Shown piece after piece: positions 1 through 64,000 of a stretch of 64,000 nucleotides of DNA. The first letter of the stretch is position 1; each line of letters starts with the position of its first letter. Source of the DNA: Candidatus Sumerlaeaceae bacterium (GTDB lineage Bacteria > Sumerlaeota > Sumerlaeia > Sumerlaeales > Sumerlaeaceae); assembly GCA_026418615.1 (NCBI GenBank), contig JAOAAY010000014.1, positions 192-64,191 on the forward strand, written 5' to 3'. Below the pieces are notes generated by a model. It did no database searches and had not been told where the DNA came from. It saw nothing but the letters and a program-made list of their open reading frames with translations. Made by a program: the position numbers and the translations under genes.

Positions 1-805
1 CCGCCTGTCGCGCGCGAAGTACCATGCACCGCATGTTTTCTATATCGCCATCTCCGAGGCGGTGAAGTCGGTGCTGGTGGCCGGCGGCGTGCCGGAACAT
101 CGCATCAGCATCGTACACAGCGGAGTGGATCCCAACCGATATGCTATGCGGACAACGGCGTCGCGCGACGAGAAGGCGGCGCGTTGGTTCGGTGCAGGTG
201 CAGGCACCTATCTGATTGCGAATGTTGCGGCTTTGACGGACCACAAGGATCAGGCCACGCTGCTCAGGGCGGCGGCCATGCTGCGCCTGCGGATGCCTGA
301 GTTTCGTCTTGTCATCGCGGGCAGCGGCGAATTGGAGGGCCCGCTGCGCGCGCTGCAGGCGCAACTCGGTCTTGAATCGCATGTGGAGTTTCTCGGGCAT
401 CTGCCGGATCTCGCGCCGCTGTATCGGGCCGCGGATTTGTTTGTCATGTCGTCGCATCTCGAGGGGCTTTGCACTTCGATCCTCGATGCGATGGCGGCCG
501 GGGTGCCGGTTGTCGCAACGCGGGCCGGGGGAATCCCGGAGATCGTGCGCGACGGCCTCAACGGTCTGCTTGTGCCGGTGCGCGACCCCGAGGCGCTGGC
601 AGCCGCCATGGAAACCGCGCTGCGCAGCCCGATGCTGCGCGAAGTGTTGTCGCATGCCGGACGCCGGACGGTCGAAGAGGAGTTCAGCCACGACCGTATG
701 GTGGACGGCACGGTGGAGCAGTATAAGGCGATTCTGGCGAAATACCACCGTGCCCTTGCTGCCGGCCGGGCGATTGCAGGCGGTGCGGCGACGGCACTCG
801 GGTGA
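1..805 (+). CDS. Glycosyltransferase family 4 (5'-truncated)
   Basis: The reading frame is open from base 2, so the start lies upstream of the window; only the C-terminal half (about 267 residues) is visible. It has the second Rossmann domain of a GT-B, family 4 glycosyltransferase: an ISEAVK segment and a VHSGVD motif at the domain hinge, GSGELEG for nucleotide-sugar contact, and the E-x7-E type region SHLEGLCTSILDAMAAG followed by VVATRAGGIPEIV. Such enzymes transfer a sugar from an NDP donor to a lipid or glycan acceptor at the inner face of the membrane. The stop overlaps the GTG start of gmhB by four bases, and the next three genes make or use heptose, so a role in LPS core assembly is inferred. 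Donor and acceptor cannot be read from the sequence. Confidence 0.9.
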   Translation, partial: RLSRAKYHAPHVFYIAISEAVKSVLVAGGVPEHRISIVHSGVDPNRYAMRTTASRDEKAARWFGAGAGTYLIANVAALTDHKDQATLLRAAAMLRLRMPEFRLVIAGSGELEGPLRALQAQLGLESHVEFLGHLPDLAPLYRAADLFVMSSHLEGLCTSILDAMAAGVPVVATRAGGIPEIVRDGLNGLLVPVRDPEALAAAMETALRSPMLREVLSHAGRRTVEEEFSHDRMVDGTVEQYKAILAKYHRALAAGRAIAGGAATALG

Positions 806-1398
806 CACTGCGTCCCGCCATATTCTTTGACCGTGACGGCACGCTGAACGACGAGGTGGGATATCTGTGTCATCCGGACAATTTGCATTTGCTGCCCGGC
901 GCGGCGGAGGCAATCCGGCTTTGCAATGAGCAGGGGGTGTTAACAGTTTTGGTGACAAATCAGGCTGCGATTGCGCGCGGTCTGCTCACCGAGCCGTGTC
1001 TGGCTGAAATTCACGAGCGTTTGGGCGACTTGCTGGCTGCCGGCGGCGCGCACTTGGATGCGATTTACCACTGCCCGCATCATCCGGAGGCGGGTCTGCC
1101 GCCGTATCGCGTTGATTGCCGTTGTCGCAAGCCGCGTCCGGGCATGATCGAGGCGGCGTGCGGAGCCCTGCCCATTGATCTCGCGCGCAGTTGCGTCATC
1201 GGCGATAAATTGTCAGACATGGCGCTCGCTCGCGCTGTGGGGATCAGCGGGATTTTGGTCCGGACGGGTTACGGAGCGGACTCGCTTGCTCGTGCGGCGG
1301 GAGAAAACGCGCCGGACCATGTGGCCGACAATGTGCGCGCGGCGGTTGAATGGGCACTTGAACATGTCTGCAGGGCAGGCTTGCGTGCGCAGGCATGA
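802..1398 (+). CDS. gmhB: D-glycero-D-manno-heptose 1,7-bisphosphate 7-phosphatase
   Basis: A 198-residue HAD-superfamily phosphatase of the histidinol-phosphatase/GmhB type. The nucleophile motif FFDRDGT carries D10 and D12, the K and D motifs follow in RKPRPGM and GDKLSD, and the zinc loop of GmhB is visible as C91, H93, C106 and C108. The enzyme removes the C7 phosphate from heptose bisphosphate before nucleotide activation in ADP-heptose synthesis. The GTG start overlaps the upstream glycosyltransferase stop by four bases and its own stop overlaps the rfaE2 start as ATGA, indicating translational coupling. The order gmhB-rfaE2-heptosyltransferase strongly supports the call. An upstream sedoheptulose isomerase (gmhA) is not in the window. 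Confidence 0.93.
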   Translation: MTLRPAIFFDRDGTLNDEVGYLCHPDNLHLLPGAAEAIRLCNEQGVLTVLVTNQAAIARGLLTEPCLAEIHERLGDLLAAGGAHLDAIYHCPHHPEAGLPPYRVDCRCRKPRPGMIEAACGALPIDLARSCVIGDKLSDMALARAVGISGILVRTGYGADSLARAAGENAPDHVADNVRAAVEWALEHVCRAGLRAQA

Positions 1399-1892
1399 GC
1401 GAATCCGTTAAACTCCGAAAACTCCTCACGCTGGAGGAGGCCAAGGCCTTGCGCGAGCGCCTGCGTCGTGATGGCAAGGTGGTTGTGTTTGCCAATGGAA
1501 TCTTTGATGTGTTGCACGGCGGGCATGTGTCGTATCTGGCCGAGTCGCGGGCCATGGGCGATGTGCTTATTGTCGGGGTAAATTCCGACGAAAGCGAGCG
1601 CGCCCTGAAAGGACCCGGCCGCCCGATCTACCCCGAGCAGGAGCGGCTCGAACTGCTCGATGCCATCCGCTATGTGGATGCGCTTGTGGTTTTTCACGAG
1701 CACACCTGTGAGAATCTGCTGCGCGAGTTGAGGCCAGATATTCATGTGAAGGGCACCGACTACACGGTGGAAACCGTGCCGGAGCGCGAGGTGGCGCGGG
1801 AATTGGGCATCGAGACGCGCATCGCCGGTCCGCCCAAGGAAAACGCGTCGCGGGGTGTCATTGCCACGATTATCGAACGGTACGGCGGTTAG
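1395..1892 (+). CDS. rfaE2: D-glycero-beta-D-manno-heptose 1-phosphate adenylyltransferase
   Basis: This 165-residue protein corresponds to the C-terminal cytidylyltransferase-like half of HldE (RfaE domain II). The nucleotidyltransferase signature HGGH lies at residues 41-44 after VVFANGIFDVL, with GVNSDES and a C-terminal block resembling the ISTS-type loop (ENASRG). It joins ATP and heptose 1-phosphate to ADP-heptose. The kinase half is not fused and is not adjacent, so the organism probably uses the split arrangement seen in several phyla, with the kinase elsewhere. It overlaps gmhB by four bases and is followed 18 bases later by a heptosyltransferase. Confidence 0.93.
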   Translation: MSESVKLRKLLTLEEAKALRERLRRDGKVVVFANGIFDVLHGGHVSYLAESRAMGDVLIVGVNSDESERALKGPGRPIYPEQERLELLDAIRYVDALVVFHEHTCENLLRELRPDIHVKGTDYTVETVPEREVARELGIETRIAGPPKENASRGVIATIIERYGG

Positions 1893-1910
1893 CCCGTCCA
1901 CGGGCGAAGG

Positions 1911-2978
1911 ATGTCGGCAGTGGCGGGCAGGCCGCGAATCCTGATTGTGCGCCTCAGCGCTATCGGAGATGTCATCCATGCTTTGCCGGTGTTGGACGCT
2001 TTGCGTCGCGCGCTGCCCGAGGCGCATCTGGGATGGGCGGTTCATCCCGGGCCTGCCAACCTGCTCGAGGGTCATCCGCAGTTGGATGAAGTGGTGCTTG
2101 TGCCGCGGCGTGACTGGACCCCGGGCGGCCTGCTGCGGATCCGCCGTCTGCTGCGCGAGCATGGGCCTTGGGATGCAGCGGTGGATGTGCAGGGTCTGAC
2201 CAAGAGCGGACTGGTGGCCCTGCTGAGCGGCGCACGCCAACGAATCGGATTCGCCGGCCCGGCCAGCCGCGAGATCAACGCCTTGTTCATGAACTGTCGG
2301 GTGAGGCCGCGCGCACGAGCCGTCATTGATATGAATCTCGAGTTGCTGCGCCCGCTTGGAATCGAGCCGGGACCAGCGCGAGCCGTCTTGCATGAAAACG
2401 CGGAGGATATTGCTCATGTTTGTGAATGGGCGGCCGAAGCGCGGATTGGTCCGGGCAGCACTCTCCTCCTCGATGCATTCGCCGGCTGGGAGACCAAGGT
2501 GTGGCCGCGCGAGCGGTGGCTTGTGGTGGCGCGCGAGGCGGCGCGGCGTCACGGACTGCGTCCGCTGGTGGCGTATGGTCCTGGCGAACACGATTCTGCC
2601 GCGGCTCTGGCTGCAGAGATCTCCGCCCCGGGCTGCCAGCCGGTCTTGCCGCCACCGACGACCCTTCGTCAATATACGGCGATGGTCAGGCGGTATGTTG
2701 CAGCGGCCGTCGGCGGCGACACCGGGCCGATTCATCTGGCGGCGGCTTTGGGGGTGCCTACGGTCATGATGTTCGGGCCTTCGGATGCGCAGCGCAACGC
2801 CCCCGTTTTTGCGGACGCCCGGTTTGAGACCATTCAGGACCTCAGTCAGCCTTGCGCGGGGACTTTCGCGCGTCGCTGCCCGCATCATGCTCCGGGGCAT
2901 TGCATGGACGGAGTCACGGCGGAGGCGGTGGTGGCGGCGTTGGACCGCCTTTTGGGCGCCGACCGCACACATGCTTGA
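1911..2978 (+). CDS. Glycosyltransferase family 9 (LPS heptosyltransferase)
   Basis: A 355-residue GT9 protein of the ADP-heptose:LPS heptosyltransferase family. It begins with the family N-terminus RILIVRLSAIGDVIHALPV, in which the catalytic Asp follows Ile-Gly, and has the C-terminal donor-binding block GGDTGPIHLAAALGVP followed by MMFGPSD. These enzymes add heptose to the inner core of LPS on the cytoplasmic side of the inner membrane. It is the last gene of the heptose operon, 18 bases after rfaE2, and 123 bases separate it from rpmE. WaaC, WaaF and WaaQ classes cannot be told apart here, so no symbol is given. Confidence 0.9.
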   Translation: MSAVAGRPRILIVRLSAIGDVIHALPVLDALRRALPEAHLGWAVHPGPANLLEGHPQLDEVVLVPRRDWTPGGLLRIRRLLREHGPWDAAVDVQGLTKSGLVALLSGARQRIGFAGPASREINALFMNCRVRPRARAVIDMNLELLRPLGIEPGPARAVLHENAEDIAHVCEWAAEARIGPGSTLLLDAFAGWETKVWPRERWLVVAREAARRHGLRPLVAYGPGEHDSAAALAAEISAPGCQPVLPPPTTLRQYTAMVRRYVAAAVGGDTGPIHLAAALGVPTVMMFGPSDAQRNAPVFADARFETIQDLSQPCAGTFARRCPHHAPGHCMDGVTAEAVVAALDRLLGADRTHA

Positions 2979-3101
2979 AAGGGCTGGACATGAATTCAGG
3001 ACGGCTCCAAGGGTAGCCGTGATTTCGCGCAACAGAGGGTGCCGTACAAGCGGAGCCTTACGGCCCACTCGCCACGCCGGCACCAGAGGAGACACTGAGA
3101 G

Positions 3102-3350
3102 ATGAAAAAAGGAATCCACCCCGCGTACCGCCTTGCCACGGTCACTTGTGCCTGTGGGGCTACATTCAAGGTTCGGTCCACCAAGAAAGAGTATCGCCTC
3201 GAGATCTGCTCACAATGCCATCCGTTTTTCACCGGTCAGCAGCGCTTTGTGGACACGGCGGGCCGCGTGGAGAAGTTCCGCCAGCGCTACAGCAAAGCCA
3301 GCGGGGCAGCGGAGCCGAAAACGGCGGAGCCTGCAGGCGCCGAAGCCTGA
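3102..3350 (+). CDS. rpmE: 50S ribosomal protein L31 (zinc type)
   Basis: An 82-residue L31 with the N-terminus MKKGIHPAY and the four zinc ligands of the C+ form: C16 and C18 in CAC, and C36 and C39 in CSQC, followed by HPFFTG. It binds the central protuberance of the large subunit. The C-terminal tail after residue 66 is Ala/Glu-rich and longer than in Escherichia coli. Zinc-replete L31 is often paired with a cysteine-less paralogue under Zur control; no paralogue or recognisable Zur box is visible here. Confidence 0.97.
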
Positions 3351-3492
3351 TAACGAGCGTACGGGAGGGGTCGCCGGGTCTCGCCCGTCCGCGGCGTTTC
3401 GTTCCTCGTTTGGCGCGCCCCTTGCTCCACACCCTACCGAGGGCGGTCTGATCAAGTCGCCTCTCACTGCTGATTGTTTGGAGGCGTTGGCG

Positions 3493-4227
3493 ATGAGTTC
3501 TTGGGGTGACTCCCTGAAAACGATCCTCGCGGCTCTCGTGTTCGTCTGGGGGAGCAGTTTGGCTTTTGCCCAGACTTGGAGCGCGGGGTCCGTGTCGCGC
3601 GATGTGTGGTGGGTTGATGAGGACACTACGGTGTCTGCCTCCACTTCGCGCAAGGCCGATGTAACGAATTTGGATGAAACAACGGCGACTCAGCCCGCCG
3701 GCAAGGCCTCGGTGAAGGTGGAGTCGGCGGCTGCCAAGGAGACCCCGGCACCCACCCGCAAACCCGGTGAGGTGTCCGATTTGCTTACGGGTCGCAAATC
3801 GTCGGTGTCCGCCAAAACAGCGGATAAGACCCCAAAACCCTCGACACGCGCAACCGTAGCGCCCCGTCGTGGGGACGACGAGACGCCACGCGGCGGCAAT
3901 ACCCGCGACTGGGTGACCCGCTCGGGATCGGTCGTATCGGTCCAGCCCGCGACCGAAAGCAATAATTTGCAGGTCATTATCGAAACCGCCGACGGGTCTC
4001 TGGTCGAGGGATTGGTGTCTCCCCATATTCGGGTCCGGGTGCCGGATAAGGGGGCCCGGATCCGTATGCGCGGTCCGCGCGAAGGCATCGTGGAGGGAAC
4101 GGAAACCATCCGGGTTTTCGAATTGGAACGGTTGGGGCCTCGTACGCCCGCTCCGAATCCGCCGCCGGTGCGCCGCGCCGTCCGTCCGGTCCCTCCGCCT
4201 CCGCCGTATGGTTACCCGGTCTGGTAG
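3493..4227 (+). CDS. Exported low-complexity protein of unknown function
   Basis: This frame is open further upstream, but that part overlaps rpmE in another frame. The ATG at 3493 gives a good signal peptide (residues 1-26, ending AFA-Q) and has GGAG 10 bases upstream. The predicted product is 244 residues. After the signal come a Trp-containing segment (WWVDED), a Thr/Ser/Lys-rich region of about 90 residues, a short ordered part near residues 145-220 resembling a small beta domain, and a Pro-rich tail (PPPPPYGYPVW). I recognise no family. The Pro/Tyr-rich end is typical of envelope-associated proteins. Confidence 0.65.
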   Translation: MSSWGDSLKTILAALVFVWGSSLAFAQTWSAGSVSRDVWWVDEDTTVSASTSRKADVTNLDETTATQPAGKASVKVESAAAKETPAPTRKPGEVSDLLTGRKSSVSAKTADKTPKPSTRATVAPRRGDDETPRGGNTRDWVTRSGSVVSVQPATESNNLQVIIETADGSLVEGLVSPHIRVRVPDKGARIRMRGPREGIVEGTETIRVFELERLGPRTPAPNPPPVRRAVRPVPPPPPYGYPVW

Positions 4228-4282
4228 TCACCGCGCCGTTTCGCTTGCGTAAGCACTCCGGCGGCGCGCCTATGGCGCTCCG

Positions 4283-6175
4283 GTGAGAATGCCGACAACC
4301 ATCCTTTCGCGCGAGGGCCTTTCGGGTCAGATTGCCGACTTTGTCGCGGCGATGCTGTTCTTTGCCACGGTCTTTGTCTGTGCCCTGTTGCGGAGCCAGA
4401 CGGCCTTGCTGGCCGCCCTGCCGCCGGTGTTACTGGCCGTGGGCCTGCTGGTGCTGATATGGCGGCACTTTGCGGAGGGCCGGCCTCGAATCTACTGGGG
4501 CCACTACGACGCGGCGGTTGTTTTCCTGTTCATTTATGTGGCAGCCAATGTTTATTATAGCGAGATCATTTCCGTCACTTGGCGCGCGGCTTCGCTGTAC
4601 CTGCTGGCGTTTGCCGGCTTCTTTTTCGGCCGGTTGCTGTTTTACCGGCGCCTTCTCTGGTACGCGTTGGGATTGGTCATCACGCTGATCCTCGCTTTTG
4701 TCTGGGTTTGGATGCTGCGCCAGCGGCTGATGATGGCGGCGCGTCCGGACATGTTCTACGCCGATCGGTTGCTGGTGACGCTTCATGTGTTGGCGGTTTT
4801 CCTCGCGTTCTGGCTGGTCACCTTGCCGTTTCTGATTGTCCACAGACCGACCAACCTGATCGCTCTGATTTATGTGGCTGTGATTGTAGGCGGGTATACC
4901 TTTTACCTGATTGGGCAGTTGGGATGGCTTTTTGAAGGCACTTGGACCGCGGCGGCGGTGACTTCGCGCCATGACCGGCTTCAGATCATACAAACCGTGG
5001 CCGATATTGCGCGTCATTACCCGCTGACGGGCGGGGGACTGGGCACATTCCCCAATTTGTTCGAGGCTTACCGACCGTCGCCGCGCGTGCCTTACGGGGC
5101 AACTTTCAATTCGTACCTTTTCCTGTTGGCCGAGGCCGGGCTTGCCGGGTTGCTGCTCTACTTATACCCGCTGGTCATGTTTTCAGTGTATATTGTCCGG
5201 CATTGGGGCTTTTTTCTGAACCGCAAGTTGCGCATGGGCGTTCTGGCGCTGCTCAGTCTGACAATTTTGTGTCTGATCCAAGGGTTGCATGATCCGCACA
5301 TGCACTCGGTGCTGGCTTGGCTGTTGCTGTTCACGGCTTTTGGCACCCTGAGCAGTCTGGTGAACATCCGTGATCCGATGCGCATTTTCCCGCAGGCGTC
5401 TCCCGTCGCCGGCTTGGCACCCCGGGTGTCTGCTGAGGGGACGGAGCGGCCGTTCAAGCCGGGGCTCATTCGGCGCATGGGATTTGGTGGAACCGTGGAA
5501 CTGGCCGCGTATGCGGTTCTGGTGGTGGTCGTGCTGGCGGCGCAGTTGGCGCCTCATGTCGCGGCATCGCAAATCCGGCGGCGTCCGCAGGAGGAGGCGA
5601 CTTCGCCATCTTATGGTTTGCGCCTCGAGCGCACGATTGGCGTTTTCCCGTTTCTTCCGGAGGCTTGGGTCCGCTTGGCGAACTATTATCAAGACTCAGC
5701 GAAGGATTCGAACGATCTCGTGCTGCGTCTCCTGCCCAGGATTGAGGAGGCCTACCAGAGAGCCATCCGGCTTGATCCGTTTGAGCCGAGAACCTACGAG
5801 CGGCTTGCGCTGCTCTACTCGAGCACGAACAGCCCCATGAAGGCGCGGGAGACCTTGGCGCGCGGGGTGCGTGCCAACCCCAATGATCTCGTGCTGCGTT
5901 TGATGCTCGTGCGGGAGTTGCAGAAAGCCGGCAGTCTGGCGTTGGCGACTTGGCACATGCAGCAGGCTCTACATCGGATCGCGCCGGCGCAGGCCGAGTT
6001 GTACCTTCAATTGGCCGAGTTGTATGAGCAGCGCGGGCTGACGGCCGTGGCTGTGCGCCATTATCAGTATGCGCGACAGGTGCTGCCCGAGTCGGCGTTG
6101 TCGAGCCCTCAGGCGCGGCGGCTGCGCCAGCGGCTGGGATTGCCCGAGGTCGCCCAGAGTCGTGCGACTCTGTAA
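4283..6175 (+). CDS. O-antigen ligase/polymerase-like membrane protein with C-terminal TPRs
   Basis: A 630-residue polytopic protein. Residues 1-370 hold about ten hydrophobic segments and include the Wzy_C/WaaL-type loop: DRLQIIQ, the GGGLGTF turn and [16 protein letters not shown], then another membrane pair. A further hydrophobic segment lies near residue 410, and the remaining 200 residues are soluble with TPR-like helices ([13 protein letters not shown] and [15 protein letters not shown]). The family polymerises or ligates undecaprenyl-linked glycans on the periplasmic face; PglL-type O-oligosaccharyltransferases share the fold, so protein glycosylation is an alternative role. The start is GTG at 4283, with an ATG two codons later. 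A second member lies at 54836-56275. Confidence 0.85.
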
Positions 6176-6248
6176 CGGGGCGTCGGCGCCTGCTCAACTC
6201 GCCTGAATTGTGCCGGAATTCCCAATGTACAGGCATCCAGTCACCCAC

Positions 6249-6323
6249 TGGGGAGTCGCCAAGCGGTAAGGCACGGGTCTTTGGAACCCGCATACGAAGG
6301 TTCGAATCCTTCCTCCCCAGCCA
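6249..6323 (+). tRNA. tRNA-Gln (anticodon UUG)
   Basis: The acceptor stem TGGGGAG (6249-6255) pairs with CTCCCCA (6313-6319), followed by G discriminator and an encoded CCA. The anticodon stem CGGGT/ACCCG encloses the loop CTTTGGA with anticodon TTG at 6281-6283. The T arm contains GGTTCGAATCC. The D arm GCCAAGCGGTAAGGC is the standard glutamine form and the U1 start is a known glutamine identity feature. It lies 26 bases upstream of aroQ. Confidence 0.97.
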
Positions 6324-6348
6324 TCCCGACTTTGCGGCAGGGGGCGTC

Positions 6349-6813
6349 ATGCACAAGATACTGGTTGTCAACGGCCCGAATCTGAACCTTCTCGGGCAGC
6401 GCGAACCGGGCATTTATGGCAGTGTGACTCTGGCGGACATTGAGGCTGCCGTGCGGCGGCAAGCGGCGGCAATGAGTCTGGATGTGGATTTCTTCCAGAG
6501 CAACAGCGAGGGAGCGTTAATTGACCGCCTTCATGCGGCGCGGGGCGTGGCCGGCGCCATTATTCTCAACGCGGGTGGCTACACTCACACCAGCGTGGCC
6601 CTGCGCGACGCGATTGCGGCGATCGCGCCGCTGCCCGTCATCGAGTTGCACATCTCCAATATCTTTGGACGGACTGAGTCGTTTCGTCACGAGAGCCTGA
6701 TTGCGCCGGTCTGCGCCGGGATCGTGGCGGGCTTTGGGCCGGCCGGCTACTGCCTTGCTCTGCATGCGGCCAAGACCCTGCTGGACCCGCCGGTTTTCGG
6801 CGCGTCGCACTGA
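6349..6813 (+). CDS. aroQ: 3-dehydroquinate dehydratase, type II
   Basis: At 154 residues this has the normal length for dodecameric type II dehydroquinase, which converts 3-dehydroquinate to 3-dehydroshikimate in the shikimate pathway. The N-terminal [18 protein letters not shown] carries R18 and the catalytic Tyr23 on the flexible lid. N74 lies in [11 protein letters not shown], the catalytic His101 in ELHISN, and the substrate Arg in ESFRHES. The frame extends upstream through the tRNA gene, so the ATG at 6349 is the only reasonable start. No other aromatic-pathway gene is adjacent. Confidence 0.96.
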
Positions 6814-6874
6814 TTGAAGTCTGGTCCTTGGCAATCCGTTGACTTGTCGCGTCTGGTGGTCGAACGGACCACTC

Positions 6875-9800
6875 ATGAGCCGGAGCATGTTTGATTGTTT
6901 CCCGCGCGGGGCGGATTTTGTGCGTGTTTGTGTTCTGATGGGGCTTGTGATGGTGTTCGTGGGGCGCGCGGGGGCAGCACCGACTGTGCGCGTCGCCGGC
7001 GATTCAGCCGTGGTCCGCTCTCCCCAGCCTGTGACGGGAGTGGAGGGTGGGGCCGGTCTGCTGATGCAACAGGCGCGAACGGGCCAGGATTTCCGATATA
7101 TTGTTGACGGTTTATCTCCGGGCCGGCAGGTGCTTATTGAAGCCGGATTCGCTGAGGTTCAACCCGAGGCGGCGGCGACGCGGCGATTCACCATGTCGGT
7201 CAACGGCAAGCCGGCGTTGCGCGATTTCAACCCGGCGCGCGAGGCGGGCGGAGCATTTCGCGGGATTGTAAAACGGTTTTCGATCAATCCCGCGGAGGGC
7301 AGGCTTGAATTTCGTTTTACCGGAGCGACGGGATCCGAGGCGCTGCTCGGATACCTGCGGCTTCAGGGCTCGGGCGTTGACCTGCTGGTCGGAGCGGAGG
7401 TGCCCGATTGGGCGCCCCCCGAACGGCGGGCGCCATGGGATGCTGACTCGGGCGAAATTGCGCAAACATCCAGCCGGGAGGCTTGGCTTTCGGGCGTGCC
7501 ACACGGCGGCCTTGGCACGGGCAAGTTCGAGATTCTGACCAATGGCGCTTTTGCTCACCTGACGATCAACAATAACTGGGACAACCCGGTTCGGCGCGCC
7601 GAGGGGACCTTTCTCGCCGTGGGGGCGAAGCAGGTTTCGGGCGGGGGACGGGCGTGGCTGTTGCGGGTGCAGGAGCCGTACGGGTTTCGGTTTGGATTCC
7701 GCACTGCCCAGACCGTCGCGCGCTGCCTGTACCGCGGATTGTTTCCATTCGCGCGTCTGGCGTTTGAAGATGAGACGATGCCTTTGCAGGTGACGGTGTC
7801 GTCGTGGTCGCCACTGGTGCCTCACAGCGCGGTGGATTCGTCGCTGCCGGGGGCGGTAATCGAGGTGGAATTCGTGAATCCCCAGCGTCGGCCGGTCTCG
7901 GCAGCAGCCGTGCTGTCATGGGAGAATATTATTGGACGCGGTGGTTCGCGCCGAGCAGGGGACCAGTACGGCAACCTTGCCCGCATCCAGCACACCGATG
8001 CGGGCGTGCCGGGATTGGCCGGTGTTCTCATGGCTCCGTCAGACCCTCAGGGTGCCGATCGGCGGGCGACTTTCGTCGGAGACTGCTTCGTGGGGGTGGA
8101 GACCTCGGGGGTCGTGGTGACCCGCGTGCTGGGTTGGAACCCGCGTGCGCCGGAGATTTCGTGGTGGCCAACTTTTACACGGCGCATGAGGCTTGAGCGG
8201 CGTGACCCCGCCAAGTCGTTTGTAACGAACCAGAATGATCGCTCTCCGGTCGCGACTGCAATCTGCGCGACGCTCAATCTGGCGCCCGGCGAGCGGCGCG
8301 TGGTTCCGTTTATCGTTTCGTGGTACGCTCCGCGGATTGTTACGGCCGAATCTGACGGTGGGGGAGTCCGGGCGGGCGGGCCGGCTTATTCGCAAAACTT
8401 TTCGTCATCGCTGGAGGTGGCTGCGCGACTGGCCGCGAACCGGGAGCGGCTGCGCGAGCAGACGGCTGCGTGGGGTGACCTGATCCGGCAGTCGAGCCTG
8501 CCCTCGTGGATGTCGGTCAAAATTGTAAATGATCAATCTGTGATTGTCAGCAACTCCCTTTTGCGTCCGGGCGGGCGCTTTTCCCTGCTGGCATCCCCGG
8601 GTGATGGCGAGGGAGCCATTGGCGATCTCTCTAACCGTTTGGCATCCTCGGGTTTCCTGACCGTCATGTTTCCCGATCTGAACCGTAGCGAATTGGAGTT
8701 GTTCGCGCAGACGCAGGGGACAGATGGCCGTCTTTCGCCGCATTTGGGCAACCTGCACGGTGCATCAACTTCGGAGCCATTGCCTTCGGCACGAGCCGAC
8801 TCTCCGGATCTGGCGTCCGTGTGGGTCATTGAAGTGGCGCGTCACTATCGCGCCACCGGCGACGCAGCATTCCTTGCGGCGGTGTGGCCTGCGGCTAAGA
8901 AAGCGTTGAATCACTTGTCCGACACCGATCGCGACGGCGACGGCCTGCCGGAGGCTGCGACGACTCCGGATCTCAATTCCCAAGGTCCGGCGACTCGCGC
9001 ATACACGGCGGTGCTGGCAGCCACGGCGTTCGAGGCCGGATCCGCGTTGGCGACAGCGGCGGGAGACACCTCGGGCGCAAAGACTTTTGCGGAGAAGGCA
9101 GATGCCGTTCGCCGTGGCGTGCTCGGGCGGCTTTGGCGCGAGGATGGCGGGTTCCTAGCCAAGTCGTTTGACAAGGACTCGTCCGCACCGTCGGCGGTGA
9201 GTGACGCGACGGGGCTTGCCGGCGAGTGGGCCGCGCGCAACCTCGCGTTGAGGCCTGTTCTGCCGCAGAGTGTGCTGGAGCGGGCCTTGGATGGCGCAAT
9301 CCGTTTGCATGTGACACCGTTCGTGCCGGTGCCTGCCGCCGAGGTCACGGCGACAGGGCGTGCGCAGGGGGCGGTCTCGCCGCTTCCGCTGTTGCAGACT
9401 TATCTGGGATGTCTGACCGTTCATGCCGGGCGTGTTGAGGCCGGAACGGAGATTCTGCGTCGCGCGATGGATGCGGCTTACGGGGAGGCAAAAAATCCGT
9501 GGGCCCAATCACTGCTTTATGAATCGCCGGGCGGGCGTCAGGGGGAGCCGCGCTGCGTTCCCGCGGCGGCCTCCAGTTGGCACGCTCTGACCGCCTACAC
9601 GGGAGTCGTCATGGATGTGCCGAACGAAATCTTATATTTTGACCCGCATCCGCTGCCGGGTTCGGGCCGCGAGTTGAGCGCGCCGGTCTTCACGCCTCTC
9701 TTTTGGGGTTGGATTGAGTCGAGCGAGTCGGCGTCTTCGGCGACGCTAACCATTTTACGCACCTTTGCGCCGGAAGGCTCCGTTCGGATTTCGCGGCTGG

Positions 9801-9922
9801 CCCGCCGTATGGGCGAGGATGGCCGGCCGGAGGGGGTGAAGGTCCTCGACCGGCCGTTCTTGGTTCGGGAGGGGCGGCGGTTGGCGCTGCGCCGGCGGCC
9901 GCTCCAACTCATTTTGGAATAG
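6875..9922 (+). CDS. Secreted GH116-like glycoside hydrolase with N-terminal malectin-like domain
   Basis: The product is about 1015 residues with a signal peptide ending near GRAGAA. Residues about 35-165 look like a malectin-type carbohydrate-binding domain (VLIEAGFAEV, MSVNGK, LEFRFTG). From about residue 205 the pattern GVPHGGLGTGKFEI followed by NNNWDNP matches the N-terminal domain of GH116 (bile-acid beta-glucosidase/GBA2) enzymes. The C-terminal half is helical like the six-hairpin catalytic domain, with DRDGDGLPEAATTPD near residues 685-699 in place of the family's DGxxD...DQTYD block. GH116 enzymes cleave beta-glucosides or xylosides. The catalytic Glu and Asp cannot be fixed with confidence, so activity is uncertain. 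A TTG start at 6839 is possible but less likely than the ATG at 6875. Confidence 0.65.
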   Translation: MSRSMFDCFPRGADFVRVCVLMGLVMVFVGRAGAAPTVRVAGDSAVVRSPQPVTGVEGGAGLLMQQARTGQDFRYIVDGLSPGRQVLIEAGFAEVQPEAAATRRFTMSVNGKPALRDFNPAREAGGAFRGIVKRFSINPAEGRLEFRFTGATGSEALLGYLRLQGSGVDLLVGAEVPDWAPPERRAPWDADSGEIAQTSSREAWLSGVPHGGLGTGKFEILTNGAFAHLTINNNWDNPVRRAEGTFLAVGAKQVSGGGRAWLLRVQEPYGFRFGFRTAQTVARCLYRGLFPFARLAFEDETMPLQVTVSSWSPLVPHSAVDSSLPGAVIEVEFVNPQRRPVSAAAVLSWENIIGRGGSRRAGDQYGNLARIQHTDAGVPGLAGVLMAPSDPQGADRRATFVGDCFVGVETSGVVVTRVLGWNPRAPEISWWPTFTRRMRLERRDPAKSFVTNQNDRSPVATAICATLNLAPGERRVVPFIVSWYAPRIVTAESDGGGVRAGGPAYSQNFSSSLEVAARLAANRERLREQTAAWGDLIRQSSLPSWMSVKIVNDQSVIVSNSLLRPGGRFSLLASPGDGEGAIGDLSNRLASSGFLTVMFPDLNRSELELFAQTQGTDGRLSPHLGNLHGASTSEPLPSARADSPDLASVWVIEVARHYRATGDAAFLAAVWPAAKKALNHLSDTDRDGDGLPEAATTPDLNSQGPATRAYTAVLAATAFEAGSALATAAGDTSGAKTFAEKADAVRRGVLGRLWREDGGFLAKSFDKDSSAPSAVSDATGLAGEWAARNLALRPVLPQSVLERALDGAIRLHVTPFVPVPAAEVTATGRAQGAVSPLPLLQTYLGCLTVHAGRVEAGTEILRRAMDAAYGEAKNPWAQSLLYESPGGRQGEPRCVPAAASSWHALTAYTGVVMDVPNEILYFDPHPLPGSGRELSAPVFTPLFWGWIESSESASSATLTILRTFAPEGSVRISRLARRMGEDGRPEGVKVLDRPFLVREGRRLALRRRPLQLILE

Positions 9923-9988
9923 CCGCGCATGCGGTGAAGCGGTTGAAGCGCGTGAACGAACGGTGCGCGCGGGCGTAAATGGCTCGCG

Positions 9989-11131
9989 ATGAGCCGGCAA
10001 TCCCTAATGCCTCCACGCCGAAAAGCCCGCGAGGTGGCCATCGGCCCCGTCGTGATTGGCGGAAACAATCCGATCGCCGTGCAGAGCATGACGGCCACCG
10101 ATACGGCGGATGTCGAGGCGACCGTCGAACAGATCACGGCTCTGGCGGAGGCCGGATGCGAGTTGATCCGGGTGACCGTGGATACGCGCAAGGCAGCGGC
10201 GGCGCTGCCAGAGATTCGCCGGCGCTGCCCGATTCCGCTTATCGCCGACATCCACTTCAACCACCGGCTGGCTCTCGAAGCGGCGCCGTATGTGGACAAG
10301 ATCCGCATCAATCCTGGCAATATCGGCAGCGAGGACAACATTCGGGCCGTCATCGCACGCGCCAATGAATTCGGACTTCCCATCCGTGTCGGCGTGAACA
10401 ACGGTTCGTTGGAGCGGGATATCGCCCTGAAATACGGGGCGCACCTGAAAGATAATATTTTGATGCCGCCCGAAGAGGGGTATCCGGCTGAAGCGCTCGT
10501 GGACAGCGCGTTGCGCAACATTGAAATCCTGGAGGCGCACGGGTTCACGCGGACGATCATTAGCGTCAAGTCGTCCAATGTTCCGCTCATGGTGCGGGCC
10601 TACAGGCTGCTGGCTGCGGCGTGCGACTATCCGCTGCATCTGGGTGTTACGGAGGCCGGCACGCTGGAGAACTCCAATATCAAATCTTCCATCGGGATTG
10701 GCGCGTTATTGCTCGACGGCATTGGCGACACGCTGCGCGTATCCATCGCGGCGCGGCGCACCGAGGAGAAGGTCGAGGAGATCAAGACCGGGTTCAAGAT
10801 TTTGCAAGCGCTCGGATTGCGTCGGTACGGGGTCGAGGTGGTGGCCTGTCCGACTTGTGGTCGCGAGGATGTCGGATTCGACACCACGCGCATTGCGCGG
10901 GAGATCGAGGCTCTCACCGCTCGAATGTCGCGGCCTGTCAAAGTCTCGGTCATGGGCTGCTATGTGAACGGTCCGGGTGAGGCGGCTGAGGCCGACCTTG
11001 GCGTGGTGGCCAGCGGCAAGACCGCCCGGATTTACCGGCGCGGTGAGTTGATCGAAAGCATGGTGCCTTTTGACCGCGTGACGCAGCGCATGAAAGAACT
11101 TATAGAAACCTTTTACGATCCGCCGGCCTGA
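9989..11131 (+). CDS. ispG: 4-hydroxy-3-methylbut-2-en-1-yl diphosphate synthase (flavodoxin/ferredoxin)
   Basis: A 380-residue IspG (GcpE), the [4Fe-4S] enzyme that makes HMBPP from MEcPP in the non-mevalonate isoprenoid pathway. The TIM-barrel part begins with VQSMTATDTADV and includes ADIHFN and DKIRINPGNIG. The iron-sulphur domain carries C287 and C290 (CPTCGR) and C324 (MGCYVNGPGE) with the nearby glutamate ligand. Its length is that of the short, non-plant form without an inserted domain. It is preceded by a 66-base gap and is convergent with the AAA+ gene 15 bases downstream. Confidence 0.96.
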   Translation: MSRQSLMPPRRKAREVAIGPVVIGGNNPIAVQSMTATDTADVEATVEQITALAEAGCELIRVTVDTRKAAAALPEIRRRCPIPLIADIHFNHRLALEAAPYVDKIRINPGNIGSEDNIRAVIARANEFGLPIRVGVNNGSLERDIALKYGAHLKDNILMPPEEGYPAEALVDSALRNIEILEAHGFTRTIISVKSSNVPLMVRAYRLLAAACDYPLHLGVTEAGTLENSNIKSSIGIGALLLDGIGDTLRVSIAARRTEEKVEEIKTGFKILQALGLRRYGVEVVACPTCGREDVGFDTTRIAREIEALTARMSRPVKVSVMGCYVNGPGEAAEADLGVVASGKTARIYRRGELIESMVPFDRVTQRMKELIETFYDPPA

Positions 11132-11146
11132 TCGCAGGCGAACCGG

Positions 11147-12631
11147 TCAGGGCCCGGCGTCCTCCATTTGCCCCATCATGTGGCTGACGGTATCCGTGTA
11201 GGTGATGCGCGTGCCGGCGAGGACCTTGGTGATGAGGAAGTTCTGGTGTAGTCCTTCGACGAGGAACTCCATGGCTGGGCCGAGATCCCGCCGGTTCTCG
11301 ATTTTCATCTCGTGCCGGGCGAGCGTCTCAAGTCCGTCCACAGCGGTAAGGGCGCTATGATAGTCGGCCTCGCTCGCGGCGGTGGAGATTTCGAGCGTAT
11401 GCCCGGTTTCGAACCAGTTGACAATTTGCTGGAATTTCGGAAAATTGAATTTCTGCTCCCGGCCGGGCCGATAGTTCGGGACGAAGCGTCTGTTGAAGGC
11501 TTCCTTGATTGCCTTTCCGACGAGGAACTGGGCGACATTGGCAATGCCCTCCTGCTCGCCTTTGTAAACCAGTTCGATTTTGCCAGTGATCGCCGGGATG
11601 GCTTCGAACAGATCAATCACGCGCACGCTGGCCTGCTGGTCGCCGTTGAGCAAGGCGCGGCGTTCGGCCGAGGAGAGAACCGTCTCGAGAAGACTGATAG
11701 GCATGCGGGCGCTGACGCCTGAATTGCGGTCCACATACTCACTCTTTCGCGCTTCGAAGGCGATGCGCTCGACGAGTTCTCTGATGAATTCGGACACATG
11801 GACATCGGTTTGGCTGTCGCGCTGCGTCCAAGCCTCCTGCGATGTAATGCGGACGGCGTCCTCGATGGTTTCAGGATAGTGCGTCAGGATCTGGGCATCA
11901 ATGCGGTCCTTGAGCGGCGTAATGATATTGCCGCGGTTGGTATAGTCCTCGGGATTTGCCGTGTAAACAATGGAAATGTCGAGGGGGATTCGGACCGGAA
12001 ATCCGCGGATCTGAATGTCCTTTTCCTCCATGATGTTCAGCAGTCCGACTTGAATGCGGGGCTGGAGGTCGGGCAGTTCGTTGATGGCAAAAATACCGCG
12101 GTTGCTGCGGGGAATGATGCCGTAGTGGATGACTTCCTCGTCGGAAAAGTCGAGTTTGCGGGCCATGGCCTTGATGGGGTCCACATCCCCGATCAGATCG
12201 GCAATGGTGACATCGGGCGTGGCCAGTTTTTCGTGATAGCGGCGCTCGCGGGGCAGCCATTCGATGGGCGTGTCGTCGCCGCGTTCGGCCACGAGCGTCC
12301 GGGCCATTTTGGAAATGGGATGAAATGGATCGTCGTTGAGAGGCGCTCCGGCGATGACCGGGATGAAATCATCGAGAAGGTTGACGAGTGAGCGCACGAT
12401 GCGCGTTTTGGCCTGGCCGCGCAGCCCGAGCAGCAGGAAATCGTGCCGGCTCAGAATGGCGTTTTGGATTTGGGGCAGGACGGTGTCGTCGTATCCAATA
12501 ATGCCAGGGAAGACCGGTTCGCCCGCCCGTAATTTGCGGGCAAGATTGCGGCGCATCTCCTCTTTGACGCTGACGGTGCGGTAGCCGGAGCGGCGAAGTT
12601 CGCCGAGGGTTCGGGGAAGGGACTGCGACAT
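11147..12631 (-). CDS. MoxR/magnesium-chelatase-I-like AAA+ ATPase
   Basis: An AAA+ protein of about 494 residues from the ATG at 12631, which has AAGGA upstream; a longer frame reaches 12658. The P-loop GLRGQAKT (residues 69-76) has Ala where the classic motif has Gly. Walker B-type IFAINELPDL, sensor-1 IVYTANPEDYTNRG and Arg-rich GNIITPLKDRI follow as in magnesium-chelatase subunit I relatives. In non-photosynthetic bacteria this family usually works with a von Willebrand factor A protein as a MoxR-type chaperone. No VWA gene is in this window. It lies downstream of a small membrane protein and the nuclease-helicase on the same strand, 134 bases away, so it may be in the same transcript. 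Confidence 0.85.
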   Translation of the reverse strand: MSQSLPRTLGELRRSGYRTVSVKEEMRRNLARKLRAGEPVFPGIIGYDDTVLPQIQNAILSRHDFLLLGLRGQAKTRIVRSLVNLLDDFIPVIAGAPLNDDPFHPISKMARTLVAERGDDTPIEWLPRERRYHEKLATPDVTIADLIGDVDPIKAMARKLDFSDEEVIHYGIIPRSNRGIFAINELPDLQPRIQVGLLNIMEEKDIQIRGFPVRIPLDISIVYTANPEDYTNRGNIITPLKDRIDAQILTHYPETIEDAVRITSQEAWTQRDSQTDVHVSEFIRELVERIAFEARKSEYVDRNSGVSARMPISLLETVLSSAERRALLNGDQQASVRVIDLFEAIPAITGKIELVYKGEQEGIANVAQFLVGKAIKEAFNRRFVPNYRPGREQKFNFPKFQQIVNWFETGHTLEISTAASEADYHSALTAVDGLETLARHEMKIENRRDLGPAMEFLVEGLHQNFLITKVLAGTRITYTDTVSHMMGQMEDAGP

Positions 12632-12765
12632 GGAGAACTGTGTTCCTTGCTGATGCATTCGCCGTGCCGCGATTGCGCGGCGTGCCGCGTATTACCCGCT
12701 TGCGCAACCGGGCATTCAGCCGCAGAGCGCTGCTCACGCGGGAGGCACGGAGGCAACGGCCGCCG

Positions 12766-13044
12766 TCACCATCCAGCCCGTCTGACGACCATCTGCAAAC
12801 CTTGCACGGCGGCAAGAATCGCTATCCCCGCCACCGCGAGCCAGAACAACTGCGGCGCAAGGGAACCGGTGGCATGGGGATCAAAGAAATGGATGGCGGT
12901 AACCGTCATCACTCCGCCCAGAAAGACAAACAGCGGCACAACGGCGACAACCTTCCAAGCGTCCTTCCAAAAGAGAAAACCGAGCAGTTGGAGGACAGAG
13001 TAGATCACGATCGAGGCGGCAGCAGCGATTTCCCACGGGCCCAT
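12766..13044 (-). CDS. Small three-helix membrane protein, unknown
   Basis: From the ATG at 13044 the product is 92 residues and consists mostly of three hydrophobic helices (residues about 4-22, 27-47 and 63-82) separated by KDAWK and HFFDPHATGS. A longer frame begins at 13140, but that would run inside the 3' end of the helicase gene; 13044 leaves a normal 55-base gap. There is no signal peptide distinct from helix 1 and no recognised family. Its position between the nuclease-helicase and the AAA+ ATPase is the only clue to its role. Confidence 0.6.
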   Translation of the reverse strand: MGPWEIAAAASIVIYSVLQLLGFLFWKDAWKVVAVVPLFVFLGGVMTVTAIHFFDPHATGSLAPQLFWLAVAGIAILAAVQGLQMVVRRAGW

Positions 13045-13099
13045 GGACAATGAGGCTGATCGGCTGAAAAGCCCGTGGCAAGTCCTCGCGTTCGCGGAT

Positions 13100-15118
13100 T
13101 CAAGCCGACGCACAGCGCTCGACAAAATCGCAGCAGTCATGCGCGGCGGCCTTTACGGCCCTGGCAAAGGAGGACTCCGCGCCGGGCCGAAGCGTGATGA
13201 CCAGGGTGTCCATCGCGCGCGTGAGGGGAATCATCATGTATTGCAACGCGCGTTGTTCGACGGTAGCGGCATCCGCGAGGCATCCGGTGACCTTCGCCTC
13301 CAGTTGTGCCTGTTCCTGTTCCTTTTCCAACTGCCGCAAGAAGAAAGCGTCGGGCTCGACAAGCACGACGATCCATCCCTCAAGGCCGCGGCACGAAGTG
13401 TAAGGCACCACGCGCAGATCGCCGGGTTTTTGCATGATATTGTCCCGGTTGTCTTCGTTGGTGGCGTCCCAAACGGGCTGTTTCCATTGCTGGAAGACGG
13501 AGCGGACGCGCGGGTGAATGCCAAGATAACGGTTTTCCTCGTCGCGCTCAATGTAATCGCGGGGCAGGCACATGAGCATGTCGAGCGGGCAGTTTCCCGC
13601 CTTGGCGTTGTTGTCGAGGAGGCGTTTATGCAGGGCTTGATCCGCAAAATAATCCGACTCGAGGAGGATCACCTGACCGCCGGGCATCTCCAAGGCCGGC
13701 TCCGTGCGCCATGCCAAACCGAGGTGACGGGCAACGGCGTTTGCAAAGCGCGCGAGGTTGGCCTTCATACGCAGGCAACGGTCGAGATTCACAATCAGTG
13801 ATTGCGCGCCGTTGAGATCTGTCTCCCAGTTGCAGGGCGCCTCCCGGCGCACAATCTGATCGATGCCGTCGGCCACCACTGTGTGTGTGGGCGGGAATAA
13901 CTCGCGCAGGAGCGCGAAAGCGTTGTCGGGCACATCCTGGGCTTCATCCACGAACAGATAATCGAACTCGAACGGCCAGTTGCGGTTGGCTTCCACGGCC
14001 TGCGGTCTTGTGCCTTGCTCGCGCAACCTGCGAGCCCATTGGCGGCACTCGACCAAACGCTTGTTCATCTCGACCTGAAATTCTTCGGCGGTTTTTCCGT
14101 TGGCGTGGCCGAGTCCCGCAGCGGCGAAGACAGCCTGAAAATACTTGTCCTGGGTGCAGCACCGGACGGCCGCGGAGATGGTAGGATCGCCGGGCTCGAG
14201 CAAGTTGAGAGACCGAACGAGGTTCGTTGTGAGCGCGCGATTGAAGGTCAGGATCAAAACGCGTCCCGGTTTGTTCGGCCGTTGGGTGACGGTGCGGGCC
14301 AATTGCAGGAGGATGGCCGTTTTGCCCGTTCCCGCCCGCCCTCGCAGATGGATCTGTTTGTTGCCAAGGGCGGCAAGCCAATCCTGGCGGACTGTATTGC
14401 GGACCACCTGGTCCAGTTGACGAAGAACCATCGGGCTCCCCTCGACCCGTTTCGTCAGCAGGTCGGCGAGGAAGGTAAATGATTTCGGCTGTTTCTGATG
14501 GAAACTCGAGATGACTCCGACTCCGTCCGGCATGCGGGACAGACGCGACCAAGACATGATGCATTGGAGCATCTGCAACCACGAGTCATTGCCCGCCCAG
14601 ACAGGGTCGGTAAAAGTCAGATTCTTCCCGAATTCTTCACGCCGGGCTCCGCGCATCCACAAACAATTCATGATGTAGGGAGCCTGCGCGTTGCGCCGTC
14701 GGAAATAATCCCGCAGGGCGCTTACTTGCTCGTAACTCTGTTGGCTGGCGTCGTGCCAACGGCCATTGTATGACACCTCGACTTTGGAGCCTGTCAGCCG
14801 CCAACCGGGGGATGTGTGATCCTTGATCTCGACGACAAGCACGAGGGTCTCGAGGCGGACCTTTTTGCCTTCAAATGGACGGTCGCCAAAAGTGACCAGT
14901 CCGGGAATTGCCGCAGTGGCGGCTTGGGGTCCGAATCGTGCCATGACCACCAAGTCAATGGTCTTGTGGCCACTATAACCTTGGACTTCCGGGACAATCC
15001 GCAAATCCGTTTGCGGATCGTCGTCTACCCATGGCCAATCGCGGCGGATGATTGCGGCCAGGTCGTGGGCGGCATCGGCCATGGCAGAACTGCTCTGGTC
15101 TGGCAACCAGACAGCCAT
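13100..15118 (-). CDS. NERD-like nuclease domain fused to superfamily 1 helicase
   Basis: A 672-residue two-part protein. Residues about 15-165 contain a PD-(D/E)xK-like core: an Asp in KTIDLVV (D55) and E97-x-K99 in LVVEIKDHT, as in NERD nuclease-related domains. From about residue 225 follows a UvrD/Rep-type helicase: motif I GRAGTGKT (260-267), Ia LILTFNRAL, motif II LFVDEAQD (DEAQ at 391-394), motif III-like VADGIDQI, motif V SCRGLEG and motif VI PLTRAMD. It lacks the long 1B/2B insertions of full UvrD. Proteins of this build occur as orphan repair enzymes and in antiviral islands; neither role is proved here. The 60-base gap to the MglA gene and the same strand suggest co-transcription. 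Confidence 0.85.
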   Translation of the reverse strand: MAVWLPDQSSSAMADAAHDLAAIIRRDWPWVDDDPQTDLRIVPEVQGYSGHKTIDLVVMARFGPQAATAAIPGLVTFGDRPFEGKKVRLETLVLVVEIKDHTSPGWRLTGSKVEVSYNGRWHDASQQSYEQVSALRDYFRRRNAQAPYIMNCLWMRGARREEFGKNLTFTDPVWAGNDSWLQMLQCIMSWSRLSRMPDGVGVISSFHQKQPKSFTFLADLLTKRVEGSPMVLRQLDQVVRNTVRQDWLAALGNKQIHLRGRAGTGKTAILLQLARTVTQRPNKPGRVLILTFNRALTTNLVRSLNLLEPGDPTISAAVRCCTQDKYFQAVFAAAGLGHANGKTAEEFQVEMNKRLVECRQWARRLREQGTRPQAVEANRNWPFEFDYLFVDEAQDVPDNAFALLRELFPPTHTVVADGIDQIVRREAPCNWETDLNGAQSLIVNLDRCLRMKANLARFANAVARHLGLAWRTEPALEMPGGQVILLESDYFADQALHKRLLDNNAKAGNCPLDMLMCLPRDYIERDEENRYLGIHPRVRSVFQQWKQPVWDATNEDNRDNIMQKPGDLRVVPYTSCRGLEGWIVVLVEPDAFFLRQLEKEQEQAQLEAKVTGCLADAATVEQRALQYMMIPLTRAMDTLVITLRPGAESSFARAVKAAAHDCCDFVERCASA

Positions 15119-15178
15119 CAGCAGGGGTTACCGCCGCAACCGGCGTCCGCATTGAGGTTATGCCTCGGGCTGTCCGAA

Positions 15179-16264
15179 TCAGAAAACCGGCTGTTCGCCT
15201 TCAGGGCCGACATGCACATCCCCCATGAAGCCCGGGTAAATTAAATACACTCTTGGCAATTTCGCCTGCTCGACATAGGCCGTGATCGGGGCCGTTTTGG
15301 CACCGGTGTCTGCGTCGCGCAGGACATGGTAAGTCCGTTGTGTGCCGTCCACCAGGCGCCGATCCTCGCCGATGTATTTCATGGGCCTCGTGAATTGCCT
15401 GCTCACCATGAAGATCCGGTGCCGGGACGAGAGCGTATACTCATTGGCGCCGTCGGGTGTGGGGCGGGTGCTAATCGTGATACTCCCGCTGCCCACTCCG
15501 ATGCCTCCCCACACCCAGCGAGAGGTCTGAATGATGTCGAGCATGGGGCCTTTGCGAATCGGGGCTTTGGTTCGGGCGGTAGTCGTCGAAGCACCCGAGG
15601 CGGAATCAGAACCCTCCTGCGTTTCACCAAGCAGGCCAAGGCGCTCGCCGATAATCTCGTCATCGCTGACGATGTTGGCCTGTTCGTTGAGACGCTTTAG
15701 GATCTGCGAACAAACCGCTCGCAGGGTCTCGCGCACGCCGACTCCCTCCGTGGCCACGGCCTCAAACTCCTCGAAGCGCCCCTCCGGGTTGAGGTGTTTG
15801 CGCAGGTCCTCCAAGGGGAGGGCTGAGGGCAGGTCGCGCTTGTTGTACTGGATGACGACGGGCACCTGCCCGATTTCGAGATCATACTCGCGCAGGTTTT
15901 CGATCATATTGTAGAAACTGTCCACGCTGTCCTTGAGTCGCGTGGCCTGCGAGTCGGCGACAAACACGATCCCATCTACTCCCCGCAGGACGAGTTTCCG
16001 TGTGGCATTGTAGTACACCTGCCCTGGAACCGTGTAGAGTTGAAATTTGGTTTTGTAACCTTTGACATCGCCGAAGTCCAAAGGCAGGAAATCGAAGAAG
16101 AGCGTCTGGTCCTGCTCCGTGGCGAGCGAGACGAGGTCTCCGCGGTGTTTGGCCGGCACATTGCCGTGGATGAGTTGCAGGTTGGTCGTCTTCCCGCCAA
16201 ATCCGGGGCCGTAATAGACGATTTTGCAGGTAATCTCTTTGAAGGCTTGGTTGATCGTCGGCAT
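15179..16264 (-). CDS. MglA-like Ras-family GTPase with C-terminal extension
   Basis: Residues 1-195 are an MglA-type small GTPase: P-loop GPGFGGKTT (19-27), a switch-II region TVPGQVYYNATRKL, FVADSQ, and QYNKRDLP for guanine specificity. MglA sets the leading pole in gliding and twitching bacteria and is turned off by MglB. The protein continues for about 165 more residues: an acidic and Ser/Thr linker (about 200-230), then a beta-rich block with IIQTSRWVWGGIG and YTLSSRHRIFMVSRQF. Typical MglA is about 195 residues. No MglB (roadblock) gene is adjacent, and I do not recognise the extension. Confidence 0.88.
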   Translation of the reverse strand: MPTINQAFKEITCKIVYYGPGFGGKTTNLQLIHGNVPAKHRGDLVSLATEQDQTLFFDFLPLDFGDVKGYKTKFQLYTVPGQVYYNATRKLVLRGVDGIVFVADSQATRLKDSVDSFYNMIENLREYDLEIGQVPVVIQYNKRDLPSALPLEDLRKHLNPEGRFEEFEAVATEGVGVRETLRAVCSQILKRLNEQANIVSDDEIIGERLGLLGETQEGSDSASGASTTTARTKAPIRKGPMLDIIQTSRWVWGGIGVGSGSITISTRPTPDGANEYTLSSRHRIFMVSRQFTRPMKYIGEDRRLVDGTQRTYHVLRDADTGAKTAPITAYVEQAKLPRVYLIYPGFMGDVHVGPEGEQPVF

Positions 16265-16363
16265 GGGTTATTCGAGTCCGCAATCCCTCGCTCGATGCAC
16301 AATTCAATTGCATCACGCAGTGAAAAATCGTCCCGGGGCAAACGAAATTTTGTGGGTGAGCGC

Positions 16364-18070
16364 ATGCCAGAGGCCGTCATCGTGAGGTCTGCCAGTGACC
16401 TCTTGGCCGGATTCGCCTTCGCGTCCGATGCTTTGGCCGGCACAGGGGCAGCGCGAGAACTGTTGCCCGGCTGGTTTGGCGATGTCGAGGGCGCGGTCGA
16501 GCGCCGGGAGCGGCGCCCGTCACCGCCGTGGAATTCCGACGAGGTGGCCGAGTTAGCGGCCTTTAACCGTCAATTTGGCAATGAATCCGGCGCCCAGGCT
16601 GCAGCGCACCTTGCCGATCCGCAAACCGTTGCGGTTGTGACGGGGCAGCAACCGAACCTGTTGGCCTCGCCGCTCTATGTCCTGCATAAAGCAGCGTCGG
16701 CAGTAGCCTTGGCCCGGCACTGGGAGCAACGGTTAGCCCGTCCGGTGATCCCCATCTTCTGGGTCGCCTCGGACGATCACGATTTTGCGGAGTTGCGCGA
16801 GTGTCACCTGCTCGGCGCCGGCGCCGACATTGTGTCCCTCGGGTATCAGGTATCGCGCGGCGAGGGAGTGCCCGCAGACAGTCCTGCGTTCGAATGGAAC
16901 CTTTCGGACTCGTCGCCCCGGCTGATCCGTCGGCTGGAGGCGGCCCTGCCGGAGGGGCCAGCGCGCGGAGAGACTGTCGCTCTAGTCGCGACGGCGCTCG
17001 CATCTGGAGCGACATTTGAGTCGGTGTTTTGCCATATCCTGTCAGGGTTTTTTGCCGACGCGGGACTAGTCATGCTGGTCCCGCGTCTGAAAGCGGTTCG
17101 GCGGCGCGGCGCCGGGGTGCTCCGCCGCGACATGCTCTCGCCGGGTCTGTTGGCCGACGCCTTGGAAAAGCGCGGTGCCTCCATGGCTGCGGCCGGATAC
17201 CCCGTGCCCTTGCAGCGCAGTCCGGAACAGATCAATTGCTTCTATCTGGAAGGACGGGTTCGGCGACGCATGATGCGCCGGGGCGAGGACGGAACGGTCG
17301 CGGCCGAGCGGCCGTCGGCTCTGACCGACGCCATCGTACGGCATCAAACCGAATGGCTTGAGCAATTGACGCATCACCCCGAGGCCTTCAGCCCCAATGT
17401 GATAACTAGGCCGCTCGTTCAAGATCATGCTCTGCCAACCATTGCCTATGTGGCAGGTCCCGGCGAAATGGCCTATTTGGCGCAGATGGCAGATGTCTAT
17501 GAATGTTGCGACATTCCGCAGCCGCTTGTGTTGCCGCGTTCGACCGGGATTCTGGTGGATGCTGCGACGGCGCGCGAGTTGGAGGGTGCCGGGCTGAGTG
17601 TAGAGGATTTGCTATTGCCGCCGGACGATTTGGCCGCCAAGGCGGCTGCTGCAGACCCCATCATGGCCCCGTTGCTGGCCGAGGTTGTGCACTTGGAGGA
17701 GGCCATTGCCGCAGCGACAGGTCGTATGCTGGCCACGGGCGTGGCAAACCGCCCGGCCGTGCGTGTGGCCATAGCCAAGACCGCCGCGGCTCAACACCGT
17801 TCGCTCTCCCGTCTCAGGCGTCGGCTTTGGCGTCAAGGGCGCGAGATGGGCGTCGGGGCGTGGGCCTCGCTGGCGCGTGGACTGGCTTGCGTCAGGCCGC
17901 TCGGTGGGATTCAGGATCGGGTTTTGTCGCCGTTGTCGTTTTGTGGCGATGTCCCGATGCAGCGGTTGGGGCACACGGCTCTGACGATGGCCGGCGACTG
18001 GCTGCGTGCTCTCCATCAACCCGCCACGGGCGGCATGGTGATGCCGGTCCGGATCATCGCCGCCGACTGA
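16364..18070 (+). CDS. bshC: Bacillithiol biosynthesis cysteine-adding enzyme
   Basis: A 568-residue BshC, which ligates cysteine to GlcN-malate in the last step of bacillithiol synthesis. The family blocks are clear: VTGQQPNL (from residue 92) followed by LYVLHKA, then IFWVASDDHDF with D137, D138, H139 and D140. FYLEGRVRRR and GPGEMAYLAQ follow in the core, and a helical region of about 100 residues precedes the end. The frame is open upstream to 16040, but the ATG at 16364 with GGGTGAG gives a normal family length. Neither bshA nor bshB is in the window. The gene is divergent from the MglA gene with a 99-base gap. Confidence 0.93.
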   Translation: MPEAVIVRSASDLLAGFAFASDALAGTGAARELLPGWFGDVEGAVERRERRPSPPWNSDEVAELAAFNRQFGNESGAQAAAHLADPQTVAVVTGQQPNLLASPLYVLHKAASAVALARHWEQRLARPVIPIFWVASDDHDFAELRECHLLGAGADIVSLGYQVSRGEGVPADSPAFEWNLSDSSPRLIRRLEAALPEGPARGETVALVATALASGATFESVFCHILSGFFADAGLVMLVPRLKAVRRRGAGVLRRDMLSPGLLADALEKRGASMAAAGYPVPLQRSPEQINCFYLEGRVRRRMMRRGEDGTVAAERPSALTDAIVRHQTEWLEQLTHHPEAFSPNVITRPLVQDHALPTIAYVAGPGEMAYLAQMADVYECCDIPQPLVLPRSTGILVDAATARELEGAGLSVEDLLLPPDDLAAKAAAADPIMAPLLAEVVHLEEAIAAATGRMLATGVANRPAVRVAIAKTAAAQHRSLSRLRRRLWRQGREMGVGAWASLARGLACVRPLGGIQDRVLSPLSFCGDVPMQRLGHTALTMAGDWLRALHQPATGGMVMPVRIIAAD

Positions 18071-18121
18071 ACCTCGCGTCGTGCAACGAGGCGTTTGTCC
18101 GGCGACAGGCTTAGGCTTCCG

Positions 18122-20069
<1,948 letters not shown>

Positions 20070-20073
<4 letters not shown>

Positions 20074-20924
20074 GCGGAAGTCTCCTGCGATGATGTGGCC
20101 GTGTCCCACGGTGGCGCTGGGGCGAAACTCCTCAGGCCCAGCCACTGCATGGCCACGAGCAACACGAACCATGTGTTGTAAATGAAATAGCGTCTGGCAA
20201 GGCGGCGGGGCTCTTGCGCCAGCCGGTGGAGCCACTCCAACCCCAAGCGCTGAAGCCAGACGGGGGCACGGCGAAGCGTGCCGGCGTGGAAATCAAAGGC
20301 CGCGCCGACGGGCAACAAGACCGCCGGGATTCGCCCGCGATGCTCGATGCACCAGATTTCCTGCTTGGGACATCCGAGGGCCACGAAAACCATGCGAGCG
20401 CCTGACGCAGTCAGATCCCGCACAATCTGCTCGTCCTCGTCAGGCGTCAGGGGCCGGAACGGGGGTGCGTAAGCGTACACCACTTGCAGGTCAGGAAACC
20501 GCTGGCGGAGTGCGTCGCGCAACCGGCCCAAGGTTTCGGAGGTCGCTCCGTACAGTGCGACCGGCAGTCCCTCCCGGGCGCATCGCTCCCACAGCAACGG
20601 CGCGGTGTCGGGCCCCGCCGTGCGCCGGGAGTTGCGCACGCCGTAAAGATGCTGAACCCACACCAGCGGAAGGCCGTCGGGAGCGACGCGGTCGGCAGCG
20701 GCCAGCATCCGGGCGTATTGCCCGGAGCGATGCGCCTCGATGACCATGTGGACGGTCGCAAAACAGCACACTTGTGACTGGCCTGCCTGCGCGGCGGTCA
20801 CGGCCCACTCGACGATGCGCTCCGGAGTCACGGCGTCCACTCCGAGGCCGGCAATGTTTGCAGCCTCGAGGCCCGAGCGAATGCGCGTCTGGCGCAAGTC
20901 GGTGGTCATTGCTTGGGGATTCAT
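20070..20924 (-). CDS. WecG/TagA/CpsF-family glycosyltransferase (GT26)
   Basis: The ATG at 20924 gives about 284 residues; an ATG at 20936 is an alternative. GT26 marks are present: APDGLPLVW near the N-terminal third, a [12 protein letters not shown] nucleotide-binding turn, [12 protein letters not shown], and [19 protein letters not shown], followed by the basic amphipathic [18 protein letters not shown] that binds the membrane. The C-terminus is hydrophobic. These enzymes add the second sugar, often ManNAcA or glucose, to undecaprenyl-PP-linked intermediates. It is co-transcribed with gmd and fcl and lies 22 bases downstream of the DUF2851 gene, so it probably acts on a fucose-containing surface glycan. 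Confidence 0.9.
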
Positions 20925-20946
20925 GGCGCCCAGCATGTCGGGGCCG

Positions 20947-22521
20947 CTATGCGACGGGCGCAACCCGAAACAGGCACCCGTGCGGGTCGCGCGCAGCGTT
21001 GGCGCAGCACTCGTGATGAATCTGATAAAGGGCCTGCTGATAGCGTTCCATCCGGAAATTGATGCCCGCGGGCGGAGGAGCGTCAGCGAACAACCGCCGT
21101 CGCATCGCCCGCACGAGCGAGTTTTCGGCCAAGGCCGGAAAATTGTCATGCAGTCGCCAGAGATAGGCTTCGAGCCTCTCGTGCTTTCGCTCGCGAGCCT
21201 GAAGGATGGCCAGAGGCAGGAGCGTATGGAAGAGAATGGTACGAGCACGCTCCTCGCCGACGAGATGGGCGGCGCGAGCGGCTCGTTTGCCAGCCAAGGT
21301 GAAACGATACCCCCAGTAACCGTCGGCAGGTTGCTCGAAAAGTTGTGTCAGGGTCGTCACGGCGCGTCGCCATTCTGAGGCAGTACGGGGCTCGCGAGCC
21401 GCCGAGACTTCCATTTGCCGCATGAGAGCATCAGTCAGCCCGGCCCGGAAGTCATGTTTGACCAAAATGCGCGCTACGCCGGCAAGGCGACGCACGGGGA
21501 AATTGACGGGCCGCACGCCGGAAAACCAGCGGCGAGTGGGCGGAATGATGCGGTCCTCGAAATAGCCTGCGAACTCGGTCCACCAGCGATTGAGATCGTT
21601 TACATAGGCTTGAGTTTCGGCATCGGCGGGTGCGGCAGCGCACGGGTCGCCCGCCGAATCCGGCGCGCTTGGAGGGGCGGCGAGGTTGGCGACATGAAGG
21701 AGGATGGCTTCCAAGGCCGCCGTCGCGTCGGCTGGCGACAAGTCGCGCAGGTAGAGTCGCAATTCTTCGAGCGGTGTCCGTTTGGCGAGCAGGAAGAGCA
21801 GAGTTTTGCCGCCTTTAAAGCCCATGGAGGTCATGATGGCTTGGTACATGACCTGGTCGGGCGGCTCGGTGCGCATTTGAGCGGTGTAGCGCGCCACGCG
21901 GGCCTCCATCCGCTCGCGAGCAGCCGCGGCGAAAAACTGGCGCAACAAATCCGCATCCACGCGCCGAACGGCATCGGCGCAGGTGCCGGGTGCCGGATCC
22001 GTTGCGACGCGATCGTCCGGGTCGTCGTTCTCCTCAGCCAGAGAGCGGCGCAAGGTATCAAGATCCGGATGCAGAGCCGGCGCCAGTTCCAAGCGCTCGA
22101 TGCGCGTGCCGTTGTGGCGCGTGTCGAATTTGGCTTCGTCCGACAGCCATAAAAAGGCATGGAGCACGACGCTGTTATAGTCAAAGTCGCGCTCGTGCCG
22201 GTGGCGCTCCCAATCGGTTGAGTGCAAGTGGATTTCGATGTCGCCGCGAACGGGTACGCCGCCAATGAGCAGGGAGGCCATGCGGAAATCCGGTCCGGCT
22301 TCGTGATTCCAAACGCCCGGTTCAAGAATCCGGACCTGTTTTCCGGAACAGGTGCGCAAGCGCGAGGGCTCGAGATACTGCTCGCTCCAGATCCATTGGA
22401 CGAGTTGCTCGTTGATGGGGGCGAGTCCGTCGTCGCCCGGCTCTCGTGCCTTCGGTTCGGCCACGATCGTCCCCGGTTGCGCGCCGCGCAGGCGCGCCTT
22501 GAGTTGCTCGTAGTCACTCAT
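20947..22521 (-). CDS. DUF2851 family protein
   Basis: A 524-residue protein from the ATG at 22521 that I recognise as DUF2851: NEQLVQWIWSEQYL near the N-terminus, then PGVWNHEAGPDF, GDIEIHLHSTDWERHRH and YNSVVLHAFLW. This block is typical of a nuclease-like fold with conserved Asp, Glu-x-His and His residues, though no activity is established for the family. The C-terminal 350 residues are helical. The family is mainly known from Bacteroidetes, Chlorobi and related groups, which bears on placement. It starts the operon that continues into GT26, gmd and fcl; a functional link to glycan synthesis is not obvious. Confidence 0.85.
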   Translation of the reverse strand: MSDYEQLKARLRGAQPGTIVAEPKAREPGDDGLAPINEQLVQWIWSEQYLEPSRLRTCSGKQVRILEPGVWNHEAGPDFRMASLLIGGVPVRGDIEIHLHSTDWERHRHERDFDYNSVVLHAFLWLSDEAKFDTRHNGTRIERLELAPALHPDLDTLRRSLAEENDDPDDRVATDPAPGTCADAVRRVDADLLRQFFAAAARERMEARVARYTAQMRTEPPDQVMYQAIMTSMGFKGGKTLLFLLAKRTPLEELRLYLRDLSPADATAALEAILLHVANLAAPPSAPDSAGDPCAAAPADAETQAYVNDLNRWWTEFAGYFEDRIIPPTRRWFSGVRPVNFPVRRLAGVARILVKHDFRAGLTDALMRQMEVSAAREPRTASEWRRAVTTLTQLFEQPADGYWGYRFTLAGKRAARAAHLVGEERARTILFHTLLPLAILQARERKHERLEAYLWRLHDNFPALAENSLVRAMRRRLFADAPPPAGINFRMERYQQALYQIHHECCANAARDPHGCLFRVAPVA

Positions 22522-22689
22522 CGGGCTGCCAGATGTGAGGCCTGCGCGAAGTCGGCAAGGCAAGTCCTTTTCCGGTCACCGTGTGTGCTGGAATTCGGTT
22601 GCCTTGCCATCGGAAGGCGCGCAAGGGTTGCGTCACCATTTGCGCGCAGGGGTGCGAGGTCTCAGGCGCTTGCGGAGGGTTGTGGCAAC

Positions 22690-22911
22690 ATGAGAAGATG
22701 GGGATTGGCGGGCTTGGCCTTGGCGATGGCGGTGCTCCTCGCGGGTTGCAGTTATGTCTGCAACGGTTCATGGGATGCCCAACCGTTTGTTCAACCGCGC
22801 AATCCGCATCCTGTCATGCCTGCCCCCGAGCGGCCATGGAACTATCCGTGGGAGTGGTCATATCGCGGGCCGGATACGCGGCCGATGCCGGTGCCCGTCT
22901 ATTACGATTGA
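22690..22911 (+). CDS. Small lipoprotein
   Basis: A 73-residue product with a lipoprotein signal peptide: MRRWGLAGLALAMAVLLAGC has a lipobox with Cys20. The mature part is rich in Pro, Trp and Tyr (NYPWEWSYRGPDTRPMP) and has no recognised domain. The frame is open farther upstream inside the divergent DUF2851 gene, but only this start yields a signal peptide. The last ten bases overlap the 3' end of the convergent HU gene. Confidence 0.65.
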   Translation: MRRWGLAGLALAMAVLLAGCSYVCNGSWDAQPFVQPRNPHPVMPAPERPWNYPWEWSYRGPDTRPMPVPVYYD

Positions 22912-23249
22912 TCCCCTGACGGCTGCTCTGATGGGGCGGCTGGGGCGTCGGGTGCAGCGTGCGAATCCGGGGTTGTCAGCAATCCAGATGCCTTTAATTC
23001 CTTGCCCATCTTGAATGTTACAACGCGGCGCGCCGGAATGGGGTATTCCTTCTTGTCCTTGGGATTGCGGCCTGTTCGCTGCTTGCGCTGTTTGACCTGC
23101 AACACGCCAAAGTCGCGGATTTCCAGCCGTCCGTAGGTCGCAACGGTGTGCTTGATCGCTTCCAAGGTCGCGTCAACGATGACAAGCGCTTCCTTATCCT
23201 TCAGGTTTAGTTTCTCAGCAACTTTCTTGACGATGTCGGCCTTGATCAT
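22902..23249 (-). CDS. HU/IHF-family DNA-binding protein
   Basis: A 115-residue HU-like protein. The N-terminal dimerisation helices (MIKADIVKKVAEKLNLKDKE) and the beta-arm GVLQVKQRKQRTGRNPKDKK with the intercalating Pro are clear, followed by IPARRVVTFKMGKELK. The body ends near residue 90 and is followed by an Ala/Pro/Ser tail of about 25 residues not found in standard HU. It bends and compacts DNA. It is monocistronic, preceded by two terminators of the upstream operon and convergent with the small lipoprotein. Confidence 0.93.
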   Translation of the reverse strand: MIKADIVKKVAEKLNLKDKEALVIVDATLEAIKHTVATYGRLEIRDFGVLQVKQRKQRTGRNPKDKKEYPIPARRVVTFKMGKELKASGLLTTPDSHAAPDAPAAPSEQPSGDQS

Positions 23250-23372
23250 CGCCGCGACCTCGCTCCAAACCTCAGAATGAGAATAACCAGAGCGCCTGCA
23301 TGGAATGAGGGGACGGGAACCAGATGTGCGCTAACTGTGGGACACTCAGGCAATGCCGGTTGTTACGGCAAG

Positions 23373-23396
23373 AAAAAAGATGCGCTTAGCGCGCAT
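23373..23396 (-). terminator. Rho-independent terminator (second of two)
   Basis: Read on the minus strand, ATGCGC-GCTAA-GCGCAT forms a six-base-pair hairpin followed by C and a run of six T (complement of A at 23373-23378). It lies between the Gld-like operon and the HU gene and backs up the stronger terminator at 23419-23471. Confidence 0.7.
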
Positions 23397-23418
23397 GGGC
23401 CTAAGTTAGCACGCCGGT

Positions 23419-23471
23419 AAAAATCGCCAGAGGCCGCCCTTCCAGCGGGGGGCGTGGCCGGGCGGCCTCTG
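23419..23471 (-). terminator. Rho-independent terminator of the Gld-like ABC operon
   Basis: CAGAGGCCGCCC (23428-23439) and GGGCGGCCTCTG (23460-23471) form a perfect 12-base-pair stem with a 20-base loop. On the minus strand it begins three bases after the DUF4340 stop and is followed by GCGA and five T. This is a textbook intrinsic terminator. Confidence 0.85.
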
Positions 23472-23473
23472 AC

Positions 23474-24667
23474 TCACTCGGTAGCGGTTGTGGGGCTCTC
23501 GCTGGTGGCCAGAGGAGCCGTGGTCATAGCGAATGTGGTCGCAGTATCCACCGGCGTCGGCGTGCCAACGGGTGTCGTTTCGAGATCGGCGGCCGAGGGG
23601 GTGGTGGCCTCGTCGGACACAGTCGTTGGCGCGGTGGTTTCGGTTTCAACTGTTTGCGTGGTTTCCGTGGTGCCGGTGTCTGCTGCGGGCTCGGGCGCCG
23701 GCGCTGGCGGTTTCAAGTCGTTGACGGCCGGCATGAGCAGGTTGCCCTGATAATCGGAGATCGTATAAATATCCGGAGCGTCGGCCCGTTTGACCAAGTA
23801 AGCGTTTTTCTCCGGCTCGCGGTTTCCGATGAGCAGAATCTCGGTAACCTCTTTGGGCGGAGAGGTCGAGCGGTCCTCGCGGACAATGGTTATTTTCTGG
23901 GCCGGCGGGTCGAGCCCCATTGTGGCGGGGGCTTGCGTGGTTGCCAGGTCAACAAACCCCGTGGCACGCAGCGTGGCGAGCACCGAGGTGATGGGCGTGA
24001 TCTTGGCCTCCTGTGCCTCGGCTTGCTCGGGCTTGGTCAGCCTCCATTTGCCGTCAATTTTCTCCACCTCAAAGGTTGTTGTCGTGCCCTCGGCGGAAAT
24101 GCGTTTGATGGAATCGGCGGCGAACTCGAAGATGGCCTTATCGCGCCATCCCTCAGGTTTGTTGAAGATGTAGGTCAGAGACGCGTTGGCCTCGACCACT
24201 TCCTTTTCCCCGGCCTTGCGGACGAAAGTGGTGAAGAACGAGGAGCCGGCCTTGCCGATGAGCAAGTCGGCTAAGAGGCCACTCTTGCCGTAGATTTTCA
24301 CCTGAGTGGCGCTGCTTTCGGTCACCTCGAAGTCCGGGTGGCTGTCGGGATTGGCCGAGCGCACCTCTCCCTCAATTGTCTTTTCGATGGCTCCGACCAA
24401 GCCGTTGATATAGTTGCGATCCGCCTTATAGCCCTTTTCCGGATCCGTGAACCACGCGTCATCCTTGCGCGTCAGTGTGGTCGTCGTGCCGTCGGGCGTG
24501 CGAATCTCAATCCGGGTCAGAGTCGAGGAGGTGACTCCCTTGAAGACCTCACGGCGGGGGGCGGCCGCTTCGCCGATGACCCGCTGCTCGCGCCGGTTCA
24601 GGACGATGGCGACCGCTACCAAAACGATCGCGATGATGAGGAGAACGAGCGTGTTTTTCGGGTTCAT
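23474..24667 (-). CDS. DUF4340 protein with Thr-rich tail
   Basis: A 397-residue membrane-anchored protein: one N-terminal helix (LVLLIIAIVLVAVAIVL), then a DUF4340-like periplasmic region with the usual pattern of a short strand, LTRKDDAWFTDPEKGYKAD and repeated beta units up to about residue 315. DUF4340 proteins typically end operons of GldF/GldG-type ABC transporters, as here. The last 75 residues are almost entirely Thr, Ala, Pro, Glu and Ser (TTETTQTVETETT and similar), unlike the family core, suggesting a surface-exposed or glycosylated linker. It is followed directly by a strong terminator. Confidence 0.8.
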   Translation of the reverse strand: MNPKNTLVLLIIAIVLVAVAIVLNRREQRVIGEAAAPRREVFKGVTSSTLTRIEIRTPDGTTTTLTRKDDAWFTDPEKGYKADRNYINGLVGAIEKTIEGEVRSANPDSHPDFEVTESSATQVKIYGKSGLLADLLIGKAGSSFFTTFVRKAGEKEVVEANASLTYIFNKPEGWRDKAIFEFAADSIKRISAEGTTTTFEVEKIDGKWRLTKPEQAEAQEAKITPITSVLATLRATGFVDLATTQAPATMGLDPPAQKITIVREDRSTSPPKEVTEILLIGNREPEKNAYLVKRADAPDIYTISDYQGNLLMPAVNDLKPPAPAPEPAADTGTTETTQTVETETTAPTTVSDEATTPSAADLETTPVGTPTPVDTATTFAMTTAPLATSESPTTATE

Positions 24668-24682
24668 AGTCGGTTTGTCTCC

Positions 24683-26335
24683 CTATTCTCCTGCGCCACC
24701 GTAAATGATCTCGTAGCGGCGGCGTTTCATGCGGTTCATGTAGAACTTGGCGATGCCGAAGAGAACGAGCAGGATAGGCACACCGGCGACCACGAGGAAC
24801 ATGGCCGTGACCTGCTCTGACCGTTCAATTTGTGGGCGCAGTTTGGGGTTTTCTGTGAATTTCGACCGCAGGGCAATCAACTCGCCCCCGCGAGTCATGA
24901 CATCCGCCACATTCAGGAGAAACACTCCGTTGATTTGCCCCTGACGGCCAAGGACATTGTTGAAAAACGAGAAAGTTGATCCAACGACCACCACCGAGGC
25001 CTTGGGGTCGCTCTTGGTCCTGACTTCGCTGACCGGCACGGTGCGGGTTGAACCGTCATCATTGGTCAGCACCGGCGGATCCACGGTTGCGAAGCGGCTG
25101 TTGAGTTCGCCCGTGACCTGCATGGCCACCGGAAAGGCCCGCAGCGAGTCGTCGCCGCGGCGGGGCGGGTCGAGTCGTTCCGGTTCCAGATTAAAGATAC
25201 TCTCCTGCTTGCGTGTGTTGGGGCTGGTGCGGGCAAGGACCGTGAGCGTGCCGCTGGTGCCATGGTCGCTGGCGGCCACGCTGGAGCCAAAGTACAGCAT
25301 GATTCCGCCAAGATTAGCGGTGATAGGCGACTGCTTGTCCACATCGGGAACTTCGGCGATAAACGGATTCACGAGCGGCACAAACCCGCGCATGGTGGCA
25401 AACAGTTGCTGCACGCCGCGGCCCCAGTCCTCGAGCATGTCCGGGTTGATCTTCAGACCGTAGGGCTCGAGAATGGAGTTGATATTGGGGGTGCGCGCTG
25501 TGGCGCGGCCGGTGTTGAGGTCAATGTTGACGCCGGACGCCGCGACAAACAATTTGCCGCCGCGCATCACGAACTGGTCAATCCGAAACAGCGCTTCCTC
25601 GGACAACTCGCCGGGGTCGAAAACCATCAGCATACTGATGTCGTTCAGGTCGCCGAGGCGCGACGGCTCGAGATTCTTCACCTCGTAACCTTCCTGCTCG
25701 AGGATCTGCGGTACCAGGGTGAAGTTTCCGCCGTCGCCCATGAAGGGATTGCCGCCCGGTGCCACAAGGCCAATCTTGGGAATGTCCACCTGCGCCACCT
25801 TGTTGATCGCGGTGGTCAATTGGTATTCAAGCGGATAATCCGGCTGGATGACGGGCACCGTCTCGCTCTTGGCCTTGTGCTTAACGACAAAGCCCAGAAA
25901 GCCGCGTCGGGCGCTCAACTCGGTAGCCGTCTGCTGGGCCATGATCTGGCGCTGAACGCCGGCCTGCTCGGCTTCGCGTTCGATGGCGGGATCGTCAGAC
26001 GGATCCTTGAAGGCGTACTTCACGCGGCCCCGCGAGCGGATGCGGTACTCCATCAGGAGATCGCGCAACTGATTGCGCTGCTCGGTCCATTCCGATGGCG
26101 TGTCGCGCCCCGTCGCGTACACGGTGACTGTCACATCATCCGGCAGCCGCGCCAGCAGGTCACGGGTGGCGGCGCTGATCGTAAACTGTTTGCCGCGGGT
26201 GAGATCCCACCGCACCTGGCTGCGGCCGGCGAGGTAATTGGCCGCGCCAAGGATCACGATCAGAAGGATGACGCCTACAATGGCGCTGGAGCCGTACTTC
26301 AGGGTTCGGGAGGTTTTGTCCATCGGTTGTGCCAT
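24683..26335 (-). CDS. GldG-like ABC transporter accessory protein
   Basis: A 550-residue protein with one N-terminal and one C-terminal membrane helix (VGVILLIVILGAANYLA; FLVVAGVPILLVLFGIAKF) and a large periplasmic part between them. The start of that part, VRWDLTRGKQFTISAATRDLLARL, is the standard GldG/ABC_transp_aux opening, and MLMVFDPGELSEEALFRIDQF and GGKLFVAASG follow as in the family. Its C-terminus is basic and cytoplasmic (NRMKRRRYE). In Bacteroidetes GldG is needed for gliding; elsewhere such operons have unknown substrates. It lies three bases from the permease gene and 15 from DUF4340. Confidence 0.85.
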   Translation of the reverse strand: MAQPMDKTSRTLKYGSSAIVGVILLIVILGAANYLAGRSQVRWDLTRGKQFTISAATRDLLARLPDDVTVTVYATGRDTPSEWTEQRNQLRDLLMEYRIRSRGRVKYAFKDPSDDPAIEREAEQAGVQRQIMAQQTATELSARRGFLGFVVKHKAKSETVPVIQPDYPLEYQLTTAINKVAQVDIPKIGLVAPGGNPFMGDGGNFTLVPQILEQEGYEVKNLEPSRLGDLNDISMLMVFDPGELSEEALFRIDQFVMRGGKLFVAASGVNIDLNTGRATARTPNINSILEPYGLKINPDMLEDWGRGVQQLFATMRGFVPLVNPFIAEVPDVDKQSPITANLGGIMLYFGSSVAASDHGTSGTLTVLARTSPNTRKQESIFNLEPERLDPPRRGDDSLRAFPVAMQVTGELNSRFATVDPPVLTNDDGSTRTVPVSEVRTKSDPKASVVVVGSTFSFFNNVLGRQGQINGVFLLNVADVMTRGGELIALRSKFTENPKLRPQIERSEQVTAMFLVVAGVPILLVLFGIAKFYMNRMKRRRYEIIYGGAGE

Positions 26336-26338
26336 CGG

Positions 26339-27073
26339 TCATGCCCACTTTCTGCTCTCGACACTGCGAATGTTGAGGAACAGGAAAAAGACGATTGCAG
26401 ACAAATAATAGACAATGTCCGCCAGGTCGAGAACGCCGCGATAGATATTCACAAAGTGTCTGTACGGACTCAGGGCTGCGACATAGTCGCCCAGTCCGAA
26501 CGGAACCAGTTCCGCTACACGGGGGAATCCGACGAGGATCAGCGCGAAGGATATCGCGCAGCCGAGGATGAACGCGATGATTTGATTTTCGGTGAGGCTG
26601 GAGGCCCAAGTGCCTATGGCCAGGATTGTGGCTCCCAGCAGCAGCGAGCCCAGATAGGCACACGCTACCGGGCCCCAGTCGAGCGGTGTGCGCTCGTCGG
26701 CAAAATGGCTAACCATCCAAGGGATGGGGAATGTGAGTGCGAGCGCCAGGATGAGGAGGGCCAGGGCCCCGAGATACTTGCCAATGACCACCTCGTAATC
26801 GCGCACAGGCAGGGTCATCAGGAGTTCCTCGGTGCCTGTTTTTTTCTCCTCAGCCCAGACCCGCATGGCGATGGCGGGAACGAGAAACAGGAACAGCCAC
26901 GGTATGTAAACAAAAAATCCGTCAAGCCGGGCCGCTCCGCTGCGGAAAAAGGTGCTCACATAGAGCAGCATGCAGGAACCGAGGATGAGAAAGATAATCA
27001 GAAAAATATATGTCGAAGGGGAATTGAGATAGCCCCCGAATTCCTTTTTGAAAATCCGCCAAATGTTTTTCAT
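26339..27073 (-). CDS. ABC-2 type permease, GldF-like
   Basis: From the ATG at 27073 the product is 244 residues with six hydrophobic helices. The opening KNIWRIFKKEFGGYLNSP and the AEEKKTGTEELLMTLPV motif between helices 2 and 3 identify the GldF/NosY-type ABC-2 permease family. It would form the channel driven by the ATPase at 27774-28700. Unusually, a repeat lipoprotein gene and a hairpin-rich leader of about 230 bases separate it from that ATPase, so its expression could be set separately. Confidence 0.88.
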   Translation of the reverse strand: MKNIWRIFKKEFGGYLNSPSTYIFLIIFLILGSCMLLYVSTFFRSGAARLDGFFVYIPWLFLFLVPAIAMRVWAEEKKTGTEELLMTLPVRDYEVVIGKYLGALALLILALALTFPIPWMVSHFADERTPLDWGPVACAYLGSLLLGATILAIGTWASSLTENQIIAFILGCAISFALILVGFPRVAELVPFGLGDYVAALSPYRHFVNIYRGVLDLADIVYYLSAIVFFLFLNIRSVESRKWA

Positions 27074-27178
27074 GGCAGTTTCGCGATCCACCTCTCAGGT
27101 TTGACCGGTGCGTCGCGTCTTGGCGCGCAAAGTCGCGCCCAAGCCGCATGGAAATTTTCCCGTTATTTGTCCCGTTAG

Positions 27179-27234
27179 CGGGTCGGGCTCTGCGCGCCTT
27201 CGGCATTCACAGTGCCCGACCCGTCGCGTCGGGC
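27179..27234 (-). promoter_or_regulatory. Overlapping alternative hairpins before the permease gene
   Basis: CGGGTCGGGC (27179-27188) is perfectly complementary to GCCCGACCCG (27214-27223). Part of that second segment, GCCCGAC (27214-27220), is also complementary to GTCGGGC (27228-27234). The two stems exclude each other. They lie in the spacer between the lipoprotein stop (27302) and the permease start (27073). The arrangement resembles an attenuator or a processing signal; no T run follows, so it is not a standard terminator. Confidence 0.45.
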
Positions 27235-27301
27235 AGGGCGGGGGAAAACCGCCCGGTTAACTAGGATCCGTCCAGCCGCCACCCGTCAGCGGCAGGCCTG
27301 A

Positions 27302-27709
27302 TCACATGGCAGGACTGGTCTCAGGCGCAGCCGGGGCCGGTGTCGGGGCGGCAGGCTGAGCCGGCGCAGCGGGTGCGGCCGGGGCAGCAGGCGCAGCCGG
27401 AGGCGCAGGCTGGGCAGGCGCAGCAGGCGCCGCGGGCGCAGCAGGCTCAGCCGGCTTGGCTGCTTCAACCGGTTTGGTTGTCTCGGCCGGTTTAGCAGCC
27501 TCGGCCGGTTTAGCGGCCTCAGCGGGCTTAGCGGGTTCGGCGGGCTTGGCGGCCTCGGCGGGTTTTGCGGCTTCCGCCGGTTTGGCGGCAGGCTTCGCCG
27601 CGGGTTTTTCGGCGGCAGGCTTTGCGGCGGCCGGTTTAGCCGGTTCCTCCTTGGCGCAGCCGGCAAACACGGCGGCGGCGGCCACAAGCGCGATCAAGCA
27701 CTTGGTCAT
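27302..27709 (-). CDS. Lys-Pro-Ala repeat lipoprotein
   Basis: The ATG at 27709 has GGAGGG ten bases upstream. The 135-residue product has a lipobox (AAAAVFAGC, Cys18), then about 65 residues of AKPAE-type repeats and a tail of Ala, Pro and Gln. It contains no aromatic residue after the signal and no folded domain is expected. Such chains act as extended spacers or peptidoglycan/envelope anchors. It is embedded between the ATPase and permease genes of a Gld-like ABC operon on the same strand, which is unusual and suggests a linked envelope role. Confidence 0.8.
   Translation of the reverse strand: MTKCLIALVAAAAVFAGCAKEEPAKPAAAKPAAEKPAAKPAAKPAEAAKPAEAAKPAEPAKPAEAAKPAEAAKPAETTKPVEAAKPAEPAAPAAPAAPAQPAPPAAPAAPAAPAAPAQPAAPTPAPAAPETSPAM
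27310..27649 (-). repeat. Imperfect tandem repeat coding AKPAE/AAP units
   Basis: The coding sequence is built of repeated GCC/GCT-AAA-CCG-GCC-GAG-type 15-base units over about 27449-27649, degenerating into Ala-Pro codons toward the gene's 3' end. Length variation by slippage is likely in such DNA. Confidence 0.8.
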
Positions 27710-27773
27710 TGTACTAACCCTCCAGTTTTGAGTTGAATTGGCACTGCAAAACTTTGTCGGCACCGATGCGTCG

Positions 27774-28700
27774 TCATTTGGTCAGTTCGGCAAACACATC
27801 CTCGAGCGTCGCGCCCTCGGAGCGCAATTCTGTCAGCACCCAGTTTTTGGCGACGACGGTTTTAAAGACCTGCTCCGGCAGATCTTTCGTTTGACCGGCA
27901 CTCACTCGGAAGCGCGCAGCGCCGTTCACTGACTCCAAACTCTCTACGGCCGTGACGCCGCTGATGGCGGCGAGGGCCGATTCGACCTCCGGCTTTGGTC
28001 CCCGGACCTGGACAACCACGCTGGACTGACCCGTGCCGCGGTTCATCAGTTCCTGCGGTGTGCCCGAGGCGACCACACGGCCGTCGCTGATGATAATGGC
28101 CCGGTCACAGGTCGCCGTGACCTCGGGCAGAATATGGGTGGACAAAATCACGGTTTTTTCGCGCCCGATCTCGCGAATGAGATCACGGATCTCCTTGATC
28201 TGATTCGGGTCGAGGCCGCTGGTCGGCTCGTCCAGTATGAGAATGTCGGGTTCGTGCAGAAGCGCCTGCGCGAGGCCGACACGCTGGCGGTAACCTTTGG
28301 ACAACTCGCCAATGTTTTTGCCGACGGCTTTTTGCAGGCCGGTCATCAGTACGACCTCGCCGATGCGTTGGCGCAGGCGGCCAGAGGGAATGTTGCGCAT
28401 CTGGCCCACGAACTTGAGGAAATCCACCACCGGCATATCGTGATAGAGAGGCGCGCCTTCGGCGAGATACCCGATGCGCTTGCGCACCTCGAGCGGGTTG
28501 TCAAAAACATCAAAACCCGCCACGGTCGCTGTTCCCGTGTCGGCGGGCATGTAGCAAGTCAGAATTTTCATCGTCGTGGTCTTGCCTGCGCCGTTCGGCC
28601 CGAGGAATCCCACGATTTCGCCCTTGTTGATGGTGAACGAGACGCCCCGCAGAGCGCGGGTTCGCCCGTAGTTTTTGGTGATGTTATCAACCTGTATCAT
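27774..28700 (-). CDS. ABC transporter ATPase, GldA-like
   Basis: From the ATG at 28700 the product is 308 residues. Walker A is GPNGAGKTTT, the signature LSKGYRQRVGLAQAL, Walker B ILILDEPTSGLDP and the switch His is in STHILPE. The C-terminal 90 residues form the extra domain of GldA/CcmA-type ATPases of ABC-2 exporters. It heads the operon ATPase, lipoprotein, GldF-like, GldG-like, DUF4340. The frame is open another 58 codons upstream, but that part has no similarity to the family. Confidence 0.9.
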   Translation of the reverse strand: MIQVDNITKNYGRTRALRGVSFTINKGEIVGFLGPNGAGKTTTMKILTCYMPADTGTATVAGFDVFDNPLEVRKRIGYLAEGAPLYHDMPVVDFLKFVGQMRNIPSGRLRQRIGEVVLMTGLQKAVGKNIGELSKGYRQRVGLAQALLHEPDILILDEPTSGLDPNQIKEIRDLIREIGREKTVILSTHILPEVTATCDRAIIISDGRVVASGTPQELMNRGTGQSSVVVQVRGPKPEVESALAAISGVTAVESLESVNGAARFRVSAGQTKDLPEQVFKTVVAKNWVLTELRSEGATLEDVFAELTK

Positions 28701-29138
28701 GTAGCCTCGCTGATCCCCGCGATACAGATGCTGCGACTGCCCCGAAGAACCGTCGCTAAAACGCACTCGTCCACCCAAGAAACAAGCACGATTCGTACCG
28801 TCCCGCGTGGCTCTGGGGGCTGGAGTCGTTACCGGTTCTTTCGGAGAGGCAGGAAAGTCGGTGACCCAGCGCATCCGTCGCTCGTAAGTTGAGTGAATTC
28901 AAGCAGAAGAGTTGTTGAATGCGACTGGCCTGACTAACGGCGCACCGCGTCGGCCGGGTGCCCGAGGCCACGCGTGGCCATGCCGCGGCAAGACTCAGAC
29001 GGTGCGGTCTGTCCCCAATGTCTGCCACCCATGTGCCACTTTGACGCACACGACAGTCGCCCGTTTTTGGGTTTCAACAGGCGTTGCGGCAAGACTCTGT
29101 GGTGAGTAATCGGGCAGGTTGATGGTTGCACAAGGGGC
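28701..29138. other. 438-base divergent intergenic region
   Basis: This lies between the GldA-like gene (minus) and thyX (plus) and must hold both promoters. I see no convincing -35/-10 pair, tRNA or conserved hairpin. The only repeat is a 12-base direct repeat GCGGCAAGACTC at 28985-28996 and 29086-29097. Short open frames here look random. Confidence 0.5.
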
Positions 29139-30779
29139 GTGGCAACCCTCTTTGCGGGGGAGCCTTGGAACAATCCGTGGAAGGGAGTCATGCGACCCGT
29201 GGGCGAACCCCGAGTGCAACTGGTGAACATTTTTCATCGCGCATTCGACAATTTCATCGCGACCGCGCGCACCTGTTATTCGCCGCGGGGCATCGTGGCC
29301 GTGGAGGAGGTGTCCGGCGGGCCGGATTCGGAGCCCTCCGAATTGCAAAAGCGACGCGAGCGGGCTGCGAACCTGGCCCAGAGTCTGTTCAAGGCGGGGC
29401 ACCACACGACGCTACAGCATGCGCATGTCCAGTTTGCCATCGAAGGCGTGTCGCGCCACTTCATCTGGAGTTTCCTCCATTCACACCCTTTTTATAACTC
29501 CGAGCAGGTCAGCCAGCGCTATGTGACCGTCAAGGACGGCGCGTTCCATGTGCCGGACACCCTCTCGACGGCGGGTCGCGCGATCTATCAGGCGTGCCTC
29601 GAAAGGCAGATGCGCGATTATAGCGAGTTGTCGGAGATGCTGGCCCCCATGGTGGCGTCCGAATACTTTGCGCGCTTTCGCGGGCGTCAGGGGAGCAAGC
29701 GCGCCGCGGCCGACATTCGCAAACGGGCGCAGGAAATCGCCCGGTATGTTTTGCCAGTCGCCACGCAAGCGTACTTGTATCACACAGTCAGCATCATCAC
29801 GCTGTTGCGTTATTACCGCGTCGCGCAGGAGTTCGACACGAGCGCCGAGCAGCGGCGGGTGGTGCGGCTGATGGTAGAGGCGCTGCTGGCGCACGAACCT
29901 GATTTTGCGCTTATTTTGCAGGAGCCGCTGCCGATCGAGGAAACCCCTGAATATGCGTTTTTTGCGCAGGCAGGAGCCCACGAGGTGGATATGGCCAATG
30001 CCGCGCGCGTCGTGCGGGAGTTTGACCAGAGTTTGGGCGGGGCGACGAGCATCCTCGTGGATTATGGCACGCACAACGAGGAGATCCTCGGGGCGGCTGT
30101 GCGGGAGGTGCTGGGGCTGCCGGCTTCGGCCATGGATGACGCGACAGCAATCGAATTGGTGCTCAATCCCGCACGCAACCGTCTGCTCGGGGAGGCCATG
30201 AATCTGGCCACTCTGTCGAAACTGACCCGGACGCTGTTTCACCCGCGATATGTTTTCCGAAAGAAACTCAGCCATGCGGCGGACAGTCAGGATCAGCGCC
30301 ATCGGCTGACGCCGGGGTCGCGGCCGATTCTTATGCGCCACTATTCCGGCGAGCCGGACTGCATCACCCCCCCGATCGTGCTGGGGGACGAGGCCGTTGC
30401 GCGCCGCTACGCGGACAGTCTGGCGGCGACCTATGAAACGATCAACCGACTGCTGCTGATGGACGAGTCGCCCGAAGATGCCGCCTACCTGCTGCCCAAC
30501 GCGGTGGCCGTGCGTTTTACGGAATCAGCCGACCTGCTGAATCTGCACCACAAGATGGCGATGCGTTTGTGCTACAATGCGCAGGAGGAGATCTGGCGCG
30601 CTTCGCTGGACGAGGCGCGGGCAGTCACGCGCGTGAATCCGCTCATCGGGCGCTGGTTGCTGCCGCCTTGCACGCTGCGCAAACATGCGGCGCAAAAACC
30701 CATCTGCCCCGAGGGCGACCGCTATTGTGGGGTGCCTGTATGGCGCCTCGAGATGGACGATTACGAACGGCTCATTTGA
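29139..30779 (+). CDS. thyX: Long, two-domain FAD-dependent thymidylate synthase
   Basis: A 546-residue ThyX, about twice the usual 220-270. The N-terminal half has the ThyX start (RVQLVNIFHRAF), HHTTLQHAHVQFAIEGVSR and SEQVSQRYV (from residue 121), matching the SxNExSxRY half of the signature without RHR. The C-terminal half contains DSQDQRHR (RHR without the SxNExSxRY part) and YNAQEEIWRASLDEARAV, resembling the family's dUMP-binding end. The two signature halves are thus split between the repeats. The enzyme methylates dUMP using methylene-tetrahydrofolate and FAD. A GTG at 29139 starts the listed frame; the ATG at 29190 is an equally plausible start. No thyA is seen. Confidence 0.82.
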   Translation: MATLFAGEPWNNPWKGVMRPVGEPRVQLVNIFHRAFDNFIATARTCYSPRGIVAVEEVSGGPDSEPSELQKRRERAANLAQSLFKAGHHTTLQHAHVQFAIEGVSRHFIWSFLHSHPFYNSEQVSQRYVTVKDGAFHVPDTLSTAGRAIYQACLERQMRDYSELSEMLAPMVASEYFARFRGRQGSKRAAADIRKRAQEIARYVLPVATQAYLYHTVSIITLLRYYRVAQEFDTSAEQRRVVRLMVEALLAHEPDFALILQEPLPIEETPEYAFFAQAGAHEVDMANAARVVREFDQSLGGATSILVDYGTHNEEILGAAVREVLGLPASAMDDATAIELVLNPARNRLLGEAMNLATLSKLTRTLFHPRYVFRKKLSHAADSQDQRHRLTPGSRPILMRHYSGEPDCITPPIVLGDEAVARRYADSLAATYETINRLLLMDESPEDAAYLLPNAVAVRFTESADLLNLHHKMAMRLCYNAQEEIWRASLDEARAVTRVNPLIGRWLLPPCTLRKHAAQKPICPEGDRYCGVPVWRLEMDDYERLI

Positions 30780-30803
30780 GCAGTCGAATTTTAGACGGCC
30801 TAA

Positions 30804-31853
30804 CTACAAGGCCCGCAACTTGGCTGCCAGTTCCGACGCTGTCAGTCGGTCGGTGAATTGCTGGAGAGGCTGGCCGGCACTGTTGTAGACATTGATGGTT
30901 CCGGCCCGGAAAACACCGAGTCGGTAAGCCATGTCCGTATTGCGCTGAAAGTCGAATCGGACGAGAACGAAATTGGTGGCCAGAATGCTTGATACCACGG
31001 GATCAGTAAAGACTTGCTCGTCGTAGTAGCGGGAGGTCGCGCTCTCTGGCGCCGCAAAGAACACGAAGATTTTTCGGCCAGTTTGGGAGGCTAACTGCTG
31101 GCCGCGCGCGATGTCGTCCACCCAACTCAGTTGGACGGGTGCCGATGGAGACAGCCCCGGCAGGCTCGGGGTACCGACGGCTGCGGTCAGCGGTGGGGCT
31201 GACGGTGTGGGGGCTGCGAGGCTGGTCCCGGGCGATCCGGGGATCCAGATGGCCGTTTCAGGAAGCGGCGTGGTGGTAAACCGCACCGCGTCGGCGTAGA
31301 CTTGACCAAAATTTTTAGTGTCCAGCGGCTGCACGGTTTGATCCACTGAGAGAACAACACCCTGTCCCTCGCCGGCCTTAAACTCGAAATCGCCAAGCAG
31401 AACCCACTTGTTGGCGTTAGCGATGCCGGAAACGCTCCCCCAGCCATCCTGCTGCACGGATTTGGTGGTTTCCCCGCCGGCGTGCTTGATGGTGTAGTAA
31501 ACCGGCGCCGCATTGGCGGCGCGAGGCCAAGTGGTGTAAACATAGTAGCGACCGGCTTCTGTGAACACAGGCGAGAACGAAACCGCCGCCGCCTCATTGC
31601 GTCGGTTCGCGCCCGTCGGGTCGACGAACGCGAATTTGCGAGATCCACAGGTGCCTTGGGGCGTGAGGTCAATGGCACTGCTTTTGGCCGTCTGGGGGGG
31701 CACCTGACTATCAACCCAGTTACCAGCCAGCTCCTTGTACCACTGGTTGTTTTTTCCCTCGGCGCGAGACTCGATGATGATGTCCGCGGCAGGCACATCC
31801 GACGCCCCCAACAAGCAGCCGAGTATGACAGCAAGCCCCAAGCCTCGTTTCAT
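30804..31853 (-). CDS. Secreted golvesin-like and thioredoxin-fold protein
   Basis: The ATG at 31853 yields a signal peptide (ending PAA-D) and a 349-residue product. Residues about 70-205 resemble the golvesin C-terminal domain found in Bacteroidetes xanthan lyases and secreted hydrolases: AAAVSFSPVFTEAGRYYVY, KHAGGETTKSVQQDGWG, WVLLGDFEFKAGEGQGVVL and VYADAVRF. A Pro/Ala-rich linker (about 210-245) leads to a thioredoxin-like fold of about 100 residues (GRKIFVFFAAPES, FVLVRFDFQ, GTINVYNSAGQ) without a CxxC motif, so redox activity is unlikely. It is convergent with thyX. The partnership of these two domains is unusual. Confidence 0.75.
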   Translation of the reverse strand: MKRGLGLAVILGCLLGASDVPAADIIIESRAEGKNNQWYKELAGNWVDSQVPPQTAKSSAIDLTPQGTCGSRKFAFVDPTGANRRNEAAAVSFSPVFTEAGRYYVYTTWPRAANAAPVYYTIKHAGGETTKSVQQDGWGSVSGIANANKWVLLGDFEFKAGEGQGVVLSVDQTVQPLDTKNFGQVYADAVRFTTTPLPETAIWIPGSPGTSLAAPTPSAPPLTAAVGTPSLPGLSPSAPVQLSWVDDIARGQQLASQTGRKIFVFFAAPESATSRYYDEQVFTDPVVSSILATNFVLVRFDFQRNTDMAYRLGVFRAGTINVYNSAGQPLQQFTDRLTASELAAKLRAL

Positions 31854-32045
31854 GGCGACGAAGTCTCCCTTTACGAATGAGCACGCCCTAGAATATGTTC
31901 CCATTCGCGGAAGAGACACATAAGAAGAGGTGTCGGGCAACAAAAAATCCTGCCTTGCATTGTGTTCTGCCCGGACTTGCGGTACTGGCAGTCCGATGAG
32001 GGGCGCATTCGCTTGACATGCCTCGGAGCGGTTCATTGATAGCGG

Positions 32046-32063
32046 GCGATTTTGTAAAATCGC
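32046..32063. promoter_or_regulatory. Perfect 18-base palindromic operator candidate
   Basis: GCGATTTTGTAAAATCGC has eight-base perfect arms around a two-base centre. The loop would be too short for an RNA hairpin, so a dimeric repressor site is more likely. It ends ten bases before the ATG of the ABC ATPase at 32073. A TTGACA at 32013-32018 could be the -35 element, but no good -10 follows. Confidence 0.5.
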
Positions 32064-32072
32064 GGGGACTCC

Positions 32073-33071
32073 ATGATCGTTGTTGAAACGAATAAACTGA
32101 GCAAGATTTACACCCACGATTTCATTGATGTGGAGCACGGGCGGTTGCGCTTCAATTTCATGCGCCGCACGGTGGCTCTGGCTGATCTCGACTTGCAGGT
32201 TGGCAAAGGAGAGATCGTAGGCTTGCTCGGACCCAACGGGGCTGGCAAGTCGACCACGATCAAGATTCTGATGGGCATTCTCTTTCCCAGCAGCGGTTCT
32301 GCCAAATTGATGGGCCGGCCTCTGGGCGACAAGGCGGTCAAGGCCAAGATCGGCTTTCTTCCCGAGAATCCCTTCTTTTACGACTACCTCAAGGGCGAGG
32401 AGTTTCTGGATTATTATGGCCAACTCTACGGCATGTCCAAGGCCGATCGGCGCAAGCGGATCCGGGAATTATTTGACTATGTGGGGCTCCCCGATCATGC
32501 GCCCAACCTTCCCCTGAAGGGTTACTCGAAAGGCATGTTGCAACGCATCGGTTTGGCCCAAGCGATCTTGAACGATCCGGAAGTGGTCGTGTTGGATGAG
32601 CCGCAGTCGGGGCTCGACCCCCTCGGGCGCAAGGAGATACGGGACATCATCCTGTCACTTAAGGATCGCGGCAAGACGGTGTTTTTCTCGTCGCATGTGT
32701 TGTCGGATGCCGAGTTGATCTGCGACCGGGTGGCGATCCTCAACAAGGGGCGGCTCGTGGCTCAAGGCGAACTGGGGCATCTGCTCAGTTCGAAAATCAA
32801 AGACTACGAAGTCATTGTGACGGGAATGCGCAAGGAATCGGTGGAAGCGCTTCGGCCGCATGCGATCAAGTGCATCGAGCGCGACGCGGATGTGCTGTTC
32901 ATCTTTGAGAAGGAGGATGATGTGCGGGAGGTTTTGCGCCGCGTGATTGACGAAAACGCCCGGCTGGTTTCGGTGACGCCGCGGCGCGACACCCTCGAGG
33001 AATATTTCATCCGCGAGGTGACGCGCGGGCCGGGTGCGGCGGAGACCGGTGCGCAGGGAGGTGCTGCCTGA
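32073..33071 (+). CDS. ABC transporter ATPase
   Basis: A 332-residue ATPase of the ABC-2 exporter class. Walker A GPNGAGKST, signature YSKGMLQRIGLAQA, Walker B VVVLDEPQSGLDP and the switch His in SSHVLSD are intact. The C-terminal 100 residues are the regulatory domain common in CcmA-type exporters. The stop overlaps the permease start by one base (TGATG). A 16-residue insertion near the N-terminus (HDFIDVEHGRLRFNF) precedes the first core strand and is atypical. The substrate is unknown; the operon continues with a permease and a TPR-like protein. Confidence 0.92.
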   Translation: MIVVETNKLSKIYTHDFIDVEHGRLRFNFMRRTVALADLDLQVGKGEIVGLLGPNGAGKSTTIKILMGILFPSSGSAKLMGRPLGDKAVKAKIGFLPENPFFYDYLKGEEFLDYYGQLYGMSKADRRKRIRELFDYVGLPDHAPNLPLKGYSKGMLQRIGLAQAILNDPEVVVLDEPQSGLDPLGRKEIRDIILSLKDRGKTVFFSSHVLSDAELICDRVAILNKGRLVAQGELGHLLSSKIKDYEVIVTGMRKESVEALRPHAIKCIERDADVLFIFEKEDDVREVLRRVIDENARLVSVTPRRDTLEEYFIREVTRGPGAAETGAQGGAA

Positions 33072-34051
33072 TGGGAAAGGTTCTGGCCATCGCGCTCAAT
33101 ACCTTCAAGGAGGCCGTGCGCAACAAGGTCCTGTACTTCCTGCTGATCTTTGCCCTGCTCATCATGGGTTTCTCCACTTTTATCAGCGACCTCTCCATCG
33201 CGGCGCCGGAGAAACTCATCAAGGACCTCGGCCTGGCTTCCATCGACTTCTTCGGCTTCCTGATTGCGGTTTTTGTCGGCATCTATCTAATTTACAACGA
33301 GATTGAGCGCAAAACGATTTACACGATTGTCTCGAAGCCGATCGACCGGCACCAGTTCGTTCTCGGCAAATACTTCGGCCTGCTGATCACGATTTATGTG
33401 AACATGGCCATCATGAGCGTCTTTTTCTTCGCGGTGCTGTACTTCCGCGATGCGACCTCGCAGGACAAGATCATGGACCTGATCAACCCCGAGGTCAACG
33501 GGGTGCGCCAGCCGGTGGAAAACGCCGAGTCGCTGTATTACTGGTATCATTTTAAAATGTTTTTTATAGCCTGCGGCAAGGCAGTCGTCACGCTGTTCGG
33601 GTACTCGGAGCCGATCACTTTCCATCTGATGCGTGTGATCGGGATGAGCGCGCTGGGCTTGGCCATCATCACGGCGTTCGCCATCCTGTACTCGACCTTC
33701 TCGACGCCGACGCTGAGCGCGGTGTTCACCTTCCTGACCTTTGTGGTCGGCAATTTGTGCGAGGATCTGCTGCGATACGCGGAGCGGCTCGCACGCAATG
33801 CAGGCGGGTTGCAGAACCTGTCAGGGCCGGATGTGCTCAAGTATTGGTTTGTGACGATCGCGATGCACATCACGCCGAACCTGGCGCTGTTCAACAAGCG
33901 ATCCGAGGCGATCTACGACAAATGGGATGTCATGGCCCAGACGGAGCGGTTTGTGGCCATTGACCCGGTGCAAGTCGCCTACGGGCTTGTTTATGTGGGC
34001 GGGGTGCTGTGCCTGTCGTGCCTGATCTTCAATCGCCGCAATTTCAAGTGA
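33071..34051 (+). CDS. ABC-2 family transporter permease
   Basis: A 326-residue membrane protein with about six helices. KVLAIALNTFKEAVRNKVLYFL opens it, and the family's IYLIYNEIERKTIYTIVSKPI motif follows helix 2, as in ABC-2 (NosY-like) permeases. A periplasmic loop of about 50 residues (LINPEVNGVRQPVENAESLYYW) lies between helices 3 and 4. It is coupled by one-base overlap to its ATPase and is separated from the next gene by one base, so all three form one unit. Confidence 0.9.
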   Translation: MGKVLAIALNTFKEAVRNKVLYFLLIFALLIMGFSTFISDLSIAAPEKLIKDLGLASIDFFGFLIAVFVGIYLIYNEIERKTIYTIVSKPIDRHQFVLGKYFGLLITIYVNMAIMSVFFFAVLYFRDATSQDKIMDLINPEVNGVRQPVENAESLYYWYHFKMFFIACGKAVVTLFGYSEPITFHLMRVIGMSALGLAIITAFAILYSTFSTPTLSAVFTFLTFVVGNLCEDLLRYAERLARNAGGLQNLSGPDVLKYWFVTIAMHITPNLALFNKRSEAIYDKWDVMAQTERFVAIDPVQVAYGLVYVGGVLCLSCLIFNRRNFK

Positions 34052-34052
34052 T

Positions 34053-35363
34053 ATGACGATGCCCGGCCGTCTGAAAACCCTTTTTGTGTTCGTTCTCTTG
34101 GTTGCGTGTGTCGCCGTGGCGACGACCATCCAGCACCGTCAGTTGAAGAAGGTCGCGCTGAGTCCGCCGTTTCATGACACTTGGTCTTTGTCTGGTCGCA
34201 GCGCGGCCGTCATTGATGCGCTGGCGCTGGGGTACGACCTCGTGGTCGCGGATTTTCTTTGGCTGCGGGCCATCCAGTCGTTTGGCGGGCGCGGAATGAC
34301 CAACCGTGACTGGCGTCCGGTTTACGATCAGTTCGACACCATCACGGAACTCGACCCGTATTTCGAGAGTGCCTACACTTTCGGCAATCTGGTCATCGGG
34401 GACGAGGGCGGACGCCAGCGCGAGGGTTTGCGCCTGCTCGATAAGGGCATGAATAAGATGATCTATGGCTATCGCATCCCCTTCGAGGCCATGTATGTGG
34501 CGCATTGGCAGATGGGTGACACGCGGCTGGCGCGCTGGTACGGCCGCATAGCCAGCAAGCGGCGCAATGCCCCCGACTGGGTGCCTCGGATCGTGGCTTA
34601 CCTCGATGTGCAATCGGGGCAGTTTTACATCGGCTTCGACCGCTTCACGGGCAATCTGCTCGAGGGGCTGGATGCGGACGATGCCGTGCTGCGGCGCGTG
34701 GCGCTGCGCAAGGTGGCCGAGGCCGTGGACAAATGGAGCAAAGACCAAATCTTGCGCGCATATGACGAGTACACTTCGGCTACGGGGCAGCCGCCCGTAA
34801 CCGTGGAGCAACTGGCCGGACAGCCGGCGCTGCAGAATTATGAGATTGCCTCGATGACGCGTCTGCTGGCGAAAATCGAAGTGCTTCAGCGGCGGCTCGG
34901 CAGGCCGTCGTTGCTCGAGACCGTGCCAGAAATCGGAACCATCGTTCTGCCGACGCCTCAGGAGTTGGCCGAGGCGGAGGCCGCCACATCCCAGACGCTT
35001 GCTGTCAAGGATTTGCGTTCGCTGCAAAACGAGGTCTTCAGATATGCGCTCACGCGCCGTTCCGGAATACCCCCGGAACCGTTTGGTGACCGGTATGTGA
35101 TCAACCAGACGATGGTAGGTTACCCGCATGCAGATCGAGAGAATCTTGTCGTCACGGAGACTGAGCGCCGGGATTTCCTGAAGCAAATCCTCGGTGCGTT
35201 GCGAGCGATCACGGCGGAACGCCGCGACGAACTCGGCCGTAATCCGCAATCGTGGCGCGAGGTGTTCTTCACCGATTTCAACACGACTGAGCCGTACGGC
35301 GGCAAGTGGGAGTACGATCCCGCCACGGCCGTCATCCGATCCACCTCGCATCCGGATCTCTGA
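34053..35363 (+). CDS. Membrane-anchored helical-repeat protein of the ABC operon
   Basis: A 436-residue protein with one N-terminal helix (LFVFVLLVACVAVATTI) and an otherwise soluble, helical, periplasmic body. Residues about 80-250 have TPR-like spacing (YDQFDTITELDPYFESAYTFGNLVI, AHWQMGDTRLARWYGRIASK). I know similar proteins beside ABC-2 genes in Planctomycetes-like and candidate-phylum genomes, without known function. Its one-base spacing to the permease indicates a dedicated accessory part, perhaps a periplasmic partner of the exporter. Confidence 0.65.
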   Translation: MTMPGRLKTLFVFVLLVACVAVATTIQHRQLKKVALSPPFHDTWSLSGRSAAVIDALALGYDLVVADFLWLRAIQSFGGRGMTNRDWRPVYDQFDTITELDPYFESAYTFGNLVIGDEGGRQREGLRLLDKGMNKMIYGYRIPFEAMYVAHWQMGDTRLARWYGRIASKRRNAPDWVPRIVAYLDVQSGQFYIGFDRFTGNLLEGLDADDAVLRRVALRKVAEAVDKWSKDQILRAYDEYTSATGQPPVTVEQLAGQPALQNYEIASMTRLLAKIEVLQRRLGRPSLLETVPEIGTIVLPTPQELAEAEAATSQTLAVKDLRSLQNEVFRYALTRRSGIPPEPFGDRYVINQTMVGYPHADRENLVVTETERRDFLKQILGALRAITAERRDELGRNPQSWREVFFTDFNTTEPYGGKWEYDPATAVIRSTSHPDL

Positions 35364-35392
35364 GGCGCTCCCAGCGGCGTTGACAGGGCTGT

Positions 35393-35416
35393 GTCCCGGC
35401 TGCGTGATGCCGGGAC
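35393..35416 (+). promoter_or_regulatory. Stem-loop abutting the ribosome-binding site of the GNAT gene
   Basis: GTCCCGGC (35393-35400) and GCCGGGAC (35409-35416) form a perfect eight-base-pair stem with an eight-base loop. The Shine-Dalgarno sequence GGAGGG begins at the very next base (35417) and the ATG follows at 35428. It may set ribosome access or protect a processed 5' end. No T run follows, so it is not a terminator. Confidence 0.5.
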
Positions 35417-35427
35417 GGAGGGCACAC

Positions 35428-36390
35428 ATGATGAAGACTGAGACCGGGATCGCGCTCCGCCCCTTTGAGGGACGCGACACAGGTGCGGTGCTGGAGTGCT
35501 GGGCGGAGGCTCTTCCGCTCGACGCGGTGAACTTGGACACTTTCGAGCGCAAGGTGCTGCTCGACCAGAACTTCGAGACAGGCAGCCTGACGCTTGCCGA
35601 AGTGGATGGGCGGATTGCCGGGTTCATTGTCTGTTTCGTGCTGAACAAGCCCATCGAAAAGGTTGGGCACCGCGAAGACACGGGGTTCATCACGGCTTTC
35701 GGTGTGGCCCCTTGGGCGCGGGGACGAGGCGCCGGCAAGGCGCTGCTGGCGGCAGCCGAGGCGTTCTTCCGGTCACGCGGACGCAGTCTGGCGGTGATTG
35801 CGCCGTATACGCCTAACTATTTTGTGCCGGGCGTGGACAAGGAGCGATATGCCGACGGCGTGGCGTTCCTTCAACGGCGCGGTTTCGAGGAGTACTCGGA
35901 GGGCATCGCGGCCGATGCGTTGATCTCGACCTTTGAAATCCCAGCCGAGGTGCTGGAGAAGGAGCGGCAACTGGCGGCGGAGGGAATTGTCATCCGGCCG
36001 TACGAGCGAGGCGACCTTGTCCACTACATCGAGTTCCAGCGGGCTCTGATGCCCGGTCCGTGGGTGGAGGATGCGCGGCGTAACTTGCTCGAATTGACGC
36101 ACGGGCGTTTCCCCTGCGATGCGATCTGGCTGGCTGTAGACCGCGGAAAGATCATCGGTTTCTGTCAGCACGAGCACGAACACTTCGGGCCGTTTGGCGT
36201 GTCGGACGCCTATCAGGGCCGGGGGATTGGCAGCGTGCTGCTGGCGCGGACCTTGTTTTCGATGCGGGTGCGCGGCTGCCACTCGGCTTGGGTTTTGTGG
36301 ACGGGCGAGCGGGCTTTAAAAGGGGTTTACGGCAGGCTTGGCTTTCGCCTCACCCGCCGTTTTGCCATCATGCGCAAGCCGCTGGGGTGA
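35428..36390 (+). CDS. Tandem GNAT acetyltransferase
   Basis: A 320-residue protein with two GNAT domains. The first (about 5-155) has the acetyl-CoA loop VAPWARGRGAGKALL; the second (about 180-315) has DAYQGRGIGSVLLARTL and VYGRLGF. Both pyrophosphate-binding loops (Q/R-x-x-G-x-G/A) look intact. Tandem GNATs include MshD-like and aminoglycoside-type enzymes, but the acceptor cannot be predicted. The ATG at 35428 is fixed by GGAGGG five bases upstream and a hairpin before it; ATGATG leaves a one-codon ambiguity. The gene is separated by 64 bases from the ABC operon. Confidence 0.85.
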   Translation: MMKTETGIALRPFEGRDTGAVLECWAEALPLDAVNLDTFERKVLLDQNFETGSLTLAEVDGRIAGFIVCFVLNKPIEKVGHREDTGFITAFGVAPWARGRGAGKALLAAAEAFFRSRGRSLAVIAPYTPNYFVPGVDKERYADGVAFLQRRGFEEYSEGIAADALISTFEIPAEVLEKERQLAAEGIVIRPYERGDLVHYIEFQRALMPGPWVEDARRNLLELTHGRFPCDAIWLAVDRGKIIGFCQHEHEHFGPFGVSDAYQGRGIGSVLLARTLFSMRVRGCHSAWVLWTGERALKGVYGRLGFRLTRRFAIMRKPLG

Positions 36391-36403
36391 CCAGCGCGAC
36401 TGA

Positions 36404-37174
36404 TCAGTTTTTGACGCGGGGTCGCCGCAGTTCGAGGCGGGTCGCGGCGTGCCCGCCAACAGCCGGCAGTGGCAGGGACGGACGCCGCAGAGAACAATGG
36501 CCGGAGAGGGCCTCGCGAACCACGGCGTCCAAGTCCACCCGGAACAGCATGTAGGACACGGAGAGACCGCGCAGGTCGGGCACGGGGTACACGGGCACCG
36601 GTCCCACGGCCTCATCTTCGGTGATGTACACGACATACTGAACGAGGCGGCCCCGGTCGAGCGCGAGCACCGGAAACGCCCCGACGGGCACCTCGCGCGG
36701 CGTGACGACGGCGTCGGGCATCAACCGGACGGCGGTCAAGCAGGCGTCGAGCCATTGCCAGAAGAAGGGCTGCTCCTTGCGGACTGAGAAGATCACATAG
36801 ATGGAATGGAGATTGGCGCCCTTCCAGAACGAGCAGAAGTCGCGGAAGTTGAGGTCGGCGCAAGTGCCCTCGTCGAGACCATACAGCCATATCTGCATGG
36901 AGGATTGACGCAGGGATTCCGGACCGTCTGCGGCCGGCCCCCGCAGCACGCCGACTAGGAAGTCCATCAGGTGGAAGCCGGCCTTGGGGCCGCGCCATGC
37001 CTTCGGCAACCGGTCCACTGGCAGGCGCAATGCCACGATCTTCGTGCCGGTTACGGGGACAGTCTCCCGCGGGAAAACGGGTTCGGCGACGGGCATGGCG
37101 TCGGCCGCCGAGACGGCCTTCGCGGCCTTGCGCCGCGAGGTCGCCTTGCTGCTTGCGGGACGGGGTGATGTCAT
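36404..37174 (-). CDS. Unknown conserved-looking cytoplasmic protein
   Basis: From the ATG at 37174 (perfect GGGAGG nine bases upstream) the product is 256 residues. The first 30 residues are basic and Ala/Ser-rich (KATSRRKAAKAVSAA), followed by a compact alpha/beta region with many aromatic residues (MQIWLYGLDEGTCADLNF, FCSFWKGANLHSIYVIF). I see no signal peptide, membrane helix or known motif. It is divergent from the WYL regulator at 37361 with a 186-base shared promoter region, so it may be that regulator's target. It ends 13 bases from the convergent GNAT gene. Confidence 0.6.
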   Translation of the reverse strand: MTSPRPASSKATSRRKAAKAVSAADAMPVAEPVFPRETVPVTGTKIVALRLPVDRLPKAWRGPKAGFHLMDFLVGVLRGPAADGPESLRQSSMQIWLYGLDEGTCADLNFRDFCSFWKGANLHSIYVIFSVRKEQPFFWQWLDACLTAVRLMPDAVVTPREVPVGAFPVLALDRGRLVQYVVYITEDEAVGPVPVYPVPDLRGLSVSYMLFRVDLDAVVREALSGHCSLRRPSLPLPAVGGHAATRLELRRPRVKN

Positions 37175-37360
37175 CGTGTGATACCTCCCTTTCTTGTCAT
37201 CACAATACGGCCGCCATGTGACAAAATAGGTCATGGATTCGCGCTAAAATCCGGCTCCAATTCACTGACGCGCGGGCTGCCCGAATCGCTTGCATCAAGG
37301 CCGTGCGGCGGGTGATGGTTGGGGTGCCGGACGAGCAGCCAAGCACCGGGGAGAGAGCGC

Positions 37361-38398
37361 ATGCGGGAAGAGACATACACGCGACATTGGCGTATCCTGT
37401 GCTTCATTCTCGACAGCCGCAGGGGGAAACTGCTGAGCGAGATCAGACGCGATCTGGCCGATCATGGTTTTCATGTGGTGGAGCGCACGGTTCGGCGGGA
37501 CCTGCAGGCGTTGCAACTTGCCGGGTTCCCTGTTATCAGTGAAAAGGTGGAACGCGGAACCGTCTGGACTCTGACCAAGGATTACCGGAACCTGCCGCCG
37601 ACGCCGTTCGGGCTCGACGAGGCGTTTGCCATGCTGGTGGCGCGGTCGGTGCTTGAGGCGCGCGGGCATGGGCAACTGGCGCGGCAAATCAGTGGAATCG
37701 TTGACAAACTGACCACTAAGGCGGCTCCGGAGTTCCGTGAAATCATCGCCCGGCTGGAGGGTTCGGTTTACTGCAAGCCTCTGTCGCGGGCGCAGGGTGG
37801 TGCCGTGCCCGGTTATTATGACCAGATTGCGCAGGCCATCCAGGAACAGAAAAAATTGCGGGTCACTTACCGCAGTGCTGCCGGGCGTTTGTCGAAAGGG
37901 CGACTGCTGGCTCCCATCAGGCTCTGGATTGACAACCAACAGACCTACCTCATCGCATACTGCTACCAGCGGGCGGATGTGCGGATGTTCCTGCTTGGCC
38001 GGTTCGAGGCGATGGAGGTGACGGATGAGCGCTTCGAGGTGACTTGGAAGTTTGATGCGGAGCAATTTGCCAGTGAATCGTTTGGCGTCTTCCGCACGAC
38101 GCCCGAGGTCATCGAACTGGAGTTCGACGATATGCTTTCAAGTTATTTTGATGCGCATCCGCTGCATCCGACGCAGCGCCTGTCGCGCCGTGACGGGCGG
38201 TGGAAAATTCAACTGCGTGTCGGCATCAACGAGTCGCTCATCCACCGTCTTCTCGGGTTTGGTCACCGTGTGCGCGTGGTGAAACCGCGGGCCTTGGCTG
38301 ACCTTTTGGTGGAACGCCACCGGCAAGCCATTGCAGCCTACGAGGCGTTGGGTGGCGAGTCGGGCGCCCAGCAGAACCTCCCGCTTGGTTTTGAGTGA
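37361..38398 (+). CDS. WYL-domain transcriptional regulator
   Basis: A 345-residue regulator from the ATG at 37361 (GGGGAG upstream). Residues about 1-75 are a DeoR-like winged helix (LLSEIRRDLADHGFHVVERTVRRDLQAL, cut here by its recognition helix TVRRDL). Residues about 160-245 are the WYL ligand domain (AIQEQKKLRVTYRSAAGR, LLAPIRLWIDNQQTYLIAYC), and the WCX extension follows. WYL proteins sense nucleic-acid or nucleotide ligands and often control DNA-damage or defence genes, but some control metabolism. The neighbour at 36404-37174 shares its promoter region. TGAC-N7-GTCA at 37219-37233 is a weak operator candidate. Confidence 0.87.
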   Translation: MREETYTRHWRILCFILDSRRGKLLSEIRRDLADHGFHVVERTVRRDLQALQLAGFPVISEKVERGTVWTLTKDYRNLPPTPFGLDEAFAMLVARSVLEARGHGQLARQISGIVDKLTTKAAPEFREIIARLEGSVYCKPLSRAQGGAVPGYYDQIAQAIQEQKKLRVTYRSAAGRLSKGRLLAPIRLWIDNQQTYLIAYCYQRADVRMFLLGRFEAMEVTDERFEVTWKFDAEQFASESFGVFRTTPEVIELEFDDMLSSYFDAHPLHPTQRLSRRDGRWKIQLRVGINESLIHRLLGFGHRVRVVKPRALADLLVERHRQAIAAYEALGGESGAQQNLPLGFE

Positions 38399-38442
38399 CA
38401 GTGGTGGGCGCCACCGCGCGCGGTATGCCCACGAAAAGGGAA

Positions 38443-38474
38443 TGCCGGAGCCAGCGTTTCGGCGGACTCCGGCA
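38443..38474 (-). terminator. Probable terminator of the LamG-like gene
   Basis: TGCCGGAG (38443-38450) pairs perfectly with CTCCGGCA (38467-38474) around a 16-base loop that can pair further. On the minus strand it is 37 bases after the stop at 38511 and is followed by TTCCCTTTTC, a weak T-rich tail. Confidence 0.5.
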
Positions 38475-38510
38475 ATCCTCCAGCAACAGGGAGTGGAGTA
38501 GAGGGGTTTC

Positions 38511-39521
38511 TTAGTCGTAAAGCATCCACAGATCCCGGCGTACGGCCGCCGGCGGATTGTAACCAGCCGGCAGCACAAAGGTTCCCGGACCGAGAACGCC
38601 GGTGCTGATGGCAACGGCGTCCACGGCGCCAAGAAGCCCGCGGCTTTCGAACTGATTGATGGCCAGGTTCGCGGTTCCGCCTACAAAAAATCCGCTCGAA
38701 CTGGGCCAACTGCTGTCATACAGAAATCTGTTGCTCCCCGGCCCGTGTCCGAGGATTTTCGTGCGGGAGATGCTCGGCGTGGCATTAATTGTCGCGGTCG
38801 TGACAACCGCTCCGTTCACATAGAGCGTCATCAGGCTGTTGGCCGGGTCGGCATCGTTGTAATCGAAGGTATACTGGACGAGGTGCCATTGTTTTTCCGG
38901 CAGAGGGCCCGGGTTAAAGGCGGCCAGGACAGGCTCCTGCGTGTCGTTGAAAATGTGCAGGGTGAGGTTGCTCGTGTAAGGGGGCGGAGCGCCCGAACCC
39001 CGGATGCGCAGGTTTGTGCGAATGTAGGGCCCTGTCGGCCACTCGTCACTCAGGATTCCCTGAATGCCGCCGATGTTGCCGGGAATGTCATTCGTCGCAG
39101 CCCAGAAAATCACTTCCCATGTCAGGTCCTGCAGGGGCAGCGGCTGGAGCATTTCAACGAAAAGCCCCTCCTCGACGCGGTTGATCCCGCTCTCGGTGGT
39201 GGGGATGTCGCCGCTTTCGACGAACATGGCGCTACCGCCCTGCGGGCCGGGCGTGGCGGGAAAACTGGTGCCGTCCGTGCCGTCGGGAACCTTGACCGTC
39301 ACGCCGTTGTGCGTGCGGATCAGGCTTTTGTATGAAGCAAAGTAAACATTTGATGCAATAGGCATCGGCTCCGAGGGGTTGAGCGGGTACGGGGCGAAAT
39401 TGGGAAAAGTTTGCGAGGTGATGTTGTCAAAGTCGGCGTAGAAGAGCAACCCGGCCTGAGCCGGCTGCACACTGGCCAGCGCCAGCAGCAAGGCGGTGCC
39501 GAGGCAGTAAACAGTTTTCAT
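38511..39521 (-). CDS. Secreted LamG-like (concanavalin-fold) protein
   Basis: A 336-residue product with a signal peptide (ends PAQA-G). The body begins LLFYADFDN, typical of LamG/concanavalin-A-like secreted proteins, and continues with LTWEVIFWAATND, KQWHLVQYTFDYND, LMTLYVNGAVVTTATI and GFFVGGTANLAINQFESRG, all core strands of that fold. It ends with GYNPPAAVRRDLWMLYD and has no PEP-CTERM or Por sorting signal. It probably binds carbohydrate or matrix at the cell surface. It is on the same strand as and downstream of a prepilin-like gene, with a stem-loop between them. Confidence 0.75.
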   Translation of the reverse strand: MKTVYCLGTALLLALASVQPAQAGLLFYADFDNITSQTFPNFAPYPLNPSEPMPIASNVYFASYKSLIRTHNGVTVKVPDGTDGTSFPATPGPQGGSAMFVESGDIPTTESGINRVEEGLFVEMLQPLPLQDLTWEVIFWAATNDIPGNIGGIQGILSDEWPTGPYIRTNLRIRGSGAPPPYTSNLTLHIFNDTQEPVLAAFNPGPLPEKQWHLVQYTFDYNDADPANSLMTLYVNGAVVTTATINATPSISRTKILGHGPGSNRFLYDSSWPSSSGFFVGGTANLAINQFESRGLLGAVDAVAISTGVLGPGTFVLPAGYNPPAAVRRDLWMLYD

Positions 39522-39557
39522 GGCTATGCCTTTCCGTCGTTCATCGGCGTGGGATGG

Positions 39558-39591
39558 GCCGGATCACGGCGTTTTTGGGTCGTGATCCGGC
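39558..39591. repeat. 11-base-pair inverted repeat between prepilin and LamG genes
   Basis: GCCGGATCACG (39558-39568) and CGTGATCCGGC (39581-39591) form a perfect stem with a 12-base loop. It lies 43 bases after the prepilin stop and 37 bases before the LamG start on the minus strand. No T run follows on the minus strand, so an mRNA-stabilising or processing hairpin is more likely than a terminator. Confidence 0.6.
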
Positions 39592-39633
39592 TTTGCGGTA
39601 AGGCTGCGTGTAACGGCGGCGATGCCGGTTGGC

Positions 39634-40254
39634 TCAGGGGCCTGCCCGATAGATCTGGCCACGGCTGACAGTGCCGTTGGTCGGGTCGTAGGGTATGTAG
39701 TGAATCCAGGTGTTGTTGTTGATCCGGCCGGGGCCGTTGGCGGCGATCAGCCACTCGGTGCCGCAATTGATGACAAGTTTCATAGTGGCGTAGGTGGGGG
39801 TGTTGCCGTAGGTATTCAGGTAGTCGCAAAAGTCATGGGCAACCACCGTCTCCCCCGTCGTGGGGCTCTGATAAGTTTTCATATTGTAGACGAAACTCGG
39901 TTGGAAGTGGGGCGGTGACGAGCCGTCATCAATCGGCGTCATGGGATCGTCGGGAAGGCTCGTGATGTACGACACCGGGGTTGTGAGACGGATGAGGGAC
40001 CACTTGATGTAGCCCTCGAGGTCTCCCGGGACAAGGCCGAGTCCCTGCGGGTATCGGTTGGTATCCACGCGGTAGGATTCCATAGCCGTGGCAAGCGAGC
40101 GCTGATCCGCCTTCACGCGCGACACTTTCGATCTCATCTGAGCCTCGAGGAAGTTTGGCACGGCGATGGCGGCGAGGATGGCGATAATCGCCACGACGAT
40201 CAGCAACTCGATGAGCGTAAACGCTGATGGATGGTCTGAATGCCTAATTCTCAT
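39634..40254 (-). CDS. Type II secretion/type IV pilus prepilin-like protein
   Basis: A 206-residue pseudopilin. The class III signal is clear: basic leader, then FTLIELLIVVAIIAILAAIA with the +5 Glu of pilins after the SAF cleavage site, followed by VPNFLEAQMRSKVSRVKADQRSL. This NFLEAQ...KADQRSLATAMESY pattern is common in abundant pseudopilins of Planctomycetes-like and candidate phyla. The C-terminal part (about 80-206) is Pro/Tyr/Asp-rich. PilD would cleave it. GAGGTG lies six bases before the ATG, and a LacI-type operator consensus lies just upstream of that. Confidence 0.9.
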   Translation of the reverse strand: MRIRHSDHPSAFTLIELLIVVAIIAILAAIAVPNFLEAQMRSKVSRVKADQRSLATAMESYRVDTNRYPQGLGLVPGDLEGYIKWSLIRLTTPVSYITSLPDDPMTPIDDGSSPPHFQPSFVYNMKTYQSPTTGETVVAHDFCDYLNTYGNTPTYATMKLVINCGTEWLIAANGPGRINNNTWIHYIPYDPTNGTVSRGQIYRAGP

Positions 40255-40566
40255 GATTGCACCTCGGCAGTGTAAGCGATTTCATCTGATGGGCGTCCCC
40301 CGGGCCGTGAATCTTGCAGTTTTACGGTGCAGGAAAACGCTTTCTCCTTGGTCCTTTCGTATTCATGAGACCGTTGGCATGTGCAAGGAGAAAAGTGTGC
40401 CAAAATGTGAAGTCCTTTGGAGTAAGCGCTTGTGCAAACGCATACAAAGAAAAGGTCGCCCGGTCATGGAGACGAGGACGCTTTTTGCTCGCGTTGAGTC
40501 CCCGTCGTTGGTTGATGATGGCTGCCGAAGTTGTTTCACTCTGTAGGCGCTAACGGGGTTTTCAGT
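40255..40566. other. 312-base divergent intergenic region with LacI-like half-palindromes
   Basis: This separates the prepilin gene (minus) and the C39-like gene (plus). Apart from four sites resembling TGnAAnCGnTTnCA (40271, 40332, 40421 and 40433) I see no gene, RNA or clear sigma-70 promoter. Confidence 0.5.
40271..40284. promoter_or_regulatory. LacI/CcpA-type operator, exact consensus match
   Basis: TGTAAGCGATTTCA fits TGnAAnCGnTTnCA at all ten fixed positions, the consensus of LacI/GalR-family and cre sites. It lies 16 bases upstream of the prepilin ATG, next to its Shine-Dalgarno sequence. TGCAAACGCATACA at 40433-40446 differs at one fixed position, and GGAAAACGCTTTCT at 40332-40345 at two. 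Confidence 0.45.
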
Positions 40567-42147
40567 ATGGCGTGGACGAGGGTTGTTCTGGGCGGATGGT
40601 TTGCGGCGTTGCTGGCGATGGCGGAGCCGGCGTCAGCGGCCGTGCGGTTGCCGGTGCCGTTCATGGAGCAACCCGACGACCAAACCTGTCTGCCTACATG
40701 CCTTGCCATGACGCTGCACTGGTTCGGACGCTCGGAATTGACAACACAGGTGGTGCAATCGCTGCACCAGCGAACCCGTTACGATCGGTACAATTTGCCC
40801 TTCATTGTCCGCGACTACGGGCTCTATGCCCTGCCGTCGTGGTATGAACTGGCTTGGACGCCTGCGACCATCCGGGCGGAATTGGATATGGGGCGCCCGG
40901 TCATCCTCGGCGTGAATCAAGGGCGCTACGGCCATTTTGTGCTCGCGGTGGGGTACGAGGACGACGGGCGAGTCGTGATCCACGATCCGACGCTTGCGTC
41001 GCCCGGTTATCCGCTCGGCGGGGCTTTCAAGTCCGTGGACTGGAAAACACTTTTGTGGCGTGGAGGCGCGATCATTCGTCCCGAGCCATTCCCTCCGCCT
41101 CCTGCAGTTTCCGTCCGACCGCTCGACACCACAGCGCCATCAGTGCTGCGGGCCGGACAGGCCGGCGTGATCGAGTGGGAACTGTCAAACAACGGCACGG
41201 CACCGTGGCCGGAGGGGCTGGCGCTGGTGGCCGCGGGCGATCCGTGGTCGTCGCCCACCGTGGAGCGGGAAAGTGCTTTTTATGTATCCGGTCAGTGGCT
41301 GGGGCCGAGCCGGGTGGCGTTGATTCCCGGCGGTATCGGGCCGGGGGGGCGGACGCGGATTTCGGTGCCCGTGCGCGCACCGATGACTGATAAACCAATG
41401 ACATTCGTGGAGCGTTTTGCAGTGCGTCACGGGGAGGGCAGCGGCTCGTGGCTGAATGAATCATGGCTCGGCGGGCCGGGCAATTGGGCATTGTCGGCCC
41501 GCATAGTGGTGGAGCCTGATGTTGAATGGCCGTTGCCGTTGGAAGGGGCAACGGGAGACGGCCAGCCATCCGCCCGATGGCAAGCCCGGTTTGGGACGGT
41601 TTCGGCTGATTCGCAGACAACCCCGCCGCCCGACGGGTCTGTTCCGCTGCGGCTCCAGACGCCCGGACAGCCATGGGATGTGGCTTGGTTGGGCGACAAC
41701 ACTTGGGCCGACTATGAGGCCTCGGCGTGGATCTATTGCGACTTCCGGCCTCAAGAGGCCCCGCGGGGGTTCGAGCGGGTGGGCTTGTTCGTTCGCGATA
41801 ATGGCCAGCGGCGCGGAGATACCAAGGACGAGCAGGAAATCGGCGGTTGCATCAGCATGACCTATGACAGTGATGACGGATATTTGCGCGCGGGGGATGT
41901 GGACAATGGCGGCGTAGGCGACTTCCGCCCGGCGCCAAGGTATAAGATTACCGAGTCCGGCTGGCATCACTTCGCCATTCGGTGTGCAGGCGGGAAAGTG
42001 ACCTACTCGCTGGATGGCAAACCTTTCCACGAGCAAAAAGTTCGCAATCGGCTCTCGGGTTGTTGCGGGGTTTGGTACAAGAGCGGTTTTGAGGACAGAA
42101 CGCGGTCGCAGGGGGTGAGATTTGCCGCGTTCAAAGTGGTTCGCTAG
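40567..42147 (+). CDS. Secreted C39-like peptidase with Ig-like and concanavalin-like domains
   Basis: A 526-residue product from the ATG at 40567 with a signal peptide (ends ASA-A). Residues about 25-175 are a C39-family papain-like domain: catalytic Cys in DDQTCLPTCLAMTL, His in YGHFVLAVGY and Asp in VVIHDP. Residues about 205-320 resemble the NBR1-type Ig domain (GVIEWELSNNGTAPWPEG; GGRTRISVPVRAP). The last 170 residues resemble a LamG/DUF1080-like beta-sandwich (ASAWIYCDFRPQ, GWHHFAIRCAGGKVTYSLDG). No ABC transporter domain is attached, so it is not a bacteriocin exporter; a secreted or surface protease is inferred. Confidence 0.8.
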   Translation: MAWTRVVLGGWFAALLAMAEPASAAVRLPVPFMEQPDDQTCLPTCLAMTLHWFGRSELTTQVVQSLHQRTRYDRYNLPFIVRDYGLYALPSWYELAWTPATIRAELDMGRPVILGVNQGRYGHFVLAVGYEDDGRVVIHDPTLASPGYPLGGAFKSVDWKTLLWRGGAIIRPEPFPPPPAVSVRPLDTTAPSVLRAGQAGVIEWELSNNGTAPWPEGLALVAAGDPWSSPTVERESAFYVSGQWLGPSRVALIPGGIGPGGRTRISVPVRAPMTDKPMTFVERFAVRHGEGSGSWLNESWLGGPGNWALSARIVVEPDVEWPLPLEGATGDGQPSARWQARFGTVSADSQTTPPPDGSVPLRLQTPGQPWDVAWLGDNTWADYEASAWIYCDFRPQEAPRGFERVGLFVRDNGQRRGDTKDEQEIGGCISMTYDSDDGYLRAGDVDNGGVGDFRPAPRYKITESGWHHFAIRCAGGKVTYSLDGKPFHEQKVRNRLSGCCGVWYKSGFEDRTRSQGVRFAAFKVVR

Positions 42148-42315
42148 GTGTGACAGTGGCGCTGGCTGCCCGGGACGGTTTGTCCTTTGTGGCGTCTTGA
42201 TGGCTTCTGGAGCGCTGCGAATAATCGGCCAAAGGGCCGTCTAAACTAGGGCGAGAGGTCCGGCTGATGAGTCGCCGGGCCTCAAAGACTGGCGAAAGAC
42301 GATCCTGCGTTTCGT

Positions 42316-43134
42316 ATGGGTCCAGATTTCAGGGGTGTTGATTTTCCCGGGGCTGCCGGCCCTGCCGTCGGCCGTGTCCGGGAAGAGGGCGAAGGTGCGC
42401 CCAAGCGACTGTTTCTTGCCGTCCTGTTCTGCGCCCACGCGATGGGTCTTGGGTTATTCTGTATAGGATTGTGGCTGGTTCAGCCGCGTTTGGCTTCGAT
42501 CCATCCGTATGCCTCCCATGCTCTCTTGATCGGGGCCTGCGCGGCCATCGCGGCCTTTAGCTCTGGGTACACTGCATTATGTTTGGCCGTATGGCTGAAA
42601 CGACCTGTGCCGCTGGCCGACAGGGCTTTGCGCTGCTTTGGAAGGTCCCTGCCCGTGGTGGCCGCCGTGTCGCCTTGGTTTGGGGTGTCTCCGGAGCGCG
42701 TTCGCCGGAGCCTGACCTCCATCGAGGAGCATCTGGCGTGTCTGCCTCCGCGCCAGGGATGTCGTGGGCGGATTATTTGCCTTGCTCCAGCAGACTTGCC
42801 GTCTGTCGCGGTGGAGCAAATCCGGTCGGTCGCGGCTGAATACGATACCGATTTTTTGCAGACGGCCAGTGCGACAGAGGCCCGTCAATTGATCCTGCAG
42901 GTCAGGCCGCTTGCCGTGGTGGCCGTTTGTTGTCCGCCGGATACGGTGCGTCGCATCCGCGAGTTGCAATATCGCGTGCCTTTGTTTACGGTAGGGCGCC
43001 GACCCAAATCCTGTGCGGTGTGCGAAGTGTCGCCCGATATTCATGAACTGATGACCGTGCTGGAAACCGTGCGGTCGCGCTACGAGGTAGCCGATGCAAC
43101 CTCTGAAGCCCAACCGGCGCGCCAACGGCACTGA
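42316..43134 (+). CDS. DUF116-like membrane protein lacking the cysteine cluster
   Basis: A 272-residue protein with two N-terminal helices (about 31-55 and 65-93) and a cytoplasmic domain. The C-terminal domain looks like DUF116: CRGRIICLAPADLP, EYDTDFLQTASATEARQLI and RPLAVVAVCCPPD, then VPLFTVGRRPKSCAVCEVS. In the family a CGRCK-like cysteine group normally follows the PHCLQ segment; that group is missing here, although C239 and C242 (CAVC) near the end remain. The function of DUF116 is unknown. It begins a plus-strand cluster that continues with a MoaD-like gene 21 bases downstream. The match is divergent and tentative. Confidence 0.55.
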   Translation: MGPDFRGVDFPGAAGPAVGRVREEGEGAPKRLFLAVLFCAHAMGLGLFCIGLWLVQPRLASIHPYASHALLIGACAAIAAFSSGYTALCLAVWLKRPVPLADRALRCFGRSLPVVAAVSPWFGVSPERVRRSLTSIEEHLACLPPRQGCRGRIICLAPADLPSVAVEQIRSVAAEYDTDFLQTASATEARQLILQVRPLAVVAVCCPPDTVRRIRELQYRVPLFTVGRRPKSCAVCEVSPDIHELMTVLETVRSRYEVADATSEAQPARQRH

Positions 43135-43155
43135 CTCAGGTACCAAAACCCTTCG

Positions 43156-43404
43156 GTGATTTGCGTCACGGTCCGACTGCATGGCGTTCTGGCGGAACTT
43201 GCCGGTGTTGCGTCTGAAACGGTGTCCTTGGAAGACGGCGCCACATGGGTGCGCGCCATGGCTGCTCTCATCGCGCGCCATCCGATTCTCCTTCCGATCA
43301 TGTCAGAGGTGACAACGACCCGGGCCGGTAGGGTCGTGTCGGATGGCGAGTGTTTGCGCGATGGCGACCGGCTTGATCTGGCCACGGGCTCCTCACGCGC
43401 CTGA
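43156..43404 (+). CDS. MoaD/ThiS-like beta-grasp protein without C-terminal GG
   Basis: An 82-residue protein starting with GTG. VTVRLHGVLAELAGVASETVSLEDGATW and LRDGDRLDLA (each a familiar strand of the fold, quoted separately) match MoaD/ThiS sulphur carriers, in which VxxxG..LR.GDxv.l.P leads to a C-terminal Gly-Gly. Here the chain ends TGSSRA, so the thiocarboxylate tail is absent. It could be a non-sulphur-carrier beta-grasp protein, or one trimmed or paired differently. No moaE, thiG or E1-like gene is near. Small size and a divergent end limit confidence. Confidence 0.6.
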   Translation: MICVTVRLHGVLAELAGVASETVSLEDGATWVRAMAALIARHPILLPIMSEVTTTRAGRVVSDGECLRDGDRLDLATGSSRA

Positions 43405-43446
43405 CACGCGTTGGCTGAATGGACGGGTGATGATGGATCATTCCGC

Positions 43447-43474
43447 TTGCCAATCAATGTTGATAGGCTATACA
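43447..43474 (+). promoter_or_regulatory. Candidate sigma-70 promoter for the DRR-repeat gene
   Basis: TTGCCA (43447-43452) and TATACA (43469-43474) are separated by 16 bases, matching the -35 and -10 boxes at five and four positions. It lies about 85 bases before the ATG at 43559 and would start a transcript through the Rieske, permease and GT-C genes. Confidence 0.4.
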
Positions 43475-43558
43475 TAGGCTGGATGTTGCGCTGGGTACGA
43501 ACGCCCCGATGACTGACTGCTGGATTCCCCCCGCGCAGCCGCGGTGTGTGACCACATC

Positions 43559-44332
43559 ATGAAATCCGTGCGTGAAATCTACGAAAGTTTTGGTCTGGAA
43601 GTGATCCAAGAAGTGGAGCGCTACCTTGCGCAGCACGGCGACCTGACCGAACTTCTTCAGCGATTCCACCTGCAGGTTCCCTCGCGGCTGGACCAGCAGC
43701 ATGAGATTCTCTCCCAGTTCCTCTACAAGTACGGAATAACCTTTTTCCTGAAAGCGCTTCGTAACAACCTTTCCGCCGCCGAAATCGAGCACCTGAAGGT
43801 TATGAAACTGGTGAGTCGTGTCGGATCCCCGGTGCGCGCCCGGGACAAGAGCGCGACAGCGCCTCCGCCTTTGGCTTCGGAAAAGAAGGATTCCGCATCA
43901 TCGCGGTCGCTGACGCCGGTTCCGCTGGATTGTGACCCCAGTGCCTCGGTGCATGCGACGCCGCCGCCTGACGGTGTCGCTGTGCCGGGCATGGCTCCCG
44001 GGGCTGCCGATGCACCGCCGCCAACTGTTCACGACGGAGCCTCCCGCACGATCGAGTGCCCCAATGGGGCGACGATTACCGAAATCAATGGTCGCCTGTG
44101 GATTGTCACGGCCGATTATGTGGGGTGGGATCGTCGCTCGGGAGTTGACCGTCGGTCGGGGTTGAAAGATCGTCGGCGCGAGACGACCGTGGTTTTCAAG
44201 AATCGGCGCTTTGGCGGGCGAGACCGCCGCAAAACGGTTCGGCGCGCCGAGGACCGGGCGCGACTAGAGGCAGAGCAGGCCGCTCGCTCGCGGAGCGGCG
44301 CACCGGACGAAACGGGCAAAAAAAAGTCGTGA
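43559..44332 (+). CDS. Protein with Asp-Arg-Arg repeat tail, unknown
   Basis: From the ATG at 43559 (a GTG at 43544 is possible) the product is 257 residues. Residues 1-85 are a helical domain (SVREIYESFGLEVIQEVERY, LSQFLYKYGITFFLKAL). Then comes a Pro/Ser/Ala linker of about 75 residues, a short strand-rich piece (ECPNGATITEINGRLWIVTADY) and a strongly basic segment with repeated RRSG/DRR units (DRRSGVDRRSGLKDRRRE, then GGRDRRKTVRR). DRR repeats of this sort occur in many bacterial proteins, but I know no established function. The stop overlaps the Rieske start by four bases. Confidence 0.7.
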   Translation: MKSVREIYESFGLEVIQEVERYLAQHGDLTELLQRFHLQVPSRLDQQHEILSQFLYKYGITFFLKALRNNLSAAEIEHLKVMKLVSRVGSPVRARDKSATAPPPLASEKKDSASSRSLTPVPLDCDPSASVHATPPPDGVAVPGMAPGAADAPPPTVHDGASRTIECPNGATITEINGRLWIVTADYVGWDRRSGVDRRSGLKDRRRETTVVFKNRRFGGRDRRKTVRRAEDRARLEAEQAARSRSGAPDETGKKKS

Positions 44333-44703
44333 CGAGTCCTGTCATTCGGATTGTGGCCGCCGGCGAACTGGCCGAAGGCGGAGCCGCTACCTTCGTCTTC
44401 CGGGATGCCAACGGTTTGCTGCGTGATGGATTTGTGGTGCGCTTTCGCGGTGTTATTCATGCCTATCTGAACTGCTGCCCGCACCAGCCGCTGAGCCTCG
44501 ATTACGGCGACGGCGATTTTTTCACTCGGGAAGGGGACCTTCTCCTGTGTCGGAACCACGGCGCCCTGTTTGAGCCGGAGACGGGGCAGTGTGTGGCCGG
44601 GCCCTGCTACGGCGCGTCGCTGCGTGTGTTGCCCGTGCATGAGGAGGATGGCTGGATTTGCTTTGACGCTTCCGTCTGTCCCCCTCAACCCGATCTTGAG
44701 TAG
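44329..44703 (+). CDS. Rieske [2Fe-2S] ferredoxin-like protein
   Basis: A 124-residue soluble Rieske protein. The cluster motifs are C50-x-H52 (CPH) and C74-x2-H77 (CRNH), followed by GALFEPETGQCVAGPC, as in small ferredoxin-type Rieske proteins such as the NirD/BphF class. There is no membrane anchor. It would pass electrons to an oxygenase or reductase, but none is adjacent; its neighbours are the DRR-repeat protein (four-base overlap) and an ABC-2 permease 31 bases downstream. The start is GTG. Confidence 0.93.
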   Translation: MTSPVIRIVAAGELAEGGAATFVFRDANGLLRDGFVVRFRGVIHAYLNCCPHQPLSLDYGDGDFFTREGDLLLCRNHGALFEPETGQCVAGPCYGASLRVLPVHEEDGWICFDASVCPPQPDLE

Positions 44704-44734
44704 CGGCGCCGCCGGCCGGCATCATCCAGCCGCA

Positions 44735-45538
44735 ATGCTCGCCTCCGTGCGCTTTCATGCCAAAATCTGGGTTTTCTATGTGGCACAGTTTCTCAAGCGC
44801 CGCATGATCTACCAGATGGACTTCCTCGCCGGACTGGCAGCGGATGTCACCCTGCAGTTTGTCAACCTTTTGTTCATTTTTGTCATTTTCGAAAAAGTCC
44901 CCGACCTGCGCGGATGGCAGCGGGATGAGGTGCTTTTTATCTATGGCCTCGCCATCATGTCCTACGGTCTGTTCCATGCGTTTTTCTCGAACATTTATTA
45001 CTTGGGCAATACTTATATCGTCGAGGGAAACATGGACCGCGTCCTGCTGAGGCCGCTCAATCCCTTGTTTCAGGTTTACGCTGAGCGTGTGGACCTTGAG
45101 GATGCTGGCGAGGTGCTCTTGGGAGCCGTGCTGGTGGCGTATGCGCACCGCGCACTGGGACTGGACTGGACGCTGCTGCACCTCGTGGCGCTTCCGCTGT
45201 TTGTCATTCTCGGGGTGCTTGTCTTTCTCGGCGTATTTACGGCTTTGGCGTCAGCGGGTTTTTGGTTTGTGGATCGGGTGGGCATCCTGCCGCCGGTATA
45301 CAACATGATGGCGTTTGGCCGGTACCCCGTAACGATCTATCATCCGTTGCTCCGTTTCGTGCTGAGTTGGGTCATCCCGTTCGCGTTCGTCGGTTTCTTT
45401 CCGTCCACCTGGTTTCTGGGGCGTCAGGAATACCTTGGATATTTTGTCGTGACGCCGATCGTTTCCTTCGCCGTTTTTGGTATTGGATGCGCCTTGTTCC
45501 ACGCGGGTCTGCGTCGTTACGAGAGTGTTGGCTCATGA
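44735..45538 (+). CDS. ABC-2 permease of the DUF990 (ABC2_membrane_6) family
   Basis: A 267-residue membrane protein with six helices. The segments QMDFLAGLAADVTLQFVNLL, EVLFIYGLAIMSYGLFHAFF and YIVEGNMDRVLLRPLNPLFQ are hallmarks of DUF990 permeases, which normally occur as two permease genes with one ATPase. Here only one permease gene is present and neither partner is adjacent; the ATPases at 27774 and 32073 have their own permeases. The stop overlaps the GT-C start by four bases, which suggests export linked to a surface glycan. Confidence 0.88.
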   Translation: MLASVRFHAKIWVFYVAQFLKRRMIYQMDFLAGLAADVTLQFVNLLFIFVIFEKVPDLRGWQRDEVLFIYGLAIMSYGLFHAFFSNIYYLGNTYIVEGNMDRVLLRPLNPLFQVYAERVDLEDAGEVLLGAVLVAYAHRALGLDWTLLHLVALPLFVILGVLVFLGVFTALASAGFWFVDRVGILPPVYNMMAFGRYPVTIYHPLLRFVLSWVIPFAFVGFFPSTWFLGRQEYLGYFVVTPIVSFAVFGIGCALFHAGLRRYESVGS

Positions 45539-47181
45539 GAGCGCGGACTGCCGCCGGATTCTGTCTGATCCTGCTCGCGGTCGCGGGGTTGGGGCTTCGG
45601 TGGTGGCGGCTGGATCTGATGCCGTTCCGGTACGACTCGGCGGCCGAAATGTGGCGCGCGCGCGAGGTTCTTGAAGGGGGCGGTCTGCCCGTGACGGGTA
45701 TCATCAACTCGCTGGGATTCCGTAACCCGGCCGGCTTCACATGGCTGATCATGCCGGCTGCGGTTTGTTCTCCGGATCCGCGATGGACGGCGGCATGGAT
45801 TGGAATTTGGACGATGACCGCGTTGTGGCCGCTGTACGCGGCGGGGCGCTTGGTGCTTGGGCAGCGTGCGCTTGCGCTGTTACCCTGCGCTGTGTGGGCG
45901 GTCTTGCCGATTTGTGTTATGGGCGGACGATCCATCTGGCCGCAAAACCTCCTCGCGACTGTGGGCGCATGGGGTCTGTGGCTGATTCTGTTGGCCTGTC
46001 AGGCTGACAGCCCTCTGCGACGGCGTGTGGCTGCCGCTGCCGCGGCGTTCGCCGTGCTGGGGTTTGGCGCACTTGTGCATCTGTCGTGTCTCGCGGCGGT
46101 GGGGGTAGCCTTGGTTTTGCTAGGGGTGGGTATGGGCTTTATGCGTCGGACAGGCGACCGGCAAACCAAGCCGATGACGGGAGGTTTCGCGGTTGCCGTG
46201 CTCCTTGGGCTGCTACCAGCAGCGGCCGGGCTGTCACCGAGCGCTGTGGATGGCTGGCGGAGGATGAGCGTGCCTGAGAGCCAGCGGGCGGCAAAACCAG
46301 CGCACATCCAGCAGTACGAGTCGCGAATGCCGCCGCCCAAGCCGCTTCCGGCGCGCCTATCGGATGCGATTGGGGGGCTTTTCCAGCAGTTTTCCAGCCT
46401 TGGTGCGACGGGGGGGATTGACCAGCAGTTGACGCCGGTGGCCGTCGCCGCAGGGCGTTCGGCGGATGTGGCCTTGCTTGCTTTGGTTTTGGCGGGTGTG
46501 GCTCGCACGGCGCTCACGGCCGGGCGCAGGCGCGCATTGGCCGTAGGCACCGGCGGGCTCAGGCGGTTCCATGCAGCCGTGTTGCTGGCGTGGGTTTTTG
46601 TGCCGCCGGCGACCGCGGCATTTGTCCTGAAGCGGCTCAACGCCAGTTATTTTGCTTACACCCTGCCGGCGCTGCTGTTGTTTGCGGGCATCGCTATGAG
46701 GCCGGTCGGAGGCGAAGTTTCGCGAAGGCTCGCACGCGCAACGGCTTTGGCCTTTGCCGCCGGGACATTTTCCCTGTATATCTTTTTCTTTTTCTGCACG
46801 ATGACGGCGCTCGATGCGAGCCGCTATGTTCGGGGCGACTACTACATTCCGCTTGCCAACCAGTTGAGTCTGGTGCGGCGGCTGGCGGCGGAGGGAGTGT
46901 CGCGGGCCCGGTTTGTCCACCTGAGCGGCGACTGGTTTCAACATTCGTACAACTATTTGTTCGACGAGATGGGAATACGACCGGCGGCAGAATCGGAGCC
47001 GGTCTGGGCCGTGGTGGAGGATTTGGTTTTGCGCGGGCGGCAGGCGCACCGGGCTGCGCTGATTGACAAGCACGCGACGCTGCGCGAGGGACCGGTTGCC
47101 GCGGTGCTGTTCACGGGGCCGGCGGGGGCGGTGGCGTTGCAACGGGCGTTTTGGGCAGCCGAGGATTCGCCCGAGCCGTGA
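45535..47181 (+). CDS. Polytopic GT-C-like glycosyltransferase (PMT_2/ArnT type)
   Basis: A 548-residue membrane protein with about ten helices. The first periplasmic loop FRYDSAAEMWRAREV, with Asp and Glu spaced as in lipid-linked-sugar transferases, and the RSIWPQNLLATVGAW segment fit the GT39/PMT_2-like GT-C fold. The C-terminal 90 residues are periplasmic. Such enzymes use polyprenyl-phosphate sugars to modify lipid A, proteins or glycans. The substrate is unknown. A longer frame exists upstream, but the ATG at 45535 overlaps the permease stop as ATGA and begins a proper signal-anchor helix. Confidence 0.75.
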   Translation: MRARTAAGFCLILLAVAGLGLRWWRLDLMPFRYDSAAEMWRAREVLEGGGLPVTGIINSLGFRNPAGFTWLIMPAAVCSPDPRWTAAWIGIWTMTALWPLYAAGRLVLGQRALALLPCAVWAVLPICVMGGRSIWPQNLLATVGAWGLWLILLACQADSPLRRRVAAAAAAFAVLGFGALVHLSCLAAVGVALVLLGVGMGFMRRTGDRQTKPMTGGFAVAVLLGLLPAAAGLSPSAVDGWRRMSVPESQRAAKPAHIQQYESRMPPPKPLPARLSDAIGGLFQQFSSLGATGGIDQQLTPVAVAAGRSADVALLALVLAGVARTALTAGRRRALAVGTGGLRRFHAAVLLAWVFVPPATAAFVLKRLNASYFAYTLPALLLFAGIAMRPVGGEVSRRLARATALAFAAGTFSLYIFFFFCTMTALDASRYVRGDYYIPLANQLSLVRRLAAEGVSRARFVHLSGDWFQHSYNYLFDEMGIRPAAESEPVWAVVEDLVLRGRQAHRAALIDKHATLREGPVAAVLFTGPAGAVALQRAFWAAEDSPEP

Positions 47182-47245
47182 ATGCGCGACGCCTGCGCGC
47201 CGTTACTTCAGGCACCGCGAGTCGAGAAAGGGTAGGACGGACAAC

Positions 47246-48244
47246 TTGAATATTGTTTACATGGGCACTCCGGGTTTTGCGGTGCCGCCGCTCAAGCGGC
47301 TGCTGGCGTCGTCGCACCGCGTGGCGGCGGTGGTCACTCAGCCAGACAAGCCGGTCGGTCGCGGGCGCAAACTCCAGCCGCCCCCGGTGAAGGAGGCGGC
47401 TCTCGAGCACAATCTTATTGTGCTGCAGCCTGAGAAACTTCGCAAGACCGCGTTTGACCGGGTCTTGTCGGTCTACGCGCCGGATGCGATTGTGGTGGCG
47501 GCTTACGGCAAGATTTTGCCGCCGGAAATCCTCGCGTTGCCGCGCTATGGGTGTATCAACATCCACGCGTCGCTCCTGCCCAAATATCGCGGTGCCGGCC
47601 CGATCCAGCGCGCTATCATCAACGGCGAAACGCGCACAGGTGTGACCATCATGCTGATGGATGAGGGACTCGACACGGGGCCCATCATCGCGAGCGAAGA
47701 GATTGAGATTCTGCCGGACGACGATGCAATCAGCGTGGCCAACATGCTTAGCGTCATTGGAGCGGAACTGTTGGTGAAGGTGTTGGATCGCATCGAGGAA
47801 ACAGGCCGGGTCGAATGCAGCCCCCAAGACCATTCGCAGGCCACCTATGCGCCGATGCTGACCAAAGCCGACGGCTTGCTCGATTGGTCGCTCGGCACGG
47901 ACCAGATTATCTGCCGTATCATGGGGCTCAAACCTTGGCCGTCGGCTTTCAGTTATCTCAGCGGCAAGCCGTGGAAATTTCTTAAAGGCGAACCCTACTC
48001 GGATCCGCTGGCACCCGACATCGCCAAGGCTCAGGGCTTAACGGATCCCGGCAAGGTGACGGGGACGGTGAAAGGCCGCGGGTTCGTGGTCAAGACCGGC
48101 GACGGCCATTTGCTGGTGACCGAAGTCCAGCCGCAAGGCAAGCGCGTGATGTCAGGTGCCGATGCGGTCAACGGCAAACTGGTTACAACGGGGCAGGTGT
48201 TTGTCAGCGATCCGGCTTTTCTGGAGGGCGAGCCAGACGAGTGA
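47246..48244 (+). CDS. fmt: Methionyl-tRNA formyltransferase
   Basis: A 332-residue Fmt, which formylates initiator Met-tRNA using 10-formyl-tetrahydrofolate. NIVYMGTPGFAVPPLK is the N-terminal formyltransferase motif, with QPDKPVGRG, NIHASLLPKYRGAGPI (SLLPxYRG signature with catalytic N and H) and MDEGLDTGPI. The C-terminal OB-like domain begins near residue 210. The start is probably TTG at 47246 with AGGACGG upstream; an ATG at 47261 would remove the first strand. No def gene is adjacent. It is convergent with nrdR 18 bases away. Confidence 0.95.
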   Translation: MNIVYMGTPGFAVPPLKRLLASSHRVAAVVTQPDKPVGRGRKLQPPPVKEAALEHNLIVLQPEKLRKTAFDRVLSVYAPDAIVVAAYGKILPPEILALPRYGCINIHASLLPKYRGAGPIQRAIINGETRTGVTIMLMDEGLDTGPIIASEEIEILPDDDAISVANMLSVIGAELLVKVLDRIEETGRVECSPQDHSQATYAPMLTKADGLLDWSLGTDQIICRIMGLKPWPSAFSYLSGKPWKFLKGEPYSDPLAPDIAKAQGLTDPGKVTGTVKGRGFVVKTGDGHLLVTEVQPQGKRVMSGADAVNGKLVTTGQVFVSDPAFLEGEPDE

Positions 48245-48262
48245 GTTTTGCGAGGGTCGGGC

Positions 48263-48736
48263 TTAGGATTCGGTCGGGGCCGGCTCGGACTGGGTCAGAA
48301 CGCGGACCTCGTGGCTGAACTCGCTGACATCGCGAAACTGGCGATAGACGCTTGCGAAACGCACATAGGCCACCTCGTCCACCTCCCGCAATTTCTTCAG
48401 CACCATCTCGCCAATGCGCAGGCTACTGATCTCGCGTTCCATGCTGTTGTATAAGGCTTTCTCGACGAACTGGACGATGCGCTCGACTTCCTCCATGCTG
48501 ACGGGGCGTTTTTCGCATGCGCGGGTAATGCCGTTGAGCACCTTCTGGCGGTCGAACACCTCCCGCCGACCGTCGCGCTTGATCACCATCACCGGCAGTT
48601 TTTCGACCACCTCAAATGTGGTGAAGCGATGCCCGCACTTGAGGCACTCCCGCCGGCGACGGATGGAATCGCCCTTCTGACTTTGGCGCGAGTTGACCAC
48701 TTTGCTTTCCGTGTGACCGCAGAAGGGGCACAACAT
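48263..48736 (-). CDS. nrdR: Transcriptional repressor NrdR
   Basis: A 157-residue NrdR with an N-terminal zinc ribbon (C3, C6, C31 and C34 in LCPFC and CLKC) and an ATP-cone (VMVIKRDGRREVFDRQKV, LRIGEMVLKKL). It represses ribonucleotide-reductase genes in response to dATP/ATP levels. Length is normal. No nrd gene is in the window, so NrdR boxes should be sought elsewhere. The ATG at 48736 is chosen because the ribbon starts there; the frame is open another 23 codons. Confidence 0.96.
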   Translation of the reverse strand: MLCPFCGHTESKVVNSRQSQKGDSIRRRRECLKCGHRFTTFEVVEKLPVMVIKRDGRREVFDRQKVLNGITRACEKRPVSMEEVERIVQFVEKALYNSMEREISSLRIGEMVLKKLREVDEVAYVRFASVYRQFRDVSEFSHEVRVLTQSEPAPTES

Positions 48737-48844
48737 ATCTACATTCCAAATCGGTCGAAGTACAAGATAGCGCCATTGGGCACGGCGTTCGCCAGGGACT
48801 GTCAACAGAAAACAATTGCCGGGGGTTCGGGGAAAACTTTGGTG

Positions 48845-50833
48845 CTATTCGAGATGCACTGGCACGGCTTCGAGGCCGCGCCGGGCCGCCTCCCAGCGGT
48901 TGAGCGAGTCGAGTGATGTTTGGGAGAAGACCATGACCCCGCTCGCCCGCTGGATGCAGGCCCTGACGGCTTCCTCGAAGACTTCGTCGGAGTTTAGGTT
49001 GGGCACATAGAGGCCCGGCACCAGTTTGACACTGTGCGCCGTGACACGCTGGGCCAACTCAATGCCGCCCTCGACCGTGTCGGTATCGGGCGCGCCGGCA
49101 CCTTTGCGCACCACGGGATAGTAAAGACCCGGGGAAAGATAATCCAACCACTGTGCATAACCCGTTGCGCGGTAACCCTTGGGTGCCCACGCGAAATCCC
49201 GGCGCGGATCGTAACTCTCGTGCGCCCAGTTCACGCCGACCTCCCAATAGACCGGGTACCAGCCGCCGACATAGGCTCCGAAGATGCGTCCGGGGTGGCG
49301 GCGTACGACAGCGCGGGCCTGCTCAAAGAAGTCACGAATAACTTTGGCGCGCCACAGGACCCAGCGATCGAAAAGCGGCCCCGTTGTCATGGACTCTTCT
49401 GTCAATGGATTGGCCGGAATGTAGATATCCTCCGGCCAGCGATTGACGCGCAGCCCCATGTCGCGCTCGAAGCGGCGGCGCGACAGGTCGCTGAAGTCCG
49501 TTTTGATGTTGTCGTAACGGCCGCGGTCGAGGATCACCCCATCCACCTCGTAGCGCGAAAGGATTTCGCCTATGATGGCCAGGTTGCGGCTTTGGACTTC
49601 CGGATGAACGGGATTAACATAGACAAGGGACCCTCCCGGATGTTGCGACTCAGGGAGGAGGACTTTTTCGGCCGTGATGGTGACGGGGGTGGTGTCGCTG
49701 ATTGTTCCAAGCCATGCCGCGGCCGCGGGGTCCTCGGCCGCGATTACGGCCCCATTTAGGGGAATAGATAATCCGGTGTCGGGCAAGTCCGACTCATGCT
49801 GCAGTGGCGTCGTGATCCGGTCGTTTTCCACAACAGCAAACAGGGCGCGCGTGCGGCCCATCGTCGAGGTAGCCGTGACGATGGCGTCGGGCGCTACATT
49901 CCGGCCGGAGCCGGATTCGAGGATGCGAGCCTCTTCGATCCGGGCGATGTGATCTGCGCCGGGGTTGAGGATGACAATTTCCAGACAGCGTGCGCCTGTT
50001 GCAGGTGCGTTCTCCAGCGGGAGCGAAACGCTCGTGAGCGAGTTGCCACGGAGGATGGCGACGGTGGTGCCATCGCAGGCCGCATCCAAGTCGCACACCG
50101 GGAAGCCCCGGGCAAAATGGAGGTCGAGGCGACTGAGCCGGACGGGCTCAGTCCATTGAAACCGCACGGAGTGGGTGGCGGTCGTGTTGGCCGAGACCCA
50201 ACGGCTGGCCTGCTTGCCGATGACTCCGTCAGCCAGGCACGCCGGCGAATCCGCGGCGCAGACGCGCGCGCCGTAGGATCGGGTCAGGACGCTGAAACCG
50301 GCGGTGCCGCGGTCGTTGACCGTGGCGGCAAATGTGCTGACCGAATCGCCAAGTCGGATAGTCGCGAGCCGATCGTACACTACGGACTCCCAATCGGGAT
50401 GGCTATAGACTGGGCCAATGCGTCCGTGCGGCCCCTTGCCGCCCTCGGCAAAGAGATTAAGGCCTGCGTGAACCTGCAAGCCGCGCGCGTGGGCTTCCTC
50501 GATGACAACCCGGAGCAGATCGAAATCTGCCGGGTACGGCTTGCCCTTCCATGTGAGGGGACGCGAGGCCACCTCGCTGTCATAAAAGACATAGCCCAGC
50601 ATGTTTTTCGTGTCGGGGACAACCACATTGAAGCCGGCGTCGCGGGCCTTATCGAGCAAGGCCGCGACTGCATCGCGCGAAGCCCACGAAGCGGGATCTG
50701 CTTCATTGTCGAGCCACAGCATTTTGACGGGCGAGGGGAGACGCCGCGGCCGCTGAGTTGTCGGTGCTGCCGCCGTGCCGCTTGCCCAGGCTAGCATCAA
50801 GGCAACGAGCGCGAATGCCGCACGGGATCTCAC
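48845..50833 (-). CDS. Secreted GHL10-like hydrolase with inserted F5/8-type domain
   Basis: A 662-residue protein with a signal peptide (ends TAA-A). Residues 34-180 and 350-650 form a TIM-barrel of the GHL10/DUF187 type: MLWLDNEADP, DKARDAGFNVVVPDTKN, EEAHARGLQVHAGLN, then VDGVILDRGRYDNIKTDFS and GAYVGGWYPVYWE. Between them residues about 190-310 form a discoidin (F5/8 type C)-like domain (ADGVIGKQASRWVSANTTAT, VRLSRLDLHFARG), so a carbohydrate-binding module is inserted into the barrel. The substrate is unknown; FenI-like members act on glucosaminoglycans. The start overlaps the upstream TPR gene by four bases, the last gene of a coupled four-gene operon. Confidence 0.78.
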   Translation of the reverse strand: MRSRAAFALVALMLAWASGTAAAPTTQRPRRLPSPVKMLWLDNEADPASWASRDAVAALLDKARDAGFNVVVPDTKNMLGYVFYDSEVASRPLTWKGKPYPADFDLLRVVIEEAHARGLQVHAGLNLFAEGGKGPHGRIGPVYSHPDWESVVYDRLATIRLGDSVSTFAATVNDRGTAGFSVLTRSYGARVCAADSPACLADGVIGKQASRWVSANTTATHSVRFQWTEPVRLSRLDLHFARGFPVCDLDAACDGTTVAILRGNSLTSVSLPLENAPATGARCLEIVILNPGADHIARIEEARILESGSGRNVAPDAIVTATSTMGRTRALFAVVENDRITTPLQHESDLPDTGLSIPLNGAVIAAEDPAAAAWLGTISDTTPVTITAEKVLLPESQHPGGSLVYVNPVHPEVQSRNLAIIGEILSRYEVDGVILDRGRYDNIKTDFSDLSRRRFERDMGLRVNRWPEDIYIPANPLTEESMTTGPLFDRWVLWRAKVIRDFFEQARAVVRRHPGRIFGAYVGGWYPVYWEVGVNWAHESYDPRRDFAWAPKGYRATGYAQWLDYLSPGLYYPVVRKGAGAPDTDTVEGGIELAQRVTAHSVKLVPGLYVPNLNSDEVFEEAVRACIQRASGVMVFSQTSLDSLNRWEAARRGLEAVPVHLE

Positions 50834-53694
50834 GGGTTTCCGCTTTTTTCATGAAATGGACCACCGGCCTGCAGCCGGCTGAGCGTCGCGCGAGCCTTGC
50901 GCAACAACTCAAAGTCCTGCGCGCCCGAGTTAAGGTAGTCGCTCAGAAGTTGCGCCGCATAGGCTGGATCTTTGAGATCGTCTGCGGCAACGGCGGCCGC
51001 CTCGTAGATGGCCGCAAGAGCGCGGTCGTCGTCTGGATAGGTTCGGGCGAGGTTGAGCCAGGTTTCGATGGCCTTGCGGGGCTGGCCTTGGGTGCGCTCC
51101 ACTTCGCCAATGTTGAAGGTTGCTGTGATCTCCGCCGCCATTCCTTCGAAGCGGGCCGCGGTCAGGCGGAACACCTCCAAGGCGCGCGGGAAATCGCGGC
51201 GGCTGTAGTGAAGTTGTCCCAATAGCAGGAAACTGTCCGGCAGCAGGGGATGATCGGGGAACCGCTTGGGGAATTCTTCAAGAAGAGCCTGCGCGCGGTC
51301 GTCGGCGCGAACTTGCATCATGAGTTTGGAGGCGCTGATGAAAAACTCCGGCAGACCGGGAATTTCCCGCGCAGCGAGTGACTGAAGGTATTCGACCAGT
51401 TGGGGGATGCGTTGTGTCTCGGTCGCGGATTTGAGCAGCGCGGCCAGAATGGCCGGCTGATTGTACGGCTGGCCGTACACACCGCTTTCAAGGAATTTCT
51501 TGTACACTACCTCCGCGTCGAGGGGCCGACCGGCGGCACTGAGCGCGGCTGCGTACCGGAACCACACATCAAAATCGCGGTTTTCAAGTTTCAGGGAACG
51601 GACGAAGAAGGGGATCGAGTCGGCAGCAAAACCATTGTCGAAGAGGACGGTTGCTGCCATGGCTTGGATTTCGGCGCTGCTGGTATTGGCATCGGCCAGT
51701 TCGACGGCCACCTTCTTGGCTGTTTCCACCTCCCCCCGCATCTGGTAGAGCCGCATAAGGGCAGAGTAATTGTCGGGCACGCGCGGTTGCAGGGCGATCA
51801 GGCGCCGGTAGAGTTGTATGGCAATATCGGTTCCGGCGGTGCTGGTGCCCTGAATGCGGATCCGTTTGGCGTCTTTGCCTGTGCCGGCGGTCAGTTCAAC
51901 GGGAGTATCCGCGTACTGGGTGGCGAGTTCCGCGACAAACTTCACCATGGAAATATTATTCCAGTCGCGGTCGAGGTAGCGGGCATAGACCTTGATCTCG
52001 CGCGCGTGGTCTCCGGCAATGGAACACAGTCTTGCTTGAAGGAGCAGCAGGGGCCATTCGTCGCGCTCCTCGATGCGTTGGCTGATGAGCGTCCCCAGTT
52101 CCTCCAACAGTTCCTCGCCGCGCAGCCACCTGAGTACTTCGTCGCCCATGGCCTGAAGATCGCTGAATGAGGCTTTGGCGGCCAGTTCAGTCCAACGGTC
52201 CGCTATGGCTGCTGCGTCGCGCAGGCCGCAAACGGCGCGAATGCTCATCTCGCACAACCGTCGCCGCTCGTCGGGCGACAGTCGGTCAAGGGGCGTCGGC
52301 GCCAAGGTGCGGTGAGCCTCGTCGGGACGATTCAACGCGAGATATTGTTCGGCGAGCAGCAACCTCAGACCTGCTTGGGTGGGTTGTTCCGCGACAAGGA
52401 TGGCCAGCAGGCCTGCAGCCTCCTCGTGACGACCGGCCGAAGCGAGGGCGAGGGCGCGTTCTTGCGCGAGCACGGGAGTGAGAGAGGTGGTGGCGCTGGT
52501 GAGCAATTCGACGGCGAGGGCGTTGTCGCCCTCGCGTTGCGCCATCAAGGTGGCAAGCCAGATCTCAATGTCTGTCGCCTCGCCGGCGTTTATGCGTTGG
52601 GCGAGGCGGTTTTGCAGCGGATGAAAAATACGCTGGGCGACGGCCCGGTCCATGATGACTTCCGCGAGTCCCCGCGCGCGGTCGTAGTCTGTCTCGTTGA
52701 CGAGCACGGCGACCAGCATCTGGTTCACCTCGGACGGCTCGAGGCCGCGCAGTTTGAGGAACTCCTGCAGGATGGCGCGCTTTTCCCACGGACCGTAATC
52801 CGCCTCAGCGCCGGCAATGAGGACCTCCCGAGCCTTGTCGTCTTGGCCGGTTGCGGCGTAGGCGCGGGCAAGCAGGATCGTGAGGGGAAAAACCAGCGGC
52901 TTGGACTGGCGCGAGCGCTCGATGACGCGGGTGGTGCGGTCGGCGTCGCCTGCCACAGTGGCGAGACGGGCCAAGGTCAGCCAGTAGTCCGAGGAGTCCG
53001 CTGCGGTTTTCTCATATTGGTCGAGCAGATCCCGCAATTTCTGCTCCATCCCGCGGCGCGAGTAAAAATGAGCCAATTGAACCACATATTTTCCGGGCAG
53101 TTCCGTATTGCGGATGGCCTGCCGGTAGAAATCCTCCGTTGCCTGATCCAATCCAAGGACGAGCGAAGTGCGGATTGCAGCATCGTAGGCAAACTCCGAT
53201 GTGGGATCCCGGCGCACCAGTTGGCAGGCGAGGAGGAAAGCCTCGCCGATCTGGTTTTGGCGCTCGAATTGGGCGAGTTGGTGGGCCTGAGCGGCGGTGC
53301 TCGAGTTGTCCACTTTCACGGGCAGGCCGGCCCGCCGTGCGGCGGCTTCAGATGTTTTGCGCGCGTGCTGTGGCACCGTCGTCTGTTCGACCGTGACGGG
53401 ACGACTCGACTCCTCCTCGTGGGCGACCGTTCCAGTGGTGACCATGGTCTCGCCTGTTGAGGTTTCTCCTTCGACGGTCGAGGAGAGCATCTTGGTGGTT
53501 GGGGCCTCGTCGCGTTGAACTGGGTAGAAGTCTGGCGTGGTTCTCAGGCTGCCGGTGGTTGCTTCGAGCACCGAAGTGGTTGCCGGGGTGAGGCTGGCAC
53601 TGTCCTGAGGGCCGAGCGGCGGCTGCCCGTATAGCGCCGCTGCGGCGTGGCACAGACTGAGCAGCAGGGCGATTTGGGTGCGGCAGGCGCTCAC
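50830..53694 (-). CDS. Large exported TPR protein
   Basis: A GTG at 53694, which overlaps the GT4 stop as GTGA, gives 954 residues; a longer frame exists but lacks a signal. The N-terminus (CRTQIALLLSLCHAAAALYG) is a signal peptide. Residues about 30-130 are Thr/Ser/Glu-rich, and from about 140 to the end helices repeat at TPR spacing throughout (AQLAHFYSRRGMEQKLRDLL; ALMRLYQMRGEVETAKK; LLGQLHYSRRDFPRALEVF). The protein is probably periplasmic or outer-membrane associated and acts as a scaffold for glycan assembly or export with its operon partners (O-antigen ligase-like, GT4, hydrolase). Confidence 0.75.
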   Translation of the reverse strand: MSACRTQIALLLSLCHAAAALYGQPPLGPQDSASLTPATTSVLEATTGSLRTTPDFYPVQRDEAPTTKMLSSTVEGETSTGETMVTTGTVAHEEESSRPVTVEQTTVPQHARKTSEAAARRAGLPVKVDNSSTAAQAHQLAQFERQNQIGEAFLLACQLVRRDPTSEFAYDAAIRTSLVLGLDQATEDFYRQAIRNTELPGKYVVQLAHFYSRRGMEQKLRDLLDQYEKTAADSSDYWLTLARLATVAGDADRTTRVIERSRQSKPLVFPLTILLARAYAATGQDDKAREVLIAGAEADYGPWEKRAILQEFLKLRGLEPSEVNQMLVAVLVNETDYDRARGLAEVIMDRAVAQRIFHPLQNRLAQRINAGEATDIEIWLATLMAQREGDNALAVELLTSATTSLTPVLAQERALALASAGRHEEAAGLLAILVAEQPTQAGLRLLLAEQYLALNRPDEAHRTLAPTPLDRLSPDERRRLCEMSIRAVCGLRDAAAIADRWTELAAKASFSDLQAMGDEVLRWLRGEELLEELGTLISQRIEERDEWPLLLLQARLCSIAGDHAREIKVYARYLDRDWNNISMVKFVAELATQYADTPVELTAGTGKDAKRIRIQGTSTAGTDIAIQLYRRLIALQPRVPDNYSALMRLYQMRGEVETAKKVAVELADANTSSAEIQAMAATVLFDNGFAADSIPFFVRSLKLENRDFDVWFRYAAALSAAGRPLDAEVVYKKFLESGVYGQPYNQPAILAALLKSATETQRIPQLVEYLQSLAAREIPGLPEFFISASKLMMQVRADDRAQALLEEFPKRFPDHPLLPDSFLLLGQLHYSRRDFPRALEVFRLTAARFEGMAAEITATFNIGEVERTQGQPRKAIETWLNLARTYPDDDRALAAIYEAAAVAADDLKDPAYAAQLLSDYLNSGAQDFELLRKARATLSRLQAGGPFHEKSGNP

Positions 53695-54839
53695 GGTGTG
53701 GCCACCTGACGGATGAGTTCTTCGAGCGGGCGCCAGTAGTCGGGGGACCCGAACTCCTGTCTGATCCAAGCAGACGCGGTTTCCGCCCGTGCGCGGGCTT
53801 GCGCGGGGCTATTGAGGATTTCCACGAGCGCTTTGGCCAGAGCCTGCGCGTCGCCGGGCGGCACGAGCAAGCCCCGGCGGCCGCCATCGAGCATTTCGTA
53901 ACAGTCACCCACGCTTGTCGCTACCACTGGGACGCCTGTCGCCATCGCCTCGAGCACAATGATGGGCCATGCTTCGTTGCGCGAAGCCGAAACGAAAATG
54001 TCGGCACAAGCGAGCACATCCGCAACATCGTGCCGCAGGCCACCGAATGTGACACGGCCCCGCAGGGGCACAGCCTCGGCCATGAGCCGCAGGCGGCGAC
54101 AAAAGTCGGCATACTGCGGCCTCTCCGGTCCCAGCAACACAAAGCGCAAGGGTAGCGCAACGCGTTGGGCAACCTGCGTTGCAGCCTCGAGAAAAATGTC
54201 TGCCCCTTTGCGCGGAAAGGGGCCGTTGGCCATGATGACGGTCTCGCCGGGCTGAATACCAAGGGAGGCGGCTGTCTCGGCTTTTCGCCGCCACGGCCCG
54301 AAGGCCGCGGGGTCCACATGATTTCTCAGGACGAGCCGATAGGGTACCCGGCGGGCCGGGAAGCAGCGCTCGCCGGTAGCGGAGTCGTACATAATCCCGC
54401 GGCTCAGACGCTCGACAATAAACATCTTGGTGCGCGCGGCTCGGTCGGGTTGGTCCAGAACCTCATGGACGCGCCACAAAACCGGCACACCGGCCATGCG
54501 GGCCGACAGACCGGCGAAGACGGAGGCGGTGGTGTTGATGCACGCCACATGGAATCCCCCCGCACGCAGGCGGCGGGCGAGACGCCACATGTACCGCAGG
54601 CGCCTGCCCACCAGAATCGGCAGGGCCAGAGGGACGGCCTGTGTCAGGCTGATCTCCGGATTCGGTTCAACACTCCACGGGACACCCGCCCGCGAGGCCT
54701 CGTCGGCCAGATCGCCTGGCGATGGGAGGATGATCTCCGCCCAGAAGGCGTGAGGGTCAAGGTTGGCAGCGGCGTCCACCAACGCCCTGCCCGAGCCGGA
54801 CAGTTCGGCAAGATGGGCGATCATCGCCACCCGGATCAT
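53691..54839 (-). CDS. Glycosyltransferase family 4
   Basis: A 382-residue GT-B enzyme. The N-terminus RVAMIAHLAELSGSGRAL is the acceptor-domain glycine loop. The donor domain has ANGPFPRKGADIFLEAA, LGPERPQY and the EAWPIIVLEAMATGVPVVAT block with the E-x7-E pattern, followed by GRRGLLVPPGD. It transfers a sugar in the cytoplasm. It overlaps its neighbours by four bases on both sides in the order O-antigen-ligase-like, GT4, TPR, GHL10-like. The sugar is not identifiable. Confidence 0.9.
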   Translation of the reverse strand: MIRVAMIAHLAELSGSGRALVDAAANLDPHAFWAEIILPSPGDLADEASRAGVPWSVEPNPEISLTQAVPLALPILVGRRLRYMWRLARRLRAGGFHVACINTTASVFAGLSARMAGVPVLWRVHEVLDQPDRAARTKMFIVERLSRGIMYDSATGERCFPARRVPYRLVLRNHVDPAAFGPWRRKAETAASLGIQPGETVIMANGPFPRKGADIFLEAATQVAQRVALPLRFVLLGPERPQYADFCRRLRLMAEAVPLRGRVTFGGLRHDVADVLACADIFVSASRNEAWPIIVLEAMATGVPVVATSVGDCYEMLDGGRRGLLVPPGDAQALAKALVEILNSPAQARARAETASAWIRQEFGSPDYWRPLEELIRQVATP

Positions 54840-56275
54840 GCGTCAGCGCCGTCCGCAGGCGGCGGCTGGGCGCAGCCTTGAGGCAGCAGAATGCGCTCGT
54901 CGAGCAGCACAGCGAGGCCGATGAGCAGCCAGACACGGACATAGAGGAAGGTGTCTTGAATAATATTTGACGCAACCCAAAACACGCCCAAAGCGAGCAC
55001 CATACTGGCAAGGTTGAATGCAAAGCGGTCGTCAAGCCCGTCAGCCATGCGGCGTGTTCGCCAGGCCCGCCGAATGATCCATCCCATGAGCGTCAGGGTG
55101 AGTGCTGTTCCGACGATTCCTGTTTCGGACAGCAATTGGACGAAGCCGGCGTCGGGATAGCGATCGAACGCACCCTGATACTGCATGTTAAAGGTGGAGT
55201 AGTTGCGCGGAACATAGGCGCGCCAGCGGGCCGGGTAGGAGCCCAGACCGATACCCCATATGGGTTTGGTTCGGAACATCTCCATGCCGACGATGAACTG
55301 GTCGCGGCGCTCGATGAACGAGGAATCCCGGCGCAACGATCCGAATGTCATCAGGCGTTGGATTACCAGCGGGGCGGCCACGATTGCGGCAATGACGGCT
55401 GCCACGCCAACGATGGCCAGTAATGCGCGGCGGTCGCGATAGCGGAACAGTAAAGTGCACAAGACGACCATCAGCCCGATGAGAGCGAAGGTCTGACGAT
55501 TAAAGGTCAGGATGGCCACCCCGAGCACGGCCACGCCGAGGGCCAATGCGAGGTATCGGCGACTGCGAGTCCGCAATTCGCTGAACAACAGGAACGCGAA
55601 CGGGAAACAGTAGAGTAAGTTCCAGCCGTAAACGATGGCATTCTTGGCTGTGCCTTTGATGCGCGCTGCGTCGGTCCAGCGGCCGCCCGTGTAGGCCTGC
55701 AGGGCGTTTTTTTCGATGGCTTCATACACGCCGACCATGGCGGCAAGAAATGTCATGATGACGACGATCCAGGCAAAGGCCAGCACGGCGCGTTCGCTCG
55801 AGAGGGTGGAGGCGAGAGCCAGCGCCATAAAGAAGTAGATCACAACATAGCGGAAGTGCAGAAGTCCGCGCTCGGTGCTTTCGCCCGTGATGGCGCTGAT
55901 GGCAAAGAACAAGGCAAAGACGATGAGGAACGGAATGATGCGGGACTCGAGACGCACGGTCTTGCCGCGAGCCCAGTACACCGCCCACGACGCAAAGAAC
56001 AAGAGAGCCAACACTTGATTGGCCGACAGTGGCAAACCCGGCAGTCGGGTGTCGGCGAAGAACAACGCGCCAAAATACAGACAGAAAGGGACAAGCGGAT
56101 GGACCAGCCCCGCCGCCAGCACAGTCACGGCCCCCGCCGACAGGAGAAGTCCGGACGGCCCCAGTTCCCGAATCAATAGCAGGGTGGCTGCCAGCCAGAC
56201 CGCACCGACCGCGGCGGCCAGAGCGAAATGGCGTTTCGGGAGTAAGGATTGCTGCGCGAGTGTTGTTATAGACAT
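54836..56275 (-). CDS. O-antigen ligase/polymerase-like membrane protein
   Basis: A 479-residue protein from the ATG at 56275 with about twelve helices. The Wzy_C loop is clear: FIVGMEMFRTKPIWGIGLGS, then YPARWRAYVPRNY and GFVQLLSETGIVGTALTL. These proteins polymerise or ligate lipid-linked glycans in the periplasm. Unlike the paralogue at 4283-6175 it has no TPR tail; a separate TPR protein follows in the same operon. It is the first gene of the operon, divergent from the TPR gene at 56377. Confidence 0.87.
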   Translation of the reverse strand: MSITTLAQQSLLPKRHFALAAAVGAVWLAATLLLIRELGPSGLLLSAGAVTVLAAGLVHPLVPFCLYFGALFFADTRLPGLPLSANQVLALLFFASWAVYWARGKTVRLESRIIPFLIVFALFFAISAITGESTERGLLHFRYVVIYFFMALALASTLSSERAVLAFAWIVVIMTFLAAMVGVYEAIEKNALQAYTGGRWTDAARIKGTAKNAIVYGWNLLYCFPFAFLLFSELRTRSRRYLALALGVAVLGVAILTFNRQTFALIGLMVVLCTLLFRYRDRRALLAIVGVAAVIAAIVAAPLVIQRLMTFGSLRRDSSFIERRDQFIVGMEMFRTKPIWGIGLGSYPARWRAYVPRNYSTFNMQYQGAFDRYPDAGFVQLLSETGIVGTALTLTLMGWIIRRAWRTRRMADGLDDRFAFNLASMVLALGVFWVASNIIQDTFLYVRVWLLIGLAVLLDERILLPQGCAQPPPADGADA

Positions 56276-56376
56276 GGATTGTAATCCAATCGCGACCCAT
56301 GAAAGCCTATGGGCAGCACCATACGGCGTGTAAATTGGCCGTAAGAGTCGAACACTCGTCAAGGAAAGTGACGGTC

Positions 56377-58038
56377 ATGAAAACACTGTTTCGTTCCGCA
56401 ATGCTTCTCGCCACCTGTTTAGGCCTTATCGCGCAGGCGTCTGCGGATGTCATTCACTTGCGCAATGGTCAGAAACAGGCGGGACTGATAATCGCCAACG
56501 ACCCGGCCCAGCCTACGGTGACCATCCGGACCAGCATGGGCGAACTGGCCATTCCCCGCTCGAAGGTGGCGCGGATCGAGGACGAGCCTGACGCGCTCGG
56601 CTACGGCCATATCGCTCAGGAATTCATCAATGCGGGCGATTACGAGCGCGCGGCGGCCGAACTGGCCGAAGGTCTGAAATTAGACAAAGATAATGCTGTC
56701 CTTCGGGAGAAGATGGCTGCCGTTGAGGCCGCCCGCGGGAAGGCGAAAGAGGCTGCCGCCCAGGAGGAGGCCCAGAACTTTGACAAAGTTCTGGCCGATG
56801 CGCAGGCGCTGGCGAAGGAAAAGAAGTTTGATGAGGCTATCAGGCTTTTGCGTACGGTGGATCCTGCGGGCGATTCCGCACGAAGCGTGCCCTACCGTCA
56901 GGTGGCCTCGCAGATCTACACGGAGTGGGGCATATCGCGGGCGGATCATCAGGATCCGGCGGCCGCTGTGGATCATTTGCAGATGGCCCTGCGGCTTGAT
57001 CCAAAAAACGAAACGGCCCGCCGCCAACTCGTTCGGGTTTGGGAGGGCAACCCCGCCAAACTCGATGAGGTGATCGCCTTTTACAAGGACAGCACCAAAC
57101 CGGAGGACCGCCTGCGGCTGGCCGATGCCTACTTTAGGCAGAAAAACTATGAGCAGGCCCTGCCCATTTACCTCGAATATTTTGGCCAGCCGGGCACGGC
57201 GGATCAGGTGACTTACGATCGTATCCGCCTGATGTTTGACATGCTGCACCGCCAGTATGCGGATCAGGGCAACTACGCGCGCGCCCTCGAAGTGTACAAG
57301 CAGTTCCTTGAGTTTTCTCCAGAGGAAAGCCAGTCGCCTTTGGCCCGGTACGAGTACATGCTCAGGCGGTCGCAGACGGATCTGACCGATCTCAACGCTC
57401 GGGCCGAACTGGCCCGGTTTGCCGAGGAACGCGGCATGGCCGAAACGGCGCGCGAGGAGTACCGCAATATCTTGGCGGTGAATCCGCGGCATGAGGCAGC
57501 GCTAGCCGGTCTGAAACGGTTTGCGGATGCCGACGCTCAAGACCTGCGCGACTTCTTTGCGCAGGGCGAGTATCTGCTGGTGCGTCAGAAGGCTCGCGAC
57601 ATCTCGGCCTCCTACAGCATGTTCCCGGACATTGTGAAGGAGGCCTCCGAACTCGATGCCAAGGCTGAGGTCGAGCAGCGCAAGGTGGCGAAAACCCAGC
57701 AGCAGCAAGCCGTGGCGCTGGCTCTGCGGGGTGATGACTATTACAATCAGGCCTTGGCGTATCTGTCGGCCTACACCAGTTCCGAGCGCGACCGGTCGGT
57801 ACGGGTCTTCTCGCCGAAAATCGAGGCGGCGAAAAACCTGCAGCGCGCGCTCTTCTCGTGGCGGCAAGCCCTGCAAATCTCGCCGGATTTAGGCGCTCCG
57901 ACCAGTTATGACCTTTACAACAAGATCGCCGATGCTCAGGCCAAATACATGGTGCTGACCAACCCCAATCCGCCCCGGTTGCCCTCGCGCGATTTGGACC
58001 GCATGAGGCGCGGTGCCGACTCGAAAGGCAGCAAGTAG
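56377..58038 (+). CDS. Exported TPR protein
   Basis: A 553-residue protein from the ATG at 56377 with a signal peptide (ends ASA-D). Just after it DVIHLRNGQKQAGLIIANDP and IPRSKVARIEDE resemble the short SH3-like or Sm-like beta module seen at the start of many exported TPR proteins. TPR-like repeats follow (YERAAAELAEGLKLDKDN; AVDHLQMALRLDPKNETARR; YARALEVYKQFLEFSPEE), and a helical tail is rich in Gln and Lys. It lies divergently from the O-antigen-type operon, so a link to envelope assembly is plausible but unproved. Confidence 0.78.
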   Translation: MKTLFRSAMLLATCLGLIAQASADVIHLRNGQKQAGLIIANDPAQPTVTIRTSMGELAIPRSKVARIEDEPDALGYGHIAQEFINAGDYERAAAELAEGLKLDKDNAVLREKMAAVEAARGKAKEAAAQEEAQNFDKVLADAQALAKEKKFDEAIRLLRTVDPAGDSARSVPYRQVASQIYTEWGISRADHQDPAAAVDHLQMALRLDPKNETARRQLVRVWEGNPAKLDEVIAFYKDSTKPEDRLRLADAYFRQKNYEQALPIYLEYFGQPGTADQVTYDRIRLMFDMLHRQYADQGNYARALEVYKQFLEFSPEESQSPLARYEYMLRRSQTDLTDLNARAELARFAEERGMAETAREEYRNILAVNPRHEAALAGLKRFADADAQDLRDFFAQGEYLLVRQKARDISASYSMFPDIVKEASELDAKAEVEQRKVAKTQQQQAVALALRGDDYYNQALAYLSAYTSSERDRSVRVFSPKIEAAKNLQRALFSWRQALQISPDLGAPTSYDLYNKIADAQAKYMVLTNPNPPRLPSRDLDRMRRGADSKGSK

Positions 58039-58062
58039 CCCGGGCGTCAGCACGGGCGCCTG

Positions 58063-59556
58063 TCAGGAGTCAATCTGCGCCCGTTGGAGTTTGCCGCTAA
58101 AGTCCACATAAATGCTTTTCCACTCGGTGAAGATGTCGAGCACCGTGTGGCAGGCTTCGCGGTGTCCGTTGCCGGTCGCCTTGACGCCGCCGAAGGGCAG
58201 TTGCACCTCGGCTCCAATCGTCGGTCCGTTGATATAGGTGATGCCGGCCTCGATGTCGCGCATGGCGCGGAAAGCGGCGTTCACATCCCGGGTGTAAATG
58301 GATGAACTGAGGCCGTAGATGGTGCCGTTGAGGACCGTGATGGCTTCGTCGAGGTCGCGCACTTTGATGACGCTCAAGACCGGGCCAAAGATTTCTTCCT
58401 GAGCGATGCGCATGTGGGGCTGCACGCCGGTGAAGATGGTTGGCTCGAAAAACCAGCCTTTGGCGTGGTCGCCCGAGGTCAGCGCCTTGCCGCCGAGCGC
58501 CAGCGTCGCCTTGTCCTCTTCACGGCCGATGACGACATATTGCTCGACGGTCCGTCGCTGAGACTCGCTTACCAGCGGGCCCATCTGAGTCTGTTCATCA
58601 AGCCCGTTGCCCACCCGCAAGGTCTTGGCGCGCTCAATCAGCATGGCGACAAACTGGTCGTGCACCTTCTCGTGGACGATGAGCCGGCTGGTGGCGGTGC
58701 ACCGCTGACCGGTCGTGCCGAAAGCGCCCCACAGGGCTCCCTCCAGAGCGAGATCAAGGTCTGCATCATCCATGACGATTTGCGCGTTTTTGCCTCCTAA
58801 TTCGAGGCTGATGCGTTTGAGCAGTTCGCCACCCCGGGCGGCGATCTTGCGTCCCACCTCGCTCGAACCTGTAAAAGAGATTACGGCCACATCGGGATGC
58901 TCGACGAGGGGGTTGCCGACGGCCGAGCCCGTGCCGCAGACGAGGTTGATGACCTTGGGCGGGACGCCGGCCTCGAGGAGAATTTCAACGAGTTTGACGG
59001 CTGTGGCCGGCGTGTCGGTGGCGGGTTTGAACACCACCGTGTTGCCGCACACGAGCGCCGGAAAAATTTTCCATGTCGGGATCGCCATGGGAAAGTTCCA
59101 AGGCGTGATCATGCCGCAAACGCCAACGGGCATGCGGACGCTCATGCCGAACTTGTTGGGAAACTCGCACGGAACCGTATCGCCAAACAGACGGCGTCCC
59201 TCGCCCGCGGCATAGTAGGCCGTATCAATGCCCTCCTGCACATCCCCGCGTGTCTCGGCAAGGATTTTGCCCATCTCGCGGGTCATCAGGCGGGCCAATT
59301 CCTCTTTGCGTTCGGTCAGGATGTCGCCCGCGCGTTTGATAATCTCCGCGCGCTTGGGCGCCGGCACGAGCCGCCATGACGCGTAGGCCTCCTTGGCGGC
59401 CGCAACGGCCTCCTTGACCTCTTCCGGTCCGCCGGCGGGAAACACCCCGATGACATCGGAGGTGTCAGCGGGATTCATGTTTTCAAATGTGCCGTTGGTG
59501 CCGGTCTCGACCCATTTGCCAGCGATGAAATTGCGGTAAACACACTTTTCGGCCAT
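58063..59556 (-). CDS. NAD(P)-dependent aldehyde dehydrogenase
   Basis: A 497-residue class-1-like ALDH from the ATG at 59556. Catalytic residues are present: Asn in [12 protein letters not shown], Glu in LELGGKNAQ and the nucleophilic Cys in TGQRCTATS, with the cofactor motif [11 protein letters not shown]. The end ([20 protein letters not shown], then GNGHREA and [13 protein letters not shown]) is like the alpha-ketoglutaric-semialdehyde/aminoadipic-type and related dehydrogenases, so the substrate is uncertain. It is a single gene, convergent with the TPR gene. Confidence 0.92.
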
Positions 59557-60006
59557 ACTCCTGCTCCTCGTGCCCCCGTCGTGAGGTGGTCTGTTTGCGG
59601 CATGAATCGTCGCCGGCACCCCGCGGGCCTTTCAACCCGATTCTTGCGCCGGAGGGTGCTGGCATCCGCGGCGTCGGCCGCTGCCCAAGGCACCTTCGCT
59701 GCTACTGCTGAGTGCGGCTGCCGGTGTTTATACCGAGTTCGAACTGGGCCGCAGGACAGGCCTGTTTGACATAAGGCGACGCTTGTCGGCGGGGTTCCGC
59801 GAGTAGTGCCCGATCGGGTTCGTGGGGGAATGTTGCTAAATTTGGACGCGGCTGAAGGGGAGCGAGGCAATCAGGCGTCAGAGGCCGGCCCCGGGCGGCA
59901 GCCTCGGGTTAGGGCTTGCAGGCGCGGGCAGTACATGGTGGCTAATTGCTCGAGTTCGGGTCGGACATGGTACGCGCTTGAGCCAGAAGCGAGGGGAGAC
60001 AGCGAC
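59557..60006. other. 450-base divergent intergenic region
   Basis: This separates the aldehyde dehydrogenase (minus) and the PH-domain gene (plus). It is GC-rich, with short open frames that look random. I see no tRNA, hairpin-plus-T terminator or clear promoter. Confidence 0.5.
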
Positions 60007-60519
60007 ATGTCGCAATTGACACAGCCGGCTCCGGCGCCGGCGGACAAGCCGGAAGAGGAAATCTGGCGAGGCAGGCCTTCGCTCCGTCTGCCGGGGCTGC
60101 ACTTGGGGTTGGCGGTTTTGGTGGTCGTTGCGGTGGACGCCGTTATCTGGCTGGTCGCCGGGTCGGCAGGGCTGTTGCCGCGTATGATACTCTATGCAGT
60201 GCTCCTGTCAGGGGTTGCTGTGCGTGGGCTTATTGCCCAGTGGTCTGAGTCCTATCGGTTATCTAACAAATATTTGTATGTCGAGCGGGGCATCCTGAAT
60301 CGGGTTACAGATCAGGTGGACATGCGCCGTTTCCGCGACCTGCGCGTCCGCAAGATGCTGATTCCTCGAATTGTCGGATGTGGCGATGTGGTCGTGATTT
60401 CGACGGATGTGACGCACAGCGAGCAGGCGCTGCGTGATGTGACCAATCCCGACCATGTCGCGTCCATGATCCGGCAAGTGGCCGAGTCGCGCCGCACTTC
60501 CATCGTGGATGTCGAGTGA
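60007..60519 (+). CDS. Membrane PH-domain (bPH2/DUF304) protein
   Basis: From the ATG at 60007 the product is 170 residues: a Pro-rich cytoplasmic start (PAPAPADKPEEEIWRGRPS), two helices (about 34-52 and 58-75), then a bPH2 domain (SESYRLSNKYLYVERGILN, VDMRRFRDLRVRK, GCGDVVVISTDVTHSE). This is the YdbS/YdbT-like architecture; such proteins are linked to membrane stress and antibiotic tolerance, without a known activity. The stop overlaps the isocitrate dehydrogenase start by four bases. Confidence 0.85.
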   Translation: MSQLTQPAPAPADKPEEEIWRGRPSLRLPGLHLGLAVLVVVAVDAVIWLVAGSAGLLPRMILYAVLLSGVAVRGLIAQWSESYRLSNKYLYVERGILNRVTDQVDMRRFRDLRVRKMLIPRIVGCGDVVVISTDVTHSEQALRDVTNPDHVASMIRQVAESRRTSIVDVE

Positions 60520-61583
60520 AAATACAGGCCGCGGAGCGGAGAGGGAACCCTGAGGTGACCGGAAAAAGACATGTCATTACGCTGATTCCCGGTGACGGGA
60601 TTGGGCCGGAAGTCGTGGGCGCTACGGTTCGCGTGGTGGAGGCTCTGGGGCTGGACATTGTCTGGGAGGAGGTCGAGGCCGGCGGCGATGTGGCCGTCAA
60701 GTATGGTTCCCCTGTGCCAGAGCATGTTTTCGCATCGGTGCGTAAGAACGGCGTGGCGTTGAAAGGCCCGATCACAACGCCTGTGGGGGCAGGCTTCCCG
60801 AGCGCCAATGTCACCATCCGCAAGAAACTTGGCCTCTACGCCAATGTACGGCCCGCGCGCAGCCTGCCGGCGATCAAGACACGGTTCGAAGGCGTGGACC
60901 TTGTGGTTGTGCGTGAGAATACAGAAGACCTTTATTCCGGTCTGGAACATATTGTGGTGCCCGGGGTGGTGGAGAGCCTCAAGATCATCACCGAGGAGGC
61001 ATCGTTGCGCGTGGGGCGCTTTGCGTTCGACTACGCCCGCCGCAACGGCCGGAAACTCGTGACCGCCGTCCACAAAGCCAACATCATGAAACTCTCTGAC
61101 GGACTGTTTCTCGAGTGCACCCGCCGGGCGTCCAAGGAGTATCCGGAGATCGAGTACCGCGAGATCATCGTGGACAATTTGTGCATGCAACTGGTGACGA
61201 ATCCCTGCCAGTTCGATGTGCTGCTTTTGGAGAATCTCTACGGCGACATCATCAGCGATTTGTGCGCCGGGCTGGTAGGCGGGCTAGGTGTGGTGCCGGC
61301 GGCAAACATCGGTCCGGACCTTGCCGTGTTCGAAGCGGTGCATGGCAGTGCGCCCGACATTGCTGGACGCGGGATCGCGAACCCGACCGCCGTCATGTTT
61401 TCCGCTGTCATGATGCTCCGTTATCTCGGCGAGACGGACGCCGCCGCCCGCATGGAGGCGGCCATCATTGGTGTGTTGGACGAAGGCAAAACGGTGACCC
61501 GCGACCTCGGCGGAACGGCGAGCACCAAGGAGTACGCCGACGCGGTGATCGCCCGCCTGAAGGATAGTCCGGGTTGTCACTAA
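60516..61583 (+). CDS. NAD-dependent isocitrate dehydrogenase
   Basis: A 355-residue member of the isocitrate/isopropylmalate dehydrogenase family, starting with GTG. ITLIPGDGIGPEVVGAT is the N-terminal motif. SANVTIRKKLGLYANVRPARS, RENTEDLYSGLEH, AVHKANIMKLSD and NLYGDIISDLCAGLVGG are typical of the short NAD-type (IDH3-like) isocitrate dehydrogenases. It oxidatively decarboxylates isocitrate in the TCA cycle. Isopropylmalate or homoisocitrate dehydrogenase are less likely because the S-x-N-x2-I-R and ENTEDLYSG residues match the isocitrate group. Confidence 0.87.
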   Translation: MKIQAAERRGNPEVTGKRHVITLIPGDGIGPEVVGATVRVVEALGLDIVWEEVEAGGDVAVKYGSPVPEHVFASVRKNGVALKGPITTPVGAGFPSANVTIRKKLGLYANVRPARSLPAIKTRFEGVDLVVVRENTEDLYSGLEHIVVPGVVESLKIITEEASLRVGRFAFDYARRNGRKLVTAVHKANIMKLSDGLFLECTRRASKEYPEIEYREIIVDNLCMQLVTNPCQFDVLLLENLYGDIISDLCAGLVGGLGVVPAANIGPDLAVFEAVHGSAPDIAGRGIANPTAVMFSAVMMLRYLGETDAAARMEAAIIGVLDEGKTVTRDLGGTASTKEYADAVIARLKDSPGCH

Positions 61584-61747
61584 CCGCTGCGTCCGTCCGC
61601 CCTCGTGCAACTGGGTGGTACGCTCTCGTACGACGGGTCGGCGCACGCTGTCACAATGAGACTGATCCTAATGATTTTACCCGCGGGCGTTTGGATGGCA
61701 CCGTTCTTGGTATCGCATCGAGGTATCATGCGTCGTAGAGGATGCCT

Positions 61748-63043
61748 ATGATGAGAGCGTGCTGGCGTCTGACGGTGTGCTTGGGGTTAGCGATCACAGT
61801 GTTGAGTGCGCTGCCGCTGGCTGCCCTGCCAGCAGGGGGCGCTGCTCAGCGCCAACCGGGCCGAAATGTGCGCCAATCGCGTGATTCAGGGAGCCGCCAG
61901 CGCGTTTTCGAAGAGCGCATGAGACGGCGCGCTGAGGCCGAAAAACGCGTCCAATCCGCCGGAGCGAAGGCTCGCGATCCACGCCGGCAGACTCCGGCGA
62001 GACGACGCCAGTTTGTTAATATGCCGTCCATCGCATCAGACCCTCAAACGACGCGTTTGCCCGTGCAAAGTAACGACCCCGCCACCAGGACCTCAGAGTC
62101 TGTCACAAGCATGACCGCCACGGTTACCACGACGACCTTGCTTGAGCCCGTGTCAACTCCAACAGGGGGGCTGGCCGCCGGGCCTATTCTTGGGCTCGTC
62201 CAGAGTCTGCCTCCGCAGACCCGTCGCACGGCGGTCGAAAAGTTGCGCGCCATGTCTGCCGAAGAACGCTTTCGCATGAGGCGGGACATCGAGTCAGCAC
62301 CGGAGGGGGAGCGGGCGGCACTCTTGATGCGCGCTCTGGGAATCGGGGGTACGCTTGCCCCCGACTGGACGAGCACCGTGGCGCAGTTGATGACCAGTGC
62401 CCATCCTGAGATGGCGCAATATTTGGCTGCGCCGAGGGGGACACCCTATGTGGTACAGGCGGACCATGCCCGGCCGCAACAATACCGAGCCTCAGAGAGC
62501 GGGCCGCTTCCCGAGGCGGGGCGGCAGGCACCGCCGTTTCATCTGATAACGCTGGAGGGCAAACCCGTCACCGCGGAGACTTTCCGGGGCCGGCCTCTTG
62601 TGCTCGAGTTTGGATCACTCACTTGCCCGGTGTTCCGTGCAAACATCGCCGCGATGAATCTGCTGGCCGACGCCGTTGGTGATCGGGCTGCCTTTCTGCT
62701 GGTGTACACGCTGGAGGCTCACCCGCAGGGCAGCGTGAGCCCGTATTCGGATGGAGAGTGGGTTCCGGATAAGAATTTTCAAGAAGGGGTGCTGAGGCGT
62801 CAGCCGAGCGACGCATCTGCGCGGATGGCGCTTGCCCGTGAAGCGGTCGAAAAGTTCGGCGTGCGGCTGCCGGTGGCCGTGGACTCGATGGACAACAAAA
62901 CTTGGGCAGCCTTTGGTTCGCGTGCCAACAGCGCCTTCGTGTTGGACTCGGCCGGCGTGATTGTGGCCGCGCAGGAATGGACAGATCCCGATGGGTTGCG
63001 CGCCGTGCTGGACCGCCTCATTCCGGCTGCCGATCGGCCGTAA
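61748..63043 (+). CDS. Exported iodothyronine-deiodinase-like thioredoxin-fold protein
   Basis: A 431-residue protein with a signal peptide; GAGG six bases upstream supports the ATG at 61748, though ATGs lie at 61742 and 61751. Residues about 30-90 are basic (Arg/Gln-rich), then come a Thr/Ser tract (TATVTTTT) and a helical region. The C-terminal 170 residues resemble type-I deiodinases: RPLVLEFGSLTCPVFRAN (deiodinases have GSCT-U-PPF), then LLVYTLEAHPQGS. Cys293 stands where the vertebrate enzymes have selenocysteine, and the earlier cysteine is Leu. A bacterial role in reductive dehalogenation or peroxide chemistry is possible; no iodine link is proved. Confidence 0.75.
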   Translation: MMRACWRLTVCLGLAITVLSALPLAALPAGGAAQRQPGRNVRQSRDSGSRQRVFEERMRRRAEAEKRVQSAGAKARDPRRQTPARRRQFVNMPSIASDPQTTRLPVQSNDPATRTSESVTSMTATVTTTTLLEPVSTPTGGLAAGPILGLVQSLPPQTRRTAVEKLRAMSAEERFRMRRDIESAPEGERAALLMRALGIGGTLAPDWTSTVAQLMTSAHPEMAQYLAAPRGTPYVVQADHARPQQYRASESGPLPEAGRQAPPFHLITLEGKPVTAETFRGRPLVLEFGSLTCPVFRANIAAMNLLADAVGDRAAFLLVYTLEAHPQGSVSPYSDGEWVPDKNFQEGVLRRQPSDASARMALAREAVEKFGVRLPVAVDSMDNKTWAAFGSRANSAFVLDSAGVIVAAQEWTDPDGLRAVLDRLIPAADRP

Positions 63044-63266
63044 AAGGTTAGTCTCCGGCACGGCCCTTCCGATTCCGATTGCGATGAATCTTCGCATGTT
63101 ACCGCGTATTTACCCGCAGGATCGGTGAAAGCGAGTCAGGGCGCCCAACCCAGCCTGGTATGCGTGCTGTTATGCTAATGGCCTTCTGCCAGAGAGCACC
63201 AGATTCCGGTTTCGGCTGTCGCCGAGGCGGTATGGCCGGAGATATCATATTAATAGGATTCCTGTC

Positions 63267-64000
63267 ATGACAAAGCCCCGTTTTTTTGCTGTGCTGGCTG
63301 CCGTGCTGGCGCTATTGATGGGTTCGCCCGTGCGGGCAGATAAACTGGACGACCTTGGCCTCGACCGCGATGGCAAACCGAAGGCTGTCGCGCCTGCCGC
63401 GGCCGACGGCTTGCGCGACCGACTGAATTTTTATTTCCGCGGCGCGGACGGCGGGATTGTGCGGATACAGAGGCCGAAATCGGCCGGGTTCGATGCTGCG
63501 GACAAGATGACGCGGATCACCGAACTGGCCCGCTGGGCTGTGGCTGGTCCGACAGCAGCCGAGCAGGCGCAGGGCCTGCGTCCCGTCTTCCCGGAAGGCA
63601 CCTCGCTTCAGGCCGTTCGCTCCGGGCGCGACGGAATTGTGGAGTTCCTCCTCGATGTGCCCGCACCGTTCGTCCTCAACCCCAACTGGGTGGAGAGCCA
63701 TCTCGACGCCATGGCGCGGGCGCTTTGGGGACCAATCCTCGACATGGATGTGCCCGGATTCCAGATCCTGATGCGCGATCCGGCGTCGGGCGAGTTCGTG
63801 CCAATCGAAAAGTTTCTCCCGCCTCTACAGGAGCCCGAGGCCCCCGTGCCGGATACGGCTGCGCCCGTAGTGCAGGAAAAGACAGGCACACAGCCTCCAG
63901 TCATGGAGCCGCAAAACAATTTTCCGGTTCCGGGCAGCAGTCGGCCCGTGGGCGCCCTGACGGGCAAGGCTGTGTACCTAAACCCCGGGCACGGCTGGGT
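63267..64000 (+). CDS. Probable secreted cell-wall hydrolase (3'-truncated)
   Basis: The ATG at 63267 (AGGATT upstream) starts a frame that runs off the end of the window without a stop (244 residues seen). The signal peptide ends VRA-D. Residues about 25-190 are mixed alpha/beta without a known motif; the segment FLLDVPAPFVLNPNWVES recalls the GerMN-like/spore-type modules, which is only suggestive. A Pro/Gln linker (about 200-230) is followed by GALTGKAVYLNPGHGW at the edge, which looks like the opening strand of an Amidase_3-type hydrolase (xxLDPGHGG). The call rests on that last stretch. Confidence 0.5.
   Translation, partial: MTKPRFFAVLAAVLALLMGSPVRADKLDDLGLDRDGKPKAVAPAAADGLRDRLNFYFRGADGGIVRIQRPKSAGFDAADKMTRITELARWAVAGPTAAEQAQGLRPVFPEGTSLQAVRSGRDGIVEFLLDVPAPFVLNPNWVESHLDAMARALWGPILDMDVPGFQILMRDPASGEFVPIEKFLPPLQEPEAPVPDTAAPVVQEKTGTQPPVMEPQNNFPVPGSSRPVGALTGKAVYLNPGHGW

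Follow-up and report, generated by a model that had tools for sequence, protein, structure and literature searches.

The window, that is, the whole 64,000-nt stretch of DNA analysed here, contains no copy of the tetranucleotide ACGT and two of AGCT. The first AGCT (31729..31732) lies inside a minus-strand open reading frame (ORF; 30804-32423) with Golvesin_C and thioredoxin-like domains, and the second (42559..42562) inside a weakly supported ORF (42316-43134) with a marginal DUF116 match. The sole tRNA gene of the window, tRNA-Gln(TTG) on the plus strand (6249..6323), is without either word, in contrast to the majority of the genome's tRNA genes. This exact recount agrees in every position with a first-pass annotation made from the letters alone, which had put the expectation at about 220 of each word; base composition gives ~222, and a second-order Markov model gives 152 for ACGT and 147 for AGCT. 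The palindromes that the annotation had called plentiful are close to expectation (TCGA 324, GATC 322, CATG 307, TGCA 191, GTAC 102, and GGCC 620), and its dozen or so CTAG number 14 (ratio 0.35). After CTAG, the next most depleted tetramers of the window are all above 0.64; thus, the loss of ACGT and AGCT, which both fall far under one tenth of the Markov expectation with no broad depletion of tetramers, is not an effect of composition. Specific palindromes are under-represented and similar words are not. ACCT is in fact enriched (1.27), which disfavours a single enzyme reading A-S-S-T and makes two specificities more likely.

The source assembly is an uncultured draft of 3.57 Mb in 124 contigs (92% complete, GC 0.62), from which stretches totalling 1.387 Mb were sampled; whole-genome figures derive from searches with the flanked words SACGTSSS and SAGCTSSS, each counted against a reversed control word. 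Genome-wide, SACGTSSS was found 9/8 times against 1556/1556 for its control and SAGCTSSS 7/12 times against 2401/2442, placing both flanked words at ~0.3-0.6% of the reversed controls. In the 1.387-Mb sample, there are 17 ACGT where 3342 are expected (0.005) and 34 AGCT where 3292 are expected (0.010). Two further motifs are depleted in the sample, RTCGAY (0.13-0.27 of expectation; 5 in the window) and CCWGG (0.32-0.35; 47 in the window), and their depletion suggests additional restriction systems. The purged words are exclusively 4-bp palindromes and degenerate palindromes, as is typical of restriction sites. Library sequence that was never trimmed from the assembly, the Illumina Nextera mosaic-end adapter, stands at the start or end of 14 sampled stretches (L193:1-19, L009:1-19, L010:1-19, L033:10809, and ten others); the assembly therefore rests at least partly on short reads.

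The avoidance reaches into codon choice, as the first-pass annotation had remarked for Thr-Trp, Asp-Val, Tyr-Val, and Glu-Leu, and its remarks hold over 381 genes (503 kb) defined by simple gene calls made for this analysis. Both words are missing whichever of the three reading phases is considered. Asp-Val is written with GAT in 512 of 513 cases, GAG precedes CTN once in 483, and the codons for Asp, Asn, His, and Tyr end in T in 1287 of 1290 cases before GTN, compared with about one third before other codons that start with G. Following an A-ending codon, the CGT share of Arg codons falls from 12.6% to 0.2% and the GCT share of Ala codons from 12.9% to 0.1%. The purge extends to the 115 kb outside called genes, where 3 ACGT and 7 AGCT remain of ~407 expected for each. 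Read with a standard codon-choice model, the odds ratios would correspond to selection with 2Nes of ~4 to 7 per site.

The sites that remain are concentrated in two kinds of DNA. The first is tRNA genes: 30 loci yielded 31 distinct genes, of which 21 have AGCT, in almost all cases at nucleotides 9-12 of the D-arm, and five have ACGT, while the kilobases that flank these genes are almost empty of both words. Eight of the 34 sampled AGCT lie within 1.2 kb of tRNA sequence, 0.09% of the 1.387-Mb sample (P ~6e-18). Since tRNA genes keep their sites, a site can be survived at a mild cost, so that a nuclease active on unprotected DNA is excluded; a solitary endonuclease against which the chromosome is protected by site absence alone is rejected on these tRNA counts. 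The other residual sites fall in foreign-looking DNA: three AGCT within the 2 kb of a HEC-01-like pair, a defence-like ATPase with a small partner (L018:8060-10047), that is probably a recent arrival; four sites in a contig-end fragment (L188:243-405); one at a CRISPR repeat-spacer junction (L039:122); and one at an adapter junction (L193:18). Short CRISPR arrays stand at contig starts (L039:8-360 and L198:21-200), and three spacer cores compared with viral contigs gave no match. A lower-GC stretch (L014:1-12500) encodes FtsH-like and other AAA ATPases and has frequent RTCGAY and CTAG, yet ACGT and AGCT stay rare, with 3 and 1 copies in 20 kb. A small mobile contig (L044:1-3796; 57% GC), with a phage-type integrase, a Dam-like methyltransferase, and an apparent truncated start of a C5 methyltransferase, has none of the 14 expected copies of each word, and its viral relatives are mostly normal.

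Seven genomes of the same family, representing six other genera, contain both words in ordinary numbers, with Markov ratios of 0.53-0.87 for ACGT and 0.70-1.08 for AGCT; since none is depleted to a comparable degree, the purge belongs to the present lineage. Low CTAG and mildly low CCWGG are common to the family, CCWGG being lower here than in the sampled relatives, and only the present genome, among the family genomes sampled, is strongly purged of ACGT, AGCT, and RTCGAY. Elsewhere in the domain, four distant genomes (G051, G060, G119, and G134) have ACGT at ~2% of the control word or less, which shows that the near-complete disappearance of a single 4-bp word, though rare, is not unique. The view that the avoidance is far stronger than usual is therefore borne out as regards its strength and has to be given up as regards its uniqueness, although no other genome in which both words were counted had lost ACGT and AGCT together. 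In G060, flanked TCGA is also absent genome-wide, besides the near-absent ACGT.

For AGCT, a candidate methyltransferase emerged from a six-frame search of the 92%-complete assembly with four Pfam families (PF00145, PF02384, PF01555, and PF02086). It is encoded on contig C30 (L022:5798-6844) and is of the m6A type, with a DPPY motif and CcrM as its nearest solved relative. Close homologues occur in three draft genomes, from Sumerlaeota (G147), Clostridia (G148), and Chitinophagales (G149), those of G147 and G149 being at 54-57%. In the sampled sequence, G147 has AGCT at 0.05 and ACGT at 0.90 of expectation, G149 has AGCT at 0.25 and ACGT at 0.72, and G148 shows no special avoidance (AGCT 0.70); in G147 and G149, AGCT is the most avoided of the reported palindromes. 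Because two of the three genomes with close homologues avoid AGCT, this post-hoc comparison of avoidance makes AGCT the likely target of the C30 enzyme. The neighbours of the C30-type enzyme differ in each homologue-bearing genome, as they would for an orphan. In the present genome, an ORF of 325 aa with a clear ribosome-binding site (L022:6869-7846) begins ~25 bp downstream and is a possible nuclease partner. Searches of phages, plasmids, viral contigs, PDB, Pfam, and NCBIfam returned no homologue of this ORF; Type II nucleases commonly have no recognisable homologues, which is no proof that the ORF has a nuclease role. The G+C content of the pair (0.55 and 0.53, against 0.62 for the genome) indicates that the two genes were probably acquired horizontally.

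For ACGT, the same search recognised neither a C5 methyltransferase (PF00145) nor a Type I/IIG methyltransferase (PF02384), and no ACGT protector was found among the four families in the 92%-complete assembly. Its only matches were one to PF01555, the C30 enzyme, and one, Dam-like and on a contig with a phage-type integrase, to the mobile-element PF02086; a motif scan for additional amino-methyltransferases over 39% of the genome gave a single hit, which by its motif is probably PrmC. The check for cognate methyltransferases proposed in the first-pass annotation thus yielded one m6A candidate for AGCT and, within these families, none for ACGT. The ACGT-purged genomes G119 and G060 served as a positive control, and both carry a C5 methyltransferase beside homologous 257-aa ORFs without a family match (G119, L060:554-2476; G060, L077 with L061), an arrangement typical of restriction-modification that makes the pair a good candidate for an ACGT system. 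This pair is absent from the present genome, G051, G104, G134, and G079. Two genomes of 99-100% completeness, G051 and G104, have ACGT at ~1% and ~3% of control, respectively, and contain no PF00145 or PF01555 methyltransferase. It follows for the present genome that the ACGT protector lies in the missing 8%, belongs to another family, or is of an unrecognised kind. A current DNA-cutting system directed at ACGT, and perhaps also at AGCT, that works without any recognised DNA methyltransferase family seems improbable; if it exists, G051 and G104 could have the same unrecognised system as the present genome. The unknown defence that the first-pass annotation had entertained is superfluous for AGCT and possible for ACGT, for which no enzyme was found.

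Among the causes that might produce such a pattern, the annotation had also named cytosine methylation and deamination at ACGT. If methylated cytosines at both words deaminated so fast that the words vanished, changes of the kind of Ser AGC to AGT and Leu CTG to TTG would be expected, and these are indeed commoner in the affected contexts. The reading phases decide the matter: where the words span codons as NNA|CGT (3 of 1247) and NNA|GCT (1 of 1761), C-to-T or G-to-A deamination would alter the amino acid and yet the purge is equally complete. Likewise, Thr ACG before T would be predicted to become ACA, whereas it mostly gives way to ACC (0.34 to 0.54) and ACT (0.08 to 0.27), with ACA rising from 0.13 to 0.19. 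Together with the lack of a recognisable C5 methyltransferase and the persistence of sites in tRNA genes, this renders a mutational bias extremely improbable and refutes deamination as the main cause; loss in all phases and between genes, with synonymous escape even where deamination would be non-synonymous, establishes selection against the words rather than mutation or composition, as does the exemption of tRNA genes. Deletion of both words by base-calling at modified bases or by assembly filtering could be imagined for an uncultured draft in 124 contigs, but it is refuted by the synonymous nature of the changes and the retention of the words in tRNA genes, and the adapters mark some of the data as short-read, so that its probability is negligible. 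Selection might instead act on transcripts, through a sequence-specific RNase toxin that cuts ACGU and AGCU and from which structured tRNAs escape. The tRNA exemption would suit such an agent, which is nonetheless very unlikely given that the purge is equal outside called genes and that ACGT, AGCT, and the other depleted motifs are all DNA palindromes.

The age of the pressure bears on a further reading, that the genome carries the fossil trace of restriction-modification systems that purged it and were recently lost. No cognate ACGT system was found in the assembly, and remnants of lost systems have been documented (PMC4687349). In a neutral-relaxation simulation of synonymous drift started from present-day genes, a drift of 0.002-0.003 substitutions per fourfold site roughly doubles the number of sites, drift of 0.01 raises it to ~4 times the present one, and drift of 0.1 to ~30 times. 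Sites would thus return so fast that, under the model, the pressure must still be acting or have ceased within the last ~0.003 synonymous substitutions per site. The fossil reading would require that the systems for both words disappeared together and very recently, and it is accordingly improbable.

Restriction by long-lived Type II restriction-modification systems with imperfect self-protection is the most probable cause of the purge and the best fit of the annotation's three suggestions, with a nuclease as the agent that we infer. The host would have been long exposed to Type II enzymes with AGCT and ACGT as targets, RTCGAY and CCWGG probably being cut as well; imperfect methylation of its own sites would leave a small risk of chromosome breakage per site. 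In the time of roughly one synonymous substitution per site, selection of 2Nes ~4-7 per site would then have cleared nearly all sites through synonymous and intergenic changes and spared those held by stronger constraint, as in tRNA genes, or carried by DNA of recent acquisition. Clearing thousands of sites would take approximately one synonymous substitution per site, a long time for a restriction system. With two 4-bp words at ~1% or less of expectation in a 3.6-Mb genome, restriction could hardly reshape a chromosome much further, and the price of word removal was borne one codon at a time. Through the exempt tRNA genes, the cost per site can be bracketed, and the simulation dates the pressure. 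Avoidance may also serve as a predictor of enzyme specificity in uncultured genomes, here AGCT for the C30 methyltransferase family and ACGT for the G119/G060 pair.

HpyCH4IV-type restriction-modification is specific for ACGT and shares that word with the purge described here, but no homologue was identified in the present genome. Known AGCT methyltransferases include orphan archaeal m4C enzymes (PMC10609329) and M.Mma5219II-like enzymes (PMC6329791). They recognise the same word as is purged here and differ in being m4C enzymes, whereas the C30 enzyme has a DPPY motif and the m6A methylase CcrM as its best solved relative. Rusinov et al. (2015; PMC4687349) surveyed how host genomes avoid the palindromic sites of Type II enzymes and counted a site as avoided when its ratio was below ~0.78. 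The likeness to those cases lies in restriction-like palindromes that are under-represented in one lineage while its relatives are normal; the differences are that the ACGT enzyme was not found in the present genome and that two 4-bp words here stand at ~0.005 and 0.01. The view of the purge as an extreme member of a known phenomenon, restriction-driven word avoidance (PMC4687349), is well supported.
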